In this document: positions 1 through 60,984 of the stretch, one piece after another
Layout: every line of letters begins with the position of its first letter
Numbering within the stretch: position 1 is the stretch's first letter
DNA from: Candidatus Desulfarcum epimagneticum
GTDB taxonomy: Bacteria > Desulfobacterota > Desulfobacteria > Desulfobacterales > CR-1
Length of the DNA: 60,984 bases
Assembly (NCBI GenBank): GCA_900659855.1
Contig: CAACVI010000045.1
Location: 1 to 60,984, forward strand
Direction of reading: 5' to 3'
The notes under the pieces: generated by a model
Told to the model about the DNA's origin: nothing
What the model saw: only the letters and a program-made list of their open reading frames with translations
Database searches by the model: none
Program-made: the position numbers and the translations under genes

Positions 1-46
1 GCGAACCGTCCGCCCCTGAAAATAAACCCGTTGAATGAAACATAAA

Positions 47-75
47 TTGACATTTAATCAAAATTTCATTAGATT
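47..75 (+). promoter_or_regulatory. Sigma-70-like promoter for the nucleotidyltransferase gene
   Basis: A perfect -35 TTGACA (47-52) is followed after 17 bases by TAGATT (70-75, four of six consensus bases). The gene starts 35 bases downstream with a good AAGGAG ribosome-binding site. Confidence 0.55.
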
Positions 76-110
76 TTATCATTCTTTTTAAAAATCAAGG
101 AGTTCAGAGA

Positions 111-419
111 ATGGATCAAAAACGAACTGATGACATCATAAAAAATTATTTGGCGGTTTTAAGAAAAAATGATTTTCCGGTTGTCAGGGCTTTCATTTTC
201 GGCTCCCACGCAAAAGGAACCCAGAATGCCGACAGCGACATTGATCTGGCTGTGACCCTTGAAACGGTCGAGGACAAATTTGAGGTCGGCGCGCAGCTGG
301 CCAAACTGACCCGAAAAGTGGACATACGCATTGAGCCCCACCCTTTCCACGTCAATGAGTTCAATATGTCCCATCCGTTTGCCAAAGAAATTTTGCGGCA
401 TGGAATTGAAGTGGTCTGA
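111..419 (+). CDS. MNT-type nucleotidyltransferase domain protein
   Basis: A 102-residue minimal nucleotidyltransferase. The family signature is visible: GSHAKG at about residues 31-36, then SDIDLA with the two metal-binding aspartates, and a further acidic strand (KVDIRI) near residue 70. MNT proteins of this size usually pair with a HEPN-domain partner; the antitoxin MntA AMPylates the HEPN toxin. No HEPN gene follows, and whatever lies left of base 1 cannot be seen, so the partner is either outside the window or lost. The ATG is supported by AAGGAG eight bases upstream. A strong terminator follows, so the gene is the last of its transcript. Nucleotide-transfer activity is a family inference. 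Confidence 0.8.
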   Translation: MDQKRTDDIIKNYLAVLRKNDFPVVRAFIFGSHAKGTQNADSDIDLAVTLETVEDKFEVGAQLAKLTRKVDIRIEPHPFHVNEFNMSHPFAKEILRHGIEVV

Positions 420-478
420 GGCGGCGAAACCTGAAAAAGAAGAGGCGCCGTTTAAAACATCAAAAACGCCCATCAAAA

Positions 479-518
479 AAGGGGTTGGAGAAAATCTCCA
501 ACCCCTTGGATTTTTTTT
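479..518 (+). terminator. Rho-independent terminator
   Basis: A 13-bp perfect stem (479-491 with 495-507, loop of three A) is followed by eight T. The surrounding 60 bases recur in decayed form at 3136-3194. Confidence 0.85.
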
Positions 519-628
519 GGTAACGGGGGCCGAATGGCCCGCGATCCCCGTTCGTTTTTAAACCCTTTCGGCCCCATGTTCCGGGGTCTGTCCAGACAAA
601 CGATTTGACCCGCGTTGAGGGTTCGACT

Positions 629-656
629 GTGGAGACAAGGCATGCCTTGTCTCCAC
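629..656. repeat. Perfect 28-bp palindrome
   Basis: The 14-base half-site GTGGAGACAAGGCA is mirrored exactly on the other strand. It lies in intergenic DNA next to another dispersed repeat and has no T-tract, so it is not a terminator. Confidence 0.8.
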
Positions 657-741
657 CATTTCACGATTTTGCGAATTTCCCCGGATCGACGATGTCCCGG
701 ACTGGGGAGACATTCATCATTTTTCGTCAAAATCGAATTCG

Positions 742-840
742 CAGGTTCAATAAAAAAGGGCGTTTGATTAAACGCCCCTACAGCCAAAACCAAACCCCAT
801 GCCGCGCCCATGACTGGGCGTTTATCCCCCGCATGGCCCG
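742..840. repeat. Dispersed intergenic repeat, copy 1
   Basis: About 95 bp. It opens with CAGGTTCAA, then a palindrome GGGCGTTT/AAACGCCC, then CCCATGCCGCGCCCATG and GCGTTTATCCCC. Copies 2 and 3 lie at 2230-2325 and 9666-9762. Confidence 0.8.
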
Positions 841-893
841 CCTTTCTCTTTTGCGCCGCTGTTTTGACATATGTCCATGTTCAGCGATTCCAT

Positions 894-1268
894 TTAGAGG
901 GCGCGCGCTTTTTTTTCATCCAAAGGAATGGGCCTGAGCTGAAAAATTTCTTTTCCCGCAGGGCTGTTGATGACGCGCCAAAGATCCCAATCCCGTTGCA
1001 GACCCAGCCAGAAATCCGCCGACATGCCCAGCGCGCGAGACAGTCGCAAAGCGGTGTCTGGAGTCACCGGCCGCCGTTTCCTGATCATTTCGTTAAGGCG
1101 CGGGTATGAAATGTCCAGTCGGCGGGCAAGCTCTGCCTGGGTAAGCCCAGGGGGCTTGATGAACTCCTCTAAAATCATTTCTCCCGGATGGGTTGGAGGA
1201 CGATTTCGGGGGAGGCGGCGCCCCGCGACTCTATCCATGGCAGTCTGTGATTTCAACTTCGCAGGCAT
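894..1268 (-). CDS. HigA-like XRE antitoxin without a HigB partner
   Basis: A 124-residue protein with the HigA hallmark PPTHPGEM followed by a helix-turn-helix (LTQAELARRLDISYPRLNEM) and the family motif ADFWLGLQ. HigA proteins bind their own operator and neutralise the mRNA-cleaving HigB toxin. I start it at the ATG at 1268 because GGGAGG precedes it by six bases; a longer reading to 1331 lacks such a site. No HigB lies upstream; the neighbour is the PIN toxin, 91 bases away. It may be an orphan antitoxin, or it may have joined the PIN pair as a regulator. Confidence 0.8.
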   Translation of the reverse strand: MPAKLKSQTAMDRVAGRRLPRNRPPTHPGEMILEEFIKPPGLTQAELARRLDISYPRLNEMIRKRRPVTPDTALRLSRALGMSADFWLGLQRDWDLWRVINSPAGKEIFQLRPIPLDEKKARAL

Positions 1269-1359
1269 AATTTTCCTCCCACTTTCTTCGGGCGACAGGC
1301 CAAAGAGTCTCCAAACACGACGTCTCATCAAACCGAAAACGCATGGGGGTTTGTCGTCG

Positions 1360-1785
1360 TCACAATCCAGGATTTAACAACCTTTGAAAACCGGCCTGCT
1401 CAAAATGATGATCCGTCGTAAAACCCCGAATCACGCGACGGCGCTTCATGATAACGAAACTCGAACAATCAACCAGGCTCCACATCTTATCTTCCCGGTT
1501 TTTAAACAATTGCCATGCTTCATCGTCCAGGTGTTTGTCAATATGAACGATCTCTATCCAATCAGCTGTTTTCACCGCCTCGATAGCCTGTATTTGCCGC
1601 CGGCGTGGTATTCTGAAAGGGCTGATGAATAATGCCGCAAGTTCGAGGAGGACATAGTTGGTGGTGAGCGCCTGGGTTCGGTCATGATGCCACTGCCGCA
1701 TCAACTGTTTTGCCTCCAGGTGAAAAGGCTCAGTGCGGACAAAGTAGTTGGCCCAGCCTGAAGTATCGACAAAAATCTCATTCAT
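1360..1785 (-). CDS. PIN-domain ribonuclease toxin (VapC-like)
   Basis: A 141-residue PIN protein. The conserved acidic residues are visible: D7 in FVDTSGW, E48 in VLLELAA, D105 in SLVDCSSF and D124 in FTTDHHF, which together bind Mg2+ in this fold. VapC-type PIN proteins cut tRNA or rRNA when their antitoxin is degraded. The start codon lies inside the 3' end of the upstream antitoxin gene (8-base overlap), the usual arrangement for translational coupling of a toxin to its antitoxin. Confidence 0.85.
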   Translation of the reverse strand: MNEIFVDTSGWANYFVRTEPFHLEAKQLMRQWHHDRTQALTTNYVLLELAALFISPFRIPRRRQIQAIEAVKTADWIEIVHIDKHLDDEAWQLFKNREDKMWSLVDCSSFVIMKRRRVIRGFTTDHHFEQAGFQRLLNPGL

Positions 1786-2026
1786 GCCGTTTTTTCAGCT
1801 CCCGGCCGATATAAAAATCATGGTGGCTTCCCACATCGGCGACATCTGAAGAAAAGGCGCCCGCCAATCTCAGCAAAGGATCATCTGACTGGACCGGGTC
1901 ATCCTTTGACATATCTTCAAGCCAGTCTAAAATAATTTCATCAAATGTCTTTCCCTGCTGATCCGCCTTTTCAAGCAAGGGCCGATAAATCCGGTCGGGA
2001 ATTTTTAAGGTCAGCGTGGTCGGCAT
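1778..2026 (-). CDS. Antitoxin of the PIN toxin
   Basis: An 82-residue protein that starts at 2026, where GAGGAG precedes the ATG by six bases. The N-terminus (MPTTLTLKIPDRIYRPL) looks like a ribbon-helix-helix type DNA-binding strand. The rest is acidic and probably flexible, as expected for the toxin-wrapping part. It overlaps the PIN gene by eight bases. The exact antitoxin family is not recognised; the role is inferred from position, size and overlap. Confidence 0.7.
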   Translation of the reverse strand: MPTTLTLKIPDRIYRPLLEKADQQGKTFDEIILDWLEDMSKDDPVQSDDPLLRLAGAFSSDVADVGSHHDFYIGRELKKRHE

Positions 2027-2472
2027 CTCAAACTCCTCATCGTTTTCAATCATCACTTCCGAATGATTTCCGTAATGATTGACGGTTTCAGGCATTGGGG
2101 CATTCCCGGCGTTTCAGAACGCGCGTGACATTTTGGAACGGCAGACCGAACCCCATTTTGTTTTTATTATCATTGTTTTCCCCCCAGACTCAACGTAAAA
2201 TCTAACGGCGTCGTAAAAAACACGATCCACAGGTTCAAAAAAAAGGGCATTTCACGAAACGCCCCTACCCCACAAACCATCCCCATGCCGCGCCCATGAA
2301 CCGACGTTTATCCCCCGCATGGCCCCCGATCCCCGACCATGATCCACGGCGATGTCCCGTAGGGGCGGCCCTTGCGGCCGCCCTTCCCGGCGAACCCCAT
2401 GCCCCTGAAAATAAATCCGTTGAGCAAAATTCCGGAAAACAAAATTTCCCGGGCCATTCCTTTGAAAAACCA
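2027..2472. other. Gene-free stretch between two toxin-antitoxin pairs
   Basis: No gene seen. It holds dispersed repeat copy 2 (2230-2325), a GC-rich palindrome near 2363-2384, and 2390-2425, which resembles bases 1-35 of the window. A single arm resembling the MITE end sits near 2204-2220. Confidence 0.6.
2230..2325. repeat. Dispersed intergenic repeat, copy 2
   Basis: Same order of blocks as copy 1 (CAGGTTCAA, an AACGCCCC palindrome arm, CCCATGCCGCGCCCATG, CGTTTATCCCC). The middle palindrome is partly changed. Confidence 0.8.
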
Positions 2473-2501
2473 TTGACAATTGTCACGTTACACATTACAT
2501 A
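2473..2501 (+). promoter_or_regulatory. higBA promoter with overlapping palindromic operator
   Basis: TTGACA (2473-2478) and a weak -10 (TACATA, 2496-2501) are 17 bases apart. TGACAATTGTCA (2474-2485) is a perfect 12-bp palindrome on top of the -35, a likely HigA operator. The higB ATG is only about nine bases past the -10. Confidence 0.55.
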
Positions 2502-2509
2502 TTTTAAAT

Positions 2510-2794
2510 ATGATTCAAACATTCGCCGATAGAGAAACACGCCTCCTTTTCACAGATGGAAAATCTAAAAAATTGCCTCCGGATTTGATTAAAAGGGCGG
2601 CGCGGCGACTGGAATATATCCACCATGCGAAAAATTTAAACGATTTGCGGATACCGCCAAGCAATCGTTTGCATGCCCTGAAGAACGACAGAGACGGACA
2701 ATATTCCATTTCGATTAACAAAAAATGGCGCGTCTGTTTTCGATTTCTGGAAAACGACGCATATGATGTTGAAATTGTGGATTATCATTATTGA
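2510..2794 (+). CDS. higB: HigB/RelE-type mRNA interferase toxin
   Basis: A 94-residue HigB-family toxin. The core (RAARRLEYIHHA, then LNDLRIPPSNRLHAL and WRVCFRF) matches the RelE fold of HigB, which cuts mRNA on the ribosome. I start at MIQTF (2510), the usual HigB N-terminus. There is no Shine-Dalgarno and the -10 box is very close, so the message may be leaderless. The partner antitoxin follows 10 bases downstream, giving the toxin-first order typical of higBA. Confidence 0.85.
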   Translation: MIQTFADRETRLLFTDGKSKKLPPDLIKRAARRLEYIHHAKNLNDLRIPPSNRLHALKNDRDGQYSISINKKWRVCFRFLENDAYDVEIVDYHY

Positions 2795-2804
2795 GGATCG
2801 TGGA

Positions 2805-3119
2805 ATGCCGTTTGAAAATAATATGACAAGAAAAACACCCCCCACCCATCCGGGCGAAATGATCCGGGAAGACTTTATGCCGGATTACGGACTGACCGCC
2901 GCCGCTTTGGCGTCGGCGCTTGGCGTTTCACGCCAGACCATCCACGAATTGCTCAGAGAAAGGCGCTCGGTCACCCCGGTGATGGCGTTAAGATTGTCAC
3001 GCCTTTTTGGCAACTCGCCCGATTTCTGGCTCAGCGCCCAGCTCGCAAGGGATATCTGGAAATCTGAACAGGCTTATTTTGAAGAGCTTTCACAGATCGA
3101 GACTCTGACATCGGCATAG
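2805..3119 (+). CDS. higA: HigA antitoxin (XRE family)
   Basis: A 104-residue HigA. It shows PPTHPGEMIREDF, a helix-turn-helix (LASALGVSRQTIHELL), the RRSVTPVMALRLSRLFG helix and SPDFWLSAQ, all standard for the family. GAGGAT precedes the ATG at 2805. It should neutralise the HigB encoded just upstream and repress the shared promoter, whose -35 carries a palindrome. It is a different lineage from the orphan HigA-like protein at 894-1268, judging by the many sequence differences. Confidence 0.88.
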   Translation: MPFENNMTRKTPPTHPGEMIREDFMPDYGLTAAALASALGVSRQTIHELLRERRSVTPVMALRLSRLFGNSPDFWLSAQLARDIWKSEQAYFEELSQIETLTSA

Positions 3120-3135
3120 CCAACATTCATATATC

Positions 3136-3194
3136 ATCAAAAACGCCCATGAAAAAAGGGGGTGGAAAAAATCTCCAGCTCTGTGGGTTTTTTT
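3136..3194 (+). repeat. Decayed copy of the 479-518 terminator unit
   Basis: It shares the lead-in ATCAAAAACGCCCAT and the GGGTGGA..ATCTCCA arms with the segment at 458-518 and ends in TTTTTTT, but the stem is now imperfect. It may still terminate higBA. Confidence 0.55.
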
Positions 3195-3220
3195 GGGGAC
3201 ACATTCATCAAGCGAATATA

Positions 3221-3841
3221 TCAATGCCGATAATATTCAACAGCTGTTTTCTGTCCGCATACGCGCAGTTTAAGCCCGCTTAGAAAGTCGGGCCAAATCT
3301 TATCATGACTTTCTAAATTAAGCAGACGAACCGCCGCGGCCGCGATGATAATGTCATGCGTGACAAATAAAGTGATGAAACCTTTCGGCGGAAGATGAAG
3401 GGCCATGTGTTTTAAAAAATTCAACGCCGCTTGTCCGGGAGGGTAAAAACCTTCCATGGGCTCATCTTCATAAAACAGCCTCTGTCTCACTCCCTTATGC
3501 CCGAATGTGTCCCAGTTTTTCCCGGAGACGGATTCATCGCAAATAAAGGCCCCCGGTCTTCCCAGCATGGCGTCCGGTGTCACGGAGAGTTCCTGACGGC
3601 TTCCCGAAACAATTTTTGAGGCGGTTTCCATGCAGCGTCTCACAGGGCTTGAGCGGACGTGTCTGAGTTTTTCGCCAAGTTTCTTTCCTAAAAAAAAGGA
3701 CTCTTCTCCCCCTTTCGGGGTGATGGGCAGATCAATGCCGAAAGACCCCTCCGGAATGGGAGGACGCTCCGCATGTCTGATGAGCAGCAAAGCTCCTCGG
3801 CCCGATATTTCCATATTTTCCAATCTATTGATCATATACAT
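3221..3841 (-). CDS. Histidine phosphatase family protein
   Basis: A 206-residue protein of the phosphoglycerate mutase-like superfamily. The catalytic motif LIRHAER (His23) opens the domain, RSSPVRRCMETA supplies the second arginine region, and FVTHD supplies the second histidine. Family members dephosphorylate small molecules, sugars or proteins through a phosphohistidine. I use the ATG at 3841 because GGAG lies five bases upstream; it overlaps the end of the methyltransferase frame by 17 bases. It is the last gene of the peptide-modification operon, where a phosphate-removing step on a sugar or intermediate is plausible but unproven. Confidence 0.75.
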   Translation of the reverse strand: MYMINRLENMEISGRGALLLIRHAERPPIPEGSFGIDLPITPKGGEESFFLGKKLGEKLRHVRSSPVRRCMETASKIVSGSRQELSVTPDAMLGRPGAFICDESVSGKNWDTFGHKGVRQRLFYEDEPMEGFYPPGQAALNFLKHMALHLPPKGFITLFVTHDIIIAAAAVRLLNLESHDKIWPDFLSGLKLRVCGQKTAVEYYRH

Positions 3842-5161
3842 AAGGCTCTCCTTCAATCACGTTTATAAAACCGTCGCGGCTATGGACGGACGTTATTTTA
3901 AATCCATTGGCATTCAGCAGATCACCCCACTGGCGGATGGTCCGTTCCCGTCCCCCGCTCACCGCCAGCAAGTGAAGATCGCATAAATGTCCATTGGGAG
4001 CCGATTCTTGAAGGATCATCTCGAGGATCAGACATTTCCCGCCCTGAAGAAGGGCTTTGGCGGCGTTTTTTAGAATTTTGGACGCCTTGGAATCGTCCCA
4101 GTCGCGCAGAATTCTCGACATGATAATGACATCGGCGGAAACCTGCCATGGCTCAAAAAAATCCCCGGGGCGGAAAGTGATTCCGTCGGCCCTCGGGGCC
4201 GCGGCGATCACATCAGGCAAATCCAGCGCCGTTATTTTGGATTCGGGAAAGGCCCTTTTAATTTCTTTTGCCAAAACTCCATGGGAGCCGCCCGCATCCA
4301 ATCGCAATTCCGCGCCGGCGCGTTCATATCTTTGGCTATGACCGCCGGCGGATTGGGCAGCGCCTCAAAAATCCCCAATTCAACGGCTGTGGAAACCGCA
4401 TGGGTTTTCCAAAACCCAACCAGATCATCAGACAGTTCCTGAAAGGGATCCCTTTCATCACGCAGCGCATGAAGTTTCCCGCCATTCTCGTCAATAATCC
4501 AAAGCGCGCCTTGTTTTGTCTCCACACGCGCCTGACCATTGTAAAAGGGCTCTATCATAGCGTATCGATCGGGATAAACGGGTCTTCCGGCCGGATCGAT
4601 GTGAAACCATCCCGAATCGTCTTTGGCCCGGGCGTATCCTTTGTGGAACACATCCAGATCCATAAACCACCGATTATGAAGGATGCCGCCGTGGAGATCG
4701 AGATGCGTGGAGAGTCCGTCGTCTCTTTGCGCGACGGCGATTCCATCCTTGTAATCTCCCGCATATCGCCAAAGGACCCGGGCAATTTTTTTCCCCTCTG
4801 AATCAATATGGTGATAAAATCCTTCCATGGTTCTCACCGCGCAGCGCCCTTCCTGAAAGTTCCCGGTCCATTGATATCGGATCGAATAAAGCGGCGAGCC
4901 GTCTATGACGATATGAAAGGCGCCGTCTTTGTCAATGACAGAGGCGAAGCCTTCATAGAAACCAAAAGTTTTAACACGCCTTTGGGGGTACGCGGCCCGG
5001 CCCGTCGAATCAATGTGCCAGGCTTTTCCCGCCTTTAAAACCGGGGCGAGACCCGGCGCGTGAAATTTCATGACTTTGTCAAAACGTTCGTTGTACAAAG
5101 GCCGTCCGTTGATCTGGTGGTGCGAGAAATCCGGCGCGACCCGGGCGAGTCTCCAATCCAT
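3825..5161 (-). pseudogene. WG-repeat / O-methyltransferase, frame disrupted
   Basis: Two overlapping frames make one gene. The first (from 5161) has about 230 residues of WG-type beta repeats, such as YNERFDKVMKF, YEGFASVIDKDG and YNGQARVETKQG. It then enters the dimerisation region of an O-methyltransferase (FWKTHAVSTAVELGIFEAL) and runs out of phase near 4310. The second frame (to 3825) continues with the SAM-binding part (LRLDAGGSHGVLAKE, ITALDLPDV, GDFFEPW, LRDWDD). The stretch that normally separates these parts, roughly 60-80 residues, is missing, so a deletion with frameshift is likely. ATG 5161 overlaps the TAA of the upstream gene (TAATG). A sequencing error or two separate proteins cannot be excluded. 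Confidence 0.65.
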
Positions 5162-7509
5162 TACGCCTCCATCTTCTTTTTCATATTGCATGACAGGCAA
5201 AGGGGATTTTCGTGATAGTTTTTCAGAAGGTCTCTGTATTCGGCGCCATTCCATAAATCTGAAAATGACGCGTTCCTGACTGAGCCGAAAAATCCCAGCG
5301 ACTTTCTCTGGGCATCCGGCGCGCAGCAGGGATCAAATCTGCCTTCAGGGCTGATCCAGGCCTCTTTGCCAAGAAACGGACAAATTCCGTCTTTAAGCAG
5401 TTCTTCAGGCCGATCCGGATCCAGTCGATGAAAATTCTCCAGCAGCAGAACCCTGCCGTTCGGAAGCGGTCTGTTCCGGACGATATCCCGGACCACGCCG
5501 AGCATCGAATTCCATCTTTTGGTGGATTCCGAATCCTTTCTCAGGGAAAGACGCTTTATTTCGGGGAAATGGGCCCACAGATGGTGCCCTTTAAGACGAT
5601 CCACTCCGAAATCAATCGCCATATTCACCATGCCCGGCAGATCATCAAGGTTGCTTTCCATAAATGTCATCTGAAGGGTGACCCGGCAATAATGCCCGGT
5701 CATCTCAAAAGTCTTTTCCCGAACATCCAGGAACCGTTTAAGATTTTCCGTCATTTCGCACAGGTCCGAAGGCGGCATGATGGATTCCTGGATTTCTTTT
5801 CTTGATCCGTTCCAGGATATCTTGATATCCGAACACACGGGGGCGATGCGCTTTGCCCACTCTTCGACGGGCCTGCCCGGGAAGGAGCCGTTTGTCGTAA
5901 GGTTTAATGTGAGCCCATACTGACGGCACAGATCAATGATTCCATCAAAATGCCTGTAAAGGAGCGGCTCTCCCATTGTGGAGGGAATAATTTCCCGAAG
6001 ACCCATCGCCGCCGCCTCAGCGACTGTTTTCTCAATAAACCCAAAAGGCATAATCCTTTTCGGGACTCTGCTTTTTCTTCGTTCGATTCGCCTGGGACTG
6101 TAAGGCGAATGTTCCTCGCACATGACACAGCTCAGGTTGCAGGAGTCCGGGTTGGTGTCGAATGTGACACGCCAGGGCCCCCTTTTTTTATAAGATTCAC
6201 CCCCCTTGCTCAGGACCTGCCTGTATAGTCGCTCAACAGCGGAGACATGGGCGTCAATGTCGGGAATGTTTCCGTCCCGGCTCCGCAGGCAGCCCCTTTT
6301 GCCGAGTCTGTCCGCCAGGGACGGGTCCCCCGCCAGTCTTTGCATCTGGGCCGCCATCATGTCAGGCGAGCGGAATTCGAAAAGCAGGCCGTTTTTCTCG
6401 TGATGAATATATTCCGACATCCCGCCCGCATTGGCGGTTATGACCGGGACACGCGCCTGAAGCGCCTCATGAATCACCAGGGGAGAGTTTTCCACCCAAA
6501 TCGAGGGAACGACGATCGCATCCACATGGTTGAACACATCCGCCACGATTCTCTGATTTTTATATTCGGAAAGCCATTCAACCCTTGTTCCCGCCCCGCC
6601 CGGCAGGCGATTGGCGATATCCTTCAGGGTCCGGGTGTCCTGTCCCCTTGGCCGCCCCCATATTCTAAGCGCTGAAGACCCTGACAGCTTTCCGAAAGCT
6701 TCCAGAAGATGATGAATCCCTTTGGCGGGGATATGGGTTCCGATATAACCGAATGTGAACGGCTCGCCCGGAGTCCTGAAGCGCCTGGAAAACCTGGACA
6801 AATCAAACCCGTAATCAAGGCAGACCATTTTGTCTTCAGACAGCCCGAAGCCATCGCGGTATCTTTCATACAGATACCTGGAAGGCGCGATAAAAAGATC
6901 AACCGCGTCACAAACCTTTCGGATATGATTCATGCGTCCGGCGACCCAGTTTTCCCAGTGGGCGATATCAGCCCCCCGATCCTCGTGAATCCCGGAAAAA
7001 TATCCGGCGTAACACCTTGCGGCGCACTTTCTGTCTTCCTGACCCTCGCAAGAATCCCAAAGCCGTCCGGGATCATGGGAGTTTTCAGGAAACTTCTGCA
7101 TGAATTGACCCCGGGGGCACATGATCCAGTAATCATGAAGGGTATAAACGACCGGGACGCTGTTTTTTTTTGCGACCAGCGGAATTGATGTGGAAAGATG
7201 ATTCAGATGACCGATATGAACGATGTCGGGCCGAAACTTCTTGAGAACTTTTTCAAATTGATCGTCCACGCCTTGATGCCGATAACCATCCCTGGCGCGG
7301 GGCATGTTCACCAGATGGATTTTAATGTCGGGAATGTCCCTGTCCCGGTCTGAAAAGAGCGCGTAATCAGGCGAGAAAGAATCCTCAATCCGTGAAAACA
7401 CCTCCACGCGGCTCTTTTTCGCCAAACCATGACACAAAGTCTGGGAGTAAACTTCCGAACCGGCGTTATATCTCATTGGATAGCCGTGTATGACTTTTAA
7501 AATCTTCAC
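5161..7509 (-). CDS. Fusion of GT4 glycosyltransferase and radical SAM/SPASM-like enzyme
   Basis: A 782-residue two-domain protein. Residues 1-435 form a GT4-type glycosyltransferase: MKILKVIHGYP at the start, YTLHDYW near 122, a cysteine-rich loop (C131, C154, C162, C166), and the EX7E sugar-nucleotide motif ENSPLVIHE at 340-348. Residues 445-782 form a radical SAM enzyme with the cluster motif C457xxxC461xxC464, GEPLLY near 513, and a C-terminal cysteine set (C710, C728, C729, C771, C774) like a SPASM auxiliary-cluster domain. It would glycosylate and radical-modify a common substrate; the 46-residue peptide upstream in the operon is the natural candidate. ATGA overlap with the epimerase gene indicates coupling. 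Substrate is inferred only. Confidence 0.85.
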   Translation of the reverse strand: MKILKVIHGYPMRYNAGSEVYSQTLCHGLAKKSRVEVFSRIEDSFSPDYALFSDRDRDIPDIKIHLVNMPRARDGYRHQGVDDQFEKVLKKFRPDIVHIGHLNHLSTSIPLVAKKNSVPVVYTLHDYWIMCPRGQFMQKFPENSHDPGRLWDSCEGQEDRKCAARCYAGYFSGIHEDRGADIAHWENWVAGRMNHIRKVCDAVDLFIAPSRYLYERYRDGFGLSEDKMVCLDYGFDLSRFSRRFRTPGEPFTFGYIGTHIPAKGIHHLLEAFGKLSGSSALRIWGRPRGQDTRTLKDIANRLPGGAGTRVEWLSEYKNQRIVADVFNHVDAIVVPSIWVENSPLVIHEALQARVPVITANAGGMSEYIHHEKNGLLFEFRSPDMMAAQMQRLAGDPSLADRLGKRGCLRSRDGNIPDIDAHVSAVERLYRQVLSKGGESYKKRGPWRVTFDTNPDSCNLSCVMCEEHSPYSPRRIERRKSRVPKRIMPFGFIEKTVAEAAAMGLREIIPSTMGEPLLYRHFDGIIDLCRQYGLTLNLTTNGSFPGRPVEEWAKRIAPVCSDIKISWNGSRKEIQESIMPPSDLCEMTENLKRFLDVREKTFEMTGHYCRVTLQMTFMESNLDDLPGMVNMAIDFGVDRLKGHHLWAHFPEIKRLSLRKDSESTKRWNSMLGVVRDIVRNRPLPNGRVLLLENFHRLDPDRPEELLKDGICPFLGKEAWISPEGRFDPCCAPDAQRKSLGFFGSVRNASFSDLWNGAEYRDLLKNYHENPLCLSCNMKKKMEA

Positions 7510-8411
7510 GCGACCATCCTTTCAGAGGCGGCCTTGAAATCCGCCACCAGCCTCTTGACTCCGTCTTCAATCCGAATTTTCGCGGACCAGCCCAGATATT
7601 TTTCGGCCCGGATCGGATCGCCATAAAACTTTGAAACATCAAAAGAACGGGAAGGACGCTCCACAATATCGCAATCGGAGCCGCCGCATTGAACGGCGAG
7701 TTTCGCAAGTTCTTCGAGCGTGACGCCCCTTCCCGTCACAAGATGCGTCGGGGGCGTGTTTTCACGCTGTCCCAACTGATCGATAAGGGCCATGAGACCC
7801 CTTGCCGTGTCATCCACATGAGTGAAATCGAATGTGTTTTGAGCGCCTTCAACGCGTATCCGTCCCCCGGTAGCCGCAGCGCGGCAGAAAGCCGGAACCA
7901 CCCTGTCCGCGTGATCTTTGACGTCTCCATACACATTTGAAAGCCGAACGATCCCGGTTCGCAGACCCTCCCGGCGGACGTCCAGAAGCATCCTTTCACA
8001 TTCCGCCTTGCTTTCTCCATAAATGTTCACGGGTTTCAACGCCGCTGTGTCCGGGACCGGAAGAGAGGATGGATCGCCATAGACCTCGCGGCTGCTGGAA
8101 AACAAAATCCATGGCCGGTTTGGCGAAGCCATGGCCGCCTTGATGACATTTTTTGTTCCCCCCGCATTGGTCCGCATGCACTCCTCGGGGTCGCGCTCTC
8201 CGTCGATCACCCTTGAAACCCCTGCCAGATGGATGATTCCATCGACTTCCGGGGCGACTTTTTCCAAACAGCTTAATCGCCTGATGTCGCCTTTTTCATC
8301 AGGCGCGTCCGCTTTGATATCGCAGCCGAGCGCTATATGGCCGCCCTGCGCGAGCGCCGCTCTAAGACGGCGGCCGATTAATCCTTCTGATCCTGTGATT
8401 AGAATTCGCAT
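7506..8411 (-). CDS. NAD-dependent sugar-nucleotide epimerase/dehydratase
   Basis: A 301-residue extended short-chain dehydrogenase. The Rossmann motif GSEGLIG sits at residues 6-12, the catalytic pair appears as NIYGESK (YxxxK), and VRLSNVYG is the typical substrate-side motif. Such enzymes remodel UDP- or dTDP-sugars (GalE, WbpP-like). The ATG at 8411 has GGGGGA eight bases upstream; a longer reading to 8465 lacks one. It lies between the small peptide gene and the glycosyltransferase fusion and overlaps the latter by ATGA, so it most likely supplies the sugar donor. Confidence 0.85.
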   Translation of the reverse strand: MRILITGSEGLIGRRLRAALAQGGHIALGCDIKADAPDEKGDIRRLSCLEKVAPEVDGIIHLAGVSRVIDGERDPEECMRTNAGGTKNVIKAAMASPNRPWILFSSSREVYGDPSSLPVPDTAALKPVNIYGESKAECERMLLDVRREGLRTGIVRLSNVYGDVKDHADRVVPAFCRAAATGGRIRVEGAQNTFDFTHVDDTARGLMALIDQLGQRENTPPTHLVTGRGVTLEELAKLAVQCGGSDCDIVERPSRSFDVSKFYGDPIRAEKYLGWSAKIRIEDGVKRLVADFKAASERMVA

Positions 8412-8430
8412 AAATTTTTCCCCCAAACGA

Positions 8431-8450
8431 CTCCCGCCAAACGGCGGGAG
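8431..8450 (-). promoter_or_regulatory. Intercistronic hairpin after the peptide gene
   Basis: CTCCCGCC and GGCGGGAG form a perfect 8-bp stem with a four-base loop in the 70-base gap between the peptide gene and the epimerase. There is no T-run of useful length, so it is more likely a processing or partial-termination site that keeps peptide mRNA above enzyme mRNA. Confidence 0.6.
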
Positions 8451-8481
8451 CCGGGTATGTGACAATTAAATTCCCCGGGCT

Positions 8482-8622
8482 TTAATCTTCTTCGCCCAGA
8501 TAATCATCGTTATTCGGATTGTGGGCGTCCGCCCAATCATCCATGTCATTGTCGTTATTCGGATTATTGATATCCGACCACAAATCCAGCTCATCCTGGC
8601 TCATTCCTGAAGTGTCAGGCAT
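8482..8622 (-). CDS. 46-residue Asn/Asp/Trp-rich peptide with duplicated core (candidate RiPP precursor)
   Basis: A short gene with AAGGAG seven bases before the ATG. The product is strongly acidic and opens with MPDTSGMSQDEL. It then contains two copies of one motif: LWSDINNPNNDN (residues 14-25) and DWADAHNPNNDD (29-40). The shared pattern is W-x-D-x-x-N-P-N-N-D, with a short acidic tail. A leader-like N-terminus with repeated cores is the layout of many precursor peptides modified after translation. It is the first gene of the operon with the epimerase, the GT/radical SAM fusion, the methyltransferase and the phosphatase. I do not recognise the family; function is inferred from layout. Confidence 0.75.
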   Translation of the reverse strand: MPDTSGMSQDELDLWSDINNPNNDNDMDDWADAHNPNNDDYLGEED

Positions 8623-8798
8623 TTTTTTCTCCTTTTTTTTTCATAGAATTTTTGACAGAACCTTATCTCTGGTTAACCCAAAAAAATAATCGCTTTTTCG
8701 GAAAAACCGTTCGGAGGACCCCGGATATGACAGACAATTAAATCTGTTGAACATTTTTTCTCTGATCCATTATTTGACAAACTCGTAAAAAATGGATC
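8623..8798. other. Upstream region of the peptide operon
   Basis: AT-rich, no gene. No convincing -35/-10 pair was found on the minus strand; TTGTCA near 8771-8776 is the best -35 candidate. The MITE-like element starts directly at the upstream side. Confidence 0.4.
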
Positions 8799-8937
8799 TG
8801 ACGGCATTGTAAAAATTCGATATACAAGGCGTGGTGGTTTTTTGAGAGAGAGGCCATACATATAGTACGCCGATAGTATGCCGAACGAACAAAAAAACGC
8901 TATAACGCAGTAGATCGGATTTTTTACGATGTCGTCA
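8799..8937. mobile_element. MITE-like palindromic element, copy A
   Basis: The ends are near-perfect inverted repeats: TGACGGCATTGTAAAAA at the left and TTTTTTACGATGTCGTCA at the right. Inside are CAAGGCGTGG and TATGCCGAACGAACAAAAAAACGCT, both shared with copy B at 32178-32309. It appears to have landed in a small reading frame that starts at 8972. Confidence 0.7.
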
Positions 8938-8969
8938 TTATTTAAAGCATGCTTAAGAATGGATTGTGA

Positions 8970-9170
8970 CATGCTTCGCTCCTTTTGAAACCCCTCTTCC
9001 GGACCTTGAATCTTCTAAGGGTCGTCGAAGCCGCCTGGAGCATGGCGTATCTGGAAAAAATCAGATAAACAAGGTCGGGAAGAGGTTTTGCCGTCATTTT
9101 GACAAATCTCCTCTTTCGACGTACAGCTGCGCCCGAAAGGTAGATGAGGACCCGCTCATCTTAAGGCAGT
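8970..9170 (-). ncRNA. Structured leader-like element, copy 1
   Basis: On the minus strand the element ends in AGGAG-N6-ATG. A closing stem pairs 8970-8975 with 9039-9044 (CATGCT/AGCATG) and includes that start codon. The interior shares CCAGGCGGCTTCG, GACC..GGTC and TTTCAAA with copy 2, and both have an upstream ATGAG/CTCAT hairpin (9144-9159). The closing stem differs in sequence from copy 2 but still pairs, which points to a conserved structure. The frame it would control (MSQSILKHALN) runs into the MITE after about 12 codons. I cannot name a known riboswitch class for it. Confidence 0.5.
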
Positions 9171-9223
9171 GTATTTCTAATATGGAAACGCCTGACTGTT
9201 AAGAATCCATTGTTTTCCCCTGG

Positions 9224-9349
9224 TTAAAAGCGCAAAAATCCGCGAACTTTTCGGGGAACCGCCCCGGGAAAAACAAAAATTGAATTAACAGTCTGGTTTT
9301 TTTGACGTGATCTTTCGTCTGAGAGATACTTCGGAACTGATAATGGCAT
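9224..9349 (-). CDS. 41-residue peptide downstream of leader element copy 2
   Basis: A short frame starting MPLSVPKYLSDE, with GGGAG six bases before the ATG inside the leader element. It is basic and ends in RKVRGFLRF. No family is recognised. It could be a real small protein, a decayed gene, or the 3' part of a longer frame: the same phase is open upstream to 9622 and reads GGFADPLEDIRSVRG through the element. The leader copies keep a pairing stem, so I favour regulatory RNA plus short peptide. Confidence 0.35.
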   Translation of the reverse strand: MPLSVPKYLSDERSRQKNQTVNSIFVFPGAVPRKVRGFLRF

Positions 9350-9500
9350 GTGATTCTCCCTGTTTGAAATACCTCTTACGGACCGAATATCTTCTAAGGG
9401 GTCAGCGAAGCCGCCTGGAATCACGTGGCGCATCCGATAAGGATGAATACGGTCTGAAAGAGTGGTAGCAAATGAGGCCCCTCTCATCTTAAAGCAATAT
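9347..9500 (-). ncRNA. Structured leader-like element, copy 2
   Basis: The closing stem GTGATTC (9350-9356) with GAATCAC (9418-9424) sits between the GGGAG ribosome-binding site and the ATG at 9349. The interior is close to copy 1 over about 60 bases. An ATGAG/CTCAT hairpin follows at 9472-9487. Changes in the closing stem between the copies are compensated on both strands. Confidence 0.5.
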
Positions 9501-9868
9501 GCTTTTTTATCAAAAAATAAAGGAACTACCCATCTGTTGTCAAGGCAAAAAAATATTATTTTTGTCTCGATCCCATTTTTCCCGCCTTCACGCCTTTCTG
9601 ATCTAAACCATTTCCTGTCCACATTCTGCCGAATTCATTCCTTTTTTCACTCTATCTAAAATGGCGGTTTCAAAAGCCAGGGGCGTTTCACGAAACGCCC
9701 CTACCCCGGAAATCATCCCCATGCCGCGCCCATGACTGGGCGTTTATCCCCATCATGGTCCGCGCAAAACAAACCGGGAACACAAAAATCAAAATAAACA
9801 AACCGGACGAATATTTTTCCCTTGACTTTAAACGCAAAATAAATTAGATGTTATTTTTTGTGTGAGAT
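9501..9868. other. Gene-free stretch left of tRNA-Asn
   Basis: AT-rich, with dispersed repeat copy 3 (9666-9762). The tRNA promoter should lie here; TTGACT near 9830 is a weak -35 candidate. Nothing else is recognised. Confidence 0.5.
9666..9762. repeat. Dispersed intergenic repeat, copy 3
   Basis: It carries the best-preserved palindrome (AGGGGCGTTTCACGAAACGCCCCT), followed by the shared CCCATGCCGCGCCCATGACT and GCGTTTATCCCC blocks of copies 1 and 2. Confidence 0.8.
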
Positions 9869-11497
9869 TCCCCAGTAGCTCAGTTGGCAGAGCAAGTGGC
9901 TGTTAACCACTGGGTCCGCGGTTCGAGTCCGTGCTGGGGAGCCAGATAAACCAAAAGGCAGAACTCCGTCCATCGGGGTTTCTGCCTTTTTTCTTTGAAT
10001 CGAGGGGATTGTGTACTCAATGTCGACCTTGGGGTGGTTAACATTGATGCGTTTGATAAAGGATTTGAGGAAGGCTTTTTGTTCGACGATGGAGCCTTTT
10101 TTCAAGAGATCGGCCAGATCGTCCACGTAGTATTTAAGGGCGGATTGATTAAAGGGTGGCCGGGTTTGTTCGGTTTTGGCCCGGATGATTTCCTCTTTTT
10201 TGTTTTGCATCTCATCAATTTGGGTTTTCAATGATTTGATCCTGGGCGCCAGATCGTCAATGTCAAGTTTCCCGGTCTCCAAAGCATCGTAGAGTTTTGA
10301 AAGACGCTGATTTAACGTTCCGATTTGTCGGTCAATGGTTTTCACTCTTTGGTGGACATCTTTATTCTTCTGGCTAATCTCTTCCAGCACAATTCGCCAG
10401 AGTGCGGCAAGATTGTCTTCTGTCAGAACATGGGTTTTTATTCGACCAATCACCAGCCGTTCAATTTCATTTCGGTTGGCGAGTTTCATGTCGCAAACAT
10501 TTTTTCCGCGTTTCAAATAATTTTGACATCCATAATAAAAAAAGGTCCCGGATTTGGCCGATGATCCCACCATCTTTGCGCCGCATTTTCCGCAATAAAC
10601 AAGTCCGCTCAAAAGATACCGGCTACTGTTTTGCCTCGGTGGAGTGATTTTGGGGCTTCTGCTTTTCATCATTTTCTGAACGGATTCAAACGTAATCCTG
10701 TCAACAATGGGTGTATGATTGTCATTAACGCGAACCATATCCTCTGGATTGTTTTCAGTGATACGGTTTTTGCTTTTTCGGTTATAGACCAGTGTTCCGG
10801 TGTAGGCCTCATTTTTCAGGATGTATCCGACAGTCGATTTGCTCCAGGGTTTGCCTTTAGGGGTTTTCAAACTTTCGGTGTTGAGGGTTTTGGCGATCTC
10901 TTTGATGCCGTTATTGTCCAGATACATTTGAAATACGCGTTTCACCACAGGCCCATAGTCGTCATCCAACTCCAGTTTTGTCCTTTTGGTGGCGCCGTCC
11001 ATGACATGTCTGGCTTTGTAGCCGATGGGAATGCTCCCGTTGTGAAAGCCCCTGGCGGCGTTTTCCTTAAGACCCCTGAGCGTGTCCTGGGCCAGGTTCA
11101 AGGAGTAAAATTCATCAATAACTTCGATTATCCCTTCCAAAAGTTTTCCTGCCGGCGTGTCGTCCACCTGTTCATTAATAGAGATAACGGAAATGCCGTG
11201 TCTGCGAAGCAATGATTTATAGATGATGGCGTCTTCCCGGTTTCTGGCAAACCGTGAATGTTTCCATATCAAGATAGCCTCAAAGGGCTTTGATCTTTTC
11301 CGGGCAAACGCGATCATTTCCTGAAAGGCCGGACGTTTGTCGGTTCTGGCGCTTTCCGCTTCATCGACAAATTCCCTGACAACCTGCCAGTTTTTCTTTT
11401 TTGCAAAGTTTCTCAATGCCTTGAGTTGGGCGGCAATGGACAGGTCCTTCTCCGCCTGTTTTTCCGATGACACCCTGGCGTATAATGCGACGTTCAT
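9851..11497 (-). CDS. Large serine recombinase (integrase), C-terminus exchanged by integration
   Basis: A 548-residue recombinase. The resolvase domain opens with LYARVSSEKQ (catalytic Ser10), followed by the recombinase domain (GYKARHV, TGTLVYN), a zinc ribbon (CGKCGAKM, later C..C) and a long coiled coil near 390-440. It should integrate and excise the element. The real oddity is the end: codons 519-521 (Gly-Ser-Pro) are the att core. The last 27 residues are encoded by the antisense of tRNA-Asn and its flank (ARTRTADPVVNSHLLCQ). In the circle the frame would instead continue into the helix-turn-helix frame at 25878-26258. It overlaps the ImmA-like gene by ATGA, so it belongs to the regulator operon. 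Confidence 0.9.
   Translation of the reverse strand: MNVALYARVSSEKQAEKDLSIAAQLKALRNFAKKKNWQVVREFVDEAESARTDKRPAFQEMIAFARKRSKPFEAILIWKHSRFARNREDAIIYKSLLRRHGISVISINEQVDDTPAGKLLEGIIEVIDEFYSLNLAQDTLRGLKENAARGFHNGSIPIGYKARHVMDGATKRTKLELDDDYGPVVKRVFQMYLDNNGIKEIAKTLNTESLKTPKGKPWSKSTVGYILKNEAYTGTLVYNRKSKNRITENNPEDMVRVNDNHTPIVDRITFESVQKMMKSRSPKITPPRQNSSRYLLSGLVYCGKCGAKMVGSSAKSGTFFYYGCQNYLKRGKNVCDMKLANRNEIERLVIGRIKTHVLTEDNLAALWRIVLEEISQKNKDVHQRVKTIDRQIGTLNQRLSKLYDALETGKLDIDDLAPRIKSLKTQIDEMQNKKEEIIRAKTEQTRPPFNQSALKYYVDDLADLLKKGSIVEQKAFLKSFIKRINVNHPKVDIEYTIPSIQRKKAETPMDGVLPFGLSGSPARTRTADPVVNSHLLCQLSYWGISHKK
9869..9944 (+). tRNA. tRNA-Asn (anticodon GTT)
   Basis: The cloverleaf is complete. The acceptor TCCCCAG pairs with CTGGGGA, and the D-arm is GCTCAGTTGGCAGAGC. 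The anticodon stem-loop is TGGCTGTTAACCA with GTT at 9902-9904, and the T-arm is GCGGTTCGAGTCCGT. The CCA is encoded (9942-9944). Its last nine bases are the integration core of the element to the right. The tRNA stays intact, but the terminator behind it is now the element's. Confidence 0.97.
9936..9944. other. attL core
   Basis: GGGGAGCCA at the tRNA 3' end is repeated at 26251-26259 (attR). The recombinase gene reads into it on the minus strand. Confidence 0.75.
9953..9992 (+). terminator. Terminator behind tRNA-Asn, supplied by the element
   Basis: AAAAGGCAGAA pairs with TTTCTGCCTTTT across a 15-base loop, followed by T-rich DNA. It replaces the native tRNA terminator now found at 26268-26292, and it also codes for recombinase residues just before the att core. 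Confidence 0.75.
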
Positions 11498-12456
11498 CTT
11501 ACACCTCTAAATATTGAAAGATTATAGTGAGGTACGTTTTTACGTCCTGCAAGTTCAGTCATATCCAAATGTTCTGAAGGAATGATGTGTATCAACACTT
11601 TCGACGGATATTCATCCTCTTTCCAATATACCAGCCGGATAAGCATATCAATTTCAAGATGCTTGTCTTTAAATTCCATCATCACATTTTGAAAAAACAT
11701 ATCTTCCTTGGCTTTAATAATTTGTCTCATGAAACATTTATCAATATCATCATAAATAATGATATTGTTTACTTCTTTTTTTCCCATCCTGAATTTAAAG
11801 CCTTTGCTTTTCCCAAGGCACCTGAACTTTAGCCGGGGAATTCTGCCGTTTGGCCTTTCTTCCCAATACGGCCTGTGATACAAAAGGCTGATTAAAGGTA
11901 TAGGTTTTTTTGTCTCTTCCTTTACGTAATGATATAAAACATCATGAAATCTGATAAGCGCAGTTGCATAAGAACAATTCAAGGATTTTTGTAACAAGAA
12001 AACATCAAAACCATATCCATTTATTCGATTTAAAACCTCATCGCCAGGAACATGAACTTCTGCCGAAAATTGATCTGCAATACGTTCCAAAAGATATTTG
12101 TTTTCTGATGTTTCGATATATTTCTTATTCAAAATTTTTTTTATAAAAATTTCGCACAACTCATGCAGAATCGTATGAATTTGACTGCAAGGCGCGTCAT
12201 TCTCTTTAATGAATATGATGATATCTTCTCCGTGGCTACAGCTTAAACCTCTTGTCTCCGGGCCATCCGGCAAAAAATTAATTTCGATACCCGAAGAAAA
12301 ACAAAGTGATGTAAGATGATCCATTTCCAAAGGATAACTCAGATTAAAAAAATCGACAAATTTGGATGCAATGGAAGAAATATTATCTTCAATAGAACTC
12401 AAACCAGTCGAATTGTCTGATATTCCAGCGACTTTACAAAAAAAATTATTAATCAT
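11494..12456 (-). CDS. ImmA/IrrE-like protein with altered metal motif
   Basis: A 320-residue protein that resembles ImmA/IrrE metallopeptidases. The active-site helix reads HTILHELCEIF, so the usual HExxH is HExxE here. This could be a gluzincin-like variant or an inactive copy. ImmA proteins cleave the XRE repressor of the same element after DNA damage and so trigger excision. The gene sits between an XRE regulator (ATGA overlap at 12453-12456) and the recombinase (ATGA overlap at 11494-11497), the expected place for that role. The C-terminal 150 residues are not recognised. Confidence 0.65.
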   Translation of the reverse strand: MINNFFCKVAGISDNSTGLSSIEDNISSIASKFVDFFNLSYPLEMDHLTSLCFSSGIEINFLPDGPETRGLSCSHGEDIIIFIKENDAPCSQIHTILHELCEIFIKKILNKKYIETSENKYLLERIADQFSAEVHVPGDEVLNRINGYGFDVFLLQKSLNCSYATALIRFHDVLYHYVKEETKKPIPLISLLYHRPYWEERPNGRIPRLKFRCLGKSKGFKFRMGKKEVNNIIIYDDIDKCFMRQIIKAKEDMFFQNVMMEFKDKHLEIDMLIRLVYWKEDEYPSKVLIHIIPSEHLDMTELAGRKNVPHYNLSIFRGVR

Positions 12457-12878
12457 TTTTGGTACGCATTTTCCAATATTTTTTTGTTCGTAAATTTTTC
12501 ATACATTTCGATGATGAACCGTTTGGTTTCCAAATCCGGTTTTCCTTTCAATCGTGTCCCATAATTGAAGGTTGGATCATTGACAACATGAAGAAACGCT
12601 TTATCGATTTTTTGTTCATATGTTTCTTCAATTTCATTACTTCCAAAATATCCGGCTTTTTGTAATAGTTCACCCATAGAAACGACATAATAATCTGCCA
12701 TTTTTTTTAATCTTTCAGGCTCGGGGATTTTTCTTCTTTCCCCATTTTCTAATTGGGACAAATAAGCATTAGGGATACCTGTAGCCTTTTCTACTTCTCG
12801 AAGGCTCACGCCCTTTTTTTTTCTTAAAGACTTAAGAAAAGCGCCGAGTGGAAATTCCCCTTTCTTCTTTTTCTTCAT
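12453..12878 (-). CDS. XRE-family repressor of the integrative element
   Basis: A 141-residue regulator. A standard XRE helix-turn-helix lies at about residues 12-66 (FLKSLRKKKGVSLREVEKA, then YLSQLENGERR), after a lysine-rich start. The C-terminal part is a probable oligomerisation or ImmA-contact region. GGGAGG precedes the ATG by nine bases. It heads the operon with the ImmA-like protein and the recombinase and faces a divergent cro-like gene across a 186-base region containing a 16-bp palindrome. By analogy with ICEBs1 and phage switches it should keep the element quiescent. Confidence 0.82.
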   Translation of the reverse strand: MKKKKKGEFPLGAFLKSLRKKKGVSLREVEKATGIPNAYLSQLENGERRKIPEPERLKKMADYYVVSMGELLQKAGYFGSNEIEETYEQKIDKAFLHVVNDPTFNYGTRLKGKPDLETKRFIIEMYEKFTNKKILENAYQK

Positions 12879-12956
12879 TATTTAATACCTCCCCGTGTTG
12901 TGATTAATAATAATGCATTCTGCTAATAAATGCAAGCGGAAAATGCTCCCGTTGTC

Positions 12957-12994
12957 TTGACAAGTTAAAAAAAAGCGCTTAATATGCATATTAA
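12957..12994 (+). promoter_or_regulatory. Divergent control region: promoter and palindromic operator
   Basis: TTGACA (12957-12962), a 17-base spacer and TAATAT (12980-12985) drive the rightward cro-like gene. The perfect 16-bp palindrome TTAATATGCATATTAA (12979-12994) covers the -10, a good operator for one or both XRE proteins. Confidence 0.7.
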
Positions 12995-13064
12995 TGAAAG
13001 CGCGGAATGCTCTCAATACGAAGCATAGTATGTATAACTTATTTATTTTGAAGGAGAATAACAA

Positions 13065-13286
13065 ATGAGAGTTTTTTTTAAAACCGACTCTATTAAAAGA
13101 ATTCTGATTCGGAAAAACAAGTCTCAAAATTGGCTGGCCAGCAAAATCAAAGTAAGCAGCGGCTATATGTCCCAACTGATGGAGGGTACGAGAAATCCCT
13201 CCCCCAAGGTACGGGAGCGATTGATGGAAGTTATGAAAGTTTCCAATTTTGACGATCTCTTCCGGATACACGATGAGGAAAGGTAA
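13065..13286 (+). CDS. Cro-like XRE DNA-binding protein
   Basis: A 73-residue helix-turn-helix protein (KSQNWLASKIKVSSGYMSQL, then SPKVRERLMEVM), little more than the DNA-binding domain, as in phage Cro. GAAGGAG precedes the ATG. It is transcribed away from the XRE/ImmA/recombinase operon from the promoter overlapped by a 16-bp palindrome, so it probably represses that operon and opens the replication genes. The stop overlaps the next start (TAATG). Confidence 0.8.
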   Translation: MRVFFKTDSIKRILIRKNKSQNWLASKIKVSSGYMSQLMEGTRNPSPKVRERLMEVMKVSNFDDLFRIHDEER

Positions 13287-13477
13287 TGCTCGCTATCGGC
13301 GTTGAAACATTTGCAAAAGGTTCTGATAAAAATTTGAATGAAGGGTTGCGGATTCTCGCCCGGATAATTGCGCGGAACAGCCTGCCTTATCAAAAAAAAG
13401 CGGCCATAAGCATCGATGCCAAAGGAGAATCAAACCATGAGCGATTCAAAAGAAATCAAAGGCAAATTCAAGTATGA
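13286..13477 (+). CDS. Small protein coupled to the Cro-like gene
   Basis: A 63-residue frame whose ATG overlaps the TAA of the cro-like gene, which suggests coupled translation. The sequence (LNEGLRILARIIARNSL) is mildly basic with a likely helix. No domain is recognised. The 3' end overlaps the next small gene by about 40 bases in another frame, so one of the two could be spurious. Confidence 0.45.
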   Translation: MLAIGVETFAKGSDKNLNEGLRILARIIARNSLPYQKKAAISIDAKGESNHERFKRNQRQIQV

Positions 13478-13610
13478 AAAGGACAGCAAGCGGTATCACC
13501 GGTTCAAAATTGAAACTGATGAAGGCATAGTTGGTAATATTTATGTGCCCAAGGATTCAGAGGGGATACCAAAAAAAATCATTCTGAATAATGCGGCAAA
13601 CGATTCATAA
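13437..13610 (+). CDS. Small conserved-looking protein of unknown function
   Basis: A 57-residue protein starting at 13437, where AAAGGAG lies nine bases upstream. It reads as a compact beta-rich protein (FKYEKDSKRYHRFKIETDEG, then IVGNIYVPKDSEGIPKKI). Similar small proteins accompany replication genes in phages and islands, but I cannot name the family. It lies between the cro-like regulator and the primase-helicase. Confidence 0.6.
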   Translation: MSDSKEIKGKFKYEKDSKRYHRFKIETDEGIVGNIYVPKDSEGIPKKIILNNAANDS

Positions 13611-13674
13611 AGACACCGGTTTATAAAATTAATTCCAAGGCAGACATCGGTCCACCGGCTGGGCTTTGCCACAA

Positions 13675-15963
13675 ATGCAAAATAAAATTATAATGCCAAA
13701 TCATTCACAAATTATTCAGGATTTCAAAAATCAGATCGCGCGGCATGGCATCACGCCGCCTGAGGTCATTGAGTTGGGCAAGATGAACCGATTTCCAGAC
13801 GATGGGAAGCGGGGGAAAGACGGATGGTGTATTCTTTTTGACAATCCAGACGGCACAGCCGGGGGCGCGTTTGGAAACTGGAAAACCGTCAAAGAGAAAT
13901 GGTCTTCAGTCAACGGAAAGAGCTTTGATCCGATTATGTGGAAATCAATAAACCGGGCAATCGAAGCAGAGCTAAAAGAAAGGCAGCGCAAAGCCCGCAA
14001 GGTAGCGGAAAAGATATGCGACCAAGCCAAAAAAATCACCGGTTGCGATCATCCGTATTTAAAAAAAAAGAAAGTCGAGGCTTACGGCATACTCCGAGAC
14101 AAAGCAGACATCATCATACCGATGCGGGATATTAATGGAGATATCCAGACCCTGCAAAGAATTAAGCCAGATGGCTTCAAACTTTTTTTAAGCGGCGGAA
14201 AAACAAAAGGTTATTTTTTTGTCATCGGGGAATTGTCGGGAGCGAAAAAGATTTATATCGCCGAAGGATACGCGACCGCCGCGACAATATACCAGGGGGT
14301 GAATCAAGAATTTCCTGTTGTTGTGGCCTTCAATGCCGGAAACCTTAAACCGGTTGCTTTGAATATCCGGGGAAAACACATGGAAGCTGAAATAATCATT
14401 TGCGCGGATGATGACAGACATTCGGAATCAAAGGGCAAATCAAATGTCGGGATAGAAAAGGCTGAATCGGCGGCGAAAGCGATAAGAGGAAAGGTCGCCT
14501 GTCCGGGGATTGATGGCGATTTTAATGATCTTTATATAGAAAAAGGAATTGAAGCGGTCAGAATGATGCTAAGACAATCAGACAAAAACGAAAAAAACGA
14601 ATTAAATAGTTTTGGTCGAGAACCCGCTGATTATGTTGACAAAAACCAATTGGCGTCTCAACCAAAAAATAACGAAATAAATAACGAAATAAATGATATC
14701 GACTCACAGGAATGGCACGGATGGCCAAAGCTTGACGAAAGGGCTTTTTGTGGGTTTGCCGGCGATTTTGTAAAAATTGCCACGAAAAAAAGTGAAGCCG
14801 ATCCTGCGGCTGTTTTGATCACATTCCTTGTAAGATTTGGGATTGAATGTGGCACGATACCTTTTTTCATCGGAGACACTCCCCATTATCCACGTTTATT
14901 CGCAGTTATAGTTGGGGCCACGTCCAAAGCCCGAAAAGGCACCAGCGCCAGTCCTGTGAAACGATTATTCGCCTTTGAGGACTTTAAAGAGGGAGAAGAT
15001 ACTTTTCTGGGCATTCTGGCAAAAACTTCACCAGGGCCTTTATCGTCCGGTGAAGGCATTGTTTCTGCCGTGCGTGATCCGGCGGAGGAGTGGGACAGTG
15101 GGACGCAAAAAAACATAATTAAATCCCAGGACGTTCAAGATAAGCGGCTTTTTATTTTGGATGAAGAATTCGGAGCCTGCTTGTCCGCCATGAACCGAAA
15201 AGGGAACACGCTTTCCACAACCTTAAGAAGCGCTTGGGACAGCGGAAACATCGAACCCTTGACGAAACACGATAAGATAAAGGCCACCAAGGCTCATTTA
15301 GGAATTGTCACACATGTGACCATTCCTGAACTTAAAGAAAAAATGAATAAAGTTGAGGCATTTTCAGGGTTTTCAAACAGATTCTTATGGATTTGCGCCA
15401 AACGTCAGGGTTTAGTGCCGATTCCCGATCCGATTCCAGAAAATGAATTATACAGGCTGAATGTGGAATTGAAAGACATAATCGAATTTGCGAAAGATGT
15501 GAATCGCATTGTTTTCAGCGATGCGGCGAAGGAGCGCTGGGAAAATATATATCCGAATCTGGCCAAAGACAGAAGCGGCGTGGCAGGCTCTATACTGAAT
15601 AGAGCCGAAGCCCAGACATTAAGATTGGCGATGCATTTTGCTCTTCTGGATAAGAAAAACTCTATCGAAGCGCCTCATCTCAAGGCGGCTCAAGCAATAT
15701 GGGATTATGCGGAAGCCTCTGTGAATTTTATTTTCACCAAAGAGAATGAAAATCCTCTCACAAAGACCATATACAATTTTTTAAAGGAAAAAGGCAAGGC
15801 CACACGCACCGAGATTAATCATTTATTCAAAAACAATATGAAAGCAGACAAGATTCATTCCGCCCTCCAGGAGCTTGAATCACAGGGAAGAATAAAAGCG
15901 GAAAAGAAAAAAAAAGAAGGCCAACCCGGCAGGCCTAAAACATGGTTTGTGTTTTGCAGATAA
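13675..15963 (+). CDS. Toprim primase fused to DUF3987-type helicase (element replication protein)
   Basis: About 762 residues. The N-terminal half resembles plasmid and phage primases: GWCILFDNPDGTAGGAFGNW near 50-70, then a Toprim-like domain (KIYIAEGYATAATIY, later EIIICADDDRH with the metal-binding acids). The C-terminal half resembles DUF3987 ATPases (VGATSKARKGTSASPV as the P-loop region, FILDEEFGACL as Walker B) and ends in a winged-helix tail. It should prime and unwind DNA for replication of the excised element. Start choice is uncertain: ATG 13675 or 13693, neither with a clear ribosome-binding site. Confidence 0.8.
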   Translation: MQNKIIMPNHSQIIQDFKNQIARHGITPPEVIELGKMNRFPDDGKRGKDGWCILFDNPDGTAGGAFGNWKTVKEKWSSVNGKSFDPIMWKSINRAIEAELKERQRKARKVAEKICDQAKKITGCDHPYLKKKKVEAYGILRDKADIIIPMRDINGDIQTLQRIKPDGFKLFLSGGKTKGYFFVIGELSGAKKIYIAEGYATAATIYQGVNQEFPVVVAFNAGNLKPVALNIRGKHMEAEIIICADDDRHSESKGKSNVGIEKAESAAKAIRGKVACPGIDGDFNDLYIEKGIEAVRMMLRQSDKNEKNELNSFGREPADYVDKNQLASQPKNNEINNEINDIDSQEWHGWPKLDERAFCGFAGDFVKIATKKSEADPAAVLITFLVRFGIECGTIPFFIGDTPHYPRLFAVIVGATSKARKGTSASPVKRLFAFEDFKEGEDTFLGILAKTSPGPLSSGEGIVSAVRDPAEEWDSGTQKNIIKSQDVQDKRLFILDEEFGACLSAMNRKGNTLSTTLRSAWDSGNIEPLTKHDKIKATKAHLGIVTHVTIPELKEKMNKVEAFSGFSNRFLWICAKRQGLVPIPDPIPENELYRLNVELKDIIEFAKDVNRIVFSDAAKERWENIYPNLAKDRSGVAGSILNRAEAQTLRLAMHFALLDKKNSIEAPHLKAAQAIWDYAEASVNFIFTKENENPLTKTIYNFLKEKGKATRTEINHLFKNNMKADKIHSALQELESQGRIKAEKKKKEGQPGRPKTWFVFCR

Positions 15964-16251
15964 CCGTCATGACCTGGCGGTCACAACGAAGCATGAAACG
16001 TTTCATATAAAAGGTTAATTTCGTTTTTTTAGTTAAGGCGCCGAAAAATGTCGCGTCATTTATCTCAAACATTCAAGGGGGTTGTGAATTAATTATTTTT
16101 TTAGTTTTTTTCGTGAAAAAATATTGGAAAAGATCATTGCGACTAAACCATGGACAGGGGGGAGGATACCGGATCAGCATATCCCACCGGGACACCCCAT
16201 CTCCTACCGCTCCACACACGTTAGGGGGAGAAAAATCAGGAGGAAAGCCTG
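15964..16251. other. Intergenic region before the excisionase-like gene
   Basis: AT-rich with T-tracts around 16095-16112; no gene or clear hairpin. AGGAGGAAAGCC at its end is the ribosome-binding site of the next gene. Confidence 0.5.
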
Positions 16252-16464
16252 ATGGAAAAAATTTACAATCTTGAACAGCTCAGTGAAAAATTCGGCATCA
16301 GCGTCAGGACATGGCGGGAGTATATCAAAAAAAGAGAGCTGAAGGCGTCCAAGATAGGCCGGTCTTTTTTTGTGTCCGATTATGACCTGCTGGTTTTTTT
16401 CAAAAAGAATGAAGCCTATTCCTGGCGAAAAAAAGGGGACTACCCCTTTGATGATCTTTTGTGA
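16252..16464 (+). CDS. Excisionase / MerR-type helix-turn-helix protein
   Basis: A 70-residue protein with the Xis-like winged helix pattern: YNLEQLSEKFGISVRTWREY, then KKRELKASKIGRSFFVSD. Such proteins bend DNA at att sites as recombination directionality factors or act as small regulators. AGGAGG lies eight bases before the ATG. As the only Xis-like gene in the island it is the natural partner of the serine recombinase, although such recombinases often use unrelated factors. Its end overlaps the next gene. Confidence 0.75.
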   Translation: MEKIYNLEQLSEKFGISVRTWREYIKKRELKASKIGRSFFVSDYDLLVFFKKNEAYSWRKKGDYPFDDLL

Positions 16465-16955
16465 AAGAATTCGGCGGGTTTTCAGTGGGAACCCCGAAAC
16501 AAAACCACAAATCGCCAAAAAAGAGCGAATTGCCAAAAACTTCTGGGTTGAATTTTTGCGGTCATGCTCAAAAATACCCCTGCGGGCCGCACACACACTG
16601 CGCGAACAGGCGTTTTGGAAGAAATATGGAAATTGAAATTCTCAGAAAGAACGGTCGGGAAGTCGTGAACCTCAATCGCCGGAAAGCGATCCGGGAGAAA
16701 TGTTTGAACTGCGCCGGATGGCAGCCCAGGGAAGTGAGAGAATGCGGTTTTTCTGACTGCGCCCTGCATCCATTTCGTTCCGGCCGGGGCAGGCAGAACC
16801 CGAAGGCCAGGGCCGGGGCGATTCGGAAATATTGTCTGTGGTGTATGAATGGACAAAGATCAGAGATTGCGAAATGCGTATGCCCGGATTGTCCGCTTTT
16901 TCCCTACCGCAAACATAAGGTGGACAGATCGTTTAAAATCAAATCCTATGCCTGA
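16461..16955 (+). CDS. Cysteine-rich zinc-finger-like protein
   Basis: A 164-residue protein starting at GTG 16461, which overlaps the previous stop. It has three cysteine clusters: CGHAQKYPCGPHTHC near 33-47, CLNCAGW..CGFSDCALHPFR, and CLWCMNG..CVCPDCPLFPYR. The last two are repeats of one unit (CxxC then CxxxC/CxxC and a hydrophobic-P-[FY]-R ending), a pattern I know from small phage and island proteins. Each unit could bind one metal. A shorter start at ATG 16626 would keep only the two repeats. The biochemical role is unknown. Confidence 0.65.
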   Translation: MKEFGGFSVGTPKQNHKSPKKSELPKTSGLNFCGHAQKYPCGPHTHCANRRFGRNMEIEILRKNGREVVNLNRRKAIREKCLNCAGWQPREVRECGFSDCALHPFRSGRGRQNPKARAGAIRKYCLWCMNGQRSEIAKCVCPDCPLFPYRKHKVDRSFKIKSYA

Positions 16956-17117
16956 AAAAAGGTCATATAGGGGCGTCCGGCGGGGATAAAATGAAATCTG
17001 GATAAGAGGGTATGCGGACACTCAAAGAGACCCCTTTTATTAAGGTACTGTGACAGGATGGATGTTTTTAATGGGCATCCGCATAAAATGCCCGGCCGCG
17101 CGGACCTGTCAAGTACT

Positions 17118-17154
17118 TTGACCAGCTTGACCAATGTTTTGTCAAGCTGGTCAA
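17118..17154. repeat. 14-bp inverted repeat with flanking direct repeats
   Basis: TTGACCAGCTTGAC (17118-17131) and GTCAAGCTGGTCAA (17141-17154) pair perfectly around a nine-base loop. GTCAAGTAC occurs on both sides (about 17108 and 17161). The half-site itself repeats TTGAC, so it could be iteron- or nick-site-like. Confidence 0.75.
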
Positions 17155-17695
17155 GCCGATGTCAAGTACCCCGGAAGCTGATTTAAACACATAATCAGCG
17201 TGTTGCGACCTATCCTTTTCACTCCTGAAAAAGCGCCTCTTCAAAAACCAGCAAGCTCCCCGGATAATGGATTCAACCGCCAAGGCATTTGAAATGATGC
17301 CGAATGTGTCTCCTTTGACGCCGCCGAAAGGCTTTGACAGCATGAGCATGGGCCATAAACACTCGGATATCAAGAAAAAACCCATGCGATATCAATGCGA
17401 GTCAAGGGATGGAAAAAACCCGTTTTCCATGTCGCCCAATCATACAAAAAAGGACCGACAGTCACTCCCATGATTTTGATCCGGCATGGGCCCCCCCCTC
17501 CCTTCCCCCCAGGGTATGACAGAACCCCCGCTGACTTGAAAAAAACAAAAAGAATCTTTCCATCCAGGGCATTTGCCGTGACGGGGGGCCGGGGCAAAAA
17601 AAGGCCCCCCCGAAAAGGGGTATATAATCATGGACACGGCGCTCTAAAAATTTTTCCGGAAAAAATGAACGCCGGGTTGAGCCCGCTTCATGGGG

Positions 17696-17722
17696 TTGAC
17701 AAAAATAAAATTTCTGTATAAT
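17696..17722 (+). promoter_or_regulatory. Consensus sigma-70 promoter
   Basis: Perfect TTGACA (17696-17701) and perfect TATAAT (17717-17722), with a somewhat short 15-base spacer. It points at the zinc-ribbon gene at 17851. Confidence 0.65.
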
Positions 17723-17850
17723 GTGTGTATATCTCTACAACCTTTTGATAAAAAAGGACATACAGGAGTTTTAAAGGCCGATTTTTCCCACATGAGCGAC
17801 CACGTTGGCCTGATGATTTCGATAAAAAAACAAAATAAGGAGATCAAAAA

Positions 17851-18441
17851 ATGGGTGGTTGCGGCTCGGGACGCCGACCCCGGCCCGGCGCAAGGCGTCC
17901 GGCGGAGGACTACAATCCCATTGACATCAGATACCTGCATCGGGGCGGCTTTCTCAAACCGGGGCGTTTTGTCACCCTGTCATGGTCCTGCGGGGGGGAG
18001 CCCGCCGGGAGCGCGGATATCCAGGTTGAGACCTGCGGCATTCGCCTGATCTATCGCGTTCAGACAGGAGACGGAGACCCCGGCGTGAACCAGCCGGTGG
18101 ATATCATCCATACCCCCTGCCATTATGGCGGCTCAAGGCCCTGGTTCCGGTGTCCTGACTGCGCCCGCCGGGTGGCCGTCCTTTATGGCGCGGGAAAATA
18201 TTTTCTCTGCCGTCATTGCCACAATCTCGCCTACCGGTCCCAAAGCTTGAACAAATCGGGCCGTCTTCTGGAAAAGGCGCTGAAAATAAAACGCCGCCTG
18301 GGCGTGAATGGAGGGATCAGGGAGCCTGTGTGGTTCAGGCCCAAGGGCATGCGCCAAAAAACCTTTGACCGCCTGCGGGATGAAGCCCTGCGTCTGGAGG
18401 GGGAATTCTGGGGGGAGACGGCCAAACTTGCGGGATTATGA
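17851..18441 (+). CDS. Island-associated zinc-ribbon protein (MGGxGSG type)
   Basis: A 196-residue protein starting MGGCGSGRR after a good AAGGAG. A middle beta-rich region (RLIYRVQ, then TPCHYGGSRPWFRCPDCARRV) leads into a zinc ribbon made of CPDC and CRHCHNLAY, followed by a basic helical tail (LEKALKIKRRLG). I know this protein type from phage-like islands of proteobacteria, where it is annotated as hypothetical. Nucleic-acid binding is the likely role. It has its own consensus promoter at 17696-17722. Confidence 0.75.
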   Translation: MGGCGSGRRPRPGARRPAEDYNPIDIRYLHRGGFLKPGRFVTLSWSCGGEPAGSADIQVETCGIRLIYRVQTGDGDPGVNQPVDIIHTPCHYGGSRPWFRCPDCARRVAVLYGAGKYFLCRHCHNLAYRSQSLNKSGRLLEKALKIKRRLGVNGGIREPVWFRPKGMRQKTFDRLRDEALRLEGEFWGETAKLAGL

Positions 18442-18459
18442 CCTGGCGGACGCCCCCTG

Positions 18460-18984
18460 TCACAATGCTTTTTCATCGGCCTCCTGAAACGCCGTCTCAA
18501 TCTCCTCAAAAGAAAAGGGGATCAGCCCCCTTTTCTTAAACGAGTACTCCATCGAATCCATTCCCAAAACATGGGCCATGTTCATGTCCGAAAGATCGTG
18601 TCTGTCCTGGAACTCCTGAAAAATTTTTCCGGCGGCCCGGTTTAAAGACAAGGCTTCCGCGTCCGGCTCATCCGGCAGCATGCCGCTTTCTTTCAAATCC
18701 ATCAGCTTTCGGCCCAGGGCGATAAATTCTTCGTACCGAAACCCCAGGAAAGAGGCGACCTGGATTCTTTTCTTTTCCGATAACGGGGACTTGCCTTTGA
18801 TGAAGTTCTTCAAATTCCCCAAAGAGATATTTGGATACTTCTCTTTCATCGGTTTGAATAAATCCGCCCTGAATTTTTCTTCCGTATGCAGGTCCACGTA
18901 ATGTTTCAACGCGACCCTGTGACATTCGGCCACATCTTCAAACGGTTCCTCTCTCTTTTCCGGGCTCTCTTTTTTTCTCATCAT
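18460..18984 (-). CDS. Possible helix-turn-helix regulator
   Basis: A 174-residue, acidic, mostly helical protein. Residues near 50-85 (ISLGNLKNFIKGKSPLSEKK, then VASFLGFRYEEFIALG) resemble an XRE-type DNA-binding segment. A second helical region follows. I start it at ATG 18984, with GGAGG upstream. It is convergent with the zinc-ribbon gene and lies directly downstream of the restriction-modification genes on the same strand. It may regulate them; a specific family is not recognised. Confidence 0.55.
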   Translation of the reverse strand: MMRKKESPEKREEPFEDVAECHRVALKHYVDLHTEEKFRADLFKPMKEKYPNISLGNLKNFIKGKSPLSEKKRIQVASFLGFRYEEFIALGRKLMDLKESGMLPDEPDAEALSLNRAAGKIFQEFQDRHDLSDMNMAHVLGMDSMEYSFKKRGLIPFSFEEIETAFQEADEKAL

Positions 18985-19114
18985 GTGGGCCTCCATTTAA
19001 AATGACGGTGAATGACTGTGGGGAACGGGCCGGGCTCGTTTTGCGGGCATTTGGCTCAACCCGGCGACATTCAGCTTATGCTTCATAACCTGTTTGAATC
19101 GCCCCTTGGCGTGT

Positions 19115-21691
19115 TTATTTTTCCAACGCTTTGTAAAAGCTCTGTTTAAAATTATTTTCATCCGGCTCATCATAGAAAGGAACGCCCACAAGCCTGTATC
19201 TTTCCGCTCGCTTTTGTGTCTTGAATTCCAGAATCCTTCCCTTGAATTTTTCAGTAATCTCTTTTAAAAAATCCTGCTTCCATTCGTCATGCTTTTGGAG
19301 ATGTTTTCCCTTTGGCTCGATGAATATTTGATAGGTTAAGATGTCGCCGGTTTTTTCTTTCAAGAACAAGACAAAATCAGGCTCAAACGCCCGCCCGTCT
19401 AAAAAATTATAAATCTTAAAATGCCTTTCATTTCGCATAAGATATATTCCGTCATATTTTTTTTTCAGTGTGTCCATCTGACGGTCAAACATCGCTACAA
19501 ATCCTTTTTCTTCGCTGGTGCCATAATTTGCGTTAAACGCATACCAGTCCTTGTCTTCGACAAATTGTTCATCGCCATTGGCTCTTTCACTTCCCTCAAC
19601 CAGTTTAAGAACTTTATCTAAAAAAATTGAGGACACATCATTCGGTTTAAATCTCTCCGCGCCCATATATTCCGTTGTATTCTGTTTCAATTCTGTTTCA
19701 ATTTGACCAAGCAACCCCGTCATCGCATCAAGCCGGGCTTTATTGGACAAATTGGATATTTCAGACAACTCGCCTTTAAATGTGACTTCCAGACCGCCAA
19801 GATAATTATCCCCGTCTATAAATTGCCTGACCGACTCAACATGTGGAAAATATTTTTTTATGGTTCCAAAGTTAAAAAAAGGTCGGCGGGAAATGGCATT
19901 GTAAACTATGTGTCTGGGTATCTCCTTGACTGTGACATCTTTTCGCCTTGATTCGTCGACCTTGCCGACATGCCCATTGTCAGACAGGACTGCTCCTGAA
20001 ATTCCCCGGCCGCTCGCGAGACTGTGTTCGTAATTTTTCTTTTTGACGCCGATATCTGAAAATGACCTGACATAATCATAATTATTTTTAACCCGCTCAT
20101 TGATATAGATTAACCCGTTTTTGTAAAATTCCGTTTCCTTGAACGAATCTTTCAATTTGAGTTCCTTCTTGACCTCCCGTTCATCCATCATGCCTTTTTT
20201 AATAAGCGCTTTTTGAAGCTCTGAAATATACCTGGAATCATTGACGCTGTGATAGTGCAGTTCCTCCAAAACTCGTAGCTCATCAGTCAAGTTGCCGTCA
20301 AATTTTCGCTGATATGGGTTGTTATCCCCTTTTATAACAAAGGGGAAATAACGGGCTCCGCGCCCGATTAACTGCGCTTCAGCGATTGTGGTTTTGCCGG
20401 GTTGCCCCGTCCTTGAATCACGGGTGGAATAGCAACGGACAATATCAAATAAGTTAAGGACGTCCCAACCTTCATTTAATTTTTGCACGGCAAAAATGGC
20501 GCGTATGCGGTTATCCCGTTCTTCAAGCGTATTGAGCAATATTTGCTGTTTTTCCTTCTCTTTCTCCTCATTGACTGAAACGCAACGGCTTTCATCAAAC
20601 TCCACGCGCAACCTTTCAGCCAACTGTTCCGGGCTGATCCGATTGCTTTTAAAAAACTCAAACGCCCTTCTTACAAGAGGAATATCAGATTTTTTGCGTA
20701 TCCGCTCAATGTCATCTTTCGAAAGACTTTCAATCAGCTTGTGAAAGTTGGTTTTATTTTTTTTCGACTGCGCGATGGTTTTCTGCGCCTTGAACAATAT
20801 CACCGGTTTTAAATTAATGCGATGCTTGGCGGCCACCTCCTGTTTATACTGACTTAAAACCAGGGCTTGAAGGATGCGATTTTTTTCTTCAAAATCCGCC
20901 TGAACAATATAAACATCCTTGGAATATCCATCGTTCCGAAATTGTTTCAGATCATACCGGTATAAAACCTTATTCCGGTATTTATCCGCAATATCTTTAT
21001 GCGTGTAATCCATTGTGGCGGTAAATTCCAGCAACAAATTGTCATCATTCTGATGAAAAATCCGCTCCACCGTATTTTCCCAACTCTCCAACAGTTTTTC
21101 CTGCGATCTGGTGCGGGTGTTCATGTGGTGGGCTTCATCCGCTAAAAGAACGATTTTTTTGCCCTTGAAATCCTCGTAGGTCAAAGCGTTCTCTTTTGCT
21201 GTGGTCAAGTCGAAATGCAACTTCTGAATGGTTGTGAAACAAATATTGACGCCATCTTCGTGGAGTCCTTGAAAATTGAGAACTGGAGTCACAACGACCC
21301 TTTTTGATCCAAAACGGATGTTTTCGGCAAAAAGATATTTGGATGACAAGGGATTGAGGAAATTATCCCGCGTTTTTTCAATGATATTAGTCGAGTTGAC
21401 AAAAAATAAAAAGTTCCGATAACCTTTCTCATACAGGTAAAGGATCAGTCCGGCCATAATCAAAGTCTTGCCGCTACCGGTGGCCATGTTGAACAGAAAA
21501 TGAAGCGGCCAGTCCTTGTCAGGGCAATCATTGTCCAAACAATAAAAAAATCGAGAAAAAGCTTCCTGCTGATATGGACGGAGTTCAAATTTGGGATTCA
21601 GATTATCGTTGAGAAAATCCGGGATTTCTTTTTTCAAAAACCCCATTTTAGAAACAGCGTCTAATTCTTCATGTAAAAACTTGCCAGCCAT
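19115..21691 (-). CDS. res: Type III restriction enzyme, Res subunit
   Basis: An 858-residue superfamily 2 helicase-nuclease. Walker A is MATGSGKT near residue 70, the DEAH box is LLADEAHHM near 195, and motif VI-like sequence appears as AQLIGRGARYFPF. The C-terminal nuclease has the PD-(D/E)xK pattern FEPDFVLFLKE..FIEPKGKH. With Mod it cuts DNA after ATP-driven communication between two head-to-head unmethylated sites. The ATG overlaps the TAA of the mod gene (TAATG), so production is coupled. Length and motifs are complete, so it looks functional. Confidence 0.92.
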   Translation of the reverse strand: MAGKFLHEELDAVSKMGFLKKEIPDFLNDNLNPKFELRPYQQEAFSRFFYCLDNDCPDKDWPLHFLFNMATGSGKTLIMAGLILYLYEKGYRNFLFFVNSTNIIEKTRDNFLNPLSSKYLFAENIRFGSKRVVVTPVLNFQGLHEDGVNICFTTIQKLHFDLTTAKENALTYEDFKGKKIVLLADEAHHMNTRTRSQEKLLESWENTVERIFHQNDDNLLLEFTATMDYTHKDIADKYRNKVLYRYDLKQFRNDGYSKDVYIVQADFEEKNRILQALVLSQYKQEVAAKHRINLKPVILFKAQKTIAQSKKNKTNFHKLIESLSKDDIERIRKKSDIPLVRRAFEFFKSNRISPEQLAERLRVEFDESRCVSVNEEKEKEKQQILLNTLEERDNRIRAIFAVQKLNEGWDVLNLFDIVRCYSTRDSRTGQPGKTTIAEAQLIGRGARYFPFVIKGDNNPYQRKFDGNLTDELRVLEELHYHSVNDSRYISELQKALIKKGMMDEREVKKELKLKDSFKETEFYKNGLIYINERVKNNYDYVRSFSDIGVKKKNYEHSLASGRGISGAVLSDNGHVGKVDESRRKDVTVKEIPRHIVYNAISRRPFFNFGTIKKYFPHVESVRQFIDGDNYLGGLEVTFKGELSEISNLSNKARLDAMTGLLGQIETELKQNTTEYMGAERFKPNDVSSIFLDKVLKLVEGSERANGDEQFVEDKDWYAFNANYGTSEEKGFVAMFDRQMDTLKKKYDGIYLMRNERHFKIYNFLDGRAFEPDFVLFLKEKTGDILTYQIFIEPKGKHLQKHDEWKQDFLKEITEKFKGRILEFKTQKRAERYRLVGVPFYDEPDENNFKQSFYKALEK

Positions 21692-23733
21692 TACGCATCC
21701 TCCCCGTAAAATGACCGATTCATTTTTTTATCTTCTTCGCTGACTTTAAAATCCTCATCGTCTATTTCCGAAAGGTTTACGTAAAGCTGATTTTTGTTCA
21801 GCAATTCCGCAAGCCGCCTCTTTTGCTTCTCCAGCCCGTTTTGAGATTTGCAGATCTCGATAAAATCATTGACCGCCTCTTCCGGCATTTCAGGATTGAC
21901 ATACCAATTCAAAAAAGAATTTTCAGATATGTTTTTCCAAACCTCCACAAGTTGTTCGGATGATTCAGCGGCTTGAATCTTATCAATAAAGGCTTCGTTG
22001 TATTTCATCAGCTCGCAGTAAATGAAGTCGCCGCCGCCTTGCCAGTTGACAGAATCCGAGATACCGGATTGATCGCCATCAATGACGTTTTGGAGTCTTA
22101 TAACACTATCATTGTTTCCGTAATACAATTGTTCAATACCAATGTATCGCCGCCCCATTTTATGAGCTACAGCACAAGTTGTGCCACTGCCAAGATGATA
22201 ATCAAGAACTAAATCGTTCTCAGTAGTTGCCAGTTTTATTAATCTTTGTAATATTTTTTCGGGCTTTTTCCCATTTTTTAAAGTATTGCTACCCTCATTT
22301 TCTAAACCCGTCGTTTTAATATCATACCATAAATCGCATAATCCAGTTTTTAGATGATCTTCTGCGAATAATAATTGAACACGTGGGTTCTTCGTTTCTT
22401 CGGGATAATCTGCTTTAACAATATATGGTATTTTATCACGCACAGAAAAAACACAAAAAATTTTATTTAGATTTTTCTTTCGTTTCTCGTCAGTTAATCT
22501 TTTTACATTTTCTCCCGCAGCACTTCTGGTAATCCTGTATGCATTTTTATGCAACCACAGTAACTGCTCATTCTTTTTGATATTTAATTCATCTATTTTT
22601 TTGTCAATACTGACTAATTGCACTTTTGAAAATATTTCATCCAATCTTTCCTCGTGTTTTGAATCTCTATTTTCTTTTTCTGTCATCAGCAATCTGTCTA
22701 AATATTCTTTTTCACTTTTTGTAAAATTCTCTAAAAATAACTTATATTCACTGTCCCATTTGTCTTTATCAATTTTTACGGGATTCAATTCTGCAAATTT
22801 TGTGTTTTTATAAATAAGTATATATTCTTTTATTTTAGGTAGTCTTTTTGCTGTATGCGCCATTTTTTTTCCCGAACTTTCTGACATTTTCACAGCGATA
22901 CAATTTACAAAATTCTCTCTTTCAAATATTTCATCGCATAAAACTTTTAAATAGGCCTGCTCTCTATCATCTATTTGAATACAAAAAAAACCATTTGGGG
23001 TTAACAATTTTTTTACTACCATTAAACGATTCTTCATAAAAGTAAGCCAAGTAGAATGATTAAAATTATCATTATAACCAAAAGAATCATTTCCAGTATT
23101 ATACGGCGGATCAATATAAATCAGCTTAACCTTGCCCCGAAACTGCTTTTTCAGCGTATGCAACGCCAGAAGATTATTCCCCTTGATAATCAAATTTTCC
23201 CGGATCGTTCCATCCTCATCCCGTTTGATCTCCGTAACCTTTTGCTCCCCGTCAACCGTGTGCCGTTTCCAGTTGGTCAACACCTTTGGATCAAAAAGCC
23301 GGTCAATCTCATCCTGGGCCAAAATTTCATTGAAAAATATTTCCTTGCGCTTTTCTTCCTCCTTGGTCTGCCCGCCTTCCAGCACACAATCCTTATAAGG
23401 CCAGACAAGAGACACCTCGCCTCGTTCCCGCAAAAATTTGCCGTCAATATTCAGACCGATCTTGTTTCTGAACCGGGTGTAGGAGTTGGACAAGAAATTC
23501 TTGTCGGATACGTATTCGATAAAGGTGTTGATATTGAAAATCCAGTGTCCTTCAATCTCGTCAAAAAATTTATCCTTTATTTCGGGATTCCCAAGCAACA
23601 ACTTCACCAGTTCCCTGTCAATCTTCCATGCCCCATCTGTCACCGCCGCCTTTAGCAACTCCCCCTCATCGTCCACAAACCGGGAATCCGTTTTCAGAAG
23701 TTCAATCAATTTTTCATTAAATTTTTTTGACAT
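21691..23733 (-). CDS. mod: Type III DNA methyltransferase, Mod subunit
   Basis: A 680-residue N6-adenine methyltransferase of the beta group. The catalytic motif IDPPYNTG lies before the AdoMet motif DYHLGSGTT, as expected for this order. The central 250 residues are AT-rich in DNA and low in similarity, which fits the target-recognition domain. An N-terminal region (LKTDSRFVDDEGEL) is typical of Mod proteins. It modifies one strand of an asymmetric site and guides the Res subunit encoded directly downstream. The base composition of the target-recognition part differs from the flanks, a sign of exchange. Confidence 0.92.
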   Translation of the reverse strand: MSKKFNEKLIELLKTDSRFVDDEGELLKAAVTDGAWKIDRELVKLLLGNPEIKDKFFDEIEGHWIFNINTFIEYVSDKNFLSNSYTRFRNKIGLNIDGKFLRERGEVSLVWPYKDCVLEGGQTKEEEKRKEIFFNEILAQDEIDRLFDPKVLTNWKRHTVDGEQKVTEIKRDEDGTIRENLIIKGNNLLALHTLKKQFRGKVKLIYIDPPYNTGNDSFGYNDNFNHSTWLTFMKNRLMVVKKLLTPNGFFCIQIDDREQAYLKVLCDEIFERENFVNCIAVKMSESSGKKMAHTAKRLPKIKEYILIYKNTKFAELNPVKIDKDKWDSEYKLFLENFTKSEKEYLDRLLMTEKENRDSKHEERLDEIFSKVQLVSIDKKIDELNIKKNEQLLWLHKNAYRITRSAAGENVKRLTDEKRKKNLNKIFCVFSVRDKIPYIVKADYPEETKNPRVQLLFAEDHLKTGLCDLWYDIKTTGLENEGSNTLKNGKKPEKILQRLIKLATTENDLVLDYHLGSGTTCAVAHKMGRRYIGIEQLYYGNNDSVIRLQNVIDGDQSGISDSVNWQGGGDFIYCELMKYNEAFIDKIQAAESSEQLVEVWKNISENSFLNWYVNPEMPEEAVNDFIEICKSQNGLEKQKRRLAELLNKNQLYVNLSEIDDEDFKVSEEDKKMNRSFYGEDA

Positions 23734-23791
23734 ACCATATCCTTAAAAAAACTTTTCATGGGCCGCTCTGGATGTTATCCAAAGGCGAATA

Positions 23792-24022
23792 TTATTCCAC
23801 AGAATAATAATTTCCCTTTATGTTCCGGTTAATGTATTTCCCCAAGCCTCCCCCCGCCAAAGCGAGCCCTTGCATCGCCGAAACATGGGATCTTCCGGGT
23901 TTCATTTCATTGTAAACGTAAACGCTTGGGTTTTTAATAAATTTAATCTTGATGGATGTCGGCGTAATCAGATATTCGTCCACTCCTGATTTGCCTCTTA
24001 GATTTGCGTATTTTTTCATCAT
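23792..24022 (-). CDS. Small KTSC-like protein
   Basis: A 76-residue protein starting MMKKYANLRGKSGVDEY. The pattern SIKIKFIKNPSVYVYNE, then HVSAMQGLALAGGGLGKYI resembles small KTSC-type domain proteins found near restriction and stress genes. The role of such proteins is not known to me. It lies upstream of mod on the same strand and may be co-transcribed with the restriction-modification genes. Confidence 0.6.
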   Translation of the reverse strand: MMKKYANLRGKSGVDEYLITPTSIKIKFIKNPSVYVYNEMKPGRSHVSAMQGLALAGGGLGKYINRNIKGNYYSVE

Positions 24023-24101
24023 AATTCTCAAGTTTAAATTCGTCCATTTTTATTTTTTAAAAGATTCAAGATCATCTCAATTTTTATGGGTTGTGGAGGT
24101 T

Positions 24102-24920
24102 TTATTGTAATTTTTTAATAGATGAATTTTCGATTAATAATAACATTTGCTTTCTTGCTAATTTATTAAGAATTTCAATACGATTTATCTGTTCCATTCC
24201 CTGTTCAATTAAAAGTGCGTTTTGGCTTTCGAGGCTTGCAAGCACTACTAATTGTTCCACCGTTGCATAGTCCCGAATATTACCTTTTTTCTTTGGATTT
24301 TTGGCCCTCCACTGTCTGGCTGTTTTGCCAAAAAGAGCCGTATTCAACAAATCAGCTTCGGAGGCGTAGATATGTCCGGCTTGTATATTGGATATTTGAG
24401 GAGGTACAAGATATTTACTGACAGCGTCTGAATGAATGCGATAATGGGCTTTTGTTAATGTCCTTTTAATATCCCATTCAATATGTTCGGAACTTATTTC
24501 CTGCTCTTTTAAACGCTGGAACTCTTTAATAAGATAAAGTTTGAATTCCGGACTTAACCAAGACCCAAACTCAAAGGCGATGTCTTTGTGGGCGAATGTG
24601 CCTCCGTATCTGCCAGCTTTTGCAAAAACACCAATTGCGTTGGTTTGTTTAACCCATTCTTTTACGCTGATTTTAAAGTTGTTAAGTCCAGATCGGGTTT
24701 TAATTATGGCGAATTCGCCATAATTAAAATTTGAATTGTTGATTTTTTCCCATACGCTTAAAAATTCCAGTGTATTACGATTTCGCAACCAGTCGGTAAT
24801 AAAAAAATCACCATCTTTTGCCTTGAGCATATCGGTAATGCAAATATAGTCTTCTTTGTTTTTGGTGGTGATATGTATTTCGGTCTCTTGGACTACAAGG
24901 CTCCTGTTTTTTGGGGGCAT
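24102..24920 (-). CDS. KilA-N domain protein
   Basis: A 272-residue protein. The N-terminal two-thirds match the KilA-N domain: YICITDMLKAKDG, ITDWLRNRNTLEFL, then GVFAKAGRYGGTFAHKDIAF and FGSWLSPEFKLYLIKEFQRL. A C-terminal helical part (TVEQLVVLASLESQNALLIEQ) follows. KilA-N is a DNA-binding fold of phages and islands, often near restriction-modification loci. It is the most upstream gene of the minus-strand block with the type III system, so it may act as a regulator or an additional defence component. Confidence 0.85.
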   Translation of the reverse strand: MPPKNRSLVVQETEIHITTKNKEDYICITDMLKAKDGDFFITDWLRNRNTLEFLSVWEKINNSNFNYGEFAIIKTRSGLNNFKISVKEWVKQTNAIGVFAKAGRYGGTFAHKDIAFEFGSWLSPEFKLYLIKEFQRLKEQEISSEHIEWDIKRTLTKAHYRIHSDAVSKYLVPPQISNIQAGHIYASEADLLNTALFGKTARQWRAKNPKKKGNIRDYATVEQLVVLASLESQNALLIEQGMEQINRIEILNKLARKQMLLLIENSSIKKLQ

Positions 24921-25242
24921 AGGTTTAAACTCCTCTTAAGACTAAGGTGGGCAAGCCGCAATCAAATTATGACACGCTAAAAACGAATATCTCATGGGGA
25001 AAGTATTCTAATGTTTATTCTCAAAATTATGATTATTTAATGATTCTAACAACGTGAATTTACTTTTGCAACAAATAAATAACCGGCGCATAGCCAACCC
25101 GCGCGGCAAAAATGTCTTAGGGCGGTGGGCGGGGGATGTGAGGGCTGGAACTTAAAATAGCGCCGTCGCAGGGCTTGCCTTCGGAGGGCGCGCCCGGCTG
25201 ATGGATAAGGCGAAGAGCGCATGGCGTGAAAAAATGCCCTGA
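24921..25242. other. Gene-free region upstream of the KilA-N gene
   Basis: An AT-rich half (24921-25085) that should contain the KilA-N promoter, then a GC-rich half (25085-25230) unlike the neighbours. No protein-coding signal; a GC-rich frame on the minus strand has no ribosome-binding site. Confidence 0.45.
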
Positions 25243-25326
25243 TTACATAAACTCGCGTTATCATTGACCCAAGCTCCGAAATATATAAAATTATTCGCTT
25301 GGGTCTGATAACGTCTGATTATGTAA
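25243..25326. repeat. 84-bp interrupted palindrome
   Basis: Three nested paired segments: TTACATAA (25243-25250) with TTATGTAA (25319-25326), GTTATCA with TGATAAC, and GACCCAAGC (25266-25274) with GCTTGGGTC (25297-25305). Small unpaired patches and a 22-base AT-rich loop separate them. Confidence 0.75.
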
Positions 25327-25415
25327 GATTCGCATTTTTCATGACATGCGCGTTAATGGCATGGGGAGATGATGGCAATGGGAGGCAAGCTTCTGCGGCG
25401 GCCTACCTTGCTCTT

Positions 25416-25887
25416 TATTAAGATAGTCGCATGGCATGGCCGGTCTGCCGCCATATGACGAGCAGTCCGGGTGTGCCATGCGTTCCGCTGAATGTCTTAT
25501 ACAAATAGGTCGGGCGCGGTTTTCCAGTCTGACGGGCTTTCAGGCTGGAAACCGCGACCATTCCGCATATATTTCCGGACGGGAGCCAAAGCGCGGCGGT
25601 CTGCGTTCTTATACAAATAGTCGCCCGACGTTTTTTTCTCCGCCCTGGATCAAGCGGCGCGTCTGCATGGCGAAAGGCTGCGGAGAAAAAAACGTCGGCG
25701 TCCGCCTTTTTTGTTCCTATACAAATGGGCGCCGGCAGTCCGTCTCCCGGCCATGGACACAGGGAATAAAACCCCGATGTTTGTTCGCCGGGAGTCGGAG
25801 TGTCGGCTTCCGCGTTATTTGTCTTCATACCAATGGCCGCCGGCTGAAGACGGGCTGCGGAATTTTGCAGTCCGTTTTCAGACGGCG
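25416..25887. repeat. Array of five unlike hairpins behind a TATACAAATRG tag
   Basis: A short tag (TATACAAATAG at 25498 and 25610, TATACAAATGG at 25718, decayed forms at 25416 and 25826) recurs every 108-112 bases (82 for the first step). Each tag is followed at once by a long hairpin of different sequence. The paired arms are 25428-25436/25474-25482; 25508-25527/25545-25559; 25625-25642/25681-25698 (18 bp perfect); 25731-25751/25787-25807 (18 of 21); 25838-25853/25872-25887 (14 of 16). Only the tag and a short TCCGC..TCT lead-in are shared. Confidence 0.8.
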
Positions 25888-26258
25888 TTCCTCTTAAAGA
25901 TATTTTCAAGATTTCTTTGCTGTTCAATCACAGAGCAATTGATATAAGGCCTAAGCATTCGTTCTGTTACTATCTGCGATGATAAGGGGTCTCCAAGATT
26001 TTTGACTGCCGTAATAATTTCATCATCCAGTTTTAACAGGCTCATAAATTGGTTAACACGAACTCGGGAAATCCCAAACCTTCTGGCGATGTCTGATTGT
26101 GATTGACATTCTCCATTGTTGATCATATCCGCATATTCTTGTGCCACGTTAATCGGATTACGGTATTTTTTACAATGGGTTATATGTTTTTTGATGGGTT
26201 TTGGAGCAAAGTAAACCGTTGTCGTAAAAGTTCTTTCTATTGGACAGTCCGGGGAGCC
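25878..26258 (-). CDS. Separated C-terminal HTH part of the serine recombinase
   Basis: An open frame that enters the element at the attR core with no start codon or ribosome-binding site of its own. It reads GSP from the core, then DCPIERTFTTTVYF, KKYRNPINVAQEYADMI and a clear helix-turn-helix (SQSDIARRFGISRVRVNQFM), 123 residues past the core. The core codons are in exactly the phase used by the recombinase frame at the left end. In a circular element the two would fuse to a 644-residue recombinase. In the integrated state this part is a silent 3' fragment. The last ten bases overlap the final hairpin of the array. Confidence 0.8.
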   Translation of the reverse strand, partial: GSPDCPIERTFTTTVYFAPKPIKKHITHCKKYRNPINVAQEYADMINNGECQSQSDIARRFGISRVRVNQFMSLLKLDDEIITAVKNLGDPLSSQIVTERMLRPYINCSVIEQQRNLENIFKRNAV

Positions 26259-26259
26259 A
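26251..26259. other. attR core
   Basis: GGGGAGCCA, identical to the tRNA-Asn 3' end at 9936-9944. To its right lies the terminator that would follow tRNA-Asn in the empty chromosome. Confidence 0.75.
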
Positions 26260-26267
26260 AAAAATTC

Positions 26268-26292
26268 AAGCCGTCTTCGGACGGCTTTTTTT
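26268..26292 (+). terminator. Rho-independent terminator, probable native tRNA-Asn terminator
   Basis: AAGCCGTC-TTCG-GACGGCTT with a UUCG tetraloop and seven T, eight bases after the attR core. Separated from its tRNA by the element. Confidence 0.88.
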
Positions 26293-26298
26293 ATGACC

Positions 26299-26330
26299 AA
26301 AAGCCCCGGGGAACATTCCCCGGGGCTTTT
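26299..26330. terminator. Second strong hairpin
   Basis: AAAGCCCCGGGGAA pairs with TTCCCCGGGGCTTT (14 bp, two-base loop) and ends in T-rich DNA on both strands. It insulates murA from upstream transcription. Confidence 0.8.
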
Positions 26331-26448
26331 GCTTTTCCGCCCCACATCCCCATTGACAACACCCCCTGAACGGGCTACCATCCCGCCATCTCAAACACGA
26401 AAAAAACAAAAAACCGGAGAGAAAAAGGCTTTGGAAAAGAGGCGTTAA

Positions 26449-27708
26449 ATGGATCAGATCATTGTGGAGGGAGGCCGCCGCCTTTCGGGCGAGGTCAAAG
26501 TAAGCGGGGCCAAAAACGCGGCGTTGCCCCTTTTGGTGTCGTCGCTTCTGACGGACGGATGGCGTTCGTGCTCCAATGTCCCGGATTTGATGGACATCCA
26601 AAGCGCCCTTCCCCTCTTGAGGGACCTGGGGGCCGAAACGCGCCGGAACGGCGATGTGGTCGAGGTCAACGCCTCGGGGCTGAATAACCATGTGGCGTCC
26701 TATGATCTGGTGCGGAAAATGCGGGCCTCCATCCTGGTCCTGGGGCCTTTGGTGGCCCGGCTGGGAAAAGCCAAGGTCTCCCTTCCGGGGGGATGCGCCA
26801 TCGGGGCCCGGCCCATTGATCTGCACCTGAAAGGGCTGGCTTTGCTCGGGGCCGAAATCAGCCTGGAGCACGGGTACGTGGAGGCCCGGGCCAAACAGCT
26901 CGTGGGCGCCGACATTTACCTGGACATCCCCACGGTCACCGGCGTGGAAAACCTCATGATGGCCGCTGTTCTGGCCAAAGGGATCACCACCCTCCGAAAC
27001 GCGGCCCAGGAGCCGGAAATCACGGCTTTGGCCGACGCGCTCAACGACATGGGCGCCAAAATTCAAGGGGCGGGAACCTCGGTCATTGAAATCACCGGCG
27101 TTGAGTCCCTGTCGCCGGCCCCGGTCCGCGTCATCCCCGACCGCATCGAGGCCGGCACCTTCATGACGGCGGCGGCCCTGTGCGGGGACGACGTGAGGGT
27201 GGCCGACTGCGAGCCCGGGCGCCTGGGGGCGGTGATTGACAAATTGAGGCGGGCCGGCGCCGAAATCACCATTGAAGAAAACGCCGTCCGGGTCAAAGGC
27301 GCCGATCCCATCAAAAGCGTGGACATCGTCACCCGTCCTTACCCGGGATTTCCCACGGACATGCAGGCCCAGTTCATGGCCCTGATGTCGGTGGCCAAAG
27401 GAACGTCCATCATCTCGGAAACCATCTTTGAAAACCGCCTCATCCATGTCAGCGAGCTGAGACGAATGGGCGCCGACATCACGGTGGACGGCTCCTCGGC
27501 CCTGGTCAAAGGCGTTCCCGGGCTCTCCGGGGCGCCGGTGATGGCCACGGACCTGCGCGCCAGCGCCTCTTTGATCCTGGCGGGCCTGACGGCCCGGGGG
27601 ACCACCCGGGTAAGCCGGGTGTATCACCTGGACCGGGGATACGAGGCCATGGAGAAAAAATTTTCCCGGCTCGGGGCCGCCATCCACAGGATCAAACAAA
27701 GCGAATGA
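26449..27708 (+). CDS. murA: UDP-N-acetylglucosamine 1-carboxyvinyltransferase
   Basis: A 419-residue MurA, which transfers enolpyruvate from PEP to UDP-GlcNAc in the cytoplasm as the first committed step of peptidoglycan synthesis. It shows [11 protein letters not shown] at residues 19-29 (PEP-binding lysine), the active-site loop [13 protein letters not shown] with the catalytic cysteine targeted by fosfomycin, and EAGTFM. Length is standard. It is the first gene of a plus-strand run and overlaps comEC by ATGA. The ribosome-binding site is weak (AAGAGG). Confidence 0.96.
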
Positions 27709-30221
27709 GGCCCTATCGCCGCCCGGTGGTTCCGCTGGTTTTTTCCCTGGCCGCCGGAATTGTCCTGGGCCATCTTTTCCCGACCCGCCCGGTCTGGCCC
27801 CTGGCGGCGGCGGGCGTCTTTTTTTTCATGACCCTGGCCAAAACCGTTTTTAAAAAAAACAGGGTCATAGAGCCCCTGCTGCTCTTCGCGGCTTTGGGCC
27901 ACGCCTCCATCTCTCCCTTCGGCGCCCCGAATTTTCCGGACGGCCACGTGGTCCGTTTCGTCGGAAAAGCCCCCATGACCGTCATCGCCGGCGTCAAAGA
28001 AGTCCGCTCCCAAGGCAGACGCGCGTCTCTCATCGTGGAGGCCGAAAAATTTGAAAAAGACCGGGTGAAAATCCCGGCCCGGGGCCGGATTCGGCTCACG
28101 GTTTACGGCGCCGCCGAAAATATCTCGCCCGGGGACCTCATTTCTTTTAAGGGCAGACTGTTTAAAATTAAAAATTTCGCCAACCCCTTCGGGTTCGACT
28201 ACCAAAGCCACATGGCCTTTAAACGAATCTGGGTCTCATCCCATTGCCCGGGGAAAAAAATCAAAGTTCTGGAAAAACGAAAGGATTTTGGGCCGGGCGC
28301 GGCCATCGGGTCCTTCCGGCGAAAAATCGCCGCCTTCATCGACCGGGAGGCCGAAAGCCGTCCGGTTTCCGCCGGCATTTTAAAAGCCGTGACCATCGGC
28401 GACCGGACCGGGATTTCGCCCCATGTCCGGGAGGCGTTCAACCGGGCCGGGGCCGGCCATCTCCTGGCCATATCCGGCCTTCACATCGGGATCATCGCGA
28501 CCTTGTCTTTTTTTGTTTTCACCCGCCTTTTGTGGCGGTTCCGCCGCGCGCTTCTGTCCGGGCGCGCCCGGCAGGCGGCGGCGATTCTGTCGCTTGTCCC
28601 CGTCATCTCCTACGCCGCCATATCCGGCATGTCCCCTTCGGCCCAGCGGGCCATGATCATGGCGGCGGTTGTTCTTTTTTCCCTTTGGGCCCAGCGGCGC
28701 CACGAGCCCTTCAACGCCCTGGCGCTGGCCGCATTCGCCATGCTTATTTTGTCCCCCCAGTCCCTTTTTTCCATCTCGTTCCGGCTCTCCTTCGCCGCCG
28801 TCTTCGCCATCTTATGGGGCTTTTCCCATATCCGCTTTTCCCCGGCCCCGGACGCCCCTTTTCGCGTCCGGGCGGCCCGGTGGTCCGGGGCCATGCTTGC
28901 GGCGTCCTTTTTCGCCATCCTGGGGACCCTTCCCTGGACCCTGTTTTACTTCAGCCAGGTCTCCGTCATCGGGATCGCGACCAACTTTGTCCTGATTCCC
29001 CTGGTGGGATTTCTGGCGACCCCCCTGGGCCTTCTGGCGGTTTTTTTCCACGGGCTGGGGCTTTTCGGGGATCATTTTTTTCTTTCCGGAGCCCTGGGCG
29101 TTTTGGATCTCTGCTTTTGGGCCATTGAATCCGTCGCGGCCCTTCCCTTTGCCGCGGTTGAGACCATCGGCCTGTCCTATTTTGAAATATTTTGTTTTTA
29201 CGCCCTTTTGGGGTCCGGGTCCCTGGCGGTTTTCGCTTTTCAGGAAAAAGACAGGGAAAAAAAGAAAAAGGCGGCGATCCTGGCCGCCGGGGCGCTGGCG
29301 CTGACGGCGGCGGATGTCTCGTTCTGGGCGTATGACCGGCTCATGCGCCGGGATTTTCGCGCGACCTTCCTGGATGTGGGCCAGGGAAACGCGGCGCTCC
29401 TGGAATTTCCCCGGGGGTTCCGAATGCTCGTGGACGGGGGGGGCTTTCGGTCAAAATCCGGGCTGGACACCGGCCGGCACATGATCGCGCCCCTTTTGCG
29501 GGGAAAAAAAATCGGGACCATCGACGCGATTCTGCTTTCCCATCCCGACAGCGACCATTTAAACGGGCTGATATACATCGCCGAACGTTTTAATGTGAAA
29601 AGCATATGGACAAACGGCGAAAAATCCGGCAGTATGTCTTACCGGAAACTGACAAAAATCATTCGGGACAAAAAGATCGAAATCCGGGATTTAAAGACCC
29701 TGCCCCGGACCCTGGACATTCAGGGAGTCCGGGTGGAGATTCTCTACCCGCCGGACGATTTTTTGAAACGCAAAAAAAAGGAAAAATGGCGAAACCGAAA
29801 CAACAACTCCCTGGTGGCCAGAATCTCACTCGGGTCTTTTTCAGCCCTTTTTCCCGGCGACATCATGGAAAAGGGAGAAAAGGAGCTGTGTGAAACAGCC
29901 GGGGACGCGCTTAAAAGCGCGGTTCTGCTGGCCCCCCATCACGGGGCCGCCACATCCAGCACAGAGATGTTTGTGAAAAAAGTCTCGCCTGAAACCGTGG
30001 TGATCTCCTCGGGGCGCCGATACGGGCGCCTTTTTTCCCGGGAGTCGGTTTCAAAACGATACCAGCGGCATGGGGCCGATATTTTCAGAACGGACACGGA
30101 CGGGGCCGTCATGCTCAAGGCCGGTCCGGACCATTGGACCGTCCATGCCCGAAACAAGGGGCGCTCTCCTTTTAACGGCGCCTTTAACGAAATCAGGGAG
30201 GCCTTTGGCCTGTGTTTTTAG
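27705..30221 (+). CDS. comEC: ComEC/Rec2 DNA-uptake channel protein
   Basis: An 838-residue membrane protein. Hydrophobic helices at the start ([14 protein letters not shown]) precede an OB-like ComEC-N region. The competence channel domain follows ([25 protein letters not shown]) with about nine membrane helices. The C-terminal metallo-beta-lactamase-like domain has [13 protein letters not shown] and [12 protein letters not shown]. ComEC carries single-stranded DNA across the inner membrane, and the hydrolase domain probably degrades the other strand. It overlaps both murA and the ABC gene downstream (GTG start within its last codons). Confidence 0.94.
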
Positions 30222-31090
30222 AAGTCAAAAATCTGGTGAAGCGCTACGGAGACATCAAAGCGGTGGACGGCGTGAGCCTGGGCGTGAAAAAGGGCGTGTG
30301 CCTGGGTCTTCTGGGACCCAACGGCGCGGGCAAGACCACCCTCATTGAAATGATGGAGGACATCATCGATCCCACCGCGGGGGAGATTTTGTACAAGGGA
30401 CGGCCCCGGAACGCCGGCTTCAGGCAGGAGGCGGGGATCCAGTTTCAAAAAACCTCCATGCTTTTGTTTCTGAAGGTGAAAGAAAGCCTGGAGCTGTTTA
30501 AAAAACTCTACAGCCGGTCCATGGATGTGGATGAGCTTATGAACATCTGTCATCTGTCGGAGATCGCCGACCGGTTCACCGAAAAGCTCTCCGGGGGCCA
30601 GAGACAGCGCCTGCTCCTGGCGCTGGCCATGATCAACGATCCCGAAATCATGTTTCTGGACGAGCCCTCCACCGGCATGGACCCCCAGGCGCGCCACAAT
30701 TTATGGGACATTATCCTGGACATCAAAAAACGAAACAAAACCATCATTTTGACCACCCATTACATGGAGGAGGCCCAGCTCCTTTGCGACGAGATCGCCA
30801 TCATGGACCACGGCGAAATCATCGCCGGGGGAACGCCGGATGACCTGGTGAAAACCCATTGCGGCCCCATGACCGCCTCCATTCCGGAAAGGGCGTTTCC
30901 GGCTCCCCCAAACGGCCTGTCCATGCCCTGGCGAAGGAACAACGGCTTCATTGAAATCGAGGCCCGGGACATGAACACCTGCTTAAAAGAGCTGCTGTCC
31001 ATGGAAGTGGATCTGGCCGGGATGAGCGTCAGGACCCCCAACCTGGAAGATGTGTTTCTCAACCTCACCGGAAGAAAGTTAAGAGCCTGA
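30212..31090 (+). CDS. ABC transporter ATP-binding protein (ABC-2 exporter type)
   Basis: A 292-residue ATPase starting at GTG 30212 inside the end of comEC. Walker A is GPNGAGKTT, the signature is LSGGQRQR, Walker B is IMFLDEPS and the switch histidine is in LTTHYMEEA. The fold matches the daunorubicin/Nod-factor (DrrA-like) class, which works with an ABC-2 permease to export drugs, lipids or polysaccharides. The permease gene starts two bases after its stop. Confidence 0.92.
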   Translation: MFLEVKNLVKRYGDIKAVDGVSLGVKKGVCLGLLGPNGAGKTTLIEMMEDIIDPTAGEILYKGRPRNAGFRQEAGIQFQKTSMLLFLKVKESLELFKKLYSRSMDVDELMNICHLSEIADRFTEKLSGGQRQRLLLALAMINDPEIMFLDEPSTGMDPQARHNLWDIILDIKKRNKTIILTTHYMEEAQLLCDEIAIMDHGEIIAGGTPDDLVKTHCGPMTASIPERAFPAPPNGLSMPWRRNNGFIEIEARDMNTCLKELLSMEVDLAGMSVRTPNLEDVFLNLTGRKLRA

Positions 31091-31091
31091 T

Positions 31092-32153
31092 ATGAATCTG
31101 AAACGACTGTGGGTGATATTCAAATCCCGAAACTGCGAGTATTTCAGGGACCGCAGCGCCCTGGGCTGGAATTTTATTTTTCCCTTCCTGATCATCGGGG
31201 GATTCAGCCTGATCTTTGGGGGAAAATCCGTCGCCGGCTATAAAATCGGCGTGTTTCCCCACCCTGCGGGCGCGGTCACGGCCGAAATCCCGGACCTTCC
31301 CGAGCGCTTCAGGCCCGGCCATCCGGAAAATGGGAAATATCTGAAATTCTTGGGATTTCCGACTTTCGAGGAGGGAATGGATCGGCTCAAAACCCATAAA
31401 ATCGACCTGCTTTTAAAAATCGCCCCCCCGCCCCGCCGCTACTGGGTGGACGACTCGTCCCCCAAGGGATATGTGGCGGAGAAAATTCTCGTATCCGCCC
31501 TGTCCCCGCCCGGGCCCGACCAGGCGGTGAAAAACGAGATCGGGGCCTTCGGAATCCGTTACCTGGACTGGCTCCTGCCCGGAATCCTGGCCATGAACAT
31601 GATGTTCAGCGCCCTTTACGGCGTGGGATATGTGACCGTGCGCTACCGGAAAAACGGGACCTTGAAACGCCTCAAGGCCACGCCTTTGACCGCCTTTGAA
31701 TACCTGGCGGCCCAGACGCTGTCGCGAATTTTTGTCCTGATGTTTTCCTTTTCCATCATGTTCGCGGGCGTGGCGTGTCTTTTTTCCATCCAGGTCCGGG
31801 GATCCTGGGCGCTGGTGTTTGTCACGTTTCTTCTGGGCAGCATGAGCCTGTCGTCCGTGGGACTGATCGTGGCCGCCCGGGGAACCAGCGAGGAGTTCAC
31901 AAACGGGGTGGTCAATCTCATCGCCTGGCCCATGATGTTTCTGTCCGAGGTCTGGTTTTCCCTGGACGGGGCGCCGGAGTGGCTCCGCGCCTTTTCCCGG
32001 CTTTTTCCCCTCACCCATGTGCTGAGCGCGGCCCGGGATGTGATGAACCACGGCGCCGGGTTTTCACACATCGTTCCGGAGCTGGGAATCCTCGTTGCGA
32101 TGACCCTGGTTTTTCTGTCGATCGGGGCGTTTCTTTTTTCCTGGAACGAATGA
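31092..32153 (+). CDS. ABC-2 type permease
   Basis: A 353-residue inner-membrane protein. One helix near the N-terminus (WNFIFPFLIIGGFSLIFG) precedes a periplasmic domain of about 130 residues. Five helices follow, including GILAMNMMFSALYGVGYV and LLGSMSLSSVGLIVA, and a last anchor at LGILVAMTLVFLSIGAFLF. It pairs with the ATPase directly upstream. The substrate is unknown. Confidence 0.9.
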   Translation: MNLKRLWVIFKSRNCEYFRDRSALGWNFIFPFLIIGGFSLIFGGKSVAGYKIGVFPHPAGAVTAEIPDLPERFRPGHPENGKYLKFLGFPTFEEGMDRLKTHKIDLLLKIAPPPRRYWVDDSSPKGYVAEKILVSALSPPGPDQAVKNEIGAFGIRYLDWLLPGILAMNMMFSALYGVGYVTVRYRKNGTLKRLKATPLTAFEYLAAQTLSRIFVLMFSFSIMFAGVACLFSIQVRGSWALVFVTFLLGSMSLSSVGLIVAARGTSEEFTNGVVNLIAWPMMFLSEVWFSLDGAPEWLRAFSRLFPLTHVLSAARDVMNHGAGFSHIVPELGILVAMTLVFLSIGAFLFSWNE

Positions 32154-32177
32154 TGATAAAATCGTAAAAAGCGCTTA

Positions 32178-32309
32178 GACGGCAGCGTAAAAATTCTATA
32201 TGCTAAAATTTAAGCCACAAGGCGTGGCGCTTTTTTAATAAGCGAGGCGATACCTGGTATGCCGAACGAACAAAAAAACGCTGTGACGCATTTTTTTACG
32301 ATGTCGTCA
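32178..32309. mobile_element. MITE-like palindromic element, copy B
   Basis: Same terminal inverted repeats (GACGGCAGCGTAAAAA and TTTTTTTACGATGTCGTCA) and the same internal TATGCCGAACGAACAAAAAAACGCT as copy A at 8799-8937. It lies between the ABC permease and the biotin carboxylase and could form a long hairpin in mRNA. Confidence 0.7.
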
Positions 32310-32335
32310 ACGAATAAAACGGAGGCAAATGACTT

Positions 32336-33694
32336 ATGTTTAAAAAAATTCTCGTGGCCAACCGGGGAGAGATCGCGCTTCGGATCATCCGGGCGTGCAA
32401 AGAAATGGGAATCCCATGCGCGGCCGTCTATTCCGAAGCCGACGAAAACTCCCCGCATCGACGGCTGGCCGGCGAATCCGTCTGCGTCGGGTCCCCCATC
32501 AGCGCCAAAAGCTATCTGAACGCCGACGCCATTCTCGACGCCGCGAAAAAAACCGGCGCCGACGCCGTCCATCCCGGCTACGGCTACCTGGCGGAAAAAG
32601 CCGAATTCGCCCGGGCATGCGCCGACGCCGGCCTGGAGTTCATCGGCCCGGGCCCTGACATCCTGGCGCTTGCCGGGGACAAGATCGCGTGCAAAAAAGT
32701 CATGGCCGAAGCCGGGGTTCCGGTCACGCCCGGCCCCCCGGAGGGGGTTTCGGACGTGAGGGAGGCGGCCCGCGCGGCCCGGGAAATCGGCTATCCGGCG
32801 CTGATCAAATCCTCCGGGGGAGGCGGGGGCCGGGGCATTCGAATCTGCCGGGATGAGGCCGCGCTTCAAGACGAGTTTCCCATCGCCAGGGCCGAGGCCG
32901 GGGCCGCCTTCGGCGACGACCGGGTGTACATCGAAAAACTCATCGAAAAACCCCGCCACATCGAATTCCAGGTCCTGGCCGACCGGTTTGGACATATCGT
33001 TCACTTAGGAGAGCGGGAGTGCACCATCCAGCGGCGCTACCAAAAACTCATCGAGGAGTCCCCCTCCCCGGCCCTGACCCCGGACCTCCGCGAAAAAATG
33101 GGGGAGGCGGCTGTTCGGGCCGCCGCGGCCGTGGACTACTTCAACGCCGGAACCGTGGAGTTCATGCTGGCCCCGGACGGGCGCTTTTACTTCATTGAAA
33201 TCAACGCCCGCATCCAGGTGGAGCATCCGGTCACCGAAATCGTCACGGGAATGGATCTGGTCAAGGAGCAGATCCGGCTGTCTTCGGGCGGCCGTCTGTC
33301 GTTTTCCTCAAAAGACGTCCCCATTCGGGGATGGGCCATGGAATGCCGGATCAACGCCGAGGACCCCGACCGGGGCTTTCTGCCCTCCCCGGGCGTCATC
33401 GAAAAATGCCGGATTCCCGGGGGCCCGGGGGTGAGGGTGGACACCCACATCCACCAGGGCTATGAGCCGCCGCCCTTTTACGACTCCCTCATGGCCAAGC
33501 TCATCGCCTTCGGCCCCGGGCGAAAAGACGCCATCGCGGTCATGAGACGGGCGCTGGATGAATTCCAGATATCCCCGATCAAAACCACCATCCCCCTGCA
33601 TCGCAGAATCATGGACGATCCCTCTTTCATCCAGGGAGACATGGACACGGGTTTTATGGAGCGTTTCAGCCCGGGGGAAGAAGAGGACGACTAA
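32336..33694 (+). CDS. Biotin carboxylase subunit of an acyl-CoA carboxylase
   Basis: A 452-residue ATP-grasp enzyme that carboxylates biotin with bicarbonate and ATP. It opens with KILVANRGEIALRIIRA, has the glycine-rich ATP loop KSSGGGGGRGI, ERECTIQRRYQK, the catalytic EINARIQVEHPVTE and the C-terminal RINAEDP. It has AccC length and no biotinyl domain, so a separate carrier protein and carboxyltransferase must be encoded elsewhere. The next gene is an enoyl-CoA hydratase. This fits either fatty-acid synthesis (accC) or branched-chain acyl-CoA carboxylation; the context slightly favours the latter. Confidence 0.92.
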   Translation: MFKKILVANRGEIALRIIRACKEMGIPCAAVYSEADENSPHRRLAGESVCVGSPISAKSYLNADAILDAAKKTGADAVHPGYGYLAEKAEFARACADAGLEFIGPGPDILALAGDKIACKKVMAEAGVPVTPGPPEGVSDVREAARAAREIGYPALIKSSGGGGGRGIRICRDEAALQDEFPIARAEAGAAFGDDRVYIEKLIEKPRHIEFQVLADRFGHIVHLGERECTIQRRYQKLIEESPSPALTPDLREKMGEAAVRAAAAVDYFNAGTVEFMLAPDGRFYFIEINARIQVEHPVTEIVTGMDLVKEQIRLSSGGRLSFSSKDVPIRGWAMECRINAEDPDRGFLPSPGVIEKCRIPGGPGVRVDTHIHQGYEPPPFYDSLMAKLIAFGPGRKDAIAVMRRALDEFQISPIKTTIPLHRRIMDDPSFIQGDMDTGFMERFSPGEEEDD

Positions 33695-33711
33695 AAAAAA
33701 GGAGAATTCTG

Positions 33712-34482
33712 ATGGAGGCGCAACCCCTGCTCTACACAGTCAAAAACAAAGTGGCTTCCCTGGTCATCAACCGGGAGCCCCAGCGAAACGCCCTGACCCA
33801 TGAAACCCTTTCCCTTTTCATGCGGCGCCTGGACGAGGCCGAGGCCGATTCCGGCGTCCGGGCGGTCGCCGTCTCCGGGGCCGGGGAAAAGGCATTCTGC
33901 TCCGGCGCCGATCTGGCGGGCGCGGCGGGCGGGGACATGAAAAAAGCCTTTGGGGACTACGCCGCCCTTTTGAAACGAATCGTGTCCTTTCCCAAGCCCA
34001 CGGCGGCCATTGTCAACGGCCACTGCATGGCCGGGGGCATGGGCCTCATGCTGGCCTGCGACATCGTCATCGCCAAAGACACCGCCAAATTCGGGACGCC
34101 CGAGGCCAACGTGGGGCTGTGGCCCATGATGATCGGGGCGCTGATCTACCGGAACGCGCCCCGGAAAAAGGCCATGGAGATGATGCTTCTGGGCAAAAAA
34201 ATGGACGCGGCCCAGGCGCTTGATATGGGTCTGGTGACCCGGATCGTCCCCCCTCAAAAACTGGCCGTGGAAGCCGAGGCGCTCTTAAAGGAGCTGGCGT
34301 CCAAAAGCCCCATCGGGATGAAAATCGGCAAGCGGGCGTTTTATGAGATGCAGGACATGCCCTTTGAAAAGGCCCTGGATTTTCTGTCCGGGAAAATCGC
34401 CGAGGTGGCCGCCACCGAAGACGCCCGGGAGGGCATCATGGCTTTTCTGGAGAAACGAAAACCCTCGTTTACGGGTAAATAG
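33712..34482 (+). CDS. Enoyl-CoA hydratase/isomerase family protein
   Basis: A 256-residue crotonase. The oxyanion-hole regions are visible as FCSGADLAG and NGHCMAGGMGLMLACD, and the catalytic area as FGTPEANVGLWPMM. It would hydrate an enoyl- or methylglutaconyl-type CoA, possibly in the same pathway as the upstream carboxylase (17 bases apart). Its last 93 bases are repeated with about nine mostly silent changes at 36406-36498, beyond an inserted ATPase gene. So the present 3' end may be a replacement supplied by the insertion. Confidence 0.92.
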   Translation: MEAQPLLYTVKNKVASLVINREPQRNALTHETLSLFMRRLDEAEADSGVRAVAVSGAGEKAFCSGADLAGAAGGDMKKAFGDYAALLKRIVSFPKPTAAIVNGHCMAGGMGLMLACDIVIAKDTAKFGTPEANVGLWPMMIGALIYRNAPRKKAMEMMLLGKKMDAAQALDMGLVTRIVPPQKLAVEAEALLKELASKSPIGMKIGKRAFYEMQDMPFEKALDFLSGKIAEVAATEDAREGIMAFLEKRKPSFTGK

Positions 34483-34489
34483 TTCCTAT

Positions 34490-34615
34490 AGAAAAACGTT
34501 CAATTTTGTTCAAGTTCAAGGCGGATCAAAATTTTAACCGAATGAATACATTAAGTATTTCGAGGATTAAAATTTTAATCCAACGCAGAAATTGGGCAAA
34601 AGGGGGCGTTTTTCT
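34490..34615. repeat. 126-bp nested palindrome at an insertion junction
   Basis: The outer arms are AGAAAAACG (34490-34498) and CGTTTTTCT (34607-34615). The middle arms are GGATCAAAATTTTAA and TTAAAATTTTAATCC, and the inner arms AATAC and GTATT. It starts eight bases after the hydratase stop. Confidence 0.75.
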
Positions 34616-34652
34616 ACGGGAACTGAATAGGGACGGGTTTAAACGGGAGATT

Positions 34653-36395
34653 ATGATGGCACAAAAAATAAAAAGAATTCCGTACGGTATATCCGATTTT
34701 GAAATGGTTCAAACCGGGAATTATTATTTTGTCGATAAAACCCGTTTTATCCCTTTTCTTGAAGAGCATAGATACACTTTTTTTATTCGTCCCCGCAGAT
34801 TCGGCAAATCCCTTTGGATTTCCATATTGGAATGCTATTACGACATCAATCTGAAAGACCGGTTCGACGAATATTTCAAAGAGACGCGCATCGGGCAAAA
34901 TCCAACGCCCGAAAGGAATTCTTATTTGATCCTGCGCTTCGATTTTTCCGCGGTGAACCCCGCCATAGGAAAAGTCGAAGAAAGCTTTGAGGCATACTGT
35001 TCCCTTGCCGTCCGACATTTTACGCGCGTTTATAAAGACGCCCTGGATGGAAGATTTTTTTCGGAAGTGGAGGATATCCCGTCTGTTTCCGAAAAGCTTG
35101 ACGCCGTTTTTATGCGCGCCCATGAACTTAATCTAAATATATATATGCTTATTGATGAATATGATAATTTCGCCAACACGATTCTTTCAACGGCCGGGGA
35201 AAAGGCCTATCACGACCTCACACACGGGGAGGGATTTTTTCGGCATTTTTTCGGCAAGCTGAAAGCCGGGACGGCCATGCGCTCGGGTCTTTCGCGACTT
35301 TTCATCACGGGAGTTTCTCCCATCACAATGGACGATGTCACAAGCGGCTTTAATATAGGGACCAATATCAGCATGCGCGGCGCGTTTAATGAAATGGCCG
35401 GATTTTCAGAAAATGAGATCGCGGAAATACTTGATTACTACAAAAAAGCGGGAAAGTTTTCGCCTGATGTGGATGAATCCATGGAGATTATGCGCAAATG
35501 GTATAACGGGTATGTTTTCGCGAAAAATATTTCGACGCCGGTTTTTAACACGGACATGGCTCTTTATTTTGTCAATGTGGCCAATCTTGACAATGCGCTG
35601 CCCGACAATCTCATAGACGACAACGTGAAGATCGACTATGGCAAATTGAAACACCTGATGTTTGTCAACAAACGTTTGAACGGAAATTTTGATGTGTTAA
35701 AATCCATCATGGAGGAAGGGAAGATATCTTCCTATATCAACCAGTCTTTTGCCCTGGAGCAGTTGACAAATCCGGACAATTTTGTCTCTTTGCTTTATTT
35801 TTTCGGATTGTTGACATTCAGGGGAACAAAGCATGGAGAGCCGCTTCTCGCCATTCCCAATATGACGGTCTCTCATTTGATGTATGGCTATATCAGGGAC
35901 GCCTACAGCGAAGCGGAAATATTCCGGGTGAATATCTGGAAATTCGCGGGCCTTGTCCGCGAGATGGGCTGGCTCGGGAAGTGGAAGGAGGTTTTTGGGT
36001 TCATTTCCCGTGAAATAAAAAATCAGACATCAGTGCGGGATTATCTCGGCGGCGAGAAAATCATACAGGGATTTCTTCTGGCGTATCTTTCGATAAACGA
36101 TTTTTTCATTCCCCACACGGAATATGAGGCCGGCAAGGGATACTCCGACTTTTTCCTGGAGCCCTTTTTGCTAAAATATCCTGAAATGCCTTATGGATAC
36201 CTTATAGAGATTAAATACATCAAGCGGGGGGGTGTGACGGACTCCGTTTTAGCGAAAGCGGAAGATGAGGCGAAAGAACAGCTTGAACAATATGCCGGGG
36301 AGGGGAGGTTCGCTGAAAAATATAAAGGCAGGAAGATTTTTAAGCTTCTTTTGATTTTTCATGGATGGGAAATGGTTTTGGCAAAAGAGGTTTGA
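34653..36395 (+). CDS. AAA-ATPase-like / PD-(D/E)XK nuclease family protein (DUF1703 type)
   Basis: About 580 residues. The N-terminus (KIKRIPYGISDFEMV, then YYFVDKTRFIPFLEE) and the P-loop-like FIRPRRFGKSLWIS are typical of the AAA-ATPase_like family. LLITGVSPI-type sequence (LFITGVSPITMDD) follows. The C-terminus has the nuclease-like core GYSDFFLEPFLLK..YLIEIKYIKRGG. Many bacteria carry dozens of these genes; they behave like selfish or mobile genes and their function is unknown. GGGAG precedes ATG 34653. The gene sits exactly between two copies of the hydratase 3' end. Confidence 0.85.
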   Translation: MMAQKIKRIPYGISDFEMVQTGNYYFVDKTRFIPFLEEHRYTFFIRPRRFGKSLWISILECYYDINLKDRFDEYFKETRIGQNPTPERNSYLILRFDFSAVNPAIGKVEESFEAYCSLAVRHFTRVYKDALDGRFFSEVEDIPSVSEKLDAVFMRAHELNLNIYMLIDEYDNFANTILSTAGEKAYHDLTHGEGFFRHFFGKLKAGTAMRSGLSRLFITGVSPITMDDVTSGFNIGTNISMRGAFNEMAGFSENEIAEILDYYKKAGKFSPDVDESMEIMRKWYNGYVFAKNISTPVFNTDMALYFVNVANLDNALPDNLIDDNVKIDYGKLKHLMFVNKRLNGNFDVLKSIMEEGKISSYINQSFALEQLTNPDNFVSLLYFFGLLTFRGTKHGEPLLAIPNMTVSHLMYGYIRDAYSEAEIFRVNIWKFAGLVREMGWLGKWKEVFGFISREIKNQTSVRDYLGGEKIIQGFLLAYLSINDFFIPHTEYEAGKGYSDFFLEPFLLKYPEMPYGYLIEIKYIKRGGVTDSVLAKAEDEAKEQLEQYAGEGRFAEKYKGRKIFKLLLIFHGWEMVLAKEV

Positions 36396-36405
36396 AAATC
36401 AAACC

Positions 36406-36498
36406 GGGAAAATCGCCGAAGTGGCCGCCACCGAGGACGCCCGGGAAGGCGTCATGGCCTTTCTGGAAAAACGAAAACCCGCGTTTACGGGCAAGTGA
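36406..36498 (+). pseudogene. Duplicated 3' end of the enoyl-CoA hydratase gene
   Basis: These 93 bases encode GKIAEVAATEDAREG, then FLEKRKPAFTGK and a stop. They match 34390-34482 in length and frame with two amino-acid changes and about seven silent ones. With no gene body in front, it is the stranded original (or the added copy) of the hydratase end. Confidence 0.88.
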
Positions 36499-36502
36499 AA
36501 TC

Positions 36503-36542
36503 CAGCGACAAGGTTGGGTTGAGGGACGAAACCCAACATGGC
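36503..36542. repeat. Direct repeat, left copy, flanking the AbrB-PIN pair
   Basis: AGCGACAAGGTTGGGTT..ACGAAACCC.ACATGGC. It also forms a hairpin (GTTGGGTT with AACCCAAC). The right copy is at 37396-37435. Confidence 0.75.
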
Positions 36543-36733
36543 ATGTGTTTGGCGATGAAGCGATACGCGAAAATAATAGGCGGCCGGACACGAAATTCAT
36601 TTTGACCTAAAAAGTAGGGAAAGAACAATAAATGGGGTTCGCTTCCAGAAAGCGCCCATCAAAACGCTTGATTTTTTCAGGCCGCTACCATATATTTTTA
36701 CCAGTAAGATTCAACAAATTTATGGAGGTCAAA

Positions 36734-37000
36734 ATGGCGGATGTTTCCACAACCAAAATGTCCTCAAAAGGACAAGTCGTTATCCCTGAAAATATCAGGA
36801 AAAAATTAAATTTGAAGGTCGGTTCTCAATTTGTCGTAATCGGCGAAAAGGACGTCGTCATCCTGAAAAACATATCGCCGCCTTCGCTTAATGAGTTTGA
36901 TGACCTTATTGCTGAGGCGAGGGAAAAGGGGAAACAGGCCGGAATAAAAAAGTCTGATATCAAAAACGCGATTTTGAAAGTCAGGGGGCGAAAAGGATGA
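36734..37000 (+). CDS. AbrB/MazE-type antitoxin
   Basis: An 88-residue swapped-hairpin DNA-binding protein: TTKMSSKGQVVIPENIRKK is the classic SpoVT/AbrB strand-helix pattern. The C-terminal half (FDDLIAEAREKGKQAG) is the likely toxin-binding region. GGAGG lies five bases before the ATG at 36734. It overlaps the PIN toxin gene by ATGA, so the two are coupled and probably co-repress their own promoter. Confidence 0.88.
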   Translation: MADVSTTKMSSKGQVVIPENIRKKLNLKVGSQFVVIGEKDVVILKNISPPSLNEFDDLIAEAREKGKQAGIKKSDIKNAILKVRGRKG

Positions 37001-37398
37001 AAATCATCCTTGATACAAATGTGCTGATATCAGGGATTTTTTTCAGTGGCCCGCCGTCACGGATTCTCAAAGAGTGGCGGAATAAACGTTTTGAAATCGC
37101 GCTGTGCGAGAAAATTCTTTCAGAATACCAAAGAGTCGCCGATGAGCTTTCTCATAAATACCCTCAAATCGACACAGCGCCGATTATTGAATGGGTTGCC
37201 GATCATGGACAACTCATTGATACTGAAGGTGTCGACATATCCGTCTGCGAAGACCCTGACGATGACAAATTCATCGAATGCGCCATCGCTGGAAAATGCG
37301 ACATCATCGTAAGCGGTGATAAGCATTTATTAAAATTAGCCGGGTATAAAGGCGTCGGCATTCTAAAACCACGTGAGTTTGTGGACCGATATCTGTAG
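36997..37398 (+). CDS. PIN-domain toxin (putative toxin of the COG1569 type)
   Basis: A 133-residue PIN nuclease. ILDTNVLISG supplies the first aspartate, LCEKILSEYQRV the conserved glutamate, and DPDDDKFIECAI..CDIIVSGDKHLL the last acidic residues. The family usually pairs with an AbrB-type antitoxin, as here. Its stop codon is the first base block of the right-hand direct repeat (37396), so the repeat abuts the module exactly. Confidence 0.88.
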   Translation: MKIILDTNVLISGIFFSGPPSRILKEWRNKRFEIALCEKILSEYQRVADELSHKYPQIDTAPIIEWVADHGQLIDTEGVDISVCEDPDDDKFIECAIAGKCDIIVSGDKHLLKLAGYKGVGILKPREFVDRYL

Positions 37399-37435
37399 CG
37401 ACAAGGTTGGGTTGGGAACGAAACCCCACATGGCC
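37396..37435. repeat. Direct repeat, right copy, flanking the AbrB-PIN pair
   Basis: Matches 36503-36542 at about 34 of 40 positions and begins within the stop codon of the PIN gene. Confidence 0.75.
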
Positions 37436-37472
37436 CCAAATGGACCTTGAACCCCAACCATAATTCCGAATC

Positions 37473-38177
37473 TCACCCCGCAATCACGCATGAAACCGAC
37501 ACCGGCCCATGAACCCCCTGTATCCGGACCAGCTCAATGTCCGCCGTGGAGCTGGCGCCGGACACGATGTAAACCGCCGAGGGAAGCGAGTCGCGGATTG
37601 AGTCGTCTAAAAAAGACATGGCCTGGGTCAGGCGGGGGCGGATGTCGGTTTTTTCAACCACCGTCACCGTGTGCCGGGGCAAAAGAGACACCGAGCGGCC
37701 GCGGCCGGGACCTGTGAGCAAAAGGACCGACCCGGATTCGGCCAGAGCCATCTCGGCCTTGACCACGCCGACCCGGGCCTTTTCGGCAAGGGCGATATTC
37801 TCCTCCCTGGAGCGGCGCCGGTCCCATATGTCAACGGGATCAAAATGACGGCCCAGGGCCTGCGGCGCTCCATGATCCCGCAAAAAATCATCGTCGGCCA
37901 TCAAAAGGGGGCCTTTGCCGTAAGCGCCCGCGGCGCGGACAAGGGTTTGGGCCAGGTCGTCCGGGCCGCATTCATAGACGGCGGTCCCGGCGGCCTCAGC
38001 GTTTTGGACAAACACGTCTTTGATCTCGTCCACGCCGGCGTCCTTCAAGTAGTCCCGGCCCGGGTGGCGGAACAGGGCCCGAAGGGACGGGGCTTCGGGA
38101 AGGGCGCGGCGGCCCAGGCATTTTGACACGCGCGCGATGAAGGCTTCTTTTCCCTTGATCTTTTTTGACGCGGTCAT
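37473..38177 (-). CDS. lutC: Lactate utilisation protein LutC
   Basis: A 234-residue LUD-domain protein. The C-terminal DLRP-like region shows GVVKAEMALAESGSVLLL and LPRHTVTVVEKTDI, typical of LutC/YkgG. With LutA and LutB it forms a soluble iron-sulfur complex that oxidises L-lactate to pyruvate. It is the last gene of the lutABC operon and overlaps lutB by ATGA. In a sulfate reducer it fits lactate as electron donor. Confidence 0.9.
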   Translation of the reverse strand: MTASKKIKGKEAFIARVSKCLGRRALPEAPSLRALFRHPGRDYLKDAGVDEIKDVFVQNAEAAGTAVYECGPDDLAQTLVRAAGAYGKGPLLMADDDFLRDHGAPQALGRHFDPVDIWDRRRSREENIALAEKARVGVVKAEMALAESGSVLLLTGPGRGRSVSLLPRHTVTVVEKTDIRPRLTQAMSFLDDSIRDSLPSAVYIVSGASSTADIELVRIQGVHGPVSVSCVIAG

Positions 38178-39580
38178 GGGCGTCCTCCTTTTGGGGAGCG
38201 TTTTTCCATCCAGGCCCGGAAACTTTGCTCTGGAAACCGGGGAAGTTCCCGGTCCCGGGTCCAGTTTTTAAGCGGCCCGATTTCGGGAAGAAAACGGCCC
38301 AGACGCGCCCGCCTCGCCGCGGCGTCGTAAAGGGCGGGATTGGCGAAAAGACGGCCGAAAAGCCCCATGGCCAGCGCCTCGCCTTTTCCGGAAAGCTTTT
38401 TTTCCTCAGCGATGACCCGGCGATGCGCCAGGATGAGCCGGTAAAGGGGAATTTTCACCGGGCACACATCGTCGCACGCGCCGCAAAGCGAGCACAGCCT
38501 CACGATATCGTGGCAGGCCTCGTGCCCGGCCATGGCCGGGGCCAGGGCCAGCCCGAGGGGGCCGGGATACAGGGTCCCGTAGCCGTGGCCCCCGATTTGG
38601 CGGTACACCGGGCACGCCAGCATGCATGTCCCGCACCTCACGCAGCGCAAAACCTCCCGGAAAGGGCCGGCCAGAACGTCGGAGCGTCCGTTGTCCACAA
38701 TGATGATCTCCAGACGTTTGGGGCCGTCGGTCTCGTTTTCACGCGCGGGGCCGGTGGCCAGGCTCAAATACGAGGTCAGCCGGGCGCCCACGGCGCTTCG
38801 GATCAAAAGGGTAAGCAGGATGTCCAGATCGGCGAACGAGGCCGCCACGCGCTCCATGCCCATGAACACGATCTGGGTTTCGGGCGCGGTGGAGACAAAG
38901 CGGCCGTTGCCCTCGTTGGTGACCAGGGTGACGGTCCCGGATTCGGCCACCCCGAAATTGCAGCCGGTGACGCCCGCGTCAGCGGTCAAAAAATCCTTCC
39001 GAATCTCTTTTCGGACAAAGGCGGCGATGTGTTCCGGCTGATTGTCCCCGGCATAGCCTTTTTTTTCGGCAAAAATTTTCCGAATCGCCTCCCGGTCTTT
39101 GTGAAGGGCCGGAACCACGATGTGGGAAGGCTTGTCATAATCGTCGGTCTGAAGAATGTATTCGCCCAGGTCGGTTTCCACCACCTCCAGGCCGGCCGCC
39201 TCCAGGGACTCGTTGAGGTTGATCTCTTCGGTGACCATGGACTTGGACTTCACGATCTTTTTCGCGCCGATTTCCCCGAAAATCTCCAGGGCATGATCCG
39301 CGGCCTCCCGGCCGGTTCGGGCAAAAAAGACCCCGGCGCCGTTTTCAGCGGCCCGGTCGGCGAATCGGCTTAAATACACATCCAGGTTTTTCAGAACATG
39401 GCTTCGGGCCGTGGCCGCGTTTTCGCGCCAGATTTCATAATCGCCCAGCTCCTCAAAGGCGTCGGCGCGTTTTTGGCCCAGCAGGTCCTGGGCCCTGGCG
39501 ATGGAGGCGCGCATAAAGACGTCCGCCAGATTCTTTTCCACTCGCTCATTTAAAGAAAGATCGCTTGTTTGAATGCCCAT
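38174..39580 (-). CDS. lutB: Lactate utilisation iron-sulfur protein LutB
   Basis: A 468-residue LutB/YkgF. An N-terminal LUD domain (KSKSMVTEEINLNESLEAAG, then AESGTVTLVTNEGNGR) is followed by a two-cluster ferredoxin segment (CVRCGTCMLACPVY and CSLCGACDDVCPVKIP) that carries two [4Fe-4S] clusters. It passes electrons from lactate oxidation within the LutABC complex. Gene order lutA-lutB-lutC is standard. Confidence 0.94.
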   Translation of the reverse strand: MGIQTSDLSLNERVEKNLADVFMRASIARAQDLLGQKRADAFEELGDYEIWRENAATARSHVLKNLDVYLSRFADRAAENGAGVFFARTGREAADHALEIFGEIGAKKIVKSKSMVTEEINLNESLEAAGLEVVETDLGEYILQTDDYDKPSHIVVPALHKDREAIRKIFAEKKGYAGDNQPEHIAAFVRKEIRKDFLTADAGVTGCNFGVAESGTVTLVTNEGNGRFVSTAPETQIVFMGMERVAASFADLDILLTLLIRSAVGARLTSYLSLATGPARENETDGPKRLEIIIVDNGRSDVLAGPFREVLRCVRCGTCMLACPVYRQIGGHGYGTLYPGPLGLALAPAMAGHEACHDIVRLCSLCGACDDVCPVKIPLYRLILAHRRVIAEEKKLSGKGEALAMGLFGRLFANPALYDAAARRARLGRFLPEIGPLKNWTRDRELPRFPEQSFRAWMEKRSPKGGRP

Positions 39581-39611
39581 ATGTCACATCCCGGTCCCGC
39601 ATGTTTCGGTT

Positions 39612-40343
39612 TTATGTTTCCCCAAGGGCCTCGACAATGTGCAGGACTTTGATGTCATATCCCCGGCGCCGGATTCGGCCCTCCAGATTCATCAGGCATC
39701 CGGCGTCGGCCCCGATGAGATAATCCACGCCCGCCTTGAAAAGATGGTCCGCCTTTTCCCCGGCCATGGCGCCGCTCAACGCGCCCATCTTGACGGAAAA
39801 GGCCCCGCCGAAACCGCAGCAGCGCGCCTGCCCCTCAAAGGGGACGATCTCAAGGTCTTGAATATGTTTCAAAAGGACCAGGGGCGGGTCTTTCACCCCA
39901 AGGCGCCGGGTCATGTGGCAGGACGGGTGATACGCGGCTTTGCCGGCCAGGCGGGCGCCCAAGTCTTTCGCTCCCAGGACATTGACGATGAAATCCGTGA
40001 TTTCAAAGGTCCGGGCCGCCAGGGTTTCGGCCATGGGCCCCCAATGGGGATCGTTTTTGAAAAATTCAGGATACTCCCGGACCTGGAGAACGCAGGAGCC
40101 GCTGGGGGCCACGACGTGGTCGGGATCGTCCTCAAGCAGGGCCGAGATGAGATGTCGCATGCCATTTTTCGCTTTGTCGCGAAAACCGGCGTTGGAAAGG
40201 GGCTGGCCGCAGCAGGTCTGCCTGGGATTAAAATAAACGTCGCAACCCAGGGTTTCAAGCAGGCGGACGGCTCGTTTTCCCACCTCGGGAAAAAGGGCGT
40301 CGATCAGACAGGTGGCGAAAAAGGACACCCGTGGCTTCTTCAT
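39612..40343 (-). CDS. lutA: Lactate utilisation protein LutA
   Basis: A 243-residue protein with two CCG domains: NPRQTCCGQPL near residue 45 and GQARCCGFGGAF near 190. These cysteine motifs bind iron-sulfur clusters or hold the heterodisulfide-type site. It is the LutA/YkgE subunit of the lactate-oxidising complex. I use ATG 40343, which has GAGG seven bases upstream. The ATG at 40355 overlaps the thioesterase stop (ATGA) and is an alternative by coupling. Confidence 0.92.
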   Translation of the reverse strand: MKKPRVSFFATCLIDALFPEVGKRAVRLLETLGCDVYFNPRQTCCGQPLSNAGFRDKAKNGMRHLISALLEDDPDHVVAPSGSCVLQVREYPEFFKNDPHWGPMAETLAARTFEITDFIVNVLGAKDLGARLAGKAAYHPSCHMTRRLGVKDPPLVLLKHIQDLEIVPFEGQARCCGFGGAFSVKMGALSGAMAGEKADHLFKAGVDYLIGADAGCLMNLEGRIRRRGYDIKVLHIVEALGET

Positions 40344-40351
40344 CTTGGGCC

Positions 40352-41278
40352 TCATCTTTTTACGAGTTTGTCAGGGTGGTGGTTGTTTTTTTGACCCATT
40401 CGTGGAAGAGTTCTCCGCAAAAGCCCCTCCTGCGCCACAGTGGCCGCCAAAACCCCCTTTCGCGTGTACACCGAGCCGATATTCAACCCCCTTCCCCGGG
40501 CCGCGCTGGGGCTTTTCATGGCGTAAAGAAGCCAGTCGTCCATGCGAAAATCCCGGTGAAACCACATGGAATGGTCCAGGCTGGCCACCTGCATGTCCCG
40601 GGACCAGAAGGTTTTGCCGTGGGGATACAGGGCCGTTCCCACCAGGTGAAAATCAGAGGCGTAGGCCAGCATGTATCGGTGGATGGCGGCGTCATCCGGG
40701 ATCTTGTCAATGGCCCGGAACCAGACATATTTTTCCGGCGGCATGGGTTTGGGGGAAAAGGGATTGATGGGGTTGACCACCCGGATCTCAATGGGTTTTT
40801 TGCACAAAAATGTCTCAATCCTCTCCGGCGGAATCTGGTCCGAAAGGCGTTCGGCCATTTCCAGATCGCTTTCCACTCCCTCCGGTCCCAGGACATCCGG
40901 CATGTCGCGGTGGTGGTCATAACCCGGCTCATTTTTATGAAAAGAGGCGCCCATGGAAAAAATGGCGCGGCCGTTTTGAACCGCCACCACCCGGCGGGTG
41001 ACAAAGCTCCTCCCGTCGCGGATGCAGTCCACCGTATAAACAATGGGTTTGGAGGCGTCGCCGGGCAGCATGAAATACCCGTGAAGGCTGTGGGCCTGGA
41101 ATTCAGCCGGCGCCGTTCCCGAGGCGGCGGACAGCGCCTGGCCGATCACCTGGCCCCCGTACACATTGCCGAAACCCAGGTCCTGGCTCTGGCCCCTGAA
41201 AATATTTTTTTCAATCTTTTCCAGTTTCAGGAGCCGAAGCAACTCCTCCAGCACATTTTCTTCATGGCACATTTTCAT
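40352..41278 (-). CDS. tesB: Acyl-CoA thioesterase II (TesB)
   Basis: A 308-residue double hot-dog thioesterase that releases free acids from acyl-CoA. It has the first-domain pattern NVYGGQVIGQAL and LHGYFMLPGD, and the second-domain pattern ASLDHSMWFHRDF with the catalytic aspartate-histidine region. I start at 41278 (GAGAGG upstream). It lies between a hydrolase gene and lutA and overlaps lutA's upstream start by ATGA, so transcription with the lactate genes is likely. Confidence 0.92.
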   Translation of the reverse strand: MKMCHEENVLEELLRLLKLEKIEKNIFRGQSQDLGFGNVYGGQVIGQALSAASGTAPAEFQAHSLHGYFMLPGDASKPIVYTVDCIRDGRSFVTRRVVAVQNGRAIFSMGASFHKNEPGYDHHRDMPDVLGPEGVESDLEMAERLSDQIPPERIETFLCKKPIEIRVVNPINPFSPKPMPPEKYVWFRAIDKIPDDAAIHRYMLAYASDFHLVGTALYPHGKTFWSRDMQVASLDHSMWFHRDFRMDDWLLYAMKSPSAARGRGLNIGSVYTRKGVLAATVAQEGLLRRTLPRMGQKNNHHPDKLVKR

Positions 41279-41322
41279 TCCCGTTTCCTCTCCGCGCATC
41301 ATAGTCCCAAAAGAGAAAAAAA

Positions 41323-42192
41323 TCAACGATCCTCAATCTCATCCGGACATTCCAAAGCCAATGTCCTGGCAAAGGACCGGGTCATCCTTTCCACCGCCTC
41401 GTTTTTCGCCATGTCATGGGTCCCGTCATACATGCAAAGCCGCGACGGGCCCCCGGCATGGTCGGATAAAATTTTCCCTGAGGATGCGGGAACCAGCTCG
41501 TCTTCCCGGGCCTGAAGCGTCAAAACCGGCAGGGAGACGCGCTCAATGGCGTCGGCCGGCCGGACCTCTTCCGGGACAAAGCCGGCCCAAGCGCCCCCAA
41601 GGCGAATGATCAATCCGGAAAGATAGGGGGGAATGACGGATTGGCGGAGCCTTTTTTCCAGAAGCGCGCGCAGATCCGCGAAAACCCCGTTTAAAACAAG
41701 CCCCGACACAGACGCCCGGGGATGGGCCGCCAGCTCAAACGCCGCCGCGGCGCCGCCCATTGAGGCGCCGTACACCACAATATCGGAAAATCCCTCCTGT
41801 TCCAGGGCGTCCAGCATATGGCCCACATCCTCCGACTCTTTCAGGCCGATCGCGCACGCGCCAAAGGGATGCCGGCCGTGGCTCCTGAAATCAAACAGCG
41901 CCACATTGAAATCCCCGGCCAGCGCCCGGGCCAGCGGAAGCATGTAGGAGCGGTTTCTGGAGCGGCCGTGGCATAAAAGAACCACTCTGGAGGCGGCCGG
42001 GTTCCGAATCAGCCATGCCTCGCCCGCTTTTGTGTGAATGGTTTCGGCCGACAGACCGTGGTCTTCGGGCAGACCGTAATCTTTAAACACCTTGAACACA
42101 TTGGGATGCGCCAGGAAAAATGCCCCGGCCAGCGTCAGAACCGCATGCGCCGAAACAATGAACACAAGCAAAAGCGATCGCCATTTTTTCAT
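41323..42192 (-). CDS. Membrane-anchored alpha/beta hydrolase
   Basis: A 289-residue protein with an N-terminal membrane anchor (LLLVFIVSAHAVLTLAGAFFL). The alpha/beta-hydrolase fold follows: VVLLCHGRSRNRS, the nucleophile elbow VYGASMGGAA, the acid in QAREDELVP and the histidine in YDGTHDMA. It resembles BAAT/YqkD-type serine hydrolases. The active site probably faces the periplasm. The substrate is unknown. Confidence 0.85.
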   Translation of the reverse strand: MKKWRSLLLVFIVSAHAVLTLAGAFFLAHPNVFKVFKDYGLPEDHGLSAETIHTKAGEAWLIRNPAASRVVLLCHGRSRNRSYMLPLARALAGDFNVALFDFRSHGRHPFGACAIGLKESEDVGHMLDALEQEGFSDIVVYGASMGGAAAAFELAAHPRASVSGLVLNGVFADLRALLEKRLRQSVIPPYLSGLIIRLGGAWAGFVPEEVRPADAIERVSLPVLTLQAREDELVPASSGKILSDHAGGPSRLCMYDGTHDMAKNEAVERMTRSFARTLALECPDEIEDR

Positions 42193-42229
42193 TCTTGTTT
42201 TTCCATTCCATTCACCCGGTCAAAGCCCG

Positions 42230-42952
42230 TCACTCCGGCCGGGAGGGGGCCGAAGCGCCCTCTTTCATGATTTGAACCGCGCGTGGATCCAGACATGAGC
42301 GCAAAAAGCGATTCATGGGAGAGGGATCATTCGAATCGTAGAACCCCAGCATCAATTGATTGAACTCCAGCTGTCGCTTTGCCGGCACATTGATCGCCGG
42401 ATAACCATGACTTAAAAGCGCGCCGTTCATCATAAAGCGCCCCATTCGTTTGTTCACATCATAAAAAAACTGGGACCTCGCCATGGTCAGAAACAGATGA
42501 ATCGCCCCGTCGTATATGTCTTTTATTTCATTAAAATCATGGATCATTTCCTCAAACAAACGGGGCAGGGAGCCGGCCTTTGGAGGAATGAAGCGGGTTC
42601 CGGCGATGGTCACAGCTCCGGAGCGAAAATGCCCCCACTCCAGGGCCTCCTCTTTTCCGGCGATTGAATGAAGCGAGCGGGCGGTCTTTGCGGACACATC
42701 GAATTCGCCTGCCTCAATCCATTCAAACAAAGCCCGCCATGCATCGCCCTGGCTCAGCGCGATCCGCTGATCCGACAGTTTATGGCCCCCGACGGTCACG
42801 CCATCCAGCAATGTCTGAACCTCCGGAAGTGTCAGGGGAATGCCTTCGAGATTGACCGCGTCGCAGACAAACTCAGCCAGATGACGCCTGGCCAGGGTCA
42901 GGGCCAGCCCATGATGGGGCGGCATATTCCAGAAATGGTCTTTTGGGCTCAT
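42230..42952 (-). CDS. Fic-family protein with a degenerate active-site motif
   Basis: A 240-residue protein. An EG-type inhibitory segment is visible early (NLEGIPLTLPEVQTLLDG). The Fic core helix pair appears as AIHLFLTMARSQFFYDVNKRMGRFMMNG, here broken for length: AIHLFLTMAR then SQFFYDVNKRMGRFMMNG. The usual HPFxxGNGRxxR reads QFFYDVNKRMGR, so the catalytic histidine position is Gln and the glycine is Val. AMP transfer is therefore doubtful. It may be a scaffold, an inactivated copy or an enzyme with altered chemistry. Downstream is the anchored hydrolase. Confidence 0.75.
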   Translation of the reverse strand: MSPKDHFWNMPPHHGLALTLARRHLAEFVCDAVNLEGIPLTLPEVQTLLDGVTVGGHKLSDQRIALSQGDAWRALFEWIEAGEFDVSAKTARSLHSIAGKEEALEWGHFRSGAVTIAGTRFIPPKAGSLPRLFEEMIHDFNEIKDIYDGAIHLFLTMARSQFFYDVNKRMGRFMMNGALLSHGYPAINVPAKRQLEFNQLMLGFYDSNDPSPMNRFLRSCLDPRAVQIMKEGASAPSRPE

Positions 42953-43015
42953 GGATCAAACCTTATTTATTCCGTCTTTGACTTTGATAAAGCCATTCAA
43001 AACCGATTCAGCGTT

Positions 43016-45724
43016 TCAAAAACCCGGAAGCCTGAATTTCATGGTGACTTCCCCCGTCTGTTGATCCACCTTGATCATTTTCTTTTCATTCGGGGCCATC
43101 TCCACTTTCTTTCCGGTGGCCATTTCAAGAAGCCCCCCGATAAAGCTCATTCCGGAATTGAGCACGTTTTCTATTTTTTCCGGGGACTGGCCGGCCATCG
43201 AAAAATCTTTCTCTCCCAGGGATTTGTCTCCGGATTCTCGGGACTTTCCGGCGTCGGTTTCCGATGGATCCGTTTCTTCCCTGTCATAGGGGAAGTCTTT
43301 GTCCCGGCCCAGCGCCTCGGGGTTCAAATAGTGGGGGGTGTCGTCCGGTATCTCCGGGGCTTCAGGCGGCGGAGTTTTGAGGTCTTCCGTATCCTCTCCC
43401 ATCATTTCGCGAAGACGGCTGAGCATGGCGTTCTTTTTTTCCCTGGAAAATTCCACCACATCGCCGCCGTCTTCGAAGACACCTTTGAAAAGGTCTTGTT
43501 TCAACTGGATCCCGGCCAGAATTCTTTCTTCAATGCTGTGTTTCGATATGAAGTTGACCACATTGACGCACTTGCTTGTCTGACCGATCCGGTTGACCCT
43601 GCCGATTCGCTGGCTTAATTTCGCCGGGTTCCAGGGAAGCTCAAAGTTGATCACGCAGTCGGCGGCCTGGAGATTGAGGCCCGTTCCCCCGGCGTCGCTG
43701 GAAAGAAAGACCTTGCATGCGGGGTCGCTGGAGAATTTATCGATGAGCGCCTGCCGTTTTCCCACAGGCGTTCTGCCCGAAAGCTCCACAAAGGGCACGC
43801 CGGCTTTGGAAAGCTGCTTCGCGATCAAAAAAAGCATGGTGACCCATTCGGTGAATATCACCACCTTGCGATTGTTCTGGATGACAAACTCGTCCACCAC
43901 CCCGGCAAGCTCTTTCAGCTTTGGGGAAATGTGGGTTTCCCGGTCGATTAAAAAGGTGGAGTCGCAACTTTGCCGGGCCTTTAAAAGCAGTTCCTGTATA
44001 CGCCTCATGTCCATGGGGGTCAAAAATTTTTTTCTGATGAGCGGAACCAGGGAAGCGATATAACCCCCGTGAATTTTCGACTGTTCGGGGGTTAAATCCA
44101 GGTAAAAATTGTTCACCACGGTTTCGGGAACCTCGGAGAGAACATCCTCTTTTTTTCTTCGGATGACAATCGGTTTGATCTTTTCACTCAAAAGCCCCAA
44201 ATTTCTATACCCGAGGATTTGTCCCTTTTTTTTCCGGGAAAGCATGAAATGACCGGCCGCAAACATCCACAGCGGGGAAAGCAGCCCCGGGGACAGGAAC
44301 TGCATAATGGAATAGATGTCTTCCAGCTTGTTTTCAAGGGGGGTTCCCGTGAGAACCAGGGCATGTTTACGGGGGATGGATTTGACGGCCTCGGCGGTTT
44401 TGGTGTTGAAATTTTTGATTCGCTGGGCCTCGTCCAGTATCACCAGGTCGGGTTTATGCCGGGAGATCGCCCGAGCGTCCCGCAAAAGCGCTTCGTAATT
44501 GGTGATTTTGAAAAAGGACCCGTCTTTTTCGTACATCTCCCGGCGAATTTTGGCCCCTCCGGCGATCACCAGGGCCGATTCGTCCGTGAATCTTTCTATT
44601 TCGCGTCTCCACTGATCTTTCAGGGACGCCAGGGTCACCACCAGGATTTTTTCAAACCCGAATATCTCCCTTTTCAACCCCGCGATGACAATGGCCTGAA
44701 GGGTTTTCCCAAGGCCCATTTCGTCGCCGATCAGCGCCGCTTTTTTGTAAAGCCCGAATCTGACTCCCTCGACCTGGTACGGGTAAAGTTTTGTTCTGAT
44801 ATTGGAAAAATCGATGACATGCCCCTTTTCAAACGCTTCGATCTCTTTTTCCATCAATTTTTCATCAAGCCTTTTCAGAACTTCCGGCTGAATCCTCGCC
44901 CGTTTGTCCCCCTCGAGCATACTGATCAAAGGAAAAATATCCTCAAGCTTTTCGCCGGCAAACGTTCCTTTTTCATCGAACAGCTCCGCCATAAGACCGC
45001 GCGCGCTTTCATCCGGTAAAAAATCTTTTTCCATAAAAAGTCCGGGAGACTGGGAGATCGAATCCCAGCGGATGTCGATGAAGGGGAACTTTTCCTCTTT
45101 GACCCGGCGCGCCGCCTTTTTGTCTTTTTTAAAAGACTCGGACACATGGACAAGATGTTTGCATATGCCAAGCCTGTTGGTCATATAGTCGGGACATGAG
45201 CAATGGCCCCTTTCCAGGTCGTAGAGGGTGACCACATATTGGGCCCCCTTTTTTGTTTCGATCAGATGCTCCCCTTTGATCATATCTCCCCGGGTCAGGA
45301 CAAACTCCTCTTTTTTCGCCCTGTCCCGTCTGTCGGACACGGCCTGCTCCCTGATCTCCTCAAAGGAAAGAAAACCGCCCCGCGAAGAATCGGGATCCGC
45401 CTCGCAGGCGGATTCTTTTTTTTCGCGCCGCATGTTTCGCGACACCAGTTTGTCCGTGATGTCCAGAAAAACCGCCACTTTATGCTTGCACCCTTCTCCC
45501 GGGTACGGACAGGAGCAATCGCTTAAGACCCCGTCTTTTAAAATAGAGGCCCGGATGACATAGTCCCCGTAGTTTCCATCCACCTCGTAGGTGAATTTTT
45601 TTTTGTTGAGATCGTGCTCCACACATAAAAACGCGCCGTGTTCGTATATCCGGACCCCTCTTTTGTATATCACCCCTGAATCGGCGACCCGTTCTCTGAT
45701 ATAATTTTCGCCTAAACCATTCAC
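43016..45724 (-). CDS. SNF2-family helicase with two SWIM zinc fingers
   Basis: A 902-residue Swi2/Snf2 ATPase starting at GTG (GGAG upstream). Two SWIM fingers lie at the N-terminus: CSCPYPGEGCKH near 67 and CSCPDYMTNRLGICKH near 180. The helicase follows with GDEMGLGKTLQ (motif I), ILDEAQRIKN (motif II), LTGTPLENKLEDIY (motif III) and QRIGRVNRIGQ (motif VI). The C-terminus is acidic and low-complexity. Such proteins move on double-stranded DNA or strip proteins; some take part in phage defence. There is no obvious defence partner here. Confidence 0.9.
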   Translation of the reverse strand: MNGLGENYIRERVADSGVIYKRGVRIYEHGAFLCVEHDLNKKKFTYEVDGNYGDYVIRASILKDGVLSDCSCPYPGEGCKHKVAVFLDITDKLVSRNMRREKKESACEADPDSSRGGFLSFEEIREQAVSDRRDRAKKEEFVLTRGDMIKGEHLIETKKGAQYVVTLYDLERGHCSCPDYMTNRLGICKHLVHVSESFKKDKKAARRVKEEKFPFIDIRWDSISQSPGLFMEKDFLPDESARGLMAELFDEKGTFAGEKLEDIFPLISMLEGDKRARIQPEVLKRLDEKLMEKEIEAFEKGHVIDFSNIRTKLYPYQVEGVRFGLYKKAALIGDEMGLGKTLQAIVIAGLKREIFGFEKILVVTLASLKDQWRREIERFTDESALVIAGGAKIRREMYEKDGSFFKITNYEALLRDARAISRHKPDLVILDEAQRIKNFNTKTAEAVKSIPRKHALVLTGTPLENKLEDIYSIMQFLSPGLLSPLWMFAAGHFMLSRKKKGQILGYRNLGLLSEKIKPIVIRRKKEDVLSEVPETVVNNFYLDLTPEQSKIHGGYIASLVPLIRKKFLTPMDMRRIQELLLKARQSCDSTFLIDRETHISPKLKELAGVVDEFVIQNNRKVVIFTEWVTMLFLIAKQLSKAGVPFVELSGRTPVGKRQALIDKFSSDPACKVFLSSDAGGTGLNLQAADCVINFELPWNPAKLSQRIGRVNRIGQTSKCVNVVNFISKHSIEERILAGIQLKQDLFKGVFEDGGDVVEFSREKKNAMLSRLREMMGEDTEDLKTPPPEAPEIPDDTPHYLNPEALGRDKDFPYDREETDPSETDAGKSRESGDKSLGEKDFSMAGQSPEKIENVLNSGMSFIGGLLEMATGKKVEMAPNEKKMIKVDQQTGEVTMKFRLPGF

Positions 45725-45801
45725 GGTTTTTCTCCATTTCCTTTTTTGATATCAGATGTGTTTTTCATTCTGTTTTCCACTGCCTCTTCCCTTCTCCCTT
45801 T

Positions 45802-46953
45802 TCACACAAACTCCGACAAAAACAAATGGGCCGAGCATACCCGGATATCGTCCCTGGTTTTGACATCGATATCTTTTGACAAAAGAACCTGGGTCGCTTT
45901 GACGGCGGGAAATTTTTGCTTTAAATACACAAGGGCCCTGGACGGTTTTTTGTCCCTGGATTTGCATTCCACAAAATGAATGGGTTTTTCGTCTTCGCAG
46001 ATGACAAAATCCACTTCTCTTTTGTCCACGTCCCTGAAATAGCGAAGCTCCATGTTTCGGCCTTCCGTGTCCCGGATAAAACAGGTCCATTTCAAAAGAT
46101 GACAGGCCACCACATTTTCAAATCGCGGGCCTTTTTCCCTGACAGCCGTCCAGTCGGAATGATAATGTTTGGCCTCCTTTTTCACCGCCCTGATCCTCGG
46201 CGCGCCAAAGGGATACACCCTGAAAATAAAATACAAATTTTCCAGCATGATCAGCCAGCGGGAGACGCTTTGATGGGAAACCTGCAAATCTTCTCTCAGC
46301 GAGTTGATGGAAAGCGGGGATCCCACGAGAGCCGGCAGACGGATGGAAAGCCTTTCCACCAGACTGACGTCTTTAATATTTTCAAGGTCCGTCAAATCTT
46401 CCCGGACCACGCGGGAACGGTAGTCCTGGGACCATCTCCGGGTTTCTTTTTCGGACTGAATGACGAAAGGCTCGGGAAATCCCCCATAATGCATAAGATC
46501 ATCGAGCAGAGAGGAAGGCGGGGAATGAAATTCTCCATACGTCAGGGGAAAAAGCCGGTAAAAAAAATATCGTCCCTGGAGGGAATCCCCTCCCCGGCGA
46601 TAATAATCCAGCCGGGCGCTGCCGGTCACAAGAATATCCAGCTCGTCTCCCCGCTTGTCGTACAGACCTTTCACGACCTGGCGCCACCTGGAATATTTAT
46701 GAATCTCATCCAGGGCCAGATAACCGGTCCCGGCGGGAAATGTCTCCAGTATAATTTTTTCCCTGTCGTCCGGCGCGTCCCAGTTCATATAGCGTTTTTT
46801 GATATCGCATCCCGCCGCTTCGCACAGACGCCTGGCCACAGTGGTTTTGCCGGCCTGCCGGGGGCCGCTCACAAAGACCATTTTCCGTTTGAGATCATCG
46901 ACAATATTTTTTTCAATGTAGCGAGGCAGATACACGAGTTTTTTAACCCCCAT
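45802..46953 (-). CDS. AAA ATPase with DUF4143 domain
   Basis: A 383-residue protein: P-loop SGPRQAGKTT near residue 30, Walker B YLALDEIHKY, sensor VTGSARLDYYRR, and a C-terminal DUF4143 nuclease-like part (GPRFENVVACHLL, then REVDFVICEDEKPIHFVECK). This family (AAA_14/DUF4143) is common in archaea and bacteria, often in multiple copies, with unknown role. I use ATG 46953; no clear ribosome-binding site is seen for it or for GTG 46965. Confidence 0.85.
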   Translation of the reverse strand: MGVKKLVYLPRYIEKNIVDDLKRKMVFVSGPRQAGKTTVARRLCEAAGCDIKKRYMNWDAPDDREKIILETFPAGTGYLALDEIHKYSRWRQVVKGLYDKRGDELDILVTGSARLDYYRRGGDSLQGRYFFYRLFPLTYGEFHSPPSSLLDDLMHYGGFPEPFVIQSEKETRRWSQDYRSRVVREDLTDLENIKDVSLVERLSIRLPALVGSPLSINSLREDLQVSHQSVSRWLIMLENLYFIFRVYPFGAPRIRAVKKEAKHYHSDWTAVREKGPRFENVVACHLLKWTCFIRDTEGRNMELRYFRDVDKREVDFVICEDEKPIHFVECKSRDKKPSRALVYLKQKFPAVKATQVLLSKDIDVKTRDDIRVCSAHLFLSEFV

Positions 46954-47093
46954 CGGAAAATACACGCGAGTTTTTTTCGATGGTGGTTAATATACCAGCA
47001 AAAGGCCGGGATGTCAAACGCGACGGGGCGTCATTGCCGCGTTCCCGGCCGGGGAAACGGACGCGGACGCGGGGGGAAAAGGGCGTTTCAGGG

Positions 47094-47762
47094 TCACCGG
47101 GCCAGCATGGCGCGTATCATGTCGGCGGCGTTTTCGGCGTGGTCCGCGATGGAGCCGATGATTTCGGCCAGCCGGACGCAGTGAAACAGGGTGACGGGAT
47201 CGATGGAGACCTCAAACGCCTTTCTTTTTAAAGAGTACTCCGCCTTGTCGGCCTCGCGCTCCTTTCCCCGGATGTCCCGGATCATGTCCTTGATGGCGTC
47301 CCGGGTGTCGTTTGAAAAATTTTCAAAATATTTTTTGGTTTCAGACATCATCAAAGGCAGATATTCGATGACCTCTATGACGGACCCCACCAGATTGAAC
47401 AGCCTTTTCTGGATGTCTTCGGGAATTTCTCTCTCATGCCGGTATGAAATCCACTCCAGGGCGTCTTCCACCGAGTCGATGACGCTGTCCTGCTCTTTCA
47501 AATATCTGAAAAGCTGGAATTTGTCCACCGGCATGATGGCGCCCTTGGGAATATGGCCCCGGATGCGTCTTTTGATCTTGTCGGCCTCTCGCTCAATTTC
47601 AATGATCTCCTGCCTGAAATTGTCGCAGGCGGTCCTGTCGCTCGCCACATAACACTCAATGGCCTTCCGGAAAGCCCATGTGCACTCTTTGACTTTTTCG
47701 GCATGCTCCTGCATTCCGTCAAAAGGCGAAGTCATGAATAAGGATAGAAACGGCGCTCTCAT
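47094..47762 (-). CDS. DUF47 / PhoU-like phosphate transport regulator
   Basis: A 222-residue all-helical protein of the TIGR00153/DUF47 family: SPFDGMQEHAEKV at the start, FRQEIIEIEREADKIKRRIRG with conserved acidic metal-binding positions, and DSVIDSVEDALEWIS. It is a PhoU relative that modulates the PiT permease. GAAGGGGG precedes the ATG. It lies directly downstream of the PiT gene, the usual order. Confidence 0.92.
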   Translation of the reverse strand: MRAPFLSLFMTSPFDGMQEHAEKVKECTWAFRKAIECYVASDRTACDNFRQEIIEIEREADKIKRRIRGHIPKGAIMPVDKFQLFRYLKEQDSVIDSVEDALEWISYRHEREIPEDIQKRLFNLVGSVIEVIEYLPLMMSETKKYFENFSNDTRDAIKDMIRDIRGKEREADKAEYSLKRKAFEVSIDPVTLFHCVRLAEIIGSIADHAENAADMIRAMLAR

Positions 47763-47786
47763 GTCGCGACCCCCTTCTTTGTTGGT

Positions 47787-49010
47787 TTAAAAAATCAGTT
47801 CCAGTATTTTAAAAATCACGATGCTGGTGATGGCGGCGGCCGGCACCGTGAGAACCCAGTACAGTATAATCTTGAAAATCAGGGAAAAATCAACCGCCTC
47901 TATTCCCCTTGCGAGGCCCACGCCCAGAACGCCCCCCACGGCGGCGTGGGTGGTGGAGACCGGCAGGCCCAGTTTGGAGGCGATCAGCACAGTGGAGGCC
48001 GCCGCGAAGTCCACTGAAAATCCCCGGGTGTTGGTCAGGGTGGTGATCTTTGAGCCGATGGTGTCCATGACCCTGGAGCCGGCCATGGCCACGCCGCACG
48101 CGATCCCCACGCCCCCGAACAGCAGAAGAAACGCGGGCATGGGCACCTTGTCGCCCACCCCCCCTGTTTTCACCAGGAAGTAGATCACGGCCAGGGGCCC
48201 GATGGCGTTGGCCACGTCATTGGCCCCCTGGGCCAGCGCCACATAGCAGGAGGTGCCGATCTGAATCCGCTTGAATATGTCCTCCACCCCCCGGGGCTTT
48301 CTGGCGACAAACCGTTTGATGAGCGCCCGGCAAACAGCGGAAACCGCCAGGGCGATGAAAAAAGAAATCAGGGCGGCAAGGCCCATGGACACGGACAGGC
48401 TTTTGCCGAAGGGCGTTTTAAAAATAAAGGACATGGCGATAATAAACACGGCCACGCCGATGAAAACAGGGGACGCCCTTAAAGCGGACCCCAGTGGGTC
48501 TTTTCGGGAAAGAATCGTTTTGACGATGGTCTTGAACATGGCGTAGGCGATGACCAGGGAAAACACCGGGGAGATCACCCAGCTGGCCACCACCGCCATG
48601 AGCTTTCCCCAGTTGATCACGGAAAATCCCCCGGCCACCAGTCCGAACCCGATCATGGCCCCCACAATGGAGTGGGTGGTGGACACGGGCAGGGATTTCC
48701 AGGTGGCGAAGCTGACCCACAGCGCCGCCGCCAGAAGGGCGGAAAACGCCCCGATCAGGGCCACATGGGGGTCGGACATGACATGGGTGGAGATGATGCC
48801 TTTCCGAATGGTGTTGGTGACATGGGAGCCGATGAACACCGCGCCCGCGATGTTGAGAATGCCGGCGATGAAGACCGCCTGCTTCAGGGTGATGGCTTTG
48901 GCCCCCACGGCCGAGGCCATGGAGTTGGCCACATCGTTGGCGCCGATGTTCCACGCCATGTAAAACCCCAGGATGTATCCCAGGGTCAGTATGTAGTATT
49001 CCTGGCCCAT
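47787..49010 (-). CDS. pit: Inorganic phosphate transporter, PiT family
   Basis: A 407-residue membrane protein of about 10-11 helices with the duplicated PiT signature: MAWNIGANDVANSMASAVGA near the N-terminus and ALAQGANDVANAIGP in the second half, plus the paired motifs LPVSTTHSIVGA and LPVSTTHAAVGG. It takes up metal-phosphate by proton or sodium symport. It is followed by its DUF47 partner. Confidence 0.94.
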   Translation of the reverse strand: MGQEYYILTLGYILGFYMAWNIGANDVANSMASAVGAKAITLKQAVFIAGILNIAGAVFIGSHVTNTIRKGIISTHVMSDPHVALIGAFSALLAAALWVSFATWKSLPVSTTHSIVGAMIGFGLVAGGFSVINWGKLMAVVASWVISPVFSLVIAYAMFKTIVKTILSRKDPLGSALRASPVFIGVAVFIIAMSFIFKTPFGKSLSVSMGLAALISFFIALAVSAVCRALIKRFVARKPRGVEDIFKRIQIGTSCYVALAQGANDVANAIGPLAVIYFLVKTGGVGDKVPMPAFLLLFGGVGIACGVAMAGSRVMDTIGSKITTLTNTRGFSVDFAAASTVLIASKLGLPVSTTHAAVGGVLGVGLARGIEAVDFSLIFKIILYWVLTVPAAAITSIVIFKILELIF

Positions 49011-49017
49011 ATCTGTT

Positions 49018-49347
49018 TTATTTCCACCCCCCGATGAGATGCATGTGCAAATGAAAGATCACCTGTCCGCCGCCCTTTTCCACATTAAATAAAAGCTTGT
49101 AGCCGGACTGATCCACCTTTTCCTGTTTGGCCATGCGCTGGGCCGCCCGGATCATTCCGGGCAGGACGGCCATGTCCGCGTCGGTCATGTCGTTGATTCC
49201 CCGGATGTGTTTTTTGGGAATCAGCAGAAGATGGGTCGGGGCCTGGGGGTTGATGTCCCGGATCACGATGAGATCATCGTCCTCAAACAAAAAATCCCCG
49301 GGGATTTCCCCATTGACGATTTTGCAGAACAGACAGTCTTTTTCCAT
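49018..49347 (-). CDS. HIT family nucleotide hydrolase (HinT-like)
   Basis: A 109-residue protein. CLFCKIVNGEIP at the N-terminus and the histidine triad HLHMHLIGG at the C-terminus define the HinT branch, which hydrolyses adenosine phosphoramidates and aminoacyl-AMPs. The start has AGGAGG seven bases upstream. It is transcribed toward the phosphate transport genes, seven bases from pit, so it may share their transcript. Confidence 0.93.
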   Translation of the reverse strand: MEKDCLFCKIVNGEIPGDFLFEDDDLIVIRDINPQAPTHLLLIPKKHIRGINDMTDADMAVLPGMIRAAQRMAKQEKVDQSGYKLLFNVEKGGGQVIFHLHMHLIGGWK

Positions 49348-49365
49348 GTCAAACCTCCTTTTCCC

Positions 49366-49404
49366 AGGGCTCGCTCAAAAACGGGTTATCTTTGAGCCAA
49401 CCCT
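49366..49404. repeat. 39-bp palindromic element, copy at the 3' side of aat
   Basis: AGGGCTCGCTCAAAAACGGG..GAGCCAACCCT; its two arms are partly complementary. The twin at 52769-52807 lies beyond clpS, so the pair brackets aat-clpA-clpS. Confidence 0.75.
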
Positions 49405-49416
49405 CAGGCTGGGCGT

Positions 49417-50112
49417 TCATGTTTCCATGGGACCCATGGTCCAGCGGCCCCTCGGGGTTTTTTTTAAAAGAGATCGCTCAAGCCTTTCTAAGAAAACCCC
49501 CCGGGAAATTTCCCCGGCCCCCATGCGGGCCAGATGTCCGGTGGGCGTCTGGCAGTCGATCATGTCAAAATCATGACGCCGGGCATAATCCGCCAGCGCC
49601 GCCAGGGCGGCCTTTGAGGCGTCGGGAACCCGATGGAACATGGATTCGCCGAAAAAAACCCCTCCCAGGCACACGCCGTAAAGCCCCCCGGCCAGCTCGC
49701 CCTCATGCCAGGCCTCGAAGGAATGGGCGTATCCTTCCCGGCTCAGGCGGCCGTAAGCCCGGATCATTTCCGGCGTGATCCAGGTTCCGTGTCTTTCCCC
49801 GGACCGGGGGCCGGCGCAGGCTTCCACGACCCGGTCAAAGGCGGTGTCCACCGTGATCTGAAACGCCTTTTTTTTAAGGGTCCGTTTCAAACGCCGGGAC
49901 ACGGCCAGCCCCGACGGCTCCAGCGCCATCCGTGGATCGGGGGACCACCACAAAATGGGCTGCCCTTCCGAAAACCAGGGGAATATCCCCATTCGATACG
50001 CCATAATCAGGCGTTCGGGGGAAAGGTCCCCGCCCACGGCCAGAAGCCCGTCTTCCCGGGCCAGCTCGGCCGGGGGAAAAACCGGCTCGGCGGGCAGACG
50101 AAAAACCGGCAT
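49417..50112 (-). CDS. aat: Leucyl/phenylalanyl-tRNA-protein transferase
   Basis: A 231-residue Aat. Typical motifs: LLAVGGDLSPERLIMAYRMG, FPWFSEGQPILWWSPDPRM and SFEAWHEGELAGGLYGV. It adds Leu or Phe from tRNA to proteins with N-terminal Arg or Lys, making them ClpS/ClpAP substrates. Its ATG overlaps the clpA stop (TAATG). Together with clpA and clpS just upstream it forms a complete N-degron pathway in one operon. Confidence 0.96.
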   Translation of the reverse strand: MPVFRLPAEPVFPPAELAREDGLLAVGGDLSPERLIMAYRMGIFPWFSEGQPILWWSPDPRMALEPSGLAVSRRLKRTLKKKAFQITVDTAFDRVVEACAGPRSGERHGTWITPEMIRAYGRLSREGYAHSFEAWHEGELAGGLYGVCLGGVFFGESMFHRVPDASKAALAALADYARRHDFDMIDCQTPTGHLARMGAGEISRGVFLERLERSLLKKTPRGRWTMGPMET

Positions 50113-52382
50113 TACGTCTGATCGTCAATGGCCGGGACCAGTTTGTCATTTTGGCAGTCCACGGTCACGTTTCCCCCTTTTTTTAAATCCCCGAACAGCA
50201 TGTCATCGGCCAGCGGGTCTTTGATGTGGCGCTGAATCTCCCGGGCCAGGGGTCTGGCCCCGTACACGGGATCGTATCCCTTTTTCGCCAGCCATTTCCG
50301 GGCCGCCGGGGTGGTTTTTAACACAATTTTTTTCTTGGCGAGCTGGGCGTTTAACTCGTCGATGAATTTGTCCACAATCCGCTCCATAACGGCCCCGGTC
50401 AGGGGGTTGAAGGAGACCACCGTGTCCAGACGGTTTCTGAACTCCGGGCTGAAAATCTTCTCGACTTCTTTTTTTCCTTTGAATTCAGGATCGTAGGAGT
50501 TGGAGCCGAATCCCATGGACGGCCGGGTCATCTCCCTGGACCCGGCGTTGGAGGTCATGATGACCAGGGTTTTTCTGAAGTCGGCCTTTTTCCCGTTGTT
50601 GTCCGTGAGGGTGGCGTGGTCAAAGACCTGGAGAAGAATATTGAACAGGTCCGGGTGGGCCTTTTCAATTTCATCCAGAAGCAAAACGGCGTGGGGGCTT
50701 TTCCTCACGCCGTCGGTCAAAAGCCCGCCCTGGTCAAATCCCACGTAGCCCGGGGGGGCCCCGATGAGCCGGGCCACCGCGTGCTTTTCCATGTATTCGC
50801 TCATGTCGAAACGAATCAGGGGGGCCCCGAGAAGCCCGGCCAGCCTTGTGGCCACTTCGGTTTTGCCCACCCCGGTGGGGCCGGTGAAAAGGAAGGAGCC
50901 CACGGGCTTGTCCGGCGCCTCCAGCCCGGCCCTGGAACGCTTGATGGCCATGACCAGGGACTCAATGGCCTTGTTCTGACCGAACACCACGCCCTTGAGG
51001 CGCTCCTCCAGGGTTTCCAGGATTTTCCGGTCGGACGACGAAACGGTAATGGCCGGGATTCGGGCCATGAGCGCCACTGTTTTCTCCACGTCCGAGGGGT
51101 GAATTTTTTTTCGATGGGGCTTGGAAATCCGGACCCGCGCCCCGGCTTCGTCAATGACGTCGATGGCCTTGTCCGGAAGATAGCGGTCATTGATGTGTTT
51201 GGCCGAAAGCTCGGCGGCGGCCTTGAGGGAGGCGTCGGTGTATTGAATTTTGTGATGGGCCTCGTAACGGGACCGGAGTCCCTTTAAAATCCGATAAGCG
51301 TCTGAAACCGAGGGCTCTGAAATCTCAATTTTTTCAAAGCGCCGGGCCAGCGCCCGGTCCTTTTCAAAGTGGTTTTTGTATTCCTCATAGGTGGTGGAGC
51401 CGACGCATCTCAGGCGACCCGAGGCGATGGCGGGTTTTAAGATATTGGAGGCGTCCAGGGACCCGCCGCTGACGGCCCCGGCCCCCACGATGGAATGGAT
51501 CTCATCAATGAACAAAATGGCGTTTTTCTCCCCTTCCAGCTGGGAGATCACGCCCTTTAAACGTTTTTCGAAATCTCCCCTGAAACGGGTTCCGGCCACC
51601 AGCCCCCCCACATCCAGGGAGTAAATCTTGATTCCGGAAAGAGGGCCGGGAAGGTCTCCGCGGGCGGCCATGCCGGCCAGGCCCTCGGCCAGGGCGGTTT
51701 TGCCCACCCCGGGATCGCCCACATAGATGGGGTTGTTTTTTCGTCGCCGGCAAAGGGCGTGGATGGTTCGCCTCAGCTCCGCCTCCCGGCCGATGACCGG
51801 ATCCAGCTCCCCGGCGGCGGCTTTCTCCACCAGCTCTGTGGCGAAATCCGCCAGGAAATCTCCCCGGCTGTTTTTCGATCCCGGTCTTCGGCCCGGGGAA
51901 GACGTCCGGCCCGGCGGCGCGTTTAACGCCCTGCGGCGGTTTTCAAAATGAGCGCCCCAGGCGGCGGAGGAGATGTAATCCAGCACATCCATCCGGGTGA
52001 TACCCTCCTGGTTGAGGAAATACACCGAATGAGACTCCCGCTCCAGCAGGATGGAGGCCAGCGCGTCGCTGACCTCCACTTCGGATTTTTGAGCGGAGCG
52101 GACCTGCTCCACAGCGCGCTGAATCACCCGCCTGAATCCGTTGGTCTGGCGAAACGAATGCTCTTCTCCCTCCGGGATTCGGTCCAGGCGCCGGTCAAAA
52201 AAATCCTCCAGCGCCCGCTTAAGGCTCTCCACGTCGCCGCCGCAGGCCTCGATGATTTCGACGCCCGACGGGTCATGGAGAATGGCGTAGAAAATATGCT
52301 CCACATTCACATATTCGTGGCGCCTTTTCCGGGCCTCCTCAACCGCGTGGCCAAGGGCTTCGCTTAATGGTCTGCTGATCAC
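50112..52382 (-). CDS. clpA: ATP-dependent Clp protease ATP-binding subunit ClpA
   Basis: A 756-residue AAA+ unfoldase from GTG 52382. A Clp-N domain (residues 1-145, YVNVEHIFYAIL) is followed by two ATPase rings with Walker A GDPGVGKTA and GPTGVGKTE, the pore loop regions, and FIDEIHSI / LLDEIEKAHPD as Walker B. With ClpP it degrades proteins, including those delivered by ClpS. A Ser-Arg-Gly-Pro-rich linker near 155-170 is longer than usual. It lies four bases after clpS. Confidence 0.96.
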   Translation of the reverse strand: MISRPLSEALGHAVEEARKRRHEYVNVEHIFYAILHDPSGVEIIEACGGDVESLKRALEDFFDRRLDRIPEGEEHSFRQTNGFRRVIQRAVEQVRSAQKSEVEVSDALASILLERESHSVYFLNQEGITRMDVLDYISSAAWGAHFENRRRALNAPPGRTSSPGRRPGSKNSRGDFLADFATELVEKAAAGELDPVIGREAELRRTIHALCRRRKNNPIYVGDPGVGKTALAEGLAGMAARGDLPGPLSGIKIYSLDVGGLVAGTRFRGDFEKRLKGVISQLEGEKNAILFIDEIHSIVGAGAVSGGSLDASNILKPAIASGRLRCVGSTTYEEYKNHFEKDRALARRFEKIEISEPSVSDAYRILKGLRSRYEAHHKIQYTDASLKAAAELSAKHINDRYLPDKAIDVIDEAGARVRISKPHRKKIHPSDVEKTVALMARIPAITVSSSDRKILETLEERLKGVVFGQNKAIESLVMAIKRSRAGLEAPDKPVGSFLFTGPTGVGKTEVATRLAGLLGAPLIRFDMSEYMEKHAVARLIGAPPGYVGFDQGGLLTDGVRKSPHAVLLLDEIEKAHPDLFNILLQVFDHATLTDNNGKKADFRKTLVIMTSNAGSREMTRPSMGFGSNSYDPEFKGKKEVEKIFSPEFRNRLDTVVSFNPLTGAVMERIVDKFIDELNAQLAKKKIVLKTTPAARKWLAKKGYDPVYGARPLAREIQRHIKDPLADDMLFGDLKKGGNVTVDCQNDKLVPAIDDQT

Positions 52383-52386
52383 GGTT

Positions 52387-52701
52387 TTATTCTCTCTCCA
52401 TGGAGCATTTCAGGGGAAAGCCGTTTTTCCGGGCCAGGTAATGGACCCGGTCCACTTTGGTGGAGGCGATGTCATGGGGGTAAACCCCGCACAGCCCCAG
52501 ACCCTCCTGGTGAACCAGGAGCATGATCCGGGACGCCTCCTCAAAAGGCTTTCCGAAAACCGACATCAAAATGTCCACCACAAAATCCATGGCGGTGTAA
52601 TGGTCATTGTGGAGGAAAACCTTGTACATGGCGGGCTCTTTGATCTCATCCTCCACATTCGCCCATGGATCCCGGCCCGCCTCCCGCTCGCGTCTTCCCA
52701 C
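52387..52701 (-). CDS. clpS: ClpS adaptor, N-degron recognition
   Basis: A 104-residue ClpS. The binding pocket region is plain: YKVFLHNDHYTAMDFVV, then VHQEGLGLCGVYPHDIA and the last strand KVDRVHYLARKNGFPL. It hands proteins with N-terminal Leu, Phe, Tyr or Trp to ClpA. I choose GTG 52701 because GGAG lies nine bases upstream and the length is then typical; a TTG at 52734 would add 11 residues without a ribosome-binding site. Confidence 0.93.
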   Translation of the reverse strand: MGRREREAGRDPWANVEDEIKEPAMYKVFLHNDHYTAMDFVVDILMSVFGKPFEEASRIMLLVHQEGLGLCGVYPHDIASTKVDRVHYLARKNGFPLKCSMERE

Positions 52702-52768
52702 AGTGAATATCTCCGAACGGCCCGGCCTCCGCAACCCTGGAGCGGGAGAAAGACGGCCGTTTGCGTTT

Positions 52769-52807
52769 AGGGCTCGCTCAAAAATCAGTTATTTTTGACT
52801 GAGCCCT
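52769..52807. repeat. 39-bp palindromic element, copy upstream of clpS
   Basis: AGGGCTCGCTCAAAAATCAG..GACTGAGCCCT, a near-perfect palindrome (AGGGCTC, CAAAAAT arms). Its relative lies at 49366-49404. Confidence 0.8.
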
Positions 52808-52813
52808 TACTTT

Positions 52814-52855
52814 AACAAAAAAATCCCGGCCTTGGCAAGACAGGGATTTTTTTTA
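52814..52855 (-). terminator. Terminator of the ribosomal operon
   Basis: AAATCCC (52821-52827) and GGGATTT (52843-52849) with T-runs on both sides, so it works in both directions. It ends the spc/alpha transcript after rplQ. Confidence 0.75.
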
Positions 52856-52879
52856 TGGGTCGAAAAAATGAAAACGGTC

Positions 52880-53467
52880 TCAGGACTGGGTCCCGGCCGG
52901 GTCTTTTTCCGGCTCTGAAACGGCGTCCTTTTCTTTTTCCCCGTCCGGCGCGTCGGCTCCGGCGGATTCATCGGATCCGGACGCGTCCAGGGAATCTTCC
53001 GGGGAATCCGGGGCCGGGGCCTCCTCGACCTTTTCAGGGGCCGCCTGAGCCGGGGCCTCGGGTTTCGCGGGCTGCGCGGGGGCCTTCCTTTTTTTCTTTT
53101 TTCGCCGGTTTTTTTCATCCACCAGCTCAATCAAAGACAGCGAGGCGGCGTCGCCCTTTCGTTTTCCCAGTTTGATGATCCGGGTGTATCCCCCGGGAAT
53201 ATCCTTGAACCGGGCGCCGATCTCGTCAAAGAGCTTGTGGGCCACCGCTTTCTCCCGCAGGATGGAAAGGGCCTGGCGCCTGGCGTGAAGGTCGCCCCGC
53301 TTGGCCAGGGTGATCAGACGCTCCACCAGTTTCCTGAGTTCTTTGGCCTTGGCGTCGGTGGTGCGAATGCGCTCGTGTTTAAAAAAAGAGGTGGCCATAT
53401 TCCTGAACATCGCCGCCCTGTGGCTGCTTGTTCTGTTTAATTTTAAACCGGATTTTCGATGTCTCAT
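52880..53467 (-). CDS. rplQ: 50S ribosomal protein L17 with an acidic C-terminal extension
   Basis: A 195-residue protein. Residues 1-120 are a normal L17 ([44 protein letters not shown]). Normal L17 ends about there. Here a lysine-rich hinge (RRKKKKRK) leads into roughly 70 residues rich in Ala, Pro, Glu, Asp and Ser, certainly disordered. L17 lines the peptide-exit side of the large subunit. The tail function is unknown. It is the last gene of the operon, after rpoA. Confidence 0.95.
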
Positions 53468-53475
53468 AGAGTCGA

Positions 53476-54498
53476 TTATTCTCCTTGCTCAAGGTCTTGT
53501 TCATCGGAAAAGACAAATCCGTCCAATTTCTGGCCGAGATGAAGATCCATTTCCTCCAGAACCTGTTTGATTTCGTTCAAAGACTTTCTTCCGAAATTCT
53601 TGGTCTTCAGCATATCGGCCTCGGTTTTCTGGACCAGCTGATAAATCTTGAATATATTGGCGTTTTTCAGGCAGTTGGCGCTTCTCACCGAAAGCTCCAG
53701 CTCCTCCACGCTTTTGTAAAGGTTGGGGTTGACCTCTTTTTTCCGGGGCTCATCCTTTTCCACCTCGACCTCGGGCTCGGACTCTTCGTCGAAATTGATG
53801 AACACCGTCATCTGCTCTTTGGCGATCTTGGCGGCGTAGGCCACGGCGTCTTCCGGGGAAACGCTTCCGTCTGTCCAGACTTCCATGGTCAGCTTGTCAT
53901 AATCGGTTTTTTGCCCCACCCGGGCGTTGCTGACCACATAGTTCACCCGCTTGATGGGCGAAAAAACCGCGTCAATGGGAATGGTCCCGATGGGCGCGTC
54001 CTCATCCTTGTTGGCTTCGGAAAGGGAGTACCCCCGGCCCATTTTGACATTCATGGAAAGGGACAGGGTCGCGCCCTCGGACAGGGTGGCGATGCGCAGG
54101 TCCGGATTCAGGGGCCGGCATCTCCCGTCCTCGCTGACGATATCGGCGGCGGTCACAAAACCCTTGCCGGTTTTCTCAATGCGGACCACCGCCGGCTCAA
54201 CGCCGTCTAAGGAGAAACGGACCTCTTTCAAGTTTAAAATAATTTCCGAGACATCCTCCAAAACACCTTCTATGGAGGTGAATTCGTGAAGCGCGTGGTC
54301 AAACTTCACCGATACGATGGCGGCCCCGTACAGCGATGACAAAATAATTCTTCTTAAAGAATTTCCAATGGTGATGCCGAACCCCCTCTCAAGGGGCTCG
54401 CACACAAACTTGCCGTAGTCGGGTTTGCTTATGACCACCACTTTTTCCGGCTTGATCATCTCTTGCCAGTTGATATACATGGACTCATTTGATGACAT
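53476..54498 (-). CDS. rpoA: DNA-directed RNA polymerase subunit alpha
   Basis: A 340-residue alpha subunit. The N-terminal dimerisation domain ([20 protein letters not shown]) and the C-terminal domain that contacts promoter UP elements and regulators ([16 protein letters not shown], then [18 protein letters not shown]) are complete. The usual alpha operon order rpsM-rpsK-rpsD-rpoA-rplQ is preserved. Confidence 0.97.
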
Positions 54499-54572
54499 TT
54501 TATTGTCTCTCCGATTTGATCCGTTCGCAAAGATCAGGAAATCTTAAAGGCGCCGGAACCTCTTCGGCCGTT

Positions 54573-55202
54573 TTATTTTGAATAAAGCTCCACCACCAGC
54601 TGTTCCTGCATGGGCATGGTCATGTCCTCGCGAACCGGAAAAATTTTGACCACTCCTTTAAAGTCGTCTTTTTCCAGCTCAAGCCACTGGGGCACGCCCC
54701 GTCTGACCACGCCGTCCAGGGCGTTGGAGATGGAGTCTATTTTTCGGCTTTTTTCCCGCACCTCAACGGTGTCTCCCTTTTTGACCAGATACGAGGGGAT
54801 ATTGACTTTTTTGCCGTTGACGGTGAAGTGATTGTGACGGACATAGTGGCGACCCTGGTTTCTTGAATCCACAAATCCCATCCGATATACCACATTGTCC
54901 AGTCGGCGCTCAAGCAGAACCAGGAGGTTGCTCCCGGTGATGCCTTGCATACGATCCGCCTTTTTGAAAAACAATCTGAACTGCTTTTCAGAAAGACCGT
55001 ACATCCGTTTGATTTTCTGTTTTTCCCTGAGCTGGATGCCGTAGTCGGACACTTTCCTTCCGCGTCTTTGCCCATGCTGTCCCGGGGGATAGCCGCGCCG
55101 GTCAAAAGCGCACTTGTCCGAATAGCAACGGTCGCCTTTAAGAAATAATTTCAAATTTTCACGGCGGCATATTCTGCAAACCGAGCCTGTGTATCGAGCC
55201 AA
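54573..55202 (-). CDS. rpsD: 30S ribosomal protein S4
   Basis: A 209-residue S4 that nucleates assembly of the small-subunit body. It begins [14 protein letters not shown] and carries four cysteines (C9, C12, C26, C31) of a zinc-binding S4, then the S4 RNA-binding domain ([29 protein letters not shown]). I start at TTG 55202, because AAGGAGG lies just upstream and the product then matches the family N-terminus. The TTG at 55223 would add seven residues. Confidence 0.95.
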
Positions 55203-55366
55203 ATTGTCCTCCTTGCGCGCCAAATTGATGGTTCAAAAAGAAATCGGGAATAAAAAATCTTTTCGCATATTTCGCATGCGCGCTTGATCCGAGGCAACGC
55301 CTGTTTGATATGCGCCATATGCGATCCTGATTTTTATACGGGAAAATTCTTTGAAAAATATTTTGT

Positions 55367-55753
55367 CTAAACTCTTCGCCGCTTAGGGGGACGGCACCCG
55401 TTGTGCGGAATGGGGGTCACATCTTTGATCAGCGCCACGTTGAAGCCGGCGGCCTGCAGCGAACGCAGGGCCGATTCCCTGCCGGCTCCCGGTCCTTTCA
55501 CGTACACTTCCACATTTCTCATCCCATGATCCATGGCTTTCTTAGCGGCGTCCTCCGCCACCAGCTGGGCCGCGAAGGGAGTGCTTTTCCTGGACCCCTT
55601 GAAACCCTGGGCTCCGGAGCTGGACCAAGCCACCACATTGCCCATGGGATCGGAAATGGTCACGATGGTATTGTTAAAAGTGGACTGGATGTGCGCCACG
55701 CCGTTTAAAATATTTTTCTTTTCTTTTCTTTTAACGCGAGTCTTTTTCGCCAT
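55367..55753 (-). CDS. rpsK: 30S ribosomal protein S11
   Basis: A 128-residue S11 of the platform, near the mRNA exit. It shows [36 protein letters not shown] and the C-terminal [19 protein letters not shown]. It sits between rpsM and rpsD; 164 bases separate it from rpsD, a larger gap than elsewhere in this operon, with no gene in it. Confidence 0.97.
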
Positions 55754-55794
55754 TTATATATGCGCCTCTAATAATGGGTGATGGTTTTTGAACG

Positions 55795-56178
55795 CTATTT
55801 TTTCTTCACGCCGCCCTTTTTCTTAACCGCCGAGCGCTTCGGGCCTTTTCTCGTCCGGGCGTTGGTGCTGGTTCTCTGCCCGCGAACGGGAAGAGATTTC
55901 CGATGGCGAAGCCCCCTGTAAGCCCCAAGCTCCATCAATCGCTTGATATTTAAGGAAACCTCGGTCCGAAGCTCGCCCTCAACCTTGTGCTCCCTGTCAA
56001 TCAGTTTCCGGATATCATTGGTTTCGGACTCCGACAGATCATCCGTCTTTTTGTCGAAATCAATCCCGAGCCTGGAAAGGATCAGCCGGGATTTGGTTCG
56101 ACCGATTCCATAGATATACGTCAAGCCGATCTCAATCCGTTTCTTCCGTGGTAAATCAACGCCCGCAATTCGTGCCAA
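55795..56178 (-). CDS. rpsM: 30S ribosomal protein S13
   Basis: A 127-residue S13 of the head, contacting L5 and the P-site tRNA. It begins [14 protein letters not shown], has [13 protein letters not shown] and the C-terminal [20 protein letters not shown] followed by a lysine-rich tail. It opens the alpha operon part, 13 bases after rpmJ. Confidence 0.97.
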
Positions 56179-56191
56179 AGTCTGTCCTCCT

Positions 56192-56305
56192 CTATCCCTG
56201 ACGCTGTTTATGACGTTTGTTTTCGCAAATCACACAGACATTTCCTTTTCTGCGAACGATTTTGCACTTGGCGCAAATCTTTTTCACCGATGCCCTGACC
56301 TTCAT
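56192..56305 (-). CDS. rpmJ: 50S ribosomal protein L36
   Basis: A 37-residue protein: [17 protein letters not shown], then [14 protein letters not shown]. The CxxC..CxxxxH zinc ribbon (C11, C14, C27, H32-type) marks the zinc-binding form of L36. GAGGAG precedes the ATG by seven bases. It lies between infA and rpsM, its conserved position. Confidence 0.95.
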
Positions 56306-56367
56306 TTTACCGCTCCTCAATTCATGCCCATGGCCCGTCCTTGATTAAAAGACAGCATGGGGCGAGA

Positions 56368-56589
56368 TTATTTTTTGGATCTGTATGTGATTCTTCCCCT
56401 TGTCAGATCATACGGGGAAAGCTCAACCGTGACTTTGTCTCCCGGCAATATCTTGATAAAGTGCATGCGCATTTTTCCGGAAATATGCGCCAGAACCATA
56501 TGTTTATTCTCCAGCTCCACCTTAAACATGGCGTTGGGGAGAGTCTCCACCACACTGCCCTCCACAACGATGGGCTCTTCCTTCGGCAT
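56368..56589 (-). CDS. infA: Translation initiation factor IF-1
   Basis: A 73-residue OB-fold protein ([20 protein letters not shown], then [32 protein letters not shown]). IF-1 binds the ribosomal A site during initiation. Standard place between secY and rpmJ. No methionine aminopeptidase gene is inserted between secY and infA, unlike in many bacteria. Confidence 0.96.
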
Positions 56590-56653
56590 AAATATCTCCT
56601 GTCTTTGTCTCTTTAAAAAAACCGCTGACGGGTTTTGGTTTTGAAGCGGACGG

Positions 56654-57949
56654 CTAACGCCCTTTGATCCGGCCCGCCCCTTTTTTCATGAAACCTTCAT
56701 AATGCCGGGTCAGCAGATGGGACTCAATTTGAGCGATGGTGTCAATGGCCACGCCCACCACAATCAGCAGGGCGGTGCCCCCAAAATAAAACGGCACATT
56801 AAACTTGGTGATCAAAATAGACGGCAGCACACAAACCGCCGACACATAAATCGCCCCCCCGAGGGTGATTCGGGTGAGCACCCGGTCAATGTATTCGGCG
56901 GTTCGTTTTCCCGGGCGTATGCCGGGGATGTAGCCGCCGTTTTTCTGCATATTGTCCGCCACATCCACCGGATTGAAGGTCACGGCGGTGTAAAAATAGC
57001 AGAAAAAGAAAATCAGCCCCACAAACAAAAGCTCATAGAGCAGATTCCCGGGAGTCAGGGAATTCACAACGCCCTGCAGCCAGGGAATGGTCACGATGCC
57101 CGCTATGGTGGCCGGAAACATCATAATGGACGAGGCGAAAATCGGGGGAATGACCCCGGATGTGTTGACCTTAAGCGGCAGATGAGAGCTTTGCCCCTGG
57201 TACATCCTCCGGCCCACCACCCTTTTGGCGTACTGCACGCTGATGCGGCGCTGGCCCTGCTCCACAAACACAATGAGCGCCAGAACCAGGAGCATGAGAA
57301 CGACCAGGAAGAGAAGCAGAAATATCCCGATTTCCCCCGTGGTCATGAGCCGGTACGTGTTGGCGATGGCGCTGGGCATCCTCACCACGATTCCCGCGAA
57401 GATAATCAGCGAGATGCCGTTTCCAATCCCCCGCTCGGTTATCTGCTCTCCAAGCCACATCAAAAACGCCGTCCCCGATGTGAGGGTGATGACCGTCATC
57501 AGTCGAAACTCCCATCCCGGGTTCAACACGGCGCCCATTTTTTCAAGGCCCACCGCGATGGCGAAGCCCTGGATCAGACTGAGTCCCACCGTGCCGTAGC
57601 GGGTGTACTGGGTGATCTTTTTCCGCCCCTGCTCCCCCTCTTTTTTCAAACGCTCCAGGTGGGGGACCACCACAGTGAGAAGCTGAAGGATAATGGAAGC
57701 GCTGATATACGGCATAATTCCCAGCGCGAACACCGAAAGCCTTTCCAGGGCGCCGCCTGAAAACATATTAAAAATGCCCAGGATGGTCCCTTTTGCCCGC
57801 GCGAATATTTCCGCCAGGGCCAGGCTGTCGATTCCGGGGACCGGAACATGAACCCCCACCCGGTACACCACCAGCAGAGCCAGGGTGAACAATATTCTTT
57901 TTTTAAGCTCCGATGTTCTTAAAATATTGCCAAAGCCGCTTCCCAACAT
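56654..57949 (-). CDS. secY: Protein translocase channel subunit SecY
   Basis: A 431-residue, ten-helix membrane protein. It shows [35 protein letters not shown] (lateral gate), [17 protein letters not shown] and the late loop [16 protein letters not shown]. SecY forms the inner-membrane channel with SecE and SecG. It lies between rplO and infA as usual in the spc operon. Confidence 0.97.
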
Positions 57950-57959
57950 ATCAAGCCTC

Positions 57960-58400
57960 TTATACCTCTTCTATTTTTCCGCCGGCGGCCGCGATCTTCT
58001 CCGCGGCGGCCTTGCTCACCCTGTTCAGTCTGATGGTGAGAGGCGTCTGGATATCTCCCGCTGAAAGAAGCTTGATTCCGTCCCGCCGGCCTTTAACCAG
58101 GCCTGCCTTGACGAGAGCGGCTTCGTCCACCACGCTTCCGCTTTCAAATCCCTCCAGATCCCGTATGTTCACGATCCGGATTTTTTTCCTGAATATATTG
58201 GCGAAACCCCGTTTGGGCAGCCGGCGGTGCATGGGCATCTGGCCGCCTTCAAAACCCGGACGCACGCCCCCTCCGGAGCGGCTGTTCTGGCCTTTGGCTC
58301 CCCGGGCGGCGGTGGTTCCCTTCCCGGAGCCGGGCCCGCGCCCCAGCCGTTTCCTGGCCTTGCGCGACCCTTTCGGGGGGGACAATTCATGAAGCTTCAT
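57960..58400 (-). CDS. rplO: 50S ribosomal protein L15
   Basis: A 146-residue L15: [18 protein letters not shown], a glycine-rich extension ([19 protein letters not shown]) that threads into 23S rRNA, and the C-terminal [19 protein letters not shown]. It overlaps rpmD by 14 bases, so translation is coupled. Confidence 0.97.
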
Positions 58401-58584
58401 TGTTTTCTCCTTTGATCTTTACAAGGTGCGACACCTTAAACGCCATTCCCCGTATCGCCGGGGTGTCTTTCAGGACAACGGCGCGGCCCACTTTCGTCAG
58501 CCCCATTCCCTTTAAAATCCTGCGATGTTTCTCCGGTCTGCCGATCATGCTTTTGACCAGTGTGATTTCCAGTTTCCCATCCAT
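58387..58584 (-). CDS. rpmD: 50S ribosomal protein L30
   Basis: A 65-residue L30 (LEITLVKSMIGRPEKHRRIL, then DTPAIRGMAFKVSHLVKI). I start at ATG 58584, with GAGG upstream and typical length; a TTG at 58602 adds six residues. The short C-terminal overhang overlaps the start of rplO. Confidence 0.94.
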   Translation of the reverse strand: MDGKLEITLVKSMIGRPEKHRRILKGMGLTKVGRAVVLKDTPAIRGMAFKVSHLVKIKGENNEAS

Positions 58585-58655
58585 TGACGCGTTCCTCATC
58601 AAGCGCTTGGCGCTTCAAATAATATAAAAATGCCGGATTTCAATCAAAGCCCGGA

Positions 58656-59150
58656 CTAAATGTCCTCGATCCGTTTCCCCCGCCTTTTGGCGACCTGCCG
58701 TCGGCTCTCAAGACTTCCAAGCCCCGCGATGGTGGCTTTGACGACATTGTGAGGGTTGTGCGATCCCATGCATTTGGTCAAAATATTTTGAACCCCGGCG
58801 GCCTCGAGCACCGCCCGAACAGCCCCGCCGGCGATGAGTCCGGTTCCCTGGGAGGCGGGTTTTAAAAGCACCCTTCCGGCTCCGAAACGCCCGATGATCG
58901 TATAGGGGATGGTCCCGTTGACCAGGGGAATGCTGAGCATATTCTTCTTGGCTTTTTCCATGCCCTTGCGAATGGCTTCAGGAACCTCGCCCGCTTTTCC
59001 CAATCCGTATCCGACATTTCCCTGGCCGTCTCCCACGACCACAATAGCGCTGAAGCTGAACCGGCGGCCGCCTTTGACCACTTTCGCGACCCTGTTGATG
59101 TGAACCACCTTGTCTATTAACTGTTCTTCAGCTGTCTCCTGGTGACGCAA
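58656..59150 (-). CDS. rpsE: 30S ribosomal protein S5
   Basis: A 164-residue S5 of the decoding region. It has [35 protein letters not shown] and [17 protein letters not shown]. The proper start is TTG 59150 (reading [13 protein letters not shown]), because AAGGAGG lies seven bases upstream. The in-frame codons further upstream encode an unlikely hydrophobic stretch from the rplR-rpsE gap. Confidence 0.95.
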
Positions 59151-59207
59151 GATATTCCCTCCTTGATAAAAAACCAAGACAAAAAAACCAATCAAAAAAA
59201 CCAATAC

Positions 59208-59576
59208 TTAAAACTTCAGGCCGGCTTCCCTCGCGCTGTCGGAAATCGCTTTGACTCTCCCGTGGTAACGGAAACCGTTTCGATCAAACACCACGCGCTC
59301 GATTCCCTGGGACAAAGCGCGCTCGCCGATCATTTTCCCCGCCATGACGGCGGAGTCTATTTTGCCCTTTGATTCCACCTGGGCCTTGAGATCCTTCTCC
59401 AGAGTGGAAACCGAAACCAGGGTGCGCCCCTGGGTGTCGTCAATCACCTGGGCGTATATATGCCGGGCGCTTCTGAACACCGTCAGCCTTGGACGCTGGG
59501 CTGTGCCGCTCACTTTTTTCCTGATTCTTTTTTTTCTTTTCAGTCGGGCCGTCTTTTTCTTGCTGAGTGAAGCCAT
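59208..59576 (-). CDS. rplR: 50S ribosomal protein L18
   Basis: A 122-residue L18 that binds 5S r[40 protein letters not shown] and [16 protein letters not shown]. It sits between rplF and rpsE in the conserved spc order. Confidence 0.97.
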
Positions 59577-59611
59577 TTTTCCAAAATCCTTATTTTCACT
59601 GTGGTCCTGTT

Positions 59612-60151
59612 CTACTTGGTCCCGGTCTTGCCCGCTTTTTTGCGTATGCGCTCTTCCGCGTATTTGATCCCTTTGCCCTTGTAGGGCTCGGGAGGCCGCA
59701 GGCGTCTGATGGCGGCGGCCGCCAGGCCGATTTTTTCCTTGTCCGCCCCGCTTAAGGTGATGGTGTTGTTTTTATCGATGGACGCTGAAACGCCTTCGGG
59801 GAGATCAAAAAAAACAGGATGGGAATACCCGAGGCTGAACTCAATGCGGTTTCCGCTTAAAGCGGCGCGGTATCCGATTCCGTTGATCTCCAGAACGCGC
59901 TCCATTCCCCTGGTCACTCCCGTGATCATATTCGCGATGAGCGAGCGGGTCAGCCCCTGGAGCGCGTAATTTTTCCGGTCGTCCATTGTGGCCAGGACTT
60001 TCAGAATCCCGCCCTCAATGGCGATATCGATATCGGGATGGATCAAGCGCTCCAGCTTGCCCCTTTTCCCTTTTACGGAAAGGGTTTTTCCTTGATATGA
60101 CACCGTTGTGTCAGCCGGTATCGTGATCGGTTTTTTGCCTACCCGGGACAT
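59612..60151 (-). CDS. rplF: 50S ribosomal protein L6
   Basis: A 179-residue L6: [18 protein letters not shown], the second-domain RNA-binding part ([18 protein letters not shown]) and the C-terminal [16 protein letters not shown]. Located near the factor-binding site of the large subunit. Confidence 0.97.
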
Positions 60152-60188
60152 ATATCTCTCTCCTATTGACGCGGCAAACGCTCCTGGC

Positions 60189-60587
60189 CTACCAGACGTT
60201 GCACAGAATCTCGCCGCCCAGATTTTCGTTTCTTGCCGCCTTGTCTGTCAGTATTCCTCTTGAAGTGGACAAAATCGCGATTCCCAATCCATTCAAAACA
60301 GGGGTGATGTCCCTGCTTTTCAAATAAACGCGCCGGCTGGGTTTGCTGACGCGTTCCAGGCCGCGAATCGCGCTGACATTGTCCGGGCCGTATTTCAGAT
60401 AAATCTTTAACACGCCCTGTTTATTGTCTTCAAAAAACTTGTAATCATTTATAAAACCCTCATCCTTCAGCGTCTTGGCCAGGGAGGTTTTTAATACGGA
60501 CCCGGGAATGTCCACGCTTTTATACTTGGCCTTGGCCGCGTTTCTTATTCGGGTCAGCATGTCGGAAATCGGATCGCTTATCGCCAT
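60189..60587 (-). CDS. rpsH: 30S ribosomal protein S8
   Basis: A 132-residue S8: DPISDMLTRIRNAAKAKYKS at the start and the C-terminal GLGIAILSTSRGILTDKAAR with EILCNVW. It binds the central 16S domain, and in many bacteria it represses its own operon by binding mRNA near rplE. Confidence 0.97.
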   Translation of the reverse strand: MAISDPISDMLTRIRNAAKAKYKSVDIPGSVLKTSLAKTLKDEGFINDYKFFEDNKQGVLKIYLKYGPDNVSAIRGLERVSKPSRRVYLKSRDITPVLNGLGIAILSTSRGILTDKAARNENLGGEILCNVW

Positions 60588-60646
60588 TTTTTTCTCCGTG
60601 TCGTGTGGTTATCCGGAAAAGCGCCGGCTCGTTTCCAAAGCCGCCG

Positions 60647-60832
60647 TTACCAGCTGGATTTCAGAACGCCCGGCAAAAGGCCCTTGGAGGCCAAGTTCCT
60701 GAAACAGATGCGGCAGATGCCGAACTTCCTCATATACCCCCTGGCCCGTCCGCACATGGGGCATCTGTTGTACTTTCTGACTTTAAATTTAGCCTTGCCG
60801 ATCGCCTTCATCTGAAGAGCTTTTCTTGCCAA
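60647..60832 (-). CDS. rpsN: 30S ribosomal protein S14, zinc-binding short form
   Basis: A 61-residue S14 with two CxxC pairs ([11 protein letters not shown] and [11 protein letters not shown]), so the zinc-dependent type. It starts at TTG 60832 ([12 protein letters not shown]), with AAGGAGG six bases upstream; no ATG with a ribosome-binding site is nearby. This is a third TTG start in the operon, after rpsD and rpsE. Confidence 0.95.
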
Positions 60833-60913
60833 ATCAACCTCCTTGCATGCCTCCGGGCGAATTCCGCCGCCCGGAACAGGCGTTTTTGTCCACATCCGGC
60901 GTTGCTTCCGGAA

Positions 60914-60984
60914 CTATTTTTTAAAGGGCATTCCCAAAAGCCTCAAAAGCTCTCTTCCCTCTTCATCGTTTCCGGCCGTTGTCA
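60914..60984 (-). CDS. rplE: 50S ribosomal protein L5, C-terminal end (cut by the window)
   Basis: The last 22 codons read TTAGNDEEGRELLRLLGMPF and a final KK before TAG. This is the invariant L5 C-terminus, in its normal place before rpsN. The rest lies outside the window. Confidence 0.92.
   Translation of the reverse strand, partial: TTAGNDEEGRELLRLLGMPFKK

Follow-up and report, generated by a model that had tools for sequence, protein, structure and literature searches.

Why serine integrases do not simply reverse the integration that they have carried out is a central question. These enzymes are directional, an RDF is needed for excision, and the usual answer is this separate directionality factor. 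The locus described here raises the question of whether integration itself can alter the integrase. The window (the whole stretch of DNA that was analysed, 60,984 nucleotides from Candidatus Desulfarcum epimagneticum) carries an integrative island of 16.3 kb inserted at the 3' end of a tRNA-Asn gene. Very likely the attP of this island lies in frame inside its own recombinase gene, integration cutting off a helix-turn-helix (HTH) tail and excision restoring it.

The island and its divided recombinase gene

The features used below are as follows.

9851–11497, minus strand: large serine recombinase, integrated-state reading (Pfam Resolvase, Recombinase, Zn_ribbon_recom)
9869–9944, plus strand: tRNA-Asn(GTT), the integration target, intact
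9936–9944, plus strand: attL core GGGGAGCCA at the recombinase end (minus-strand codons GSP)
9953–9990, plus strand: terminator-like hairpin behind tRNA-Asn, within the recombinase codons for KKAETPMDGVLPF (z −6.1)
9960–9965, minus strand: left P-arm motif AGTTCT, 16 nt from the 8-bp core GGCTCCCC, a spacing kept in the window and 11 relatives
11494–12456, minus strand: IrrE/M78 peptidase-like gene that overlaps the start of the recombinase (L111, L052 and L110 have homologues)
12453–12878, minus strand: HTH_3 regulator upstream of the recombinase (homologues in the loci of several relatives)
25878–26258, minus strand: frame of the C-terminal tail, with 126 codons counted from the core and then a stop; in the circle it continues the recombinase phase
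25998–26159, minus strand: ParB/Noc-type HTH in the tail (Pfam stretch)
26229–26234, minus strand: right P-arm motif AGAACT, 16 nt from the core, mirroring the left motif
26251–26259, plus strand: attR core at the far end
26268–26287, terminator-like on both strands: original terminator of tRNA-Asn, now at the far end and immediately 5' of the tail

The core GGGGAGCCA is present in three copies in the window, at 9936 (+), 26251 (+) and 58295 (−), and the exact match between the two ends of the element is 9 bp. Because the rejoined attB consists of tRNA-Asn followed directly by its own terminator hairpin, AAGCCGTCTTCGGACGGCTTTTTTT, the copy at 26251–26259 is very probably the true attR, as the sequence-only reading had assumed. 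The circle junction is predicted to run across 9945 / 26250 and to read ...GLSGSPDCPIERTF....

The recombinase frame extends for 521 codons through the core (G519-S520-P521) and then for 27 residues antisense to tRNA-Asn, giving an integrated form of 548 aa. The far frame (26258–25878, minus strand) encodes GSP plus 123 residues in the same phase. When the ends were joined as a circle, a stop-free frame of 521 + 123 = 644 aa was obtained. Both ends thus share core and phase, which upholds the earlier proposals that attP lies inside the recombinase gene and that the circle junction is in frame.

The Resolvase, Recombinase and zinc-ribbon domains are present in the order of a large serine recombinase (Pfam), all within residues 3–354. 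Similarity to solved serine integrases reaches residue 496; the protein matches the PHROG 95 integrase (E = 5.5e-121) and, in phmmer, the SPbeta YokA and A118 integrase structures. The split leaves the catalytic, recombinase and zinc-ribbon domains together on one side, so an active enzyme may still be made from the integrated gene.

The tail was assigned to PF17762 HTH_ParB (30.9 bits against a cut-off of 22.6, E = 3e-7). For its predicted structure (mean pLDDT 73) the best Foldseek match was Noc (7ng0, TMq 0.60, E = 2e-3), with no match at E ≤ 1e-3; the modelled fold appears closest to the Noc/ParB DNA-binding domains, at a modest E. The HTH proposed for the tail is therefore retained. Codon differences between tails were 0.51/0.33/0.68 by position, highest at position 3, and pN was 0.39 against a pS of 0.86, synonymous sites being saturated.

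The recombinase frame and the tail in relatives

Eleven relatives have a placed core, and in these and in the window the recombinase frame enters the core unstopped and always in the same phase, the first core G lying at codon position 1 after 511–520 codons. The core targets in this set are six tRNA species (Asn, Met, Glu, His, Gln, Ala). L112 and L114 (tRNA not found) and L059 and L115 (cut by contig ends) were left out of the 12-member counts. Homologues that normally end at the core had been named as evidence against a split gene: none of the 11 relatives stops before it, and one, the tRNA-Gln member L111, stops inside it. As the second core codon of L111 is a stop, its recombinase may end at the core in either state. 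Beyond the core the antisense extension is not conserved, varying from 1 to 38 residues. The earlier view that the C-terminus changes on integration holds, but that of interchangeable tails does not: because the extension varies so and looks incidental, 'tail removed and restored' fits the exchange better.

Both halves were found in phase on one viral contig of 20.9 kb (G443), giving 638 aa when joined; its recombinase is 62% identical to that of the window and its tail 43% (E = 7e-28 with the window tail alone as query). In G431 the recombinase and an in-phase tail lie on different contigs, each towards a contig end, and in a Caenarcanales genome the HTH tail begins at the core. Altogether, HTH tails begin at the core in the recombinase phase in all three elements that have both halves assigned and an HTH in the tail. 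Because an independent element carries both halves on one contig and 12 of 12 recombinases enter the core in the same phase, the split with in-phase halves exceeds chance, as judged from these sequences.

The HTH tail was found in three of the 11 family genomes or records (G000, G431 and G443). It was not found in G059, G430, G432, G433, G434, G435, G438 and G442 (draft genomes may miss it); the best matches there were absent or had E ≥ 0.002, in frames of 269–339 aa. For G059 (recombinase 59% identical) a single-tail query gave no tail at E up to 10, and the alignment A3 query gave only a 339-aa frame (E = 0.07). The in-phase tail at the G435 right arm has just 19 residues, so the HTH is not required throughout the family. 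Continuous homologues of about 640 residues, for which the sequence-only reading had proposed a search, did not turn up: with the window tail as query, no uninterrupted recombinase–HTH gene was found in the plasmid, phage or viral-contig collections, and a three-tail alignment run against the viral contigs matched the G443 tail only.

In 21 distinct loci the same HTH family occurs as a gene of its own, immediately downstream of a serine recombinase. For HTH-gene adjacency, 51 tail-like loci were classified, a procedure blind to cores that lie right at the beginning of an HMM match; for that reason L072 and L123 were assigned by eye, and L037, L041, L043, L044, L151, L152, L167–L169 and L193–L202 were left out. 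In L039/L178, TGGCTCCC stands in frame beside the HTH; this may be a coincidence and was excluded from the counts.

Eight elements with other tRNA-adjacent serine recombinases were fetched and their ends joined. Joining at three 9-bp core repeats in G322 gives tails that are in phase and 20, 30 and 17 residues long, the second of which resembles the 33-residue tail of G102 (WLPLADEIRNFFS...), and G057 gave a tail of 14 residues; in the remaining five of the eight, a second core was not found within the fetched stretch. Given the short in-phase tails of G322, G102 and G057, C-terminal exchange may extend beyond the HTH-tail elements.

The attP arms and the putative replacement terminator

The left motif (AGTTCT-type) lies 16 nt from the core in 12 of 12 sequences (the window and 11 relatives). 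The right motif (AGAAC-type) lies at 16 nt in seven far-end arms, three of which were found by a pattern already containing that spacing. Since the right motif is absent on the tRNA side (12/12) and the left motif on the outer side (7/7), paired attP arms occur only in the circle. The dyad from motif to motif is 52 bp, in keeping with a two-fold symmetric attP of about 50 bp. In the window attP, 18 of 36 positions are symmetric, a value equalled by 13 of 2000 shuffles, and sliding the right arm gave at most 16; the corresponding values were 22/36, 0/2000 and at most 15 for G431, 16/36, 42/2000 and at most 15 for G443, and 17/36, 30/2000 and at most 14 for G435. The right-arm pattern was not enriched (18 matches in 17 records, the reversed control giving 22) and so proves nothing alone; a match was used only where tail homology, a tRNA core or a neighbouring hairpin supported it. 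A histidine-type right-arm pattern had no match in G442.

A hairpin like that at 9953–9990 is present in 11 of 12 folded sequences. The pattern scan around it gave five terminator-like sites against 4.2 expected, and the scan that called the original tRNA-Asn terminator gave four against 2.3 expected.

On these data the following course is proposed. In the circle the gene would encode a 644-aa enzyme consisting of a catalytic domain, a recombinase domain, a zinc ribbon (with a probable coiled coil), an attP-encoded linker and the ParB/Noc-type HTH. Recombination with the 3' end of tRNA-Asn would cut the gene at the core; the tRNA sequence would be kept, and a new terminator-like hairpin would be supplied by the recombinase codons of the left P arm. 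The integrated recombinase would then comprise residues 1–521 plus the incidental antisense tail, the HTH frame being stranded at the far end behind the old tRNA terminator and apparently silent, and on excision the long form would return. Read directly from sequence are the split and its phase, the pairing of the att arms, the homologous tails of other elements and, in two tails, the absence of any standard start codon ahead of the HTH. Beyond them, we infer that both protein forms are made and that the HTH acts in the circle only, where its most likely role would be that of an accessory DNA-binding arm that helps attP synapsis and integration, or of a repressor of the circle's own promoter; the integrated form would differ in activity or directionality. 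Only tentatively, at somewhat less than an even chance, do we suggest that the long enzyme of the circle promotes integration (or silences the circle), that the integrated copy is tail-less with another directionality, and that the product thus switches the enzyme.

Alternatives, precedents and meaning

That the recombinase functionally ends at the core, with incidental read-through into the tRNA and a far HTH that is a separate gene or remnant, is quite unlikely. The unconserved extension, the L111 stop, the eight genomes or records of 11 in which the tail was not found, the short G435 tail and the 21 loci with a separate HTH gene speak for it, but none of the 12 recombinases stops before the core, core-starting HTH tails stand in the recombinase phase in all three elements that have both halves and an HTH in the tail, and in G443 and G405 no ATG, GTG or TTG occurs in the open tail frame until codon 64 or 66, which is already inside the HTH. 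The same two tails bear on the possibility, in our view highly improbable, that expression from the chromosomal side yields the tail as a separate protein while the element is integrated, and that this protein works in trans on the truncated enzyme. The window tail frame is open for 44 codons upstream of the core, where an ATG at 26381 would give 167 aa, and G431 has in-frame ATGs at codons 12–44; however, the upstream stretch in the window is the old tRNA terminator, terminator-like on both strands by pattern, and the G443 and G405 frames are closed 12 and 2 codons upstream of the core.

A suicidal integrase, inactivated by the split and dependent on a trans copy for excision as proposed for the SSV type, is also unlikely. 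Integration does split the gene and alter its product, but the Pfam domains and the similarity to solved integrases (to residue 496) lie before the cut, whereas archaeal suicidal integrases are described as carrying the catalytic domain on the severed fragment (PMC8371274). An attP in frame within the recombinase gene, with a tail removed and restored, is the reading that we prefer.

The sequence-only reading had placed the closest logic in SSV-type integrases and mycobacteriophage repressors. In the integration-dependent immunity of mycobacteriophages attP lies within the repressor gene; here it lies in the recombinase gene. SSV-type integrases share an att site inside int and a gene split by integration but are tyrosine recombinases (PMC8371274), whereas the present enzyme is of the serine type with its Pfam domains unsplit. 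Nearer precedents are streptococcal ICEs, phage Mx8, a streptococcal IME and DsiB. ICEs in rumA are described as having a serine integrase with att inside int, whose 3' part is replaced and C-terminus swapped upon integration (PMC4701971); by sequence the 3' part of int is replaced here too. The likeness is one of described behaviour; their target is a protein gene whose product is altered too, and an HTH tail, a tRNA target and a P-arm terminator are not mentioned in the parts of that report drawn on here (PMC4701971). In Mx8, a tyrosine integrase with attP inside int, integration is said to replace a 112-residue C-terminus with 13 residues and to lower activity (cited in PMC4701971). A streptococcal IME has its site within the serine integrase gene (PMC5357655). 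DsiB of the Dehalococcoides ssrA islands, a CcrB-like serine recombinase, overlaps attL and reads antisense into an RNA gene, and its authors suggest full function perhaps only on the circle; unlike here, the target is tmRNA and the missing 3' part is not identified in the account used (PMC3146451). Streptococcal serine integrases and Mx8 are thus known cases of C-terminal exchange, and DsiB is a suspected one. Laboratory integrase–RDF fusions show altered directionality once a regulatory module is joined to a serine integrase, but these are artificial, the RDF is not a ParB-type HTH and it is not removed by integration (PMC5737554).

What the present locus brings is a domain physically detached from the integrase gene by the integration reaction itself. 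Because the sequence fully specifies the 52-bp attP and both forms of the protein (about 521 and 644 aa), state-dependence is directly testable, and the recombinase may yield a compact state-dependent integrase tool. The locus further suggests that antisense tRNA can be mistaken for coding sequence, so that the C-termini annotated for integrated serine integrases can be wrong. If the proposal is true, one stretch of DNA would be at once coding sequence, attP arm, the tRNA's replacement terminator and the hinge of a detachable domain, and the state of integration would be written into the integrase protein.

The recombinase gene of the window and its probable split

The serine recombinase frame and tRNA-Asn were found at the positions assigned to them by the sequence-only reading, which had proposed that integration splits the recombinase gene at attP and swaps its C-terminus. 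The relevant features are

11497-9851, minus strand: serine recombinase frame
9869-9944, plus strand: tRNA-Asn
9936 and 26251: copies of the core GGGGAGCCA (attL and attR)
26258-25878, minus strand: tail frame, in phase with the recombinase
26268-26287: displaced tRNA-Asn terminator, directly 5' of the tail, terminator-like on both strands

Both core copies were present as described, and joining the element ends gave one 644-residue frame. The copy at 26251 is very probably the true attR: the joined outer flanks read as tRNA-Asn followed immediately by a terminator hairpin with a T run, as an empty site should. A pattern scan around the displaced terminator gave four terminator-like sites in 1.4 kb versus 2.3 in shuffles, so the displaced-terminator argument rests on context and not on the scan. 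Both the split of the gene and the junction in frame are very probably genuine and under selection.

The element cargo includes a type III restriction-modification pair at 19115-23733 (PADLOC REase_III, E 4e-142; MTase_III, E 4e-214), with homologous pairs in the 20.9-kb viral contig G443 and in locus L065. A KilA-N protein at 24102-24920 matched PADLOC family PDC-S22 (E 4e-123), in which we take PDC to mean defence candidate.

Recombinase family and the core

Full-length recombinases with 46-49% identity were found in Melainabacteria, Caenarcanales, Dehalococcoidia, Chloroflexi, Omnitrophota and one unclassified bacterium (seven of 19 loci, the others being partial or more distant). One further relative was 59% identical, and viral contigs carried six recombinases at 46-62% identity. 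The core was placed in 12 family members including the window, to which the counts out of 12 refer; L112 and L114 (no tRNA) and L059 and L115 (truncated) were left out. ARAGORN called a tRNA at the core in ten of the 12 (Asn, Met, Glu, His, Gln and Ala species). The core of L110 was placed by sequence; there a group I intron (L110:9599-9833, RF00028, 86 bits) starts just past the att core, no tRNA was called by ARAGORN and the intron apparently interrupts the target tRNA. At L056 the tRNA-Glu remains only as a 3' fragment at the core, where a gene resembling a tyrosine integrase by eye (L056:4519-7301) adjoins the serine element; this locus is perhaps a case of mixed accretion.

In all 12 members the core was entered without a stop, in one phase, after 511-520 codons. 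Were the core simply the region where the protein terminates, many members would be expected to carry a stop ahead of it; none of the 12 does. Measured from the core, the frame then continues antisense into the tRNA over 1 to 38 residues (one frame leaves its contig, and that of L111 stops at its second codon, inside the core). Since this extension is not conserved, the pressure for an open, in-phase frame more likely comes from the circle. Recombinase C-termini resembling antisense tRNA (for example WLPxxDSN or RGFEP) were seen at seven loci (L019, L022, L029, L017, L008, L023 and L063), with a tRNA called in five, and are likely to be annotation artefacts.

Attachment-site arms and terminator-like hairpin

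In 12 of 12 members exactly 16 nt separate the end of the left motif AGTTCT (GGTTCT in two) from the 8-bp core. The right motif AGAAC (AAAAC in two) started exactly 16 nt past the core in seven far-end arms (window, G431, G443, G435, G405 and two in G157). The arms of the window, G431 and G405 and one G157 arm came to light with no reference to this spacing; the other three were found by a pattern that itself included it and that was not enriched (18 matches in 17 records versus 22 for the reversed control). Independent confirmation exists for the G443 arm: a search with just the window tail hits the tail that follows this arm (43%, E 7e-28). No right-arm pattern match was obtained in four shorter viral records (L111-L114). 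At the recombinase-end junction the right motif was missing on the side of the tRNA (12/12), and at the far junction the left motif was missing from the outer flank (7/7), so the two motifs stand together in the circle only.

Joining the two arms yields a dyad whose centre is GGCT|CCCC (GGTA|GCCC in G435).

Dyad symmetry of the joined arms: symmetric positions of 36; shuffles of 2000 reaching that symmetry; maximum with the right arm slid by 1-19 nt
Window: 18; 13; 16
G431: 22; 0; 15
G443: 16; 42; 15
G435: 17; 30; 14

Serine-integrase attP sites are described as about 50 bp long, the zinc-domain motifs lying distally at 16-24 bp from the centre (PMC3783163). The layout here is the same, but with the motif at a distance of about 21-27 bp. 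AGTTCT/AGAAC is a putative zinc-domain site.

Folding of the left arm in the orientation of the tRNA gave a terminator-like hairpin for every member except L113 (11 of 12; z -2.9 to -7.6). All four outer pairs beside the motif form in eight members, three in one and only two in two, L113 being partnerless. Among the pairs seen (AGGC/GCCT, AGGT/ACCT, AGAG/CTCT, AGAC/GTCT and others) several are changed on both sides with AGAAC constant, in sequences that are related and not independent. The final codons ahead of the core thus probably double as a new terminator for the tRNA once the element has integrated.

The HTH tail and integration state

The window tail matches the ParB HTH family in sequence. 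Its structure model (mean pLDDT 73, poor over the first 30 residues) best matched Noc and ParB DNA-binding regions (7ng0, TMq 0.60, E 2e-3), with no match at 1e-3 or below. The HTH tail was present in three of 11 family genomes or records searched (window, G431 and G443) and was not found in the other eight (G059, G430, G432, G433, G434, G435, G438 and G442); L111, also in the tail-search database, gave no match. G435 carries a 19-residue tail in its place, and the more distant tRNA-Asn recombinases of G322 and G102 may gain tails of 30 and 33 residues.

The core-started tails of G443 (121 residues) and G431 (119) each lie in the GSP phase of their own recombinase, and GSP, RTF and YxNPI are common to all three GSP tails. 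Between the window and G443 the tails are 43% identical (codon-position differences 0.51/0.33/0.68) and recombinase residues 1-500 are 63% identical (0.30/0.21/0.59); as synonymous sites are saturated, the pattern shows protein-level constraint and not its strength. Tails in the WLP phase occur in G405, G157 (frameshifted, in a 2.5-kb remnant next to tRNA-Asn), G607 and G714, and their own recombinases were not found alongside (about 1.5 kb of flank examined for G607 and G714). In G443 a second, distant serine recombinase (L134:3308-5330, 22% identical), with an inverted repeat just before the core, runs in the WLP phase into the core that starts the first element's tail; G443 apparently carries a tandem pair of elements at a single att site.

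In G443 and G405 the first ATG, GTG or TTG of the open tail frame does not come before codon 64 or 66, so the whole HTH cannot be made from a standard start when integrated. The window tail has a GTG at codon 37 as well as upstream start codons, and that of G431 has ATGs at codons 12-44; in these two the integrated tail may have a separate start.

Related arrangements have been described. When streptococcal ICEs integrate in rumA, this gene and that of the serine integrase swap their 3' ends (PMC4701971); in Mx8, as cited there, 112 C-terminal residues are replaced by 13 and activity is lower. One streptococcal IME has its site inside the serine integrase gene (PMC5357655), Dehalococcoides DsiB overlaps attL, its authors suggesting that full function may exist on the circle only (PMC3146451), and SSV-type 'suicidal' integrases have been described as restricted to archaea (PMC8371274). 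Passages of a paper on att-site prediction yielded nothing on integration-dependent integrase C-termini (PMC12884075), and searches of open-licence papers turned up neither a detachable HTH tail nor a P-arm tRNA terminator.

A serine recombinase lies directly upstream of 24 of 51 classified tail-like loci. Once the G443 tandem junction and two duplicates are set aside, 21 distinct loci have the HTH as a gene of its own immediately following the recombinase. This HTH thus recurs as a partner of serine recombinases and is here fused across attP. Recombinase and ParB-type HTH gene recur as a two-gene unit in L003, L040, L042, L070, L071, L085, L093 and others. In the laboratory, a directionality factor fused to a serine integrase changes its direction (PMC5737554), which shows that fused modules are able to do so. 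It is plausible that the tail would alter the behaviour of the enzyme according to integration state.
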